A stretch of 27,522 bases of DNA from a virus, in IMG/VR virus record IMGVR_UViG_3300021963_000533, positions 1 through 27,522 of that record. The stretch is one strand, 5' to 3'. Numbering within the stretch: the stretch's first letter is position 1; each line of letters begins with the position of its first letter. The position numbers were made by a program, and so were the translations under genes. Positions 1 to 27,522 of the stretch are shown here, piece after piece. The notes under the pieces are model-generated. The model ran no database searches. It was not told the DNA's origin and saw only the letters and a program-made list of their open reading frames with translations.

Positions 1-43
1 TAAACACCCAGTCAAGGGGATTAATAACGAAATAGATTAAATT

Positions 44-403
44 ATGACATTAGATTCACACGAGATTAGATTAGGTAACTCATATAAGATTGAGTTAGGT
101 GATGGAACTTATAAGATTGGACTCATAAACTTAGAGGATATTGAGAACTTATTAGATGATGAGATTGATGACTTTTATCAGGCTCTTGAGCTTGATGAGA
201 ATGTATTATTAAAATTAGGTTTCAAACAAGTTACTGATAGAGTATTTATGAAAGGTGATTTCGGTGTTGAGTTAGGATTTTTTAATTATTTTCTAATTAA
301 AGTTGATGGTCATGTGTTAAGAATAGGGAATAATACATACGCCCATCAACTTGAAAACCTATACTTCGCACTCACTGGAGAAGAGTTAACATATACTTGT
401 TAA
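44..403 (+). CDS. hypothetical protein, 119 aa
   Basis: I do not recognise this protein. It is a 119-residue acidic, soluble-looking polypeptide with no signal peptide or membrane segment and no obvious catalytic motif. The N-terminal half is rich in Asp, Glu and Leu (an acidic stretch at about residues 30-45), and the C-terminal half alternates beta-type residues, suggesting a small alpha/beta fold. The ATG follows an AT-rich leader without a Shine-Dalgarno sequence, as expected in Bacteroidota. A TAA at positions 1-3 may be the stop of a gene lying outside the window; positions 4-43 hold nothing else I can name. It precedes the ERF/exonuclease recombination pair. Confidence 0.7.
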   Translation: MTLDSHEIRLGNSYKIELGDGTYKIGLINLEDIENLLDDEIDDFYQALELDENVLLKLGFKQVTDRVFMKGDFGVELGFFNYFLIKVDGHVLRIGNNTYAHQLENLYFALTGEELTYTC

Positions 404-414
404 TAACTTTTATT
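402..414 (+). promoter_or_regulatory. possible host-type -7 element (weak)
   Basis: AATAACTTTTATT lies just upstream of the ERF gene and recurs exactly at 3232-3244 before another gene start. It contains TAACTTTT, one mismatch from the Bacteroidota -7 box TAnnTTTG. No convincing -33 TTG is seen at the right distance, so this is only a candidate. Confidence 0.25.
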
Positions 415-421
415 TTTATAT

Positions 422-1012
422 ATGCAAAATATTATTATCTTTGATGAAAATAATAATCAAAGCATGAAAGAATTAAAGAACACCTCTGACAAGATCAGAG
501 AAGCGCAAGAGATAGAGGTTCTATCCTTGCATCAAAAGCTACACAAGGCTAAGTTAGCCATCGGTAAGGTAACTAAGAACGCTATGAGCCATCATTCAAA
601 GTACGCTGATCTAAACGCCATTATGGAAGTTGTTGAGCCTGTACTTCTTGAGAACGGCTTGCTGTTGCTCCAACCTATTCAAGGTAATAGTGTTTGTACT
701 CAGATAATAGACATTGAAACAGGCGATATGCTTGAGTCATGTATGGACTTACCTCAAGGAGTTAATCCTCAAAACATGGGAAGTGCTATTACTTACTACA
801 GACGTTATACTCTTCAAAGTGCATTATCCTTGCAGGCTGTTGATGATGATGGTGAAAAAGCATCTAAGGAGCCAGCAAGTGAAACTAAAAAAGAAACGTT
901 ATCAGATACTCGCTTCAAAGCTGCTCTTGAGGCTATCAATAAAGGGGAGTTCACATCCGAAGAGCTAAGAGCTAAATTTTACCTAACCAAAGAACAGGAG
1001 GCACAGTTATGA
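422..1012 (+). CDS. erf: ERF-family single-strand annealing protein (phage recombinase)
   Basis: ERF-family proteins bind ssDNA and anneal complementary strands during phage recombination and genome circularisation. The family signature is visible: KYADLN at about residues 60-65, a hydrophobic stretch with NGLLLLQP near 78-85, and GSAITYYRRYTL at 120-131 followed by an acidic DDDGEKA segment (141-147). The length, 196 aa, is typical. The C-terminal third is charged and variable, as usual. The stop overlaps the start of the following PD-(D/E)XK nuclease by 4 nt, an annealase/exonuclease pairing analogous to lambda Red beta/exo. The leader is AT-rich without a Shine-Dalgarno sequence. Confidence 0.88.
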   Translation: MQNIIIFDENNNQSMKELKNTSDKIREAQEIEVLSLHQKLHKAKLAIGKVTKNAMSHHSKYADLNAIMEVVEPVLLENGLLLLQPIQGNSVCTQIIDIETGDMLESCMDLPQGVNPQNMGSAITYYRRYTLQSALSLQAVDDDGEKASKEPASETKKETLSDTRFKAALEAINKGEFTSEELRAKFYLTKEQEAQL

Positions 1013-1629
1013 AATGGCGTCCATCACAATTAGGGAAGCTCATGACTAACTCAAGGAGCAAGTCTGAGGTATTATCTGAAACTTGTAAAGCTGAGATTCG
1101 CAAGATAGCTAAACAAGACTTCTATGGATATGAATCTGAGCTTACAACTAAGCCAATGATTAAAGGAACTCAGTTCGAACAGGATGGCATTAATCTACTT
1201 AATGAGGTTCGATTCACTAAATACACTAAGAACACGCTTAGAGTAGAGAATGAACTAATGACAGGATGCTGTGATATTCTTCTTAATGACCTTATCATTG
1301 ACATCAAGAGCTCATGGTCCTTAGAGACCTTCCCAGCTACACCTGATGAAGGGGAGTCAAGTGATTATGAATGGCAAGGACGTGCTTATATGTGGCTATA
1401 TGATAGACCATCATTTGAGTTAATCTATACTATGTACGATACTGATGATGATTTATTGACTCCTTGGGATAATAGATCAATTCATAAGGTTAAACATATC
1501 GATCCGGCTAAACGAATCACAGTGTTAAGATATGAGAGAGATTCTCAATATGAGGACTTAATCAAGGAAAGGCTTATACACTGCTCAGAGTACTATTCAC
1601 AATATGTAAATATCTTAAATAATAAATAA
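1009..1629 (+). CDS. PD-(D/E)XK exonuclease, YqaJ/lambda-exonuclease-like
   Basis: Predicted recombination exonuclease that resects dsDNA ends to give the ssDNA on which the ERF protein acts. The PD-(D/E)XK core can be read: GTQFEQDG at residues 53-60 (Glu57), a CCDI strand with Asp89, then LIIDIKSSW at about 95-103 carrying D98-x-K100, and an EWQGRAYMW helix (121-129) with the Gln typical of YqaJ/Cas4-like exonucleases. Its 206 aa fit the compact phage versions. The ATG overlaps the upstream stop by 4 nt, so translation is probably coupled. AGGAGG at 996-1001 is one of the few Shine-Dalgarno-like sequences in the window, though it also encodes the end of the ERF protein. Confidence 0.82.
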   Translation: MKWRPSQLGKLMTNSRSKSEVLSETCKAEIRKIAKQDFYGYESELTTKPMIKGTQFEQDGINLLNEVRFTKYTKNTLRVENELMTGCCDILLNDLIIDIKSSWSLETFPATPDEGESSDYEWQGRAYMWLYDRPSFELIYTMYDTDDDLLTPWDNRSIHKVKHIDPAKRITVLRYERDSQYEDLIKERLIHCSEYYSQYVNILNNK

Positions 1630-1631
1630 TT

Positions 1632-2444
1632 ATGTTCAACACAACAACAGCACCAATGGGGAATAATAGTACCAACGTGCAACTAAAAACAGAAGTAAAC
1701 AAGGTTTACAAAACAAATGATTTATCAATCTTTAAACAAATTGATGGTAACAGAGTTCCAAATTTACAACACATTAAGCGGTTAGCTGATTCAATTCGTG
1801 TTTATGGAATGAAATGCAATCCAATTTTAGTAAATGAAAAGATGGAAGTGATTGACGGTCAACATCGTTTGATGGCTGCTAAAGAAGCAAAATCTTTTAT
1901 TTATTACATTATTGTAAATGGATATTCATTAAATGAAGTTCACACATTAAATCTGAATCAAAAAAATTGGACTAAAAAAGATTTTATGGAAGGTTATGCA
2001 AATATGGGTATAGAGTCATATATTAAATTGCGTGATTTTTCAATTAAAAATTCTGACTATGTATTTAGTGATTGTATAGCTTTAGTTCAAAATAATACTT
2101 CATGGGGAAGTAAAAGTTTAAATCAAAAAATACATAAAAATAATAATGCAACTGAAATTTTTGAAGAAGGAACTTGGAAACATAATGATATAAATTTAGC
2201 TCAAGAATATGCTAATAAAATACGAATGATTAAACCTTATTATTTAGGTTATAATAGAACTGGTTTTGTAACTACAATGATAGGACTTCTTCAAAAGGAA
2301 ATATTTGATTTTAATGAGTTTATGCACAAAGTAAGACTTCAACCTACAGCATTAGTTGATTGTGCTAATCGTGATCAATACAGAACTCTTATTGAAGATA
2401 TTTATAATTATAAGAGTAGAAACAAAGTAAACCTTAGATACTAA
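1632..2444 (+). CDS. ParB/Srx-fold N-terminal domain protein
   Basis: Contains a ParB/sulfiredoxin-type domain: an N-terminal strand region with VPNLQHIKRLADSI (residues 42-55), GMKCNPILV (59-67) and the hallmark DGQHRLMAAKEA (75-86). This fold occurs in chromosome-partition proteins, nucleases and phage DNA-binding or modification proteins. Residues from about 120 to 270 are unrecognised and basic. No ParA partner is present in the window, so a partition role is not supported. A phage DNA-processing or nuclease/CTPase-like role is more likely but unproven. By eye the gene is richer in A/T runs than the flanking recombination genes, which may indicate recent acquisition. Confidence 0.72.
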   Translation: MFNTTTAPMGNNSTNVQLKTEVNKVYKTNDLSIFKQIDGNRVPNLQHIKRLADSIRVYGMKCNPILVNEKMEVIDGQHRLMAAKEAKSFIYYIIVNGYSLNEVHTLNLNQKNWTKKDFMEGYANMGIESYIKLRDFSIKNSDYVFSDCIALVQNNTSWGSKSLNQKIHKNNNATEIFEEGTWKHNDINLAQEYANKIRMIKPYYLGYNRTGFVTTMIGLLQKEIFDFNEFMHKVRLQPTALVDCANRDQYRTLIEDIYNYKSRNKVNLRY

Positions 2445-2455
2445 TAATAAATAAA

Positions 2456-2650
2456 ATGGAAAAAAAAGAATTTTACCAACAAGCCATGTTAATGGCATTC
2501 AATGCATTATTGTCAGCAAATGGCAATGGTTATGAGACAGAATATCTTGCACCTCATGAAACAACAGCTGCAATGGCTCATGATTATGCTCTTGCATTGA
2601 CTAATAAAATGTACATCGAAACAAATAAAGATGCTAATAATTTAAAATAA
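2456..2650 (+). CDS. small hypothetical protein, 64 aa
   Basis: I do not recognise this protein with certainty. It is a 64-residue, mostly helical soluble polypeptide (Ala/Met-rich, MLMAFNALLSAN then HETTAAMAHDYALAL) without membrane segments or metal ligands. Similar short helical proteins are common between DNA-metabolism genes in Bacteroidota phages. It lies 11 nt after the ParB-like gene and 10 nt before the DUF3127 gene, so it belongs to the same operon. The ATG has an A-rich leader. Confidence 0.65.
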   Translation: MEKKEFYQQAMLMAFNALLSANGNGYETEYLAPHETTAAMAHDYALALTNKMYIETNKDANNLK

Positions 2651-2660
2651 AATATAAACA

Positions 2661-2996
2661 ATGTCAGAATTTAAAATCAAAGGAGGCATCAAGCTAATTA
2701 ATGATGTCAAGGTAATCAGTGATAAGTTCTCAGTTAGAGAATTTGTCCTAACCACAGAGGACTCAAAGTATCCACAGGATATCATGTTTCAAACAGTCAA
2801 CGATCGTATGTCTATGTTAGACACAGTCAAGAGAGGTGATGCTGTTGAGGTATCATTCAATGTCAGAGGCAGAGAGTTCAATGGTAAGTACTATAACACT
2901 CTTGATGCATATAAGGTTGAGAGACCAGTTCCAAGAGAACAGTCAGCTCACATTGCTCCACCAATAGATACTGAAGACAATGGCTTCCCGTTCTAA
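2661..2996 (+). CDS. DUF3127 family, OB-fold ssDNA-binding-like protein
   Basis: Matches the pattern of DUF3127, small Bacteroidota proteins with a predicted OB fold that are often treated as single-strand-binding proteins: an opening KIKGGIKLIND strand, a REFVLTTED strand (residues ~27-35), YPQDIMFQTVNDR (38-50), VKRGDAVEVSFNVRGREFNGKYY (57-79) and a final AYKVERP strand. The C-terminus ends in an acidic/aromatic tail (DTEDNGFPF), reminiscent of SSB C-terminal tips that recruit partner proteins. It sits in the recombination operon with the ERF protein and exonuclease, which fits ssDNA handling. The gene overlaps the next by 17 nt. Confidence 0.75.
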   Translation: MSEFKIKGGIKLINDVKVISDKFSVREFVLTTEDSKYPQDIMFQTVNDRMSMLDTVKRGDAVEVSFNVRGREFNGKYYNTLDAYKVERPVPREQSAHIAPPIDTEDNGFPF

Positions 2997-3195
2997 GACC
3001 GTATACATCAAAGACGGTGAGACATTCACTGACTCAATAAGAGCTGAGCTCTTTGATAAGATATCCAGGCGCTATAAAGTCATTCACTTAGCTGAGGATG
3101 TTGGGGTGGATAAGTTTCAAATGTACCGGTTCATGCATGGTCAAGAGGTAACAGGTAAGTTCTATGATAAGGTGTTTAAATACTTGATGAAGTAG
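2980..3195 (+). CDS. small DNA-binding-like protein, 71 aa
   Basis: A 71-residue basic protein. Residues about 35-60 (VIHLAEDVGVDKFQMYRFMHG) look like a helix-turn-helix of the Cro/CI type, with a plausible turn at DVGVDK. The N-terminal 30 residues contain a KTVYIKDGE strand pair. It might be a small regulator or a DNA-binding accessory factor; the helix-turn-helix call is by eye only. It overlaps the DUF3127 gene by 17 nt, so it is the last gene of the recombination operon, and a stem-loop follows just after the stop. Confidence 0.6.
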   Translation: MASRSKTVYIKDGETFTDSIRAELFDKISRRYKVIHLAEDVGVDKFQMYRFMHGQEVTGKFYDKVFKYLMK

Positions 3196-3197
3196 CC

Positions 3198-3225
3198 ACA
3201 AGGGGAGCATAGTAGCTCCCTTTGT
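3198..3225 (+). terminator. stem-loop after the recombination operon
   Basis: ACAAGGGGAGC (3198-3208) pairs with GCTCCCTTTGT (3215-3225) with one G-T pair and loop ATAGTA. There is no clean T-run directly after, only a T-rich stretch, so it may be a weak terminator or an mRNA-stabilising hairpin. It sits right after the stop codon at 3195. Confidence 0.5.
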
Positions 3226-3231
3226 CATTTC

Positions 3232-3244
3232 AATAACTTTTATT
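3232..3244 (+). promoter_or_regulatory. possible host-type -7 element (second copy)
   Basis: Exact second copy of the 13-mer AATAACTTTTATT found at 402-414, here after the hairpin and 11 nt before the ATG at 3256. It contains TAACTTTT, close to the Bacteroidota -7 box. No good -33 box is seen. Confidence 0.25.
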
Positions 3245-3255
3245 ACCTTAGCGAC

Positions 3256-3486
3256 ATGATAGGATACTTAACTCCCTTAGTAGTCTCATGGTGGTTCACT
3301 CACTTCGAACCATTACAGAATTATATTGATAACAAGCTCAATCTCCCAGATTGGCTGCACACTTCGCTTGGTTGCTGGAAATGTCTCAGCTTCTGGGGGA
3401 CTTGGGCATATTCTCAATCATTTACCATTGCTTGTGCAACATCACTTACAGCCGTATGCTTGAAGAAACTGATATACAACTCATAG
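3256..3486 (+). CDS. small membrane protein with CxxC motif, 76 aa
   Basis: Predicted small inner-membrane protein. The N-terminus is hydrophobic (IGYLTPLVVSWWF), and a second hydrophobic segment runs from about residue 45 to 72 (LSFWGTWAYS through ATSLTAVCLKKL). Between them lies LGCWKCLSFW, a CxxC motif followed by an aromatic stretch, an arrangement resembling small phage membrane proteins of the DUF1360 type, though I am not sure of the family. It starts the block after the recombination-operon hairpin and overlaps the next gene by 31 nt. Function unknown. Confidence 0.6.
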   Translation: MIGYLTPLVVSWWFTHFEPLQNYIDNKLNLPDWLHTSLGCWKCLSFWGTWAYSQSFTIACATSLTAVCLKKLIYNS

Positions 3487-3659
3487 AAGAGCTACTCAAC
3501 CAACCTGAGGACAAGGTACTCACTAAGAGCACCCTTATTAAACTACAACGAGCTAAGAACAAAGCAACAGGATCCAAAGACAAAGAATGTTTCTGCTCAA
3601 TGGTGCGCCGTAAAGTATGGCTTAAAGACTTCCTTGTATGGTATGAAGGACTTTCTTGA
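3456..3659 (+). CDS. small basic hypothetical protein, 67 aa
   Basis: Not recognised. The reading frame is open further upstream to an ATG at 3351, but that part lies antiparallel in frame with the real membrane protein. The ATG at 3456 gives a coherent, charged, soluble 67-aa product: a leading MLEETDIQLIEELL helix, a Lys-rich middle (KLQRAKNKATGSKDKE), and CFCSMVRRKVWLKDFLVWYEG at the end. The overlap with the preceding gene is 31 nt and with the sigma-like gene 26 nt, a compact translationally coupled cluster. Possible DNA- or protein-binding accessory factor. Confidence 0.55.
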   Translation: MLEETDIQLIEELLNQPEDKVLTKSTLIKLQRAKNKATGSKDKECFCSMVRRKVWLKDFLVWYEGLS

Positions 3660-4185
3660 TCAATACATTACTTATAATTACTCTGAAGTGCTTAAATACA
3701 CACTTCACTTCATTAAGACCCTCAATATTCCTGATTCAATAGATGCCTCAGCTGTGATCAATAACGCTTACTTACACTGCATTGGGCTTGAAGTTCATTG
3801 TGAGTCAACTGACAAGGCAAAGAGCTATCTATTAAACACTATTAAGTATGAACTTATATGGACTCAAGGATCAAGAACTAAACGAGATGACGTGTATAGG
3901 TCTCAAGAGTATATTGGTGACCGTATAGACGATTCAACTGAGCTTGAACATAAGATAGACATTGAGGACAGATATAACTTTAAAAAGGCTATTGTTGAAA
4001 TATACCGTAACTCTATTGATGACAGGATAAAAAAGATTATCTTTGAGGCATACTATGACAAAGGTTACTCAACTCAGACTGCTCTTGCTAAATATTTCGG
4101 AATCAACAGTACATCAGCTTACTTCCTTATCAAAGAAATTAAAGAAAATATAAATCAAATACAATATAGGTATGAAGAGTGCTAA
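3634..4185 (+). CDS. divergent sigma-factor-like protein (candidate late transcription factor)
   Basis: The 183-aa architecture resembles a small sigma-70-type factor. Residues ~38-85 (SAVINNAYLHC, then AKSYLLNTIKYELIW with a basic RTKRDD after it) are placed like region 2. An acidic linker follows (~90-115), then a region-4-like segment (~118-172: KAIVEIYRNSIDDRIKKI, then STQTALAKYFGINSTSAYFLIKEI) with a helix-turn-helix. The match is by pattern, not by any strong signature, so an ArpU/late-activator-like regulator is an alternative. The start could also be the second ATG at 3643. The gene's last codons contain the first copy of the TACAATATAG element, placing this regulator at the boundary between early and late genes. 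Confidence 0.55.
   Translation: MYGMKDFLDQYITYNYSEVLKYTLHFIKTLNIPDSIDASAVINNAYLHCIGLEVHCESTDKAKSYLLNTIKYELIWTQGSRTKRDDVYRSQEYIGDRIDDSTELEHKIDIEDRYNFKKAIVEIYRNSIDDRIKKIIFEAYYDKGYSTQTALAKYFGINSTSAYFLIKEIKENINQIQYRYEEC
4160..4169 (+). promoter_or_regulatory. TACAATATAG element, copy 1
   Basis: Exact 10-mer TACAATATAG followed by GT and the ATG at 4172. It lies inside the last codons of the sigma-like gene and precedes the small membrane protein that heads the terminase region. First of five identical copies with identical spacing; candidate phage late promoter. Confidence 0.75.
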
Positions 4186-4336
4186 TATTATCGGTATGGC
4201 AACCTATCTAATCGGATGGGGGTTCGTAGTAAGTCTATTCACTGATAACTATGATCTAATGCGACAACTTGGAGCACTCACTTTGGCAGGTTATTTATTA
4301 TTCATTATAACAGAAAATTATGAGCATGAAAATTAA
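4172..4336 (+). CDS. small two-helix membrane protein, 54 aa
   Basis: A 54-residue product with two predicted membrane helices: residues ~5-23 (NIIGMATYLIGWGFVVSLF) and ~32-47 (LGALTLAGYLLFIIT), with short charged ends. Function unknown; it resembles many tiny phage membrane proteins. The start is supported by the TACAATATAG element ending 2 nt before the ATG, exactly as at four other genes. It overlaps the end of the sigma-like gene by 14 nt and the next gene by 17 nt. Confidence 0.62.
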   Translation: MKSANIIGMATYLIGWGFVVSLFTDNYDLMRQLGALTLAGYLLFIITENYEHEN

Positions 4337-4598
4337 AGAAGAGTACCTAACTAAGACTGTTAAGGTATACGATCGAGTACTTGGATCACGTACAATTGTA
4401 GTGGCTAAGATTGATATGAATAAGATACCATACTATCAATCCATTGGACTTGGGTATCTATTCGAGGACAGCACCTCAACAGAAGAGGTAAAGGTTATTA
4501 AGTACGAAGCTGTTGATGGACCAATCCCAGCTGAGACCCCTAAACCTAAGAAGAAACGCAAGAAGAAACCATCTGCTGAAGACAATGCCAAAGCATAA
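4320..4598 (+). CDS. hypothetical protein with Lys-rich tail, 92 aa
   Basis: Not recognised. The first ~65 residues look like a small beta-rich domain (KTVKVYDRVLGSRTIVVAKID and YYQSIGLGYLFED). Residues 70-92 are a proline/lysine tail (PKPKKKRKKKPSAED) suited to nucleic-acid contact. ATGs at 4320 and 4326 are both possible. The gene overlaps the terminase small subunit by 14 nt. Position directly before terS suggests an accessory packaging or DNA-binding role, but this is only context. Confidence 0.6.
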   Translation: MSMKIKEEYLTKTVKVYDRVLGSRTIVVAKIDMNKIPYYQSIGLGYLFEDSTSTEEVKVIKYEAVDGPIPAETPKPKKKRKKKPSAEDNAKA

Positions 4599-5004
4599 AT
4601 ACATTGAAACACCTGAGAAAATGTGGGAGTTATTCGAGGCATATAGGGATTGGTGCAAATCAAATCCAAGATATCAATACTCACTTTCAACTAAAACAGG
4701 TGTGGCTACTCCTGTACCTCTTGAGAGACCACTAACTCAAGTTGGATTCAGATGCTTTGCTGCTGAAAAAGGTAGCGCAGTACAAGATTATTTTGCTAAT
4801 ACAGATGGAAGATATTCTGAATATACGACAATCTGCTCGCGTATAGAGGAAGCAATTAGACAGGATCAGATTGAAGGAGGTATGGCAGGGCAATACAATC
4901 CTTCCATAACTCAACGACTAAACAACCTAACTGAAAGGGTAGATACAACCACTCAAGGTCAAGCTATCAATGAGGTGAAGGTTAATATTATAAAGCCTAC
5001 TTAA
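4585..5004 (+). CDS. terS: terminase small subunit
   Basis: Predicted DNA-recognition subunit of the packaging motor. The 139-aa product starts with PKHKYIETPEKMWELFEAYRDW, the usual helical N-terminus of Bacteroidota-phage small terminases, followed by PLERPLTQVGFRCF, a helix-turn-helix-like segment, and a C-terminal region ending in EVKVNIIKPT. The frame is open upstream to 4513, but that extension is a shadow of the Lys-rich gene, and the ATG at 4585 gives the family-like N-terminus. It is followed by a 74-nt AT-rich gap and the large subunit. Identification rests on context plus overall pattern. Confidence 0.72.
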   Translation: MPKHKYIETPEKMWELFEAYRDWCKSNPRYQYSLSTKTGVATPVPLERPLTQVGFRCFAAEKGSAVQDYFANTDGRYSEYTTICSRIEEAIRQDQIEGGMAGQYNPSITQRLNNLTERVDTTTQGQAINEVKVNIIKPT

Positions 5005-5078
5005 TATATATATATAGTAAGATAGGTTAATTGTCATAATACTAAATATAGTGTTATAGCTAAACTATTGCCTAAAAA
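5005..5078 (+). other. AT-rich gap before the large terminase
   Basis: This 74-nt non-coding gap starts with an alternating TA run and contains ACTAAATATAG at about 5041-5051, a degenerate relative of the TACAATATAG element but not next to an ATG. I see no confident promoter or hairpin. Confidence 0.3.
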
Positions 5079-6227
5079 ATGGAGATAAATAGTACGGTCA
5101 TATTTGAAAAGAACTTCAACGCCCTCAACTCAAATGTGAGATTCATAATCAATGAGGGCGGCTCAAGGAGTTCTAAGACCTACTCACTTTGTCAGTTGGT
5201 CATAGTCTATTGCTTGCAGAATAGAAACAAGGTAGTAAGTATCATAAGAAAAACCTTCCCCGCATTGAGAGCAACGGTCATGAGGGACTTCTTAGAGATC
5301 ATGAAGAACTTAGAGATATACGATGTCAATAAACACAATAAGAGTGAGCATATCTATTCCTTTGACAATGGGTCAATAGTTGAGTTCTTTTCAGTAGATG
5401 ATGAGCAAAAGATAAGAGGTAGGAAGAGAGACCTCGCATGGTGCAACGAAGCTAATGAATTATACTATGATGACTTTACTCAGCTGAACATGAGAACCGA
5501 AGGCAAGCTAATCTTTGATTACAATCCATCGGAGTCAAACTCATGGCTGTATGAATTACCATCTGAAGAGTCAATCCTAATCAAGTCAACTTACAAGGAT
5601 AACCCGTTCCTGCCTGAGTCTATCAAGAAACAGATTGAGGACTTAAAGAGAACTGATGAGGCACAATATCAAATCTATGCCTTAGGGGAGAAAGCCATAT
5701 CCAAGAGTAACATCTACTCCAATTGGACCTTTGTCAAGCATCGACCTGCTAAGTTTACATCTTATGTCTATGGACTTGACTTTGGGTATAACCACCCCAC
5801 TGCATTGGTTAGGGTATACTGGAGGGATAAGGATCTATACATTGAGCCTGTGATCTATGAGAGTTACTTAACAACAACTGACTTAATAGCACGCATGGAT
5901 CAGTTGGGTATTGAAAAGAGTATCAACATCCTTGCTGATTATTCACGCCCTGAGATCATTGCAGAGATAGATAGAGCAGGTTACTACATTGAGAATGCCA
6001 ACAAGGTAGTCAAGCAAGGTATTAACAACATCAAGTCATTTGGTATATTCTGCGAAGACCATCCAGCAATCAAAAAAGAATATGAGAATTACAAGTGGAA
6101 GAAAATAGGGGACACAATTACTGATGAGCCTGTCAAACTTTGGGATGATGCTATGGATGCTATTCGATATGCTGCCACTCATATCAAAGAAGAGTACTTT
6201 ACAGATGACTCATATCTATCCTTCTAA
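5079..6227 (+). CDS. terL: terminase large subunit (PBSX/XtmB-like ATPase-nuclease)
   Basis: Packaging motor ATPase and headful/site nuclease. The ATPase domain has Walker A GGSRSSKT at residues 27-34 and Walker B DLAWCNEAN at 118-126 with the catalytic Glu124. The C-terminal RNase H-like nuclease shows YGLDFGYNHPTALV (Asp234), ILADYSRPEI (Asp287) and LWDDAMDAIRYA with the third acidic position around 356-360. The 382-aa length is slightly short but complete for the PBSX type. Its start lies 74 nt after terS. Downstream, instead of the portal, come large tail genes, which is unusual. Confidence 0.95.
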   Translation: MEINSTVIFEKNFNALNSNVRFIINEGGSRSSKTYSLCQLVIVYCLQNRNKVVSIIRKTFPALRATVMRDFLEIMKNLEIYDVNKHNKSEHIYSFDNGSIVEFFSVDDEQKIRGRKRDLAWCNEANELYYDDFTQLNMRTEGKLIFDYNPSESNSWLYELPSEESILIKSTYKDNPFLPESIKKQIEDLKRTDEAQYQIYALGEKAISKSNIYSNWTFVKHRPAKFTSYVYGLDFGYNHPTALVRVYWRDKDLYIEPVIYESYLTTTDLIARMDQLGIEKSINILADYSRPEIIAEIDRAGYYIENANKVVKQGINNIKSFGIFCEDHPAIKKEYENYKWKKIGDTITDEPVKLWDDAMDAIRYAATHIKEEYFTDDSYLSF

Positions 6228-6244
6228 TTAAAATCTAACTTAAA

Positions 6245-6254
6245 TACAATATAG
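6245..6254 (+). promoter_or_regulatory. TACAATATAG element, copy 2
   Basis: Exact TACAATATAG, then TT and ATG at 6257, in the short gap after the large terminase. It heads the tail gene block (6257-13541). It decides the start: a second in-frame ATG at 6263 would break the constant 2-nt spacing. Confidence 0.75.
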
Positions 6255-6256
6255 TT

Positions 6257-7750
6257 ATGGGAATGTCAATCATAGCTGAGCCACAAGATTTCACACCGGC
6301 GTACAATGAAGTCAAGTTCATAGTGGACTCGACTAATAAGAACCTTGATGGGTTTAGATACATCTTTGAGATATATGAGTCAGGCACATTAAACAGGATA
6401 GGATACTACAAGGCATTACCAACATACGGCACTGGCTATGGTGAACAGGATGTAAGTAAGCTATTGAGCAATCAAGTAACCTTTGACTTTGACCCAGCTG
6501 TCACTACATTCTACGATGCGGCTAACTCATATTACAAGTATGATGTTAAGATAGGAGAGGAATATATCTACTCATTAGCTTACACAGCATCATTAGTAGA
6601 TAACGGTGGTAATGTACGCATCACAGCAACTCATGCATTTCAAGTAGGAGATCAAATCAATATTATTCAAGCTGATGGGGGTGTGGCTAATCCAGGCGTT
6701 GAGGGATTGCACACAGTGATTGCTATAACAGGAACGACTAACTTTACTATCAATGCATTATGGTCTGAGGTAACAGATGCCACTATCAATGGGACAGTTA
6801 AGTATGCTGATAATAGAAAAGATATTAACCTTGGCTTGTTAACAACTATTGATAAGTATGTATTCAATGGAGCTATTCCTTGGATAGATATGCCGTTCTA
6901 TGATGAGAATCTTTATACGCTTGACAATGTATCTGGGCAGTGGTTAACTAACCAGCCTACGAGCTTCCATTGTACACTGACTCAAGACTTATGGCTCAAT
7001 GCTAAGGATAACGGGGTGCAACTAAATGAAAGAGTTTACTTTGAGAATAGTAATGGAGATATATTTTATAAGTCAATTGCGGGAAGCCAATATATTAAAG
7101 GTGTGGCAGTTGGTCCTAATAACTTTGGCACATTAACATTGGTAAGTGGAACAGCTGGCTTGATTAAGGCATCAACAACTTACTATGATGTATGGTATAG
7201 TGATGGATTATTGAACCCTGTTAAGTCTATCAAGTACCGTATTATCTTAGATGAGAGGATTCAAATATCTGAGACTCATATCCTATTTTTAGATCGCATG
7301 GGTTCATGGAGTAGCTTTGCATTTCAACTTAAGACTTATGAGAAAGCTCAGGTCAAAAGAGAGGGATACAACAAGGACGTTAAGGGCTATGTGAGTAGCG
7401 GTCAATGGAAATATAATACTTATGAGCAAGGAATGATTAACTATTCAACTCAAGTATCTAAGACATACGACCTCAATACTAACTGGATGAGTGAGAATGA
7501 AGGCATCTACTTTCAAGAGTTAATAACATCACCTCAGACTTATCTAAGGAATGTGATCTATCGAATAACTGAAGACGTATTGAACTTATATGATGAAGAG
7601 GGTTGTGTGATTAGAGTTCCTGAGTTTACTGAGTATGTAAGTTGTAATGTGTTGACTAATAGCTTTGAAGTATATAAGCAACGTAATAACAACTTAATCA
7701 AACAAAGTATACAAGTAAGGTTATCCAATAACGATATAATCAATGGTTAA
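6257..7750 (+). CDS. tail/baseplate structural protein, 497 aa
   Basis: Large beta-rich protein without signal peptide or membrane segments. The N-terminus (AEPQDFTPAYNEVKFIVDST, ~7-26) and the following FRYIFEIYESGTLNRIGYYK strands recur in structural proteins of Bacteroidota phages. A middle segment (~110-185) reads as an all-beta insertion (GGNVRITATHAFQVGDQINI and FTINALWSEV) like a ubiquitin-activating/Ig-like tail domain. It lies directly upstream of another large tail protein and the tape measure, so it most likely belongs to the distal tail or baseplate. The stop overlaps the next gene by 8 nt. I cannot assign a precise subunit. Confidence 0.65.
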   Translation: MGMSIIAEPQDFTPAYNEVKFIVDSTNKNLDGFRYIFEIYESGTLNRIGYYKALPTYGTGYGEQDVSKLLSNQVTFDFDPAVTTFYDAANSYYKYDVKIGEEYIYSLAYTASLVDNGGNVRITATHAFQVGDQINIIQADGGVANPGVEGLHTVIAITGTTNFTINALWSEVTDATINGTVKYADNRKDINLGLLTTIDKYVFNGAIPWIDMPFYDENLYTLDNVSGQWLTNQPTSFHCTLTQDLWLNAKDNGVQLNERVYFENSNGDIFYKSIAGSQYIKGVAVGPNNFGTLTLVSGTAGLIKASTTYYDVWYSDGLLNPVKSIKYRIILDERIQISETHILFLDRMGSWSSFAFQLKTYEKAQVKREGYNKDVKGYVSSGQWKYNTYEQGMINYSTQVSKTYDLNTNWMSENEGIYFQELITSPQTYLRNVIYRITEDVLNLYDEEGCVIRVPEFTEYVSCNVLTNSFEVYKQRNNNLIKQSIQVRLSNNDIING

Positions 7751-10520
7751 GATAGTACTCAGCACAGGTGAGTTGGATGTATCTGAAAAGATAGTATTTC
7801 CAATAACATTTAACATCGGAGACATTAGAGATTTAACATCTCGCAAGGGAACATTCTCGAAAACCATTGTAATTGAGGGCACTAAGAACAATAATGAGTT
7901 GCTTGGTAATTATTATGATGTCAATATTCAAGCGGGAACATTTAACATCAATGCCTTAACTAAGTGTCAAGTTATACAGAATGGTGTGCCAATATTAGAT
8001 GAGGCTTTGCTTCAATTGGTAAGTGTTAATAAAGCTCAGTACTCTAATGCTTATGAAGAAGATGTTACTTATACGGTATTGATTAAAGATAGTAGAGCTG
8101 AGTTCTTCAGTGCTATTACCAATGCTAATCTGAATGACTTAGACTTTTCAGATCTTAACCATACTTTTGATTCAGCGGCTATTGTTGCAAGTTTCAATAA
8201 TACAGTAACCGATGGATTCAAGTATGTAATGCCTTACAATGAAACCAATATCTATCAAGTCAATGATTTTAAACCTGCTATATATGCAAAGACTTACTTT
8301 GATAGGATATTCAGTAATGCGGGGTTCACTTATACATGGACAGCATTAAGTGATGCTCACTTTGATAAGTTGTTAATTCCTTACAATGGTGATGTTAATA
8401 ATCAGGATTACACTGACTATTTAGTTCAAGCAACTAACACTTGGACCACAAGCTATGTACAACCAACGGGTATTAATGCAACCTTTCAAGAGAATATTGA
8501 CTCAGGATGGACAGAGGTAATTGATAGTCAAAACTTATACGATCCGACAACAGGTGAGTATAGTTCGCCATTTAATACAAGCGCAATACCAGGGGAGCAT
8601 TATATTCATGAGTTAGCAATCGGAGGTACTATTTCACTTGATAATACAAGTGGCGGTAATGCAATACTTGATTATGTTGTATCAGGATATACAGCCTCTC
8701 AAAGATATAGAGTCTTTGCTCAGGTGTTTGTATCTGGTTATGGTAGTGTAAAAGTATATGGTTCATCAGTAACTGTTGATTATCCTGCTTCAAGTCCTTT
8801 GCCTAATGGATCTACTACTATATTAACCTTTGCTACGACATTAAGCATACCTTCTCAAAGTGATGGGACTGCTCCTTCTATTGATGCTGGTGATATACAG
8901 ATTCTATCTATAGGAGTTGATGTTCAAGGATATTACTCTGGGATATTTCCTAATGTACCTACCTTGAATAATTTTTGGTATGATAATGCCTCAAATCTTG
9001 TAGATGTTAATGTGGTCCTTGACTTGACTTCAATTACATTGAATATCTTACCATCGAATAACTTACAGGTTGTTGGATCTAACTTAATAATAGATCAATA
9101 TGTCCCTGTTGAGATTAAGCAATCTGACTTTGTTAAGTCAATATTTCAGATGTACAACCTTTATATTGAGCAGGATATTGACAACCCTAATAACTTAATC
9201 TTATATCATAGAGATGAGTACTATGACTCGGGTGCTGAAAAGGACTGGAGTGCTAAGTTAGCAAGAGATAAGGATCAAGAGTTAATGTTCTTGCCTGATG
9301 TAACTAAGAAGAAATTAAAATTAACCTATGCGCCTGACGAGGACACCTCGAACGTAGTTTATACTCAAGTAACAGGTGAGACATACGGTCAAATAGAATA
9401 TACCTTTGACAATGAATATGTTAAGGATGTTGATACTAAGGAGCTATTGTTCTCCCCGACTCCAGTATATCGTACAATCTTTGGGGCTTATGTTCCTGCC
9501 TTGAATGGCTTAGCTCCTAATACTAACATCCGTATCTTGTATGATGGCGGTCAAGGTACGTGTCAACCATTTGATATAATAGATTTTGGAACAACGGGAC
9601 AGTTCTCAGTAACTGATTATCCTATGCTTGGACATTTCAACAATCCATTGTATCCAACCTTTGACATTAACTTTGGGACCAATGATTATTACTTTTATCA
9701 AGTTGGAGCATTAACATCAAACAACCTTTATAACTTATATTGGAGGCGAACTGTTAATCAGATCAACGTAGGTAAGATGTTGACGGCTTACTTTGATTTA
9801 AGAGAAACTGATATACAGTCATTGAAGCTCAATGATAAGATTTACATTGATAACTCATGGTGGAATATAAACAAGATTCAAGATTATAACGCTAATAACA
9901 ACAGCCTCACAAAGGTTGAGTTAATAAGCATTGATACTGAGATAGACTTGGCACCGTTCAAGGTTGCAAATGGCAATCCATTAGGAGATACAATAACATC
10001 TGTAGGGCTTGATAGCATATTCAAGTATAAGAATGAGAATAGTAATATTATCATGGAGGGTGCTGATGTTGTAGTTAAGGGTAGAGGTAATGTTGTGACT
10101 CAAGGAACTAAGGGCATAATCATAGGAGATAATCAATCTCTAAGTGATGACGGCATAGTAACTAAGAACTTAACTGTAACTGATACTATTAATGGTGCAC
10201 CTGTTGTGGCTTATAAGAAGTATATTGCTAATATTACTCAAGTAGGTATTGCTGATCCTGTATTGACTATCCTTGAGAACACTATAGGAGATATTGTATG
10301 GACACGAATAGGAGCAGGTCAGTATGATGGTGTATTAGTAGGAGCTTTCCCTACAGCGTCGAATGTTTATGCTATAATACAATCATTCAATATATACTCT
10401 GCTCACATTAGTATATACAATGCTGATCCTAACACATTACAGATATTTACACTTGATAATACCTATGCGCTTGTTGATGGGGTTTTATTTAATACAACAA
10501 TTGAAATAAGAGTTTACTAA
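7743..10520 (+). CDS. tail tip/baseplate protein with C-terminal fibre-like domain, 925 aa
   Basis: The N-terminal ~250 residues (KIVLSTGELDVSEKIVFPI, IGDIRDLTSRKGTFSKTIVI, TYFDRIFSNAGFTYTW) have the look of a hub/Tal-like domain common in Bacteroidota phages. A central Ser/Gly/Asn-rich beta region (~250-480) may be an inserted carbohydrate-binding or jelly-roll domain. After returning to a hub-like portion (~490-770), the chain changes near residue 775 into a beta-helix-like stretch (VVVKGRGNVVTQGTKGIIIG, then LTVTDTINGAPV) and a terminal domain typical of fibre tips. Its position before the tape measure, overlapping the previous gene, supports a distal tail role. Probably involved in host contact. 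Confidence 0.68.
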   Translation: MVKIVLSTGELDVSEKIVFPITFNIGDIRDLTSRKGTFSKTIVIEGTKNNNELLGNYYDVNIQAGTFNINALTKCQVIQNGVPILDEALLQLVSVNKAQYSNAYEEDVTYTVLIKDSRAEFFSAITNANLNDLDFSDLNHTFDSAAIVASFNNTVTDGFKYVMPYNETNIYQVNDFKPAIYAKTYFDRIFSNAGFTYTWTALSDAHFDKLLIPYNGDVNNQDYTDYLVQATNTWTTSYVQPTGINATFQENIDSGWTEVIDSQNLYDPTTGEYSSPFNTSAIPGEHYIHELAIGGTISLDNTSGGNAILDYVVSGYTASQRYRVFAQVFVSGYGSVKVYGSSVTVDYPASSPLPNGSTTILTFATTLSIPSQSDGTAPSIDAGDIQILSIGVDVQGYYSGIFPNVPTLNNFWYDNASNLVDVNVVLDLTSITLNILPSNNLQVVGSNLIIDQYVPVEIKQSDFVKSIFQMYNLYIEQDIDNPNNLILYHRDEYYDSGAEKDWSAKLARDKDQELMFLPDVTKKKLKLTYAPDEDTSNVVYTQVTGETYGQIEYTFDNEYVKDVDTKELLFSPTPVYRTIFGAYVPALNGLAPNTNIRILYDGGQGTCQPFDIIDFGTTGQFSVTDYPMLGHFNNPLYPTFDINFGTNDYYFYQVGALTSNNLYNLYWRRTVNQINVGKMLTAYFDLRETDIQSLKLNDKIYIDNSWWNINKIQDYNANNNSLTKVELISIDTEIDLAPFKVANGNPLGDTITSVGLDSIFKYKNENSNIIMEGADVVVKGRGNVVTQGTKGIIIGDNQSLSDDGIVTKNLTVTDTINGAPVVAYKKYIANITQVGIADPVLTILENTIGDIVWTRIGAGQYDGVLVGAFPTASNVYAIIQSFNIYSAHISIYNADPNTLQIFTLDNTYALVDGVLFNTTIEIRVY

Positions 10521-10521
10521 T

Positions 10522-13092
10522 ATGAATGAAGTTGAAATACCTTTAAAGATAACGGGCATAGCCGAATTGAAAGCTGAACTAAGAGGCTTACAAGGTGCTA
10601 TTGCATCGGCTACTAATCCCGAACAAGTTGCTGAATTATCAGCACAAGCGGGGGAGCTTAGAGATAGAATCAAGGATGCTAATGAGGCAGTAAATGTCTT
10701 TGCATCAGGTTCTAAGTTTGAACAGGTTAGCAACTCATTAGGAGGTATTAAAGACTCATTAATGAGCTTAGACTTTGAAGAGGCTCAGCAAAAGGCTCAA
10801 GTGTTTAGCAAGATCATGGGTAATATAAACCCGGGAGAGATAGCCAAAGGATTCAAGGGATTCATGGGCGTATTGACTACTATGGGAGGGGCGTTTGTTA
10901 AGTTAGGAATGACTATACTTGCCAACCCTATATTCTTATTGGTTGCTATTATCACTGCCATAGTTGTAGCCATCGGTGTGTTCTTAAAAAAGATCGGTGT
11001 TCTTGATACCATATTGAGTGCTTTGATGTATCCTATTAACTTATTGATTGAAGGGTTTAAAGCATTGACAGACTGGTTAGGGTTAACGGCTTATGCTGAA
11101 GAAGAGAATGCTGAGAAAGTTAAAGAAGCTGAACAGTCTAAACGTGCTGAGATAGAAGAGACTTCTAATAGAAGAAAAGCATTATATAATATTACTCAAG
11201 ATCTGACAGATAATGAATTGAGCTTGTTTGAAAGTCAAGTCTATGGAATCATAGATAGAAATAAATCCATATATGACTTAGAGCAGGAACGACTTGCTGA
11301 AATGGAGGCTTCTATGGATAGAGAGCTTGCCTCATTGGAAGCTATTGAAGAGGCTGGTGGTGAGTTGACTGATGAACAGATTAAGCAACGTGATGACCTT
11401 TACAAGGCTTATAAAGAGAACAATGCTGCTATTGAAGAGAATGAACGGCAACGAGTTAAGGCTATCATTGACATCAATAGGAAGCAAGATGAGACATTAA
11501 GATCTTGGAAGTTAAAGAATATTCAAGATGAGAATCAACGAGCTAAGGAGCAATTTAAAGTTGATGAGCAAGCGGCTCTTGCTGAGATAGAGAAACAGAT
11601 TAGATTAGCTAAGAGTTTGGATCAAGATACTACTAAGTTTGAACAGACCAAAGTAGAGATAAAACAATACTATGCAAATGAGGCGGCTAAGGTTGATCAA
11701 CGTGTGGCTAAGCAAGCACAGGATGCACAGATAGCGGCTGCTAAGGCAGCACAGGATGCGGCTAAATCACAGCAAGCTGAATATGAGAAACGGGTTGAGG
11801 CTGGTTTAAAGAAAACTAAGGAAGCTGAACAAAAGAAAATTAACCTAACTCAAGAGGGAACTCAGGCACGAGTTGATGCTGAGGTTGCTGCATTGCAAGC
11901 TGAACAAAATTATTTAGCAAAATATCAAAAGACTTTAAAACTAAGTAACGATCAATTATTTAATATTAATGTTGACTACGATAAAAAGAAAAGAAAGCTA
12001 CAAGATGACTTTGATAAGACTCAACAGGCATTAACAAATAAGGAGGTACTTGCACAAGCTGAGGCAAATGTATTAAAGGCACAAAATGAACTTGAAACTT
12101 TTGAGGCAAACATTAGACTCCTTGAGGCTAAGGCTACTGTTGAATTGGAAAGTGCTGAACTTACTGCAACTGAAAGAGAGAACATCGAGTTGAAACTTGC
12201 TAATGATATTAAAGAAATTGAAAAAAATAAAACAGCATTTAAAATTGCTGAGGCTAAAAAACTTCTTGATGCTGAACAGTTAGCCGCTGAGACTAAGCTA
12301 TCTCGTGAACAGTTTGACATGGATAGAACTAAGTTAACTGTTGATCAACAAAAGTTAGCATCTGAACGTTTACTTGAGTTACAGATTGAGGCACTTGATA
12401 AACAAAAAGCAACTGAACTTGCAAATACTGAACTAACTGCTGAACAAAAAGAAGCTATTGAAGAGAAATATAGACAGGCAAAGATTGTAGCAACAGAGGA
12501 GCAGGCTAAGAAACTTAATGAGATTGAGGCTAAACAAGTTGCTGATGGATTGAACTATGCTACAATGGGATTGCAAGCAACTCAACAATTAACTGATTTA
12601 TTTTTCAGTTTCAAAAAACGTAGATATAAAGAGGGAACTAAGGAAGCTGAGAGGGCAGCACGTCAAGAGTTTGCCGTTCAAAAAGCATTTAACTTAGGGA
12701 TGGCGGTAATTGATGGAGCTAAGGCTATCACATCTATCTTAGCTCAGTATCCTAAGTTTGATGGGGGCTTTGCTATGGCTGCTGCATTAACATCCGCTGG
12801 TATTGCCTCGGCTGTGAACATTGCAAAGATAGCATCAGCACAATTCGAGGGAGGGGGTCAAGCTCCAGCATCACCTGATATACCTACGGGTGGCTTTGAT
12901 ACTCAGACATCAACAGGCGGTATGGCAACACCTGCTGTGAGTTTATTCGGTGGAGCTAATCAGTTGAATAATGTAGGGAATCCTAATCAAGAGGCAGGTC
13001 AAAATATTACAGTCACTGCAATAGTTAGTGAGACTGAAATAACAGGGACTCAAAATAGAATTAATAAGATACAAAGAAACGCAGAATTATGA
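10522..13092 (+). CDS. tail tape measure protein, 856 aa
   Basis: Sets tail length and is ejected with the DNA. Hallmarks: large size; a hydrophobic segment at ~112-156 (FMGVLTTMGGAFVKLGM then IFLLVAIITAIVVAIGVFL) with a second amphipathic hydrophobic patch to ~185; a very long charged Ala/Glu/Lys/Gln coiled coil from ~195 to ~690; and a C-terminal Gly/Ala segment (~725-790, ALTSAGIASAVNIAKIASA) followed by a Gly/Thr/Pro-rich low-complexity end. At roughly 0.15 nm per residue (the known phage relation) this would correspond to a tail of about 130 nm. It starts 2 nt after the previous stop and overlaps the next gene by 4 nt. No lytic domain is seen. Confidence 0.9.
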   Translation: MNEVEIPLKITGIAELKAELRGLQGAIASATNPEQVAELSAQAGELRDRIKDANEAVNVFASGSKFEQVSNSLGGIKDSLMSLDFEEAQQKAQVFSKIMGNINPGEIAKGFKGFMGVLTTMGGAFVKLGMTILANPIFLLVAIITAIVVAIGVFLKKIGVLDTILSALMYPINLLIEGFKALTDWLGLTAYAEEENAEKVKEAEQSKRAEIEETSNRRKALYNITQDLTDNELSLFESQVYGIIDRNKSIYDLEQERLAEMEASMDRELASLEAIEEAGGELTDEQIKQRDDLYKAYKENNAAIEENERQRVKAIIDINRKQDETLRSWKLKNIQDENQRAKEQFKVDEQAALAEIEKQIRLAKSLDQDTTKFEQTKVEIKQYYANEAAKVDQRVAKQAQDAQIAAAKAAQDAAKSQQAEYEKRVEAGLKKTKEAEQKKINLTQEGTQARVDAEVAALQAEQNYLAKYQKTLKLSNDQLFNINVDYDKKKRKLQDDFDKTQQALTNKEVLAQAEANVLKAQNELETFEANIRLLEAKATVELESAELTATERENIELKLANDIKEIEKNKTAFKIAEAKKLLDAEQLAAETKLSREQFDMDRTKLTVDQQKLASERLLELQIEALDKQKATELANTELTAEQKEAIEEKYRQAKIVATEEQAKKLNEIEAKQVADGLNYATMGLQATQQLTDLFFSFKKRRYKEGTKEAERAARQEFAVQKAFNLGMAVIDGAKAITSILAQYPKFDGGFAMAAALTSAGIASAVNIAKIASAQFEGGGQAPASPDIPTGGFDTQTSTGGMATPAVSLFGGANQLNNVGNPNQEAGQNITVTAIVSETEITGTQNRINKIQRNAEL

Positions 13093-13541
13093 CAAGTTAT
13101 CAAGCCCTAATCAATGAAATAATAGCATTCTATAATGACCATCTACAGGTTAAGAAAGTAGGTAGTGACTTTGTAGAGCAGTTGCCTAACTTTGCAACAA
13201 AGGATGAGAAATACCCTCTTGTGTTTATAGCTCCTATCACAGCAATACCAAGTGAGAACACTAATAGTATAAGCCTTGAGATATATTGTCTTGACATCAT
13301 TCAAAAAGATAGAGCTAATATAACGGTGATCTTATCGGACTGCCATCAAATACTTGTTGACTTGTTTAATTACTTTACATTTAGTAGTAACTATTCCTTT
13401 GATGTATTAGGCCAACCATCCTTACAACCTTTGAATAATCAACTTCTTGACTATGCTGCTGGATGGGTCATGAGTTTAGATGTTGATATGAGTAACTGGA
13501 CAGATTGTCAAGTGCCTCTTGTAACAAATTTACCTCAATAA
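13089..13541 (+). CDS. tail-completion/neck-like protein, 150 aa
   Basis: A 150-aa alpha/beta protein whose pattern (helix ALINEIIAFYNDHL, strand YPLVFIAPITAIPSE, then SISLEIYCLDI) matches small tail-terminator or minor-tail proteins found near tape measure genes in Bacteroidota phages. It starts on a 4-nt overlap with the tape measure gene. The helix QILVDLFNYF and the late strands are compatible with the gpU/tail-terminator fold, but this is inference from pattern and place. It is the last gene before a TACAATATAG element. Confidence 0.55.
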   Translation: MTSYQALINEIIAFYNDHLQVKKVGSDFVEQLPNFATKDEKYPLVFIAPITAIPSENTNSISLEIYCLDIIQKDRANITVILSDCHQILVDLFNYFTFSSNYSFDVLGQPSLQPLNNQLLDYAAGWVMSLDVDMSNWTDCQVPLVTNLPQ

Positions 13542-13551
13542 TACAATATAG
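13542..13551 (+). promoter_or_regulatory. TACAATATAG element, copy 3
   Basis: Exact TACAATATAG, then TT and the ATG at 13554. It begins immediately after the stop of the preceding gene and heads the fibre/neck block (13554-15899). Confidence 0.75.
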
Positions 13552-13553
13552 TT

Positions 13554-14618
13554 ATGCCAATAGATAGAAGTAAAATATCAAACATGACTCCCAAGGGATC
13601 TGACCTTGATCCAACTGACTTAATAGAGGTTAGTGTTGATAGTGGATCAGGTTATGTCACTCGATCTATAACGGGTCAAGAGATTATTAATGGCTCAGCA
13701 GGTAATTTTGTTCCTTATACAGGAGCAACTCAAGATGTTGATTTAGGCGAGTATGAGTTAAAGGCAGGTCAACTCACATTAGATACATCACCAACAGGGA
13801 CTGCATCTGTAGGAACTACAAGATGGAATGATACATCAGGTAGTTCAGAAACAACATTAAAGGGTGGTAATGTTATCCTTAAGAACGGCGTTGATTTAGT
13901 TGCAAGAGTTGTTAATAAAGTTGTCCCTAATGCTACATTGACAAAGGCTAACTATACAGCTGTTAAAGTATCAGGAGCACAAGGTCAAAGACTTGCTGTT
14001 GATTATGCTCAGGCAGATAATGACTTGAACTCAGCTGATACTATAGGACTTGTTACAGAAACAATTGCAACTAATCAAGAGGGTTTTATCATAACAGTTG
14101 GTCAACTTGAAGAAATAAATACAACAGGAAGTCTACAAGGTGAGACATGGTCAGATGGTGATGTCCTTTACTTATCTCCAACAACTGCAGGAGCATTGAC
14201 CAATGTAAAACCAACTGGAGCAACAGGTCATATTGTAGTGATAGGTTATGTTGAGTATGCTCATGCTGTTCATGGTAAGATTTATGTAAAGATTATGAAC
14301 GGATGGGAGCTTGATGAGTTGCATAATGTTTATATAAGTTCAGTTCAAAAAGGTGATTCATTAGAGTATAATGGTTCTTTATGGGTCAATGTTGGTATAA
14401 AGTACACAGTTGAGTTAATTGATGCTTTGACTGTTGACTTTTATGCGCCTTATAACTTAAAGATTCAATCAGTTACGAACATATTAAACAGTCCTACTAC
14501 AACTATTCTTGATGATGGGGCTTCTTATACACTTGGCAATACAATAGCCTCAGGAAGTAAAATAACAGTGACTGTAAATACAGCGGCTGTTGTAACATTA
14601 AACATTATTAAGGCATGA
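13554..14618 (+). CDS. tail fibre / receptor-binding structural protein, 354 aa
   Basis: Beta-rich, Gly/Thr/Ser-rich protein with phage-fibre features. An N-terminal segment PTDLIEVSVDSGSGYVTRSI is followed by the repeat unit FVPYTGATQDVDLGEYEL (~53-70), which recurs in Bacteroidota-phage fibres. A compact domain spans ~105-250 (QGQRLAVDYAQADN, WSDGDVLYLSPTTAGALT, GHIVVIGYVEYAHAVHGKIY). The C-terminal 70 residues form strands ending VTLNIIKA, similar in style to the tip of the 925-aa protein. No peptidase motif is seen. It is followed with a 4-nt overlap by the lectin-like tip gene, suggesting a fibre shaft plus tip pair. Confidence 0.68.
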   Translation: MPIDRSKISNMTPKGSDLDPTDLIEVSVDSGSGYVTRSITGQEIINGSAGNFVPYTGATQDVDLGEYELKAGQLTLDTSPTGTASVGTTRWNDTSGSSETTLKGGNVILKNGVDLVARVVNKVVPNATLTKANYTAVKVSGAQGQRLAVDYAQADNDLNSADTIGLVTETIATNQEGFIITVGQLEEINTTGSLQGETWSDGDVLYLSPTTAGALTNVKPTGATGHIVVIGYVEYAHAVHGKIYVKIMNGWELDELHNVYISSVQKGDSLEYNGSLWVNVGIKYTVELIDALTVDFYAPYNLKIQSVTNILNSPTTTILDDGASYTLGNTIASGSKITVTVNTAAVVTLNIIKA

Positions 14619-15235
14619 GTCAAGACTTATATATCAAAGCTCGTGCGGTTTCTTCAAGAACCACAGCTAAGTTAATGAAAACAGGTCAAACTACTTCTTA
14701 TCGTACAGGTGACGATGGTGATATTGAAGCTGGAAGAGCAACTAATTTTACAACACTTGCTGAGAATAATCCTTTTGGAAACACGAATAGATTTACAGAT
14801 GAGTTAGGCGGTACAACATATACCAATAACATAGTAATTGATTGGTCAACTTATGACGGTTCAACAGTATTAGGTTGGAGGCGTACAAGTAATGGGGCGG
14901 ATATAAATTGGGACAACTCAATAGATGGAGCATTAGCAGTAAGCATAGGCAGTTTTACAACGGGGTGGAGATTGCCAAATATTCAAGAATTATTTTCATT
15001 GGCAAAATTAGACCAACAACCATTGAATTATTCTCCTTTAAACTTAGGGGCAACACAACACAATTACTGGTCATCAACTACATTTTATAATGGAACAACA
15101 AATGCTTTTAGGTTAATTAATCAATCAAACGCAGCTGCTGGTTTAATATCATCATCAGTTTCAAAAACAGCAACATCCTTAAATAGATACATACCTTGCA
15201 GAGTATTCACAGTAACAGGAACAACACTATCATGA
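14615..15235 (+). CDS. DUF1566/Lcl-C-like (C-type-lectin-like) adhesin tip, 206 aa
   Basis: Contains the DUF1566 pattern: TGQTTSYRTGDDGDIEAGR at 22-40, NPFGNTNRFTDELGG at 52-66, IDWSTYDG at 74-81, WRLPNIQELFSLAKLDQQP at ~118-136, and HNYWSSTTFYNGTTNAF (149-165), with a closing IPCRVF. This fold is the C-type-lectin-like scaffold used in surface adhesins and in some diversified phage receptor-binding proteins. No signal peptide is present, consistent with a virion protein. The gene overlaps both neighbours by 4 nt, so it belongs with the fibre. The Asn/Ser/Thr-rich C-terminal third is where variable ligand contacts sit in this fold. Confidence 0.75.
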   Translation: MSQDLYIKARAVSSRTTAKLMKTGQTTSYRTGDDGDIEAGRATNFTTLAENNPFGNTNRFTDELGGTTYTNNIVIDWSTYDGSTVLGWRRTSNGADINWDNSIDGALAVSIGSFTTGWRLPNIQELFSLAKLDQQPLNYSPLNLGATQHNYWSSTTFYNGTTNAFRLINQSNAAAGLISSSVSKTATSLNRYIPCRVFTVTGTTLS

Positions 15236-15465
15236 TATATAAATTTCCACAGTTTAATGTAGGCATTGAGAACCCTACAATTACAGTAAACCTTAACACA
15301 ATTAGTGATAAGGCGCTTGATCAACTTTTAGCAGTTGATGTATTACTCACAACAGATACGGCTTCTTTTGGTGTTCGTGCTGAAGATATGCCATATATAG
15401 GCACTTGGGAGGATGATGAAATACAAGGCATGGTTAATGATTGGTTAGTTCAATTTGAGGTATAA
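15232..15465 (+). CDS. small structural-block protein, 77 aa
   Basis: Not assigned. The frame is open to an ATG at 15196, but the ATG at 15232 overlaps the previous stop in an ATGA arrangement and gives a sensible beta-rich N-terminus (MIYKFPQFNVGIENPTITV). It is acidic toward the C-terminus (MPYIGTWEDDEIQGMVNDWL). Comparable small proteins sit between fibre and neck genes in Bacteroidota phages. It abuts the next gene by 1 nt (TAATG). Possible minor virion protein or assembly factor. Confidence 0.6.
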   Translation: MIYKFPQFNVGIENPTITVNLNTISDKALDQLLAVDVLLTTDTASFGVRAEDMPYIGTWEDDEIQGMVNDWLVQFEV

Positions 15466-15899
15466 TGGCACGCTACGCAAATAATGGTATATTCAATGTC
15501 AAGTATCCAACAAGGAGAAAGATTCAAGTGATATTACAAAGGTTAATTGCTGAGGCGGGTGCTATTGATACAGGTGCTTTATATGATTCAGTGCGTATCA
15601 ATGCAAATATACCTGCACTTGGTGAACTTGAGATTCAAATAATAGCTATGTATTACTTTGGATTTTTGAATAATGGTACAATATACATTGCTCCTTATGA
15701 CTTTTGTGCTGAACTTACAAGAAGGTTAGATAGTGAAGGAATAACAGCAGAAATTTATTCTCAATATACTGAATGGATGACTCAACGATATCCTATTTTG
15801 CAAGTGGCAAATATACTTGGCGAAAAGCGTTCTATCATTTATACATTTGAACCACTTGATGGAGATTTTACAGCACCGTTATCATTTAGAGGGCTTTAA
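15465..15899 (+). CDS. HK97 gp10-like neck/tail-completion protein (tentative), 144 aa
   Basis: A 144-aa protein with a basic N-terminal helix (TRRKIQVILQRLIAE), then the segment AGAIDTGALYDSVRI (~30-44), which is the type of DTG-x-L-x-x-S motif seen in gp10-like head-tail joining proteins. Strands follow (GELEIQIIAMYYFGFLNNG), then a C-terminal helical part. The assignment is tentative. It ends the plus-strand fibre/neck block and converges with the minus-strand pair, overlapping by 4 nt at 15896-15899 without an obvious terminator. Confidence 0.5.
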   Translation: MARYANNGIFNVKYPTRRKIQVILQRLIAEAGAIDTGALYDSVRINANIPALGELEIQIIAMYYFGFLNNGTIYIAPYDFCAELTRRLDSEGITAEIYSQYTEWMTQRYPILQVANILGEKRSIIYTFEPLDGDFTAPLSFRGL

Positions 15900-16621
15900 A
15901 TATTAAGCTCCTTTTTCATTGCCAACATATTAAAGGTAAGGATTAAAGGCAAGTCAGTTACTTCCTTCATCTTAGTTAGATCCTCATTGCATAGACTATA
16001 GAGTAGCCGTTCCCATGACCATTTAACAGCACTCTTTTTTTCTTGATCCGCTTTCTTATCCTCAGGTGTCTCAGGCGGTTCATCCTCATCAATGCTATCT
16101 GACTCGAATAACAATTCATACTTACCCATGAATGTTTCTCTAAATGATAGGTATTCGGGTATTATGCCATAGATGTCATTTATATTATACTCATCAAACA
16201 ACTCATGCCTATCAAATGGATTAAACTTATAAGGCTCAAAGACTAACTCACCCCACTCATTGATTGAATGCTTTCGGTAACAGATAGAGGCTATATGTCC
16301 AATGTGTTTAGTATAATCATTTGAGAAGAAATATTCCATATCAATGAACTCACCTGTTGTGAGCTTAGATAATGGCTTGAACTTCCACTCGTCAAGGTCA
16401 TGTTTATAGTTTTTAGATGGTTCAGAGTTTATAAATGTAATATCTCTAAGCATCGAGCTTACCTCACTTACATCTAAGTCCTCTAAGTCATCTGAACTAA
16501 TATCGGCAAGTGTGGCAAGTATCTCAATCTCTCGTGTGAATGTTTCTTCTATAGAGTAAAGTTCCCGTATCTCTTTAAACTGTAAAACATCTATCTCATT
16601 CCACGACTTTGGCAGGTTCAT
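15896..16621 (-). CDS. minus-strand tail-chaperone-like protein B, 241 aa
   Basis: One of two adjacent minus-strand genes. Its N-terminal ~100 residues resemble those of its upstream neighbour: LPKSWNEIDVLQFKEI here against IPNQLNELTVQQFEDI there, followed in both by a long helix, an acidic DLEDLDVSEV / DFEDTSIEDF segment and a later helix ending EYF / KAM. The remainder (residues ~100-241) is unique and includes a charged linker (DEDEPPETPEDKKADQEKK) and a C-terminal KWSWERLLYSLCNEDLTKM helix. An in-frame ATG at 16654 would add 11 residues; I prefer 16621 because it aligns with the paralogue's start. It overlaps gene A by 26 nt in the +1 frame. The genomic setting suggests tail-assembly chaperones, but the family is not recognised. 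Confidence 0.6.
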   Translation of the reverse strand: MNLPKSWNEIDVLQFKEIRELYSIEETFTREIEILATLADISSDDLEDLDVSEVSSMLRDITFINSEPSKNYKHDLDEWKFKPLSKLTTGEFIDMEYFFSNDYTKHIGHIASICYRKHSINEWGELVFEPYKFNPFDRHELFDEYNINDIYGIIPEYLSFRETFMGKYELLFESDSIDEDEPPETPEDKKADQEKKSAVKWSWERLLYSLCNEDLTKMKEVTDLPLILTFNMLAMKKELNI

Positions 16622-17141
16622 TCTTAGGTAATTCTTTTGAAAGTTTAGAACCAATTTCAGCTAAGTAAGGAACAGCAAGAGCCGCTTTTTGTTCACGTAT
16701 TAATTTTGCTTTGTGCTTGATATGTGCCTCAGCATAATGCTCAGTCTTAGTAAGGTCTTCACGTTTGAATAAAATAGCAAGTATCTCAGAGATATAACCT
16801 TTGTGCCTTGATGCCATAGCCTTCTCAATATGCTTAGTGTCACGTACTGATAGTTTGAACTCAGTATCAAAGGCAGTATATTTATATCCATCAAGCTCAA
16901 TTGAGTTCACTATCTTTTTAGCGCCTTTGATATTATTGAAGTCCCTTACATAGGCTTTAAAATCCTCGATTGAGGTATCCTCAAAATCCTCTTCTTTGAT
17001 TCCTAATAGTTCAAACACTGCAAGGTGCTTTTCTATTGCATCAAGATCCTGTTTAGCGTGAATGTTTGTAATGTCTTCAAACTGCTGCACCGTTAACTCA
17101 TTGAGTTGATTGGGTATTTTTTTACCTAAAATTTCTACCAT
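16596..17141 (-). CDS. minus-strand tail-chaperone-like protein A, 181 aa
   Basis: A 181-aa acidic, helical protein, first gene of the only minus-strand operon. The domain shared with protein B spans about residues 8-110. The rest is helical (DTKHIEKAMASRHKGYISEILAILF, then AEAHIKHKAKLIREQKAAL). Two consecutive genes with a shared N-terminal domain, a short out-of-frame overlap and a place among head/tail genes recall the G/GT pair of tail-assembly chaperones, but here the second protein carries its own copy of the domain rather than gaining it by frameshift. No classical slippery heptamer was seen in the overlap. The leader is AT-rich. Confidence 0.6.
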   Translation of the reverse strand: MVEILGKKIPNQLNELTVQQFEDITNIHAKQDLDAIEKHLAVFELLGIKEEDFEDTSIEDFKAYVRDFNNIKGAKKIVNSIELDGYKYTAFDTEFKLSVRDTKHIEKAMASRHKGYISEILAILFKREDLTKTEHYAEAHIKHKAKLIREQKAALAVPYLAEIGSKLSKELPKNEPAKVVE

Positions 17142-17157
17142 AGATTTTAATTTTTAA

Positions 17158-17165
17158 CAAATATA
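17158..17165 (-). promoter_or_regulatory. host-type -7 box for the minus-strand pair
   Basis: Read on the minus strand the sequence is TATATTTG, an exact TAnnTTTG -7 box 16 nt upstream of the ATG at 17141. No clear -33 TTG lies at the proper distance, so the promoter is incomplete. It is back to back with the TACAATATAG element at 17174-17183. Confidence 0.4.
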
Positions 17166-17173
17166 ACACTTTC

Positions 17174-17183
17174 TACAATATAG
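17174..17183 (+). promoter_or_regulatory. TACAATATAG element, copy 4
   Basis: Exact TACAATATAG, then GC and the ATG at 17186. It lies in the 44-nt space between divergent genes, so a plus-strand promoter must be here or arise by read-through from antisense territory. This strengthens the promoter reading of the element. Confidence 0.8.
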
Positions 17184-17185
17184 GC

Positions 17186-18178
17186 ATGGATAGACCCGTC
17201 TATAAAATTACTATTGACCCTGAGTACAGCGATGGCGAAGAGTTAGGTATGTCAATGATTGCCTTTACTTCAAAGCCTGCTATCAAGGTTAAAGGTATGG
17301 CATTCAATGCCGCTGTTCCTATGACATTTAAAGATGACGTTAAGATGCGTATTGTGGCACCTGCCATGATACCGATGCAAATCTACAGAAGAGATGAGGA
17401 TGGCTTTGAATATGATGTTCAATTCACAGCTGAGGTCATTGAGTCTATTCATGCAAAGTTCATGCAGGATCTTAAGAATAAAGATATTTTCAACTTAGAG
17501 CATGATGCTGAAGAGAAAGTACCTGCTTATATTCTTGAGGCATGGATAGTTGACAATCCAAAGGAGGATAAAGCATTCAGCACTTATGGTATTGATGTAC
17601 CTAAGGGGACATTGATGCTGGTTAGTCAGGTGACAGATAAAGAGTACTATGATAGCTTAGTTGAGTCAGATCAAATAGGATATTCAATAGAGGGCTTCCT
17701 TGGATTAAAGATGTCGGAAATTTTAAAACTAAATACAATGAAGTTACCTGATGGAGAACATTTGATTGAAGGTAAGATATACGTCGTAAAAGATGGCGAG
17801 GTTATCGAGATCAAAGAAGAAACTAAAGAAGAAATGGCTGCAGAAGAGCCAGCTACTGAAGAGGCTGAGCAAGAAGCTGAGACAACTGTAAGTGATGCTG
17901 AAGAGGATGTACAAGAGGAAGAGGAAGAGACAGCTGCTGAGGATGTTGCTATGGCTGTTGATCCTGCTACTGATGCAGAGGCTGTACTTGCAATAGTTAT
18001 GCCTGTGATTGAGGAGCAAGTTACACAGCTTGTTGCTATGATTGCTGATTTAAAAAACCAACTTGAAGAGGCATTGAGTGCTGAGACAGTTGAAGAAGAG
18101 ATTGATCTTACAAAGGATGTTAAGATGAGTTCTCGAGAATTATTTAAAGAATTTGTAAAATTTTCAAAAACCAAATAA
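17186..18178 (+). CDS. XkdF-like prohead protease fused to an acidic scaffold-like tail, 330 aa
   Basis: Residues 1-175 follow the XkdF-type prohead serine protease: MRIVAPAMIPMQIYRRDEDG (54-73), YDVQFTAEVIESI (76-88), NLEHD with the likely catalytic His106, EAWIVDN (118-124), YGIDVPKGTLML (134-145) and GYSIEGFLG with the likely catalytic Ser167. Residues ~205-330 switch to a Glu/Ala-rich, coiled-coil-like tail (EEEEETAAED at 244-253; MPVIEEQVTQLVAMIADLKNQL at 272-293) with a short basic end. That tail looks like a scaffold, as in protease-scaffold fusions. The gene lies 1 nt before the major capsid gene. It probably guides shell assembly and cleaves scaffold and possibly capsid. Confidence 0.85.
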   Translation: MDRPVYKITIDPEYSDGEELGMSMIAFTSKPAIKVKGMAFNAAVPMTFKDDVKMRIVAPAMIPMQIYRRDEDGFEYDVQFTAEVIESIHAKFMQDLKNKDIFNLEHDAEEKVPAYILEAWIVDNPKEDKAFSTYGIDVPKGTLMLVSQVTDKEYYDSLVESDQIGYSIEGFLGLKMSEILKLNTMKLPDGEHLIEGKIYVVKDGEVIEIKEETKEEMAAEEPATEEAEQEAETTVSDAEEDVQEEEEETAAEDVAMAVDPATDAEAVLAIVMPVIEEQVTQLVAMIADLKNQLEEALSAETVEEEIDLTKDVKMSSRELFKEFVKFSKTK

Positions 18179-18179
18179 A

Positions 18180-19115
18180 ATGAACCGTAAATTAAAATTT
18201 GATTTAGAGGTAGAAACTAATGCTTTGCTATGTGCAAACCCTGATGAGTTCTACTCAAAGGCGTATCTTACACAAGAAGATATTCCTAACAACTTCCGTA
18301 CCTTACCGGGTATCAAATCTAAAACTAAGTTAGCCAATGTAACTTTTGGATCAATCCTACAAGCATCTACTTGTAACTTTAATGCTCCAACTGATTCATT
18401 GGATGCTGTTGACATCGACGTATGTCCTTTGTCTGCAATGGCTCAGTTATGTCAATTTGACTTAGAGCAATCATTCTTAGCATTGCAAATGTCAAAAGGA
18501 TCTAATGGTGATTTCACTGTTGCATCTTTTATGTCATACTACTGGAATGAAATGGCTGCTCAAATCGGTCAAGACATTGAGTTGCTAAGATGGCAAGGTG
18601 ATGTTGAGTCTGAGGATACTTTGTTATCTCTTTGTAATGGATACATCAAACAATTGTGTGGTGATGGTTCTATCGCTGCTGGTCTTTATGCAGGTGCTAT
18701 TGATAGCACGAATGTACTTGCTACATTTGAAACTGTATTAAATGCTGCTCCATCTGCAATCGTTCGTAAAAAAGCTGACTTGAGATTTTATGTTTCAACT
18801 AACGTAGCTCAGGCTTATGAATTAGCTGCTGCATCAGGTAACACGATGACTTATGTTACATTACCATTAGGATTAACTTTCTTAGGTATCAATGTAGTTG
18901 TGTGTGAGGGTATGGCTGACAACACTATCGTATTGACTTTGAAAAATAACCTTATCTATGCATTTGATGCTGAAGGTGATGACAAAGCATTGAAAGCTGT
19001 TAACTTAAATGACTCAGTTGCTGAGCCTTATTTGAGAACAAGAGCTAACATGAAAGTTGGATTCCACTATGTGAACCCTGCTGAGATCGTTGTTTATAAC
19101 GTTTGCTTCGATTAA
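18180..19115 (+). CDS. major capsid protein (HK97-type fold expected), 311 aa
   Basis: Main shell protein, assigned by its place directly after the protease/scaffold gene, its size, and patterns typical of Bacteroidota-phage capsids: DIDVCPLSAMAQLCQFDLEQ in the first half, a long FMSYYWNEMAAQIGQDIELLRWQG helix-like spine (about residues 117-140), LRFYVSTNVAQAYELAA, LGLTFLGINVVVCEGM and a closing VGFHYVNPAEIVVYNV strand. It holds eight or so cysteines, more than usual. The leader is strongly A-rich (CAAATAAAATG), a known feature of well-translated Bacteroidota genes. A strong terminator follows the stop. Confidence 0.88.
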   Translation: MNRKLKFDLEVETNALLCANPDEFYSKAYLTQEDIPNNFRTLPGIKSKTKLANVTFGSILQASTCNFNAPTDSLDAVDIDVCPLSAMAQLCQFDLEQSFLALQMSKGSNGDFTVASFMSYYWNEMAAQIGQDIELLRWQGDVESEDTLLSLCNGYIKQLCGDGSIAAGLYAGAIDSTNVLATFETVLNAAPSAIVRKKADLRFYVSTNVAQAYELAAASGNTMTYVTLPLGLTFLGINVVVCEGMADNTIVLTLKNNLIYAFDAEGDDKALKAVNLNDSVAEPYLRTRANMKVGFHYVNPAEIVVYNVCFD

Positions 19116-19125
19116 ACTATAAGTA

Positions 19126-19151
19126 AGGGGGTGTTAAAGCCCCCTATTTTT
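19126..19151 (+). terminator. intrinsic terminator after the major capsid gene
   Basis: AGGGGG (19126-19131) pairs with CCCCCT (19140-19145) around an 8-nt loop, followed by ATTTTTAA. It lies 10 nt after the capsid stop. Partial read-through would be needed to reach the tail tube gene, because no TACAATATAG copy follows. Confidence 0.8.
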
Positions 19152-19172
19152 AACAATTAAAAAATTAACACA

Positions 19173-19694
19173 ATGAGCTGTGCAACATTAGAAACAATTT
19201 TAAAATCTTGCGACAACAACTCTGGAGGGATCTATAAGTTCTATGTTAATCAACAAGACAACATTGATGTTGTGACTACTGATGAAACAGGAACTAATTG
19301 GATCGTTGACGGAATAACATTAGTTGATCCGAATTTGCCCTTTATAGAGTTAGAGTTTAGAAGAAATGTGTCCTCTTATACTGAGGACTCTGCTATTGAC
19401 TTGATCAACGGTTCAAGTTATGTAACTGCTACTATAAACTTGATGTTTCATAGAAGAGATCAAGAGAAGTCAAGAGCTATTAAAGTTCTTGGGTCTGGTC
19501 AACAATATTTGGCTGGTATTGTACAAGATGCAAATGGTAAATACTGGTGGTTCCCTTACTTGCAAGTTTCTGCAACAGGTGAAGGATCAGGAACAACTCG
19601 AGCTGATGGTTCAAAATATTCAGTTACTTTGGTTGCTGAAAATGAGTTCCTTGCTTATGAGGTTGATGCAACTATTATCCCAGGATTACTATAG
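19173..19694 (+). CDS. major tail tube protein (probable), 173 aa
   Basis: A 173-aa beta-rich protein following the major capsid gene. Strands are evident: GGIYKFYVNQQDNIDVVTTD, LPFIELEFRRNVSSYTED (~53-70), SSYVTATINLMFHRRD (~81-96), YLAGIVQDANGKYWWFPYL and SKYSVTLVAENEFLAYEV. This alternation and length suit a tail tube subunit; a family-specific signature is not visible. The N-terminus has two cysteines (positions 3 and 13). The leader is A-rich (AAATTAACACAATG), suggesting high expression. It is flanked by terminators on both sides (19126-19151 and 19713-19740). Confidence 0.65.
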   Translation: MSCATLETILKSCDNNSGGIYKFYVNQQDNIDVVTTDETGTNWIVDGITLVDPNLPFIELEFRRNVSSYTEDSAIDLINGSSYVTATINLMFHRRDQEKSRAIKVLGSGQQYLAGIVQDANGKYWWFPYLQVSATGEGSGTTRADGSKYSVTLVAENEFLAYEVDATIIPGLL

Positions 19695-19712
19695 TCTCGC
19701 CATAGATTATGT

Positions 19713-19740
19713 AAGAGCCTCACTTCGGTGGGGCTTTTTT
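19713..19740 (+). terminator. strong intrinsic terminator after the tail tube gene
   Basis: AGCCTCAC (19716-19723), tetraloop TTCG, GTGGGGCT (19728-19735; one T-G pair), extended by A-T pairs at the base and followed by a T-run to 19740. It is a textbook rho-independent terminator, 19 nt after the stop at 19694. Confidence 0.9.
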
Positions 19741-19759
19741 AATTATTTAATCTATTAAG

Positions 19760-19769
19760 TACAATATAG
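19760..19769 (+). promoter_or_regulatory. TACAATATAG element, copy 5
   Basis: Exact TACAATATAG, then AT and the ATG at 19772. It lies only 20 nt after a strong terminator, so the portal/lysis operon needs a fresh promoter here. This is the best single argument that the element is a promoter. Confidence 0.85.
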
Positions 19770-19771
19770 AT

Positions 19772-20107
19772 ATGATATATCTTGAAAAGGATAGTGTAAA
19801 CAGTTTTGTTTTGACCTTAACAGAGGTTGCAACAATAAGCAACCCTTTCTATTTATTTGAATTTGAAGATGAGTTTAATACATCTCTTGATCCAATATAC
19901 TGGGAAGGTACTGATACCTCACCTTATCCTGAGAGATACAACCTTTTCACCTTTGATGAGCCAACAGATGGAGCCTTGATCAAAGGTCAGTATAAATATA
20001 AAGTTTATGAAAGCCTTATACCTACTCTTGATCCTACAGGATTGAACATGATTGAAGAGGGTCGGATGGTTGTGGCTGGCGTAGCAGTTAATTCAATATA
20101 TGACTAA
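19772..20107 (+). CDS. conserved phage structural-block protein, 111 aa
   Basis: An acidic beta-rich protein of a style I recognise from Bacteroidota phages: MIYLEKDSVNSFVLTLTE, then NPFYLFEFEDEF, and a C-terminal EEGRMVVAGVAVNSIYD. Related proteins often sit beside portal or neck genes, but their exact role is not known to me. Here it is the first gene after a terminator and a TACAATATAG element, and its stop overlaps the portal ATG by 1 nt (TAATG). No membrane segment. A minor virion protein is a reasonable guess. Confidence 0.65.
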   Translation: MIYLEKDSVNSFVLTLTEVATISNPFYLFEFEDEFNTSLDPIYWEGTDTSPYPERYNLFTFDEPTDGALIKGQYKYKVYESLIPTLDPTGLNMIEEGRMVVAGVAVNSIYD

Positions 20108-21423
20108 TGGCATGGTATAGCAGATTCATAGGCAGTAAGCCACAAACACCTGAGATTGTCGAAGGTTATCAATCATTTAGTACGCCGTTTCAAAAAGTGG
20201 GCGGTGCTAACTTATCACTGCCTTATGTCAATGGGCGTTATCAAGTGGCTGGTTATATTCCATTTGGCCAGGATAATATGTACCCTGAGCTCCTTAATCA
20301 AATGTACTATAGTTCCCCTTTACATGGTGCAATAGTAGATTATAAGTCTAATGCTGTGATCGGAGGTGGTTATACTCTTGAGACTAAGGAAATGACCAAC
20401 GATGATAAACTCAAATTGTTTACATTTGAAAAGAAAATCAAGTTAGCAAGAACCGATAAGGATATTACTAAACAGTTGATTGTACACAATAGGGTTTATT
20501 TTAAGCTATGTTACAGCAAGAAAGGTGATTTAACAAAGGTTTATCCTGTTTCACCTGAGAAAGTGCGTATATCAAGAGATAAACAAACATATTTTTTATG
20601 TGAGGATTGGTCCTCAAGAATAGATGTAAAACCGATTAAGAAATACCATCCAACAAATACTGATTTAGAACAACTATATTGCTATGAGTTGATGGGATTA
20701 GGACAAGATTGGTATCCATTACCTCAATATTCAAGTGCTTTGAACTTTGCATTCTTATCTGGTGAGCTAAGTTACTTTGCAAAAGCTAACATTCAGAACT
20801 CAATATTCCCATCCTTTGCTATGATGTTCCCTAAAAGACCACAGTCAGAGGAAGAAAAGTCAATGATTAAGCAAACTATTGATAGATTAAAGGGGGCAGC
20901 TAATGCTGGAAAGGCAGTAGCGTTCTTTGCTAATAATCAAGATCAGTTACCTAAGATTGAGAGCCTACCAACCAACAGCAATGATAAGTTATTTCAAGAG
21001 GCATCAAGCCTTAACACTGAACAGATATGCTTTGCTCATACTATTGATCCAATACTTATGGGTATTAGGACCACAGGAGCACTTGGCTCAGGTAGTGATA
21101 TTAAACAGGCTTATGTAATCTTTGAAAAAAACGTAGTAATGCCTTTGAGAAATCATATTGAACAGATAGTTAATGAGCTGTTACATATTGCTAAGATACC
21201 AGGTAAGTATTCTATCAATAATTTTCAGATTATCAATGAGACTATTGTCGAACTTGAAGGTGATACCTCTAAGACTTCAGATGCTTTGAACTCATTAAGT
21301 CCTTTGGTTGCTACTAAGGTACTTGAAAAAATGACTCCTAATGAGATTAGAGCATTAGCCTCACTGCCTCCAATTGAGGGAGGTGATGTTATATCAAATG
21401 AATCAACAACACCTGCACCATGA
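20107..21423 (+). CDS. portal protein, 438 aa
   Basis: Forms the dodecameric ring at one capsid vertex through which DNA passes. Supporting patterns: IPFGQDNMYPELLNQMYYSSPLHGAIVDYKSNAVIG region (residues ~51-86), a GDLTKVYPVSPEKVRIS strand pair, the long FLSGELSYFAKANIQNS helix, an acidic/basic stem region with KSMIKQTIDRLKGAANAGKAVAFF, and the DPILMGIRTTGALGSGSDIKQAYVIFEKN segment that resembles the crown-proximal part of phage portal proteins. The length is typical. It overlaps both neighbours by a few nt. Its position after capsid and tail tube, instead of after terL, is unusual. Confidence 0.85.
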   Translation: MAWYSRFIGSKPQTPEIVEGYQSFSTPFQKVGGANLSLPYVNGRYQVAGYIPFGQDNMYPELLNQMYYSSPLHGAIVDYKSNAVIGGGYTLETKEMTNDDKLKLFTFEKKIKLARTDKDITKQLIVHNRVYFKLCYSKKGDLTKVYPVSPEKVRISRDKQTYFLCEDWSSRIDVKPIKKYHPTNTDLEQLYCYELMGLGQDWYPLPQYSSALNFAFLSGELSYFAKANIQNSIFPSFAMMFPKRPQSEEEKSMIKQTIDRLKGAANAGKAVAFFANNQDQLPKIESLPTNSNDKLFQEASSLNTEQICFAHTIDPILMGIRTTGALGSGSDIKQAYVIFEKNVVMPLRNHIEQIVNELLHIAKIPGKYSINNFQIINETIVELEGDTSKTSDALNSLSPLVATKVLEKMTPNEIRALASLPPIEGGDVISNESTTPAP

Positions 21424-21989
21424 ACTACTTTATAACAGAAAACTATTTAAAGACAAACACTCCTATTACATTCAATGTTGATGTAACAGATGTTACGCCT
21501 TACATAGCTACTCAATCACAGCTTAGAGTGATGCCTATCTTAGGCACTATCTTTTATAATCATTTATTAGCAGCTTATAATGCTCAGACATTAACACCTG
21601 AAGAGGAAGATCTTGTATCATTTATACAACCTGTGATTGCATGGAGATCAGCTGAGGATGCTGTTTTTGGATTGACTTACCAACTTAAGAATAAAGGACT
21701 TCAAACTCAGTTCGGTGACTTTTCAGGATCGGTAACACGTTCAGAGGTTGCCTTTGGAATGGAGCACTATGCACAAAAGGCTTCATTCTTTGAAACAAGA
21801 TTAACAAGATACTTGATAGCTAATAAAGATTTGTATCCTATATTTATATCAGAGGCAAATAAAGACACCGACCTAAGACCAATGATTGACCATTGTAACT
21901 GCAATTGCAATGGTTTTTGTGATAATAGCTGCCCTTGTTTTGGCAACTATAGAGAGAATGGATATAATAATAGCATATTGATTTTGTGA
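21420..21989 (+). CDS. head-tail connector-like protein (DUF6712-type) with Cys-rich tail, 189 aa
   Basis: Residues 1-150 look like the helical adaptor proteins that follow portals in Bacteroidota phages (ITENYLKTNTPITFNVDVTD, IATQSQLRVMPILGTIFY, LVSFIQPVIAWRSAEDAVF, MEHYAQKASFFETRLTRYL). The last 31 residues are distinct: cysteines at 159, 161, 163, 167, 171 and 173 in a CxCxCxxxCxxxCxC pattern, followed by an Asn/Tyr tail. This could bind metal or form disulfides in the virion; the adaptor fold itself does not need it. The gene overlaps the portal gene by 4 nt and the next gene by 4 nt. Confidence 0.7.
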   Translation: MNYFITENYLKTNTPITFNVDVTDVTPYIATQSQLRVMPILGTIFYNHLLAAYNAQTLTPEEEDLVSFIQPVIAWRSAEDAVFGLTYQLKNKGLQTQFGDFSGSVTRSEVAFGMEHYAQKASFFETRLTRYLIANKDLYPIFISEANKDTDLRPMIDHCNCNCNGFCDNSCPCFGNYRENGYNNSILIL

Positions 21990-22279
21990 TGGGATTTAAC
22001 GAAGTGGCATTTACAGTAATAACAATACTCATATCTGGAATAGGATATTTTTTAAAAAGTTTACATTCAGATTTAAAGAAAGTAATGGATGAACAAAAGA
22101 CTATAATTGAAACGCAAGGAAAGCTAAAAGGTAAAATTGAGCTTGTTGACAATGAGTCAAGGTTTAAATATGATGCTATTGAGAAAATGACCCAACTTGA
22201 GATCAAACACCTTGCTGAGCAGGTTAGCGAATTAACTACAAGTGTAAAGAAACTAATAGAAATACAACTATCAAAATGA
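21986..22279 (+). CDS. membrane-anchored coiled-coil protein, lysis-associated, 97 aa
   Basis: One N-terminal membrane segment (residues ~6-23, VAFTVITILISGIGYFL) followed by a highly charged helix (HSDLKKVMDEQKTIIE through SELTTSVKKLIEIQL) predicted to be coiled coil. This layout matches holin-associated XhlA/BhlA-like or spanin-like proteins and fits the gene's place just before a holin-like gene and the endolysin. The exact class cannot be fixed from sequence alone. It is chained to both neighbours by 4-nt ATGA overlaps. Confidence 0.65.
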   Translation: MMGFNEVAFTVITILISGIGYFLKSLHSDLKKVMDEQKTIIETQGKLKGKIELVDNESRFKYDAIEKMTQLEIKHLAEQVSELTTSVKKLIEIQLSK

Positions 22280-22485
22280 GTTTAGTAAAAAGATTCAATG
22301 CTCCGACTCCAAAGTTTTGGAAGAAAGTACAAAAGATTGCCATTGCCGTTGGGGCTGTGGCAGGTGTTATTGTTGCTGCTCCTATCACATTACCCGCTGC
22401 GGTTGTAACTGTAGCAGGATATGCCATAACAGCGGGAACAGTAGCCGCTACATTATCTCAGTTAACTGTTGAGGATGGAAAATGA
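22276..22485 (+). CDS. holin-like small membrane protein, 69 aa
   Basis: A 69-aa protein with a basic N-terminus (MSLVKRFNAPTPKFWKKVQK) and two hydrophobic Ala/Gly/Val/Thr-rich segments (~21-38 and ~43-60), then a short polar end. This pattern is very common just before endolysin genes in Bacteroidota phages and suggests a holin, which would release the endolysin at the end of infection. It overlaps the upstream gene by 4 nt and the downstream small membrane protein gene by 11 nt. Confidence 0.68.
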   Translation: MSLVKRFNAPTPKFWKKVQKIAIAVGAVAGVIVAAPITLPAAVVTVAGYAITAGTVAATLSQLTVEDGK

Positions 22486-22624
22486 TTTATATGTTGATAG
22501 CTTGCTTAAAGCCAATTGTATTAGAGAGCCTCAAGTAATCACTCATATAGATAATTCAAGTGCAGTAATATTTATTCTATTATTTATTGTAAGTTTGTTT
22601 TTAATTTATAAATTCAGAAAATGA
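22475..22624 (+). CDS. small single-span membrane protein in the lysis cassette, 49 aa
   Basis: A short ORF that fills the gap between the holin-like gene and the endolysin. It encodes a 29-residue polar N-terminus with one cysteine (Cys15), then a hydrophobic span AVIFILLFIVSLFLIYKF (30-47) and a basic end. It overlaps the previous gene by 11 nt and the endolysin gene by 4 nt, as a genuine member of a compact operon would. It could be a second holin component, an antiholin or a spanin-like peptide. There is no lipobox. Confidence 0.6.
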   Translation: MENDLYVDSLLKANCIREPQVITHIDNSSAVIFILLFIVSLFLIYKFRK

Positions 22625-23169
22625 CAAACGTAAAAAACTATACTGATGAACAGTTACTTGCAAGAGTAAAGTCGCTATCAACGTATAAAAACATCCCAGC
22701 TGATATGTGGCTGTTATTTGTACGGTCCAATGAGGATGCAAATGATGTATTTGATGACAAAGTTTATATCTGGATTGGTCAAGAGTTTCAATTTGTAACC
22801 TCTTGTACAACAAATAAAGGCAACAAAGGAACTGCGGTTATGGAGGCTGATCGTTGGAACTATGATGCTTATGCTTATGGACTTCATAGGGGCAAGATGG
22901 AAGCATTAAGGCAAGTTGCTAAGGTGCCATATCGAAGAGATTATACTTCAGATGGTAAAACAAACCCCACTACTCGATTAATGGATGATATTATATTCAT
23001 GAATATTCATGGTGCAACTTATAACAAAGGATCTCAACAAGTAGCCACTAAGATAGGCGGTTGGTCTGAGGGTTGTTTGGTCCTTAATAACAATCCTGAC
23101 TATGAACGTATGGTTAAAATGGCAAAGGATTATGCAAGAGTTTCAATATGTTTAATAAATGAATTTTAA
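22621..23169 (+). CDS. putative endolysin with L,D-transpeptidase-like Cys active site, 182 aa
   Basis: Likely peptidoglycan-acting enzyme. The C-terminal half holds FMNIHGATYNKG (His130) and, 18 residues later, GGWSEGCLVLNN (Ser149-Glu150-Gly151-Cys152). This is close to the L,D-transpeptidase/YkuD signature His-x(14-17)-[S/T]HGC, with Glu where the second His usually sits. The N-terminal half (YIWIGQEFQFVTSCTTNKG) has strands like those of the same fold. There is no signal peptide, so export would depend on the holin-like proteins just upstream. The gene follows them with a 4-nt overlap. It could act as a peptidase rather than a transpeptidase; substrate is unknown. Confidence 0.65.
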   Translation: MTNVKNYTDEQLLARVKSLSTYKNIPADMWLLFVRSNEDANDVFDDKVYIWIGQEFQFVTSCTTNKGNKGTAVMEADRWNYDAYAYGLHRGKMEALRQVAKVPYRRDYTSDGKTNPTTRLMDDIIFMNIHGATYNKGSQQVATKIGGWSEGCLVLNNNPDYERMVKMAKDYARVSICLINEF

Positions 23170-23172
23170 GTT

Positions 23173-23442
23173 ATGGCAAAAAAAGTAGGCAGACCTCGTA
23201 AAGTACAGGTTAACATTGAAGAGGATAAAACTGATATTATTATAAAGACCAACAAAGCTGAGGTTGAGTATCATAAAGACGGTATAAACCAAGAGCTTGA
23301 TTATGATGGTAAAAAAGTAGATGTTAACATCAAGCAAGATGAGACAGGAACTCATGTAAAGATTGAATCTGAAAATAAACTTTTAAAAGCTATTGCAACA
23401 CTGGCATCTAAGTTTGTTGTAAAACGGTTTAAAAAGAAATAG
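23173..23442 (+). CDS. AT-hook-like basic small protein, 89 aa
   Basis: The N-terminus reads AKKVGRPRKVQV, containing GRPRK, the core of an AT-hook that binds the minor groove of AT-rich DNA. The rest alternates charged strands (EDKTDIIIKTNKAEVEYHKDG, DVNIKQDETGTHVKIE) and ends in a basic helix (LLKAIATLASKFVVKRFKKK). It lies 3 nt after the endolysin gene and is the last gene of the late operon. Possible DNA-binding, packaging-associated or regulatory role; the AT-hook match is short and could be fortuitous. Confidence 0.55.
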   Translation: MAKKVGRPRKVQVNIEEDKTDIIIKTNKAEVEYHKDGINQELDYDGKKVDVNIKQDETGTHVKIESENKLLKAIATLASKFVVKRFKKK

Positions 23443-23547
23443 TATTCGGATACTTACCATTAGAACAGTTACCGGATCATTTTAATACACCCGCTATGGT
23501 TAATGGATTAGGGAGTCCCTGGTCGCCCACACTTAGCGGGTTTTTTT
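23441..23547 (+). terminator. structured terminator of the late operon
   Basis: ACCCGCTA (23489-23496) pairs perfectly with TAGCGGGT (23534-23541), followed by a T-run to 23547. The 37-nt loop contains its own small hairpin (AGGG/CCCT around AGT, ~23510-23520). A separate 5-bp hairpin, AGTAT-TCGG-ATACT, sits on the stop codon at 23441-23454. This ends the late transcription unit before the early promoter. Confidence 0.72.
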
Positions 23548-23611
23548 ATATCATTTAGTTGACTTCAACAGTTATTAACATCCACTTGTTAATATTATTT
23601 TTGTTTAATTA

Positions 23612-23642
23612 TTTGCATATATAAAAATAACTATTAACTTTG
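23612..23642 (+). promoter_or_regulatory. host-type (Bacteroidota) early promoter
   Basis: TTTG (23612-23615), 19-nt spacer, TAACTTTG (23635-23642): an exact match to the Bacteroidota consensus TTTG / TAnnTTTG with normal spacing. Transcription would start near 23648-23650, giving a ~20-nt A/T-rich leader before the ATG at 23668. Confidence 0.82.
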
Positions 23643-23662
23643 TTCTATAATTATTAACAAAG
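23638..23662 (+). promoter_or_regulatory. operator-like inverted repeat over the early promoter
   Basis: CTTTGTT (23638-23644) and AACAAAG (23656-23662) form a perfect 7-bp inverted repeat with an 11-nt spacer. The left arm overlaps the -7 box and the right arm lies in the leader, a good place for a repressor site. The cognate regulator is not identified. Confidence 0.5.
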
Positions 23663-23667
23663 CAAAT

Positions 23668-24018
23668 ATGAAAAAGCAATTTATTAAAGAATGTTCTCAC
23701 TGTTCAGGATCAGGGAGAATTGTTGAAAATGACACTTGTGATCAAGATCCAAGATTTGATTATGCTTATGACTGTATTCAATGTGATGGTGAAGGAACTT
23801 ACATTGATGAGGATGAACTTGAGTGTATTATTGACGATGTTAAAGACATGATTGAGGGTATGGTAACTCGTATTAGAATAACCTCAGATGCTATCAAAGA
23901 TTGTACTCGTGGTCAATTACATTACTTAGCTTCTAAGTACAGAAATAAATTAGACACTCAGGCTCGTGCATTAGGTCGCCTTGAGATGTATTGTGCTAAC
24001 CTTAAATCTTTTTTGTAA
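23668..24018 (+). CDS. DnaJ-type zinc-finger protein without J domain, 116 aa
   Basis: Two CxxCxGxG repeats, C9SHC12SGSG and C36IQC39DGEG, reproduce a pair of DnaJ zinc-centre motifs and should bind one zinc. The remaining ~70 residues form an acidic then basic helical region (DELECIIDDVKDMIEGMVTRIRI, LHYLASKYRNKLDTQARALGRLEMY). No J domain is present, so it is not a complete co-chaperone. It could bind host chaperones, nucleic acid or RNA polymerase. It is the first gene of the early operon and its stop overlaps the next ATG (TAATG). Confidence 0.7.
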   Translation: MKKQFIKECSHCSGSGRIVENDTCDQDPRFDYAYDCIQCDGEGTYIDEDELECIIDDVKDMIEGMVTRIRITSDAIKDCTRGQLHYLASKYRNKLDTQARALGRLEMYCANLKSFL

Positions 24019-24116
24019 TGGATAGTAGAGGAAAAGCCGTACAAGATGTTTTCGTGGCATCTGTGGCACTTTTGACAATTTTAGGTATATTGATATATAT
24101 TGGCATAATTGGATAG
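24018..24116 (+). CDS. tiny membrane protein, 32 aa
   Basis: A 32-residue ORF: polar N-terminus MDSRGKAVQDVF, then a single hydrophobic segment (VASVALLTILGILIYIGIIG) to the end. The ATG overlaps the upstream stop by 1 nt and the next ATG comes 1 nt after its stop, supporting real coupled translation. Function unknown. Confidence 0.5.
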   Translation: MDSRGKAVQDVFVASVALLTILGILIYIGIIG

Positions 24117-24117
24117 C

Positions 24118-24333
24118 ATGAGAGAGCCTAAAATCAACTTAGCAATTATCAGTTACTGGGATAACTTTGATGAAGTAAGATATAATAACTATTTAAAAAT
24201 ATTAAGAAATGTGGACAATACACTATCACGGATACATTGGAGGAGCTTGGAGGATATTAAAAAAGACTGTGCAAGCAGACTCAGAATGGGAAGCTCGAAG
24301 GATGAGCAACCTATGGGAGAAATTAATAATTAA
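24118..24333 (+). CDS. small hypothetical protein, 71 aa
   Basis: Not recognised. It is a basic soluble polypeptide, MREPKINLAIISYWDNFDEV at the start, with the C-terminal third (from about residue 45) lower in apparent protein quality. A TTG nine bases upstream is in frame, but the ATG directly after the previous stop is more natural. The last 125 nt overlap another credible ORF (24209-24358) in a different frame, so one of the two may be spurious or the end of this one may be wrong. Confidence 0.42.
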   Translation: MREPKINLAIISYWDNFDEVRYNNYLKILRNVDNTLSRIHWRSLEDIKKDCASRLRMGSSKDEQPMGEINN

Positions 24334-24358
24334 AATTGAAAGGCATGAATCAACTTAA
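24209..24358 (+). CDS. Trp-rich small protein, 49 aa, overlapping frame
   Basis: A 49-aa ORF too short for usual gene calling. It encodes a Trp/Arg/Lys-rich helix-like peptide: MWTIHYHGYIGGAWRILKK, then EWEARRMSNLWEKLIIKIERHE. Its composition looks more protein-like than the overlapping end of the 71-aa frame, and similar short Trp-rich proteins occur in Bacteroidota phages. It overlaps the start of the following HTH gene by 14 nt. Confidence 0.45.
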   Translation: MWTIHYHGYIGGAWRILKKTVQADSEWEARRMSNLWEKLIIKIERHEST

Positions 24359-24533
24359 GATGTACAGGTGCATTAGACTCATGCAGATGTTACAACATAA
24401 ACCAAGGTATATCCATACCATTGCAAGGTACTTGAATGTATCAGAGAGAGCAGTGTACAGATACTTTGATTTGTTTAAACAGTTAGGATATACAGTAAAT
24501 AAAAATAATAATAAATATAAATTAGAAATATGA
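24345..24533 (+). CDS. small HTH DNA-binding protein, 62 aa
   Basis: A 62-residue winged-helix/HTH_11-like domain: RCIRLMQMLQHKPRYIHTIARYLNVSERAVYRYFDLFKQLGYTV, with the turn at YLNVSERAVYRY as in the N-terminal domain of DeoR/WYL-type regulators, followed by a wing-like NKNNNKYKLEI. The ATG at 24345 is preferred over an in-frame TTG at 24336. It is the best candidate in the early operon to act at the inverted repeat over the early promoter, but that is inference. It joins the next gene by an ATGA overlap. Confidence 0.7.
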   Translation: MNQLKMYRCIRLMQMLQHKPRYIHTIARYLNVSERAVYRYFDLFKQLGYTVNKNNNKYKLEI

Positions 24534-24805
24534 AAACAGCATTACAGCAAGCATTTGCAAGATTAGAGGAGTTACATCCATCACTGTTTGACATACACAC
24601 TGAGAAGGGCAGAACATTTGTCAATGAGTTTAGTAAGTTTTTAGAGGTGGAGAGAGAGCAGATATTAGATTCGAGACTTGATGGTTTCAAAAATTCAGCG
24701 GAAGGATGGAATGGTGAATATCCATTTGAAGGAATGACAGATTATTACATTTCATTAGACATTAAAAATGATGATTATTACAAAGAAACCTTTAAATCAG
24801 AATAG
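24530..24805 (+). CDS. small early protein, paralogue 1, 91 aa
   Basis: An acidic helical protein of a type common in Bacteroidota phage early regions: MKTALQQAFARLEELHPSLF at the start, a helix FVNEFSKFLEVEREQILDS, an AEGWNGEYPFEG turn and the end YYKETFKSE. The next gene begins MKTAVEWLV and ends YYNETFKSE, so the two are probably tandem duplicates, with the second lacking the middle. A 29-nt direct repeat covers the end of each. Function unknown. Confidence 0.65.
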   Translation: MKTALQQAFARLEELHPSLFDIHTEKGRTFVNEFSKFLEVEREQILDSRLDGFKNSAEGWNGEYPFEGMTDYYISLDIKNDDYYKETFKSE

Positions 24806-24813
24806 AATGAAAA
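24785..24813 (+). repeat. 29-nt direct repeat, copy 1
   Basis: The stretch from GAAACCTTTAAATCAG to AATAGAATGAAAA spans the last codons of paralogue 1 and the start of paralogue 2. An identical copy lies at 24987-25015, 202 bp downstream. Confidence 0.9.
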
Positions 24814-25007
24814 CAGCAGTAGAATGGTTGGTACAACAACTAAGTAAAGAATGGCAACTTGAAGATAGAGATTTATATTTAATTGAACAAGCTAAAAAAA
24901 TGGAGAAAGAGCAAATAATTGAAGCATGGAATAATGGGTATGATGAAGAAGACAGAGCAACAAGCAACCCAAACCAATACTACAACGAAACCTTTAAATC
25001 AGAATAG
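24807..25007 (+). CDS. small early protein, paralogue 2, 66 aa
   Basis: A 66-aa acidic helical protein, MKTAVEWLVQQLSKEWQL, then LYLIEQAKKMEKEQIIEAWNNGYDEEDR and the end YYNETFKSE. This pattern (short helix, IIEAWNNGY, YYNETF) is widespread as a small phage protein of unknown role. The frame is open to 24768, but the ATG at 24807, just after the preceding stop, is clearly the start by comparison with its paralogue. Confidence 0.65.
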   Translation: MKTAVEWLVQQLSKEWQLEDRDLYLIEQAKKMEKEQIIEAWNNGYDEEDRATSNPNQYYNETFKSE

Positions 25008-25015
25008 AATGAAAA
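24987..25015 (+). repeat. 29-nt direct repeat, copy 2
   Basis: Identical to 24785-24813. It spans the stop of paralogue 2 and the first codons of a 23-codon ORF, consistent with a duplication that carried the stop/start junction. Confidence 0.9.
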
Positions 25016-25080
25016 TAACAAACCCAACCCGTTTAGTCTTAGCATGGAAAGCTATGGCTTACACATTAAAATTTAATTGA
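25009..25080 (+). CDS. possible micropeptide, 23 aa
   Basis: ATG within the second repeat starts MKITNPTRLVLAWKAMAYTL, ending 23 residues later. It resembles short NP-x-RL-x-LAWKA peptides in related phages, but it may be a remnant of a third paralogue that lost its body. Weak call. Confidence 0.3.
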   Translation: MKITNPTRLVLAWKAMAYTLKFN

Positions 25081-25081
25081 T

Positions 25082-25261
25082 ATGAAAAAATACAGAGTAT
25101 GGCTTGAGGATGCCATGGAGGAAGAGTTAGGATTTTGGTGGTATTGCTACCTTGATGATAATGGATGCCTGCAAGATTACAATTATCCAGATGATATGCC
25201 GGATACATTAGAATGGTTTATTGAAAATGGTTATAAGGTAGAGGAGGTGACCAATGGCTGA
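25082..25261 (+). CDS. small acidic Trp-rich protein, 59 aa
   Basis: A 59-aa acidic soluble product: KKYRVWLEDAMEEELGFWWY, two cysteines in WYCYLDDNGCL, and a C-terminal DTLEWFIENGYKVEEV helix. Not recognised. It begins 1 nt after the upstream micropeptide stop and overlaps the next small ORF by 8 nt. Acidic, DNA-mimic-like composition is noticeable, but no family can be named. Confidence 0.5.
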   Translation: MKKYRVWLEDAMEEELGFWWYCYLDDNGCLQDYNYPDDMPDTLEWFIENGYKVEEVTNG

Positions 25262-25337
25262 AGAAGCAAAAATGGCACTGTTAATTGCAGCAGTTGGTTT
25301 TATATTAATACTTATTGGATTATGGAAGAAATCATAA
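25254..25337 (+). CDS. tiny membrane protein, 27 aa
   Basis: 27 residues: MAEEAKMALLIAAVGFILIL then IGLWKKS, a single membrane span with an acidic N-terminus and basic C-terminus. Overlaps the previous gene by 8 nt and the DnaA-like gene by 16 nt. Unknown function. Confidence 0.45.
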   Translation: MAEEAKMALLIAAVGFILILIGLWKKS

Positions 25338-25684
25338 AATACATCGAAGAGAATAACCTTACTAAGGTTAGCCGTAAAAGAGAGGTAATCTATCCCAGAT
25401 ACTATCTTTACAATAAACTAAGGGAACAGGCTTACACCCTTCATCACATTGCTAAGATATTCAATAAAGATCATTGTACTATCTTACATGGGATTAAAAT
25501 ACATAAGCTATTTACAAAGCAAAAAGATAGGATCTATTATCAAATAACTGAAAAGGAACGTGACTTGTTTGGAGATAAACACCTTATAAGACCATTGCAT
25601 ATTGAGGTACTTGATTGTGAGGATCTAAAAACATTAAAGCTCATAAAAAAAAGAATCAGATTGAATTTATATGAGTATATTTGA
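25322..25684 (+). CDS. DnaA domain IV-like DNA-binding protein, 120 aa
   Basis: Residues ~17-66 match the DNA-binding domain IV of DnaA: SRKREVIYPRYYLYNKLRE, a helix-turn-helix with TLHHIAKIFNKDHCTILHG where NKDHCTILHG corresponds to the DnaA signature (R)DHTTVLHA, then a basic KIHKLF helix. No AAA+ domain is present. The rest is a charged helical C-terminus (LKTLKLIKKRIRLNLYEYI). Such truncated DnaA-like proteins could recognise the phage origin or compete with host DnaA. A terminator and a candidate iteron region follow directly, supporting a replication role. Confidence 0.78.
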   Translation: MEEIIKYIEENNLTKVSRKREVIYPRYYLYNKLREQAYTLHHIAKIFNKDHCTILHGIKIHKLFTKQKDRIYYQITEKERDLFGDKHLIRPLHIEVLDCEDLKTLKLIKKRIRLNLYEYI

Positions 25685-25705
25685 CAGCTTTGTTTTATTA
25701 TTAAT

Positions 25706-25737
25706 AACCCCCTTGCAAACGAGTGAGGGGGTTTTTT
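25706..25737 (+). terminator. intrinsic terminator of the early operon
   Basis: AACCCCCT (25706-25713) pairs with AGGGGGTT (25726-25733) around a 12-nt loop, followed by a T-run. It lies 21 nt after the stop of the DnaA-like gene. Confidence 0.88.
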
Positions 25738-25741
25738 ATTT

Positions 25742-25933
25742 AGGTACTTTGGTACTTTATAACTTTTCTCTATACTATATATATTTATTTTTTTTACTCT
25801 TTTTATAAATTTCACTTTTTTCAAAAAACGGTTTTCAATGTGTACTTATGTACCTAATGGTATTCAAACCCTTATAAATACTAAGTTTTTTTAGGTACTT
25901 ATCAAGGTACTTATAAAAAATTACTATGTACTT
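25742..25933 (+). other. candidate replication origin: GGTACTT repeats and AT-rich DNA
   Basis: Within ~190 non-coding bases there are seven copies of a GTACTT-type unit: AGGTACTT at 25742, TGGTACTT at 25750, TGTACTTA at 25841, an inverted AGGTACAT at 25849-25856, AGGTACTTA at 25893 and 25905 (12-bp spacing), and TGTACTT at 25927. Between copies 2 and 3 lies a very AT-rich, T-tract-rich stretch (25759-25830) that could unwind easily. It follows the DnaA-like gene and precedes a primase gene, as an iteron origin would. An operator array is the alternative. Confidence 0.5.
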
Positions 25934-25965
25934 GTATCATATATGAAAATTTATATTTATATTTG
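25932..25965 (+). promoter_or_regulatory. host-type promoter for the predicted small RNA
   Basis: TTG at 25932-25934, 23-nt spacer, TATATTTG at 25958-25965, an exact TAnnTTTG -7 box. The spacing is at the long end of the known range. Start of transcription near 25970. Confidence 0.5.
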
Positions 25966-25969
25966 TGAA

Positions 25970-26061
25970 CGGTTCGGTCTGACAACATAGAACCTAAAGA
26001 AGTTATCAAACCTCTTAATGAATTTGGAAGTCAGACCCCAAAGGATTTAGGAGGTTTTTTT
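25970..26061 (+). ncRNA. predicted ~90-nt structured small RNA
   Basis: A non-coding stretch bounded by a host-type promoter and a T-run (26055-26061). Pairings: GGTCTGAC (25976-25983) with GTCAGACC (26030-26037), perfect 8 bp; AAACCTC (26008-26014) with GAGGTTT (26051-26057), perfect 7 bp; and CCTAAA (25993-25998) with TTTAGG (26045-26050). The first and second pairings interlock, giving an H-type pseudoknot or alternative folds. It does not match an RNA family I know. It sits 19 nt upstream of an HNH nuclease gene. No ORF of note is present. Confidence 0.5.
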
Positions 26062-26079
26062 ATGTAACTAAAATTATAT

Positions 26080-26673
26080 ATGATACAAAAAAGAAGGTTA
26101 GTAAGTAGTTCTAAAAAACTATATGTTTTTAAAAGAGATAAGTACACTTGTCAATATTGCGGTGTTAGTGGAAGTGAAATTGATTTGGAATGTGATCACA
26201 TTTATCCTGTTTCAAAAGGTGGTACAAATGACATTACTAACCTAACTACTTCATGTATGACGTGTAATAGAAAAAAAAGTGATAGTGTTGATTGGGATTT
26301 AAATAATGTAAATAATGATTTTGTTTATTTTTGGGATACACGTAAGGAGAATTATGTTGAAAGAGAAGTAAATTTATTACAAAACAAAGATATATTACTT
26401 GGTTTTTATAAAATTAATAAAAGTGATGTTTTAAAAAAAGAAATTTTTGCTTACAAATTGAATATACATGATGAGTTAAACCCTCACCAAATATTGAAGT
26501 TAAATTTAACAGACACGCAAATTTTAAGTATAAAGTATTACTATTCATATCAGCAAATGTCAAATGATTATGCACAAAAAGCATGGACTTGTAATAGAAT
26601 ATTTGCAAAAAGTAAAGGATTTGGTGTTTTGCCTTTAACATTTTTTGAATTACCAATAGTAAATAAGTATTAA
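26080..26673 (+). CDS. HNH endonuclease, 197 aa
   Basis: The N-terminal ~70 residues are a complete zinc-stabilised HNH domain: C24QYC27, ECDHIYPVSKGGTNDITNL with Asp39-His40 and Asn54, and C59MTC62NRKK with Asn63. DNA-cutting activity is expected. Residues ~75-197 have no domain I recognise; they include a KYYYSYQQMSNDYAQKAW segment. This could be a free-standing homing endonuclease, a packaging-associated HNH or a defence/competition nuclease. The gene is visibly more AT-rich than the virion genes and lies between the origin-like region and the primase gene, with no gap to the latter (stop TAA then ATG), so it may be a late insertion. Confidence 0.85.
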   Translation: MIQKRRLVSSSKKLYVFKRDKYTCQYCGVSGSEIDLECDHIYPVSKGGTNDITNLTTSCMTCNRKKSDSVDWDLNNVNNDFVYFWDTRKENYVEREVNLLQNKDILLGFYKINKSDVLKKEIFAYKLNIHDELNPHQILKLNLTDTQILSIKYYYSYQQMSNDYAQKAWTCNRIFAKSKGFGVLPLTFFELPIVNKY

Positions 26674-27522
26674 ATGATTGTATCTATTTTCAAAAAGGTT
26701 ACTGAGACCACCAACCCATTTAACAGAGATGTGTTATTCTGTTTAGATAGGATAAAATCAGGAAAATCAAAGGAGTTAGTTGAAACAATAAGATCATTGC
26801 CTACAAAAAATGAGCAGAATCCTTATAAGATGCAGCTCCCTGGGGTGTGTTTCAATGGAACATTCACCAAGAGGAGTATTAATGGCATAGATAAAAGGTC
26901 TGGATTGATAATTTTGGACTTTGACAATATGAGTTGCATGGCTGAGGCTATTCAATTCAAAGCTGAACTAATAAAAGATCAGTATATTTTTTCAGCTTGG
27001 ATAAGTCCATCAGGTAAAGGAGTTAAGGCTCTTGTTAAGATACCAACAGAAGGAGATCACAAAGGATATTTCAATTCATTATCTAATTATTTTGACTCAG
27101 AATATTGGGATAATAGTGGCAGCAATATAGATAGATTTTGTTATGAATCTTATGACCCTGATTTGTATGTAAATATTGACTCAATTCAATGGGATAAAAT
27201 TGAAGAGCCAGAACTTGAGGATATTGGGTCTATTGATGTTGTTGTTCCAATCAAATCAGACAATCGTATTATTGAAAATCTTGTTAAGTGGTGGGATAAA
27301 AAGTATGGAATGATTGAAGGTCAAAAGAATAATAACCTTTTCAAGTTAGCTATTGCATTCAATGACTTTGGCATCAATAAAAGTGAGTGTCAAAACATGC
27401 TACTCAGATATGATGAGGGAGGCAAAGAGAATGAGATAAATAAAATAATAAATTCAGCTTATAAAAGAGTTGCTCAATTTGGAACTAAATTCTTTGAGGA
27501 TAATGATACCAGGAATAAAATT
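26674..27522 (+). CDS. BT4734/VirE-N-like replication primase-helicase, 5' part
   Basis: The gene starts at the ATG directly after the HNH stop and is still open at the window end (283 codons visible). The N-terminus IVSIFKKVTETTNPFNRDVL, then LPGVCFNGTFTKRS, GLIILDFDNM (~76-85) and FSAWISPSGKGVKALVKIP (~107-125) is the BT4734/BF3469-like (VirE N-terminal) domain found on Bacteroidota mobile elements, related to archaeo-eukaryotic-type primase folds; DFD and the SPSGKGVKALV strand are its usual signatures. A primase C-terminal-like helical part follows (NNLFKLAIAFNDFGI). A helicase domain is expected beyond the window. Confidence 0.8.
   Translation, partial: MIVSIFKKVTETTNPFNRDVLFCLDRIKSGKSKELVETIRSLPTKNEQNPYKMQLPGVCFNGTFTKRSINGIDKRSGLIILDFDNMSCMAEAIQFKAELIKDQYIFSAWISPSGKGVKALVKIPTEGDHKGYFNSLSNYFDSEYWDNSGSNIDRFCYESYDPDLYVNIDSIQWDKIEEPELEDIGSIDVVVPIKSDNRIIENLVKWWDKKYGMIEGQKNNNLFKLAIAFNDFGINKSECQNMLLRYDEGGKENEINKIINSAYKRVAQFGTKFFEDNDTRNKI

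Follow-up and report, generated by a model that had tools for sequence, protein, structure and literature searches.

The window analysed here is the whole 27,522-base stretch of a viral contig, and since the source record consists of this contig only, genome-wide questions were moved to its relatives. The 10-mer TACAATATAG occurs in the window in five exact copies (4160, 6245, 13542, 17174 and 19760), each of them on the plus strand with an ATG at +12, two nucleotides 3′ of the 10-mer, and the positions, orientation and spacing given in a preliminary description of this DNA were thereby recovered. Under a first-order Markov model for the window, 0.11 copies would be expected for the plus and 0.08 for the minus strand, and about 0.003 copies with an ATG at the same spacing, which bears out the excess over chance claimed earlier. 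No further exact copy is present, as had also been stated, and the sole one-mismatch copy, at 15677, lies away from any start codon. A plausible gene is opened by each of the five ATGs, and the blocks that the 10-mer heads are those for packaging (4172), tail (6257), a second probable tail (13554), protease/capsid (17186) and portal-to-lysis (19772).

The 10-mer belongs to a larger element of which it forms the conserved core, with a weaker upstream part 17–18 nt before AATATA, and the five sites are referred to below as the candidate promoters P1 to P5, all on the plus strand. At P1 the −33 element is ATTAAAGA (4138–4145; ATTAAACA in relatives), 17 nt before AATATA, and the −10 element with its discriminator, TACAATATAGGT (4160–4171), is located inside the 3′ end of a sigma-like gene. 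The predicted +1 is 4172, and the P1 operon (4172–6227) encodes proteins of 54 and 92 aa, the small terminase (4513–5004) and the large terminase (5079–6227). P2 combines a weak −33 element, TCTAATTA (6223–6230; TCTAAACA in relatives), with the −10 element TACAATATAGTT (6245–6256) and a predicted +1 at 6257; its operon (6257–13541) encodes proteins of 497 and 925 aa, the tape measure (856 aa) and a 150-aa protein. At P3, TTGTAACA (13519–13526) is separated by an 18-nt spacer from a −10 element that again reads TACAATATAGTT (13542–13553), and from the predicted +1 at 13554 the operon extends to 15899 with proteins of 354, 206 (with an Lcl_C domain), 89 and 144 aa. The Lcl_C-domain protein of this second tail block (14615–15235) is possibly a receptor-binding or display protein. 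Two minus-strand genes of 181 and 252 aa (starts 17141 and 16654) occupy 15896–17141 within the late region.

P4 is situated between divergent genes, in a gap of 44 bp (17142–17185), and P5 follows a strong intrinsic terminator (19713–19738) whose T tract runs into its −33 element; both placements agree with the preliminary description and are counted as support for promoters at these sites. The −33 element of P4 is TTTTAACA (17152–17159; TTTGAACA or TTTTAACA in relatives) and its −10 element TACAATATAGGC (17174–17185), with a predicted +1 at 17186 and an operon (17186–19694) for the prohead protease (Peptidase_S78_2), a virion structural protein that is the probable major capsid protein, and a 173-aa protein. 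The same gap holds a minus-strand TATATTTG (17165–17158), a match to the host −7 box that shares bases with the −33 element of P4; relatives retain TTTGAACAAATATA, and both roles may underlie this conservation. P5 comprises a weak −33 element, TTTAATTA (19738–19745; TGAACA or TTTAACA in relatives), and the −10 element TACAATATAGAT (19760–19771), with a predicted +1 at 19772. Its operon (19772–23442) encodes a 111-aa protein, the portal, a DUF6712 protein, small proteins and a probable endolysin (22621–23169). The abutment of terminator and P5 is retained in relatives.

A terminase search of viral contigs yielded at least about 600 related stretches, the best 80 of which are 91–98% identical. 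The terminase loci of these 80 (991 kb) contain 172 exact copies of TACAATATAG in a single orientation, followed by nnATG in 139 cases and by GTATA(A) in 33. Whole relatives of about 29–31 kb have about five copies each, at the same five gene starts and in one strand; those with six are over-length or have apparently overlapping ends, and a count of four in record G006 is explained by a real variant, TTCAATATAGGGTATG, at P4. Scatter away from gene starts, or absence from close relatives, had been named beforehand as evidence that would speak against the motif, and neither was seen in the relatives. An alignment of 198 unique sites gives the close-relative consensus TACAATATAGGTATG, in which G at position 11 reaches 93% (class-weighted) and conservation falls on either side. 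One-mismatch copies in close relatives number 54 away from starts versus 2 at starts. In one clade P1 reads TACAATATAGGTATAAAG / GTATAAAG and the ATG lies 15 nt beyond the predicted +1; since the element is unchanged there, it is not tied to the start codon. The clade reading GTATAAAG is missing the 54-aa gene (4172–4336 in the window), and its P1 mRNA would carry a 15-nt leader.

A search of bacterial genome contigs with the portal found one relative, 72% identical, in a contig of a pond metagenome-assembled genome, and this led to a second, distant set of viral contigs. The pond contig itself (29.6 kb) is a complete-looking relative and probably represents a binning error or an infecting phage. 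In the distant lineages the portal is about 60–72% and the sigma-like protein about 42–49% identical, and the element takes the form xxAATATAGGT or xACAATATAAGT. The signal is found at the same five gene starts and consists of TT(G/A/T)AACA, 16–18 nt, AATATA, usually GGT or AGT, and then ATG or GTG; several distant copies read TTTGAACA. The pattern AACA-N14-18-AATATA has 51 matches on both strands of ten near-complete distant genomes, and 50 of them are at the five orthologous starts, whereas a control with both parts reversed gave 10 matches in the same genomes. The spacer at the 50 sites is 17 nt in 34, 16 nt in 10 and 18 nt in 6. At P4 and P5 of the distant lineages the ATG is shifted 1–3 nt further from the element.

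When the −33 profile derived from the distant phages was applied to the window sites, its maximum fell at exactly 17 nt (P = 5e-5 for the sites jointly, relative to shuffles of the upstream sequence), with a clear element at P3 and P4, a borderline one at P1 and P5 and a weak one at P2. In the window lineage the −33 element has degenerated, at P1, P2 and P5 of this phage, and the −10 part is fixed as TACAATATAG at all five sites. A generic sigma-70 promoter scan performed no better on real than on shuffled sequence (78 versus 77). A scan of viral contigs for AAACA-N16-17-AATATAGGTATG gave no indication, among the matches listed, that any other family has the promoter; these matches belong to the same phage family apart from a handful of apparently chance ones that lack an open frame or the expected protein. 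One shared promoter-like signal is thus present at the heads of the late operons and not elsewhere, and its two elements stand at a constrained spacing, as expected of a late regulon.

The last gene before the late region (3643–4185, plus strand) encodes a putative ECF-type sigma factor of 180 aa that starts MKDFL; a TTG at 3634 was considered as its start and was rejected in favour of 3643 as it is not conserved in the orthologue alignment. Over nearly its whole length the protein matches TIGR02937 (sigma70-ECF) with E = 2.4e-4, and the best orthologue reaches 1.1e-5, but the 20.8 bits of the window protein are below the curated cut-off of 42.9. The distant orthologues match other sigma profiles, all of them under the curated cut-offs. 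A Pfam search of the protein returned matches at chance level only, and a PDB sequence search with the sigma alignments found no sigma factor. A first AlphaFold2 model from 17 close sequences (pLDDT 61) was too weak to be used, while 26 sequences including the distant orthologues gave a model with pLDDT 79, with helical N- and C-terminal parts and a low-confidence linker at residues 77–96. Its top PDB matches in Foldseek are sigma factors (best E = 1e-3, probability 1.00), comprising a chain of an RNA-guided transcription complex (E = 1e-3), SigL of M. tuberculosis, SigmaE and sigma32 of E. coli, AlgU and sigma28. By model and structural match, the ORF has sigma2 and sigma4 domains with a flexible linker. 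The best reading of ORF 3643–4185 is a divergent ECF-type sigma factor, sigma-like by its predicted fold and by partial profile matches and not a curated family member.

The close relatives have orthologues of this gene, as does each of the 15 distant records (E 1e-49 to 1e-57), and a sigma-like protein of 174–181 aa is encoded directly 5′ of the first site in every genome checked. P1 is situated within the gene (4160–4185) and encodes the C-terminal IQYRY, of which Q-Y-x-Y is invariant in the orthologues; constraint on the promoter, and not on the protein, may explain this. A tblastn search retrieved no cultivated phage with the sigma-like protein or the portal.

The nearest terminases, at about 33%, are those of Parabacteroides, Bacteroides and Flavobacterium phages, and the window phage also encodes a DUF3127 protein, a domain that we take to be associated with the Bacteroidetes; on these two grounds the host is probably a member of that phylum. 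In F. johnsoniae the −7 element begins with T at −12 and A at −11, and transcription starts 4–5 nt after the element (PMC6847099). Applying this register (T1 at −12) to TACAATATAG places the predicted +1 on the A of the ATG. Among the 50 distant sites the predicted +1, the fourth base after AATATA, coincides with the ATG or GTG in 40 and precedes it by 1–3 nt in 10, and the base at this position is A in 40, G in 8 and T in 2. Late mRNAs should accordingly be leaderless or carry leaders of 1–3 nt, since with a +1 at the A of the start codon the message would begin there and be translated leaderlessly. Misassignment of the ATGs is unlikely because the start position and the residues that follow (MIY..., MA...) are kept across lineages. 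In bacterial leaderless genes of the TA-led type the start codon is preceded, at about 12 bp, by a TANNNT box that resembles a −10 element, and the predicted register of P1–P5 matches this pattern (PMC3160421). Transcripts of F. johnsoniae are mostly leadered according to RNA-seq (PMC6847099). If the spacing of phiEco32 (start 6–8 bp past the element; PMC8948821) were valid here, transcription would begin no earlier than the end of the start codon and the ATG would be cut off.

We consider it very likely that the five 10-mers are the −10 parts of five late promoters that are read by the phage sigma factor and yield leaderless late mRNAs. The full promoter would consist of TT(G/A/T)AACA at −33, a spacer of 16–18 nt (usually 17) and AATATA within the −10 box TACAATATAG, with the +1 about four bases after AATATA. 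Early genes would be read by the host polymerase; the phage sigma (3643–4185) would accumulate and redirect the host core RNA polymerase to P1–P5, which together would serve the packaging, tail, capsid, portal and lysis genes. The first transcribed base would be the A of the start codon or, in some relatives, a base 1–3 nt before it, and translation would be leaderless. We infer the late timing of the P1–P5 genes from gene content alone. A phage-specific late promoter had been proposed in the preliminary description, and the recurrence of the element at the corresponding genes of relatives both close and distant, its lack of scatter, its bipartite sigma-type structure and the co-presence of a sigma-like gene uphold that proposal. 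The upstream element, the sigma gene at 3643–4185 and the leaderless geometry are additions to it.

P1–P5 could instead be promoters read by the primary or an alternative sigma factor of the host, with the phage protein doing something else. Host Bacteroidetes promoters combine a TTTG at −33 with a −7 element that starts with TA, at a similar spacing (PMC6847099), and the distant copies that read TTTGAACA fit such a reading. However, AATATAG lacks the TTTG of TAnnTTTG, a box that TACAATATAG had already been said not to resemble, and the sites do not conform to Bacteroidetes sigma-A. The five late operons have one signal in common that the other genes of these genomes are without, and a sigma-fold gene always stands at the boundary of early and late genes; we regard recognition by a host sigma as unlikely.

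The fixed distance of 2 nt to the ATG in the window could also be taken to indicate a translation signal, that is, a phage-specific ribosome-binding or Kozak-like sequence on an mRNA that starts further upstream, the more so as initiation in Flavobacterium does not use Shine-Dalgarno and is modulated by the bases directly 5′ of the start codon (PMC6847099). Yet the element keeps its place where the start codon is shifted by 1–3 nt or by 15 nt, which argues for a signal in DNA rather than one for ribosome binding. The element moreover has a partner 16–18 nt upstream, and late genes internal to the operons, e.g. the capsid gene, are without it, so that a translational role is very improbable. 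The end of the T7 promoter resembles TATAGG just before the start, and this would favour a phage RNA polymerase of the single-subunit, T7-like kind as the enzyme that reads the sites. The bipartite structure, with its spacer of 17 nt, suits sigma promoters, the three longest proteins have no Pfam match, and PF00940 was not matched in 20 records, a weak point given that the search's own control was likewise without a match; a polymerase of this kind is highly improbable. For an operator beside ordinary promoters, bound by an activator or repressor of the phage (e.g. RinA-like), speak the weak matches of 15 of the 17 close orthologues of the 180-aa protein to TIGR01636 RinA (best E = 0.0013); the score of 15.7 bits is below the cut-off of 31.9. 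The similarity of the protein to sigma factors extends over both domains, and the element stands where a −10 would be expected from the start codon, with no separate promoter seen upstream, so that an operator is hardly credible.

The late system of T4, in which the sigma factor gp55 is paired with one AT-rich −10 box at the late genes, resembles that predicted for the window phage. T4 late promoters need the sliding clamp and gp33 and have no −35 element, whereas the window phage has a −33 element. Late sigma factors that have promoters of their own are already known in phages, namely in phiEco32 (gp36) and phage 7-11 (gp47) (PMC8948821). gp36 is likewise a small phage sigma, and several middle/late promoters of phiEco32 with a highly conserved AT-rich element (tAATGTAtA) head its gene blocks, but this is a single element without a −35, transcription starts 6–8 bp beyond it and the phage infects E. 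coli (PMC8948821). The window phage differs in that its element has a −33 partner and abuts the start codon. The late promoters of SaPh711_gp47 are also bipartite, GTAAtg-(16)-aCTA with a spacer of about 16–17 nt, but their consensus is unrelated and leaderless geometry is not reported in the accessible part of that account (PMC8948821).

The sigma2-linker-sigma4 layout is shared with the ECF (group 4) sigma factors, such as SigH and SigL of M. tuberculosis and SigmaE of E. coli. The −35 of SigH, GGAACA, resembles the TGAACA of the phage family, and its optimal spacer is 17 bp (PMC6411747). In contrast to these factors, the phage protein scores below the curated cut-offs and its −10 is the AT-rich AATATAG instead of the GTT of SigH. 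Bacterial leaderless genes are a host trait with a sigma-70 −10 box (PMC3160421), whereas in the phage the predicted trait is confined to one sigma regulon. A literature search, largely confined to journals outside subscription, found no report of a TACAATATAG-type promoter, and the leaderless late regulon, as well as the phage family with its consensus and start-codon-fused geometry, appear to be new.

The sigma gene and its five promoters would make up a complete, testable late regulon for an abundant and apparently uncultivated phage family, most of whose proteins are without assigned function. The divergence between lineages (TACAATATAG, xACAATATAAG and xxAATATAGG, with sigma factors that are 42–49% identical) makes the specificity of promoter and sigma testable. 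Systematic leaderless late mRNAs are predicted in probable Bacteroidetes hosts, one studied member of which has mostly leadered transcripts (PMC6847099). On balance we lean towards a phage family that has a private late sigma and start-codon-fused promoters and in which all late operons are leaderless-headed. Such phages would thus, late in infection, also alter the start of translation, by 70S or leaderless initiation, in hosts whose mRNAs are normally leadered.
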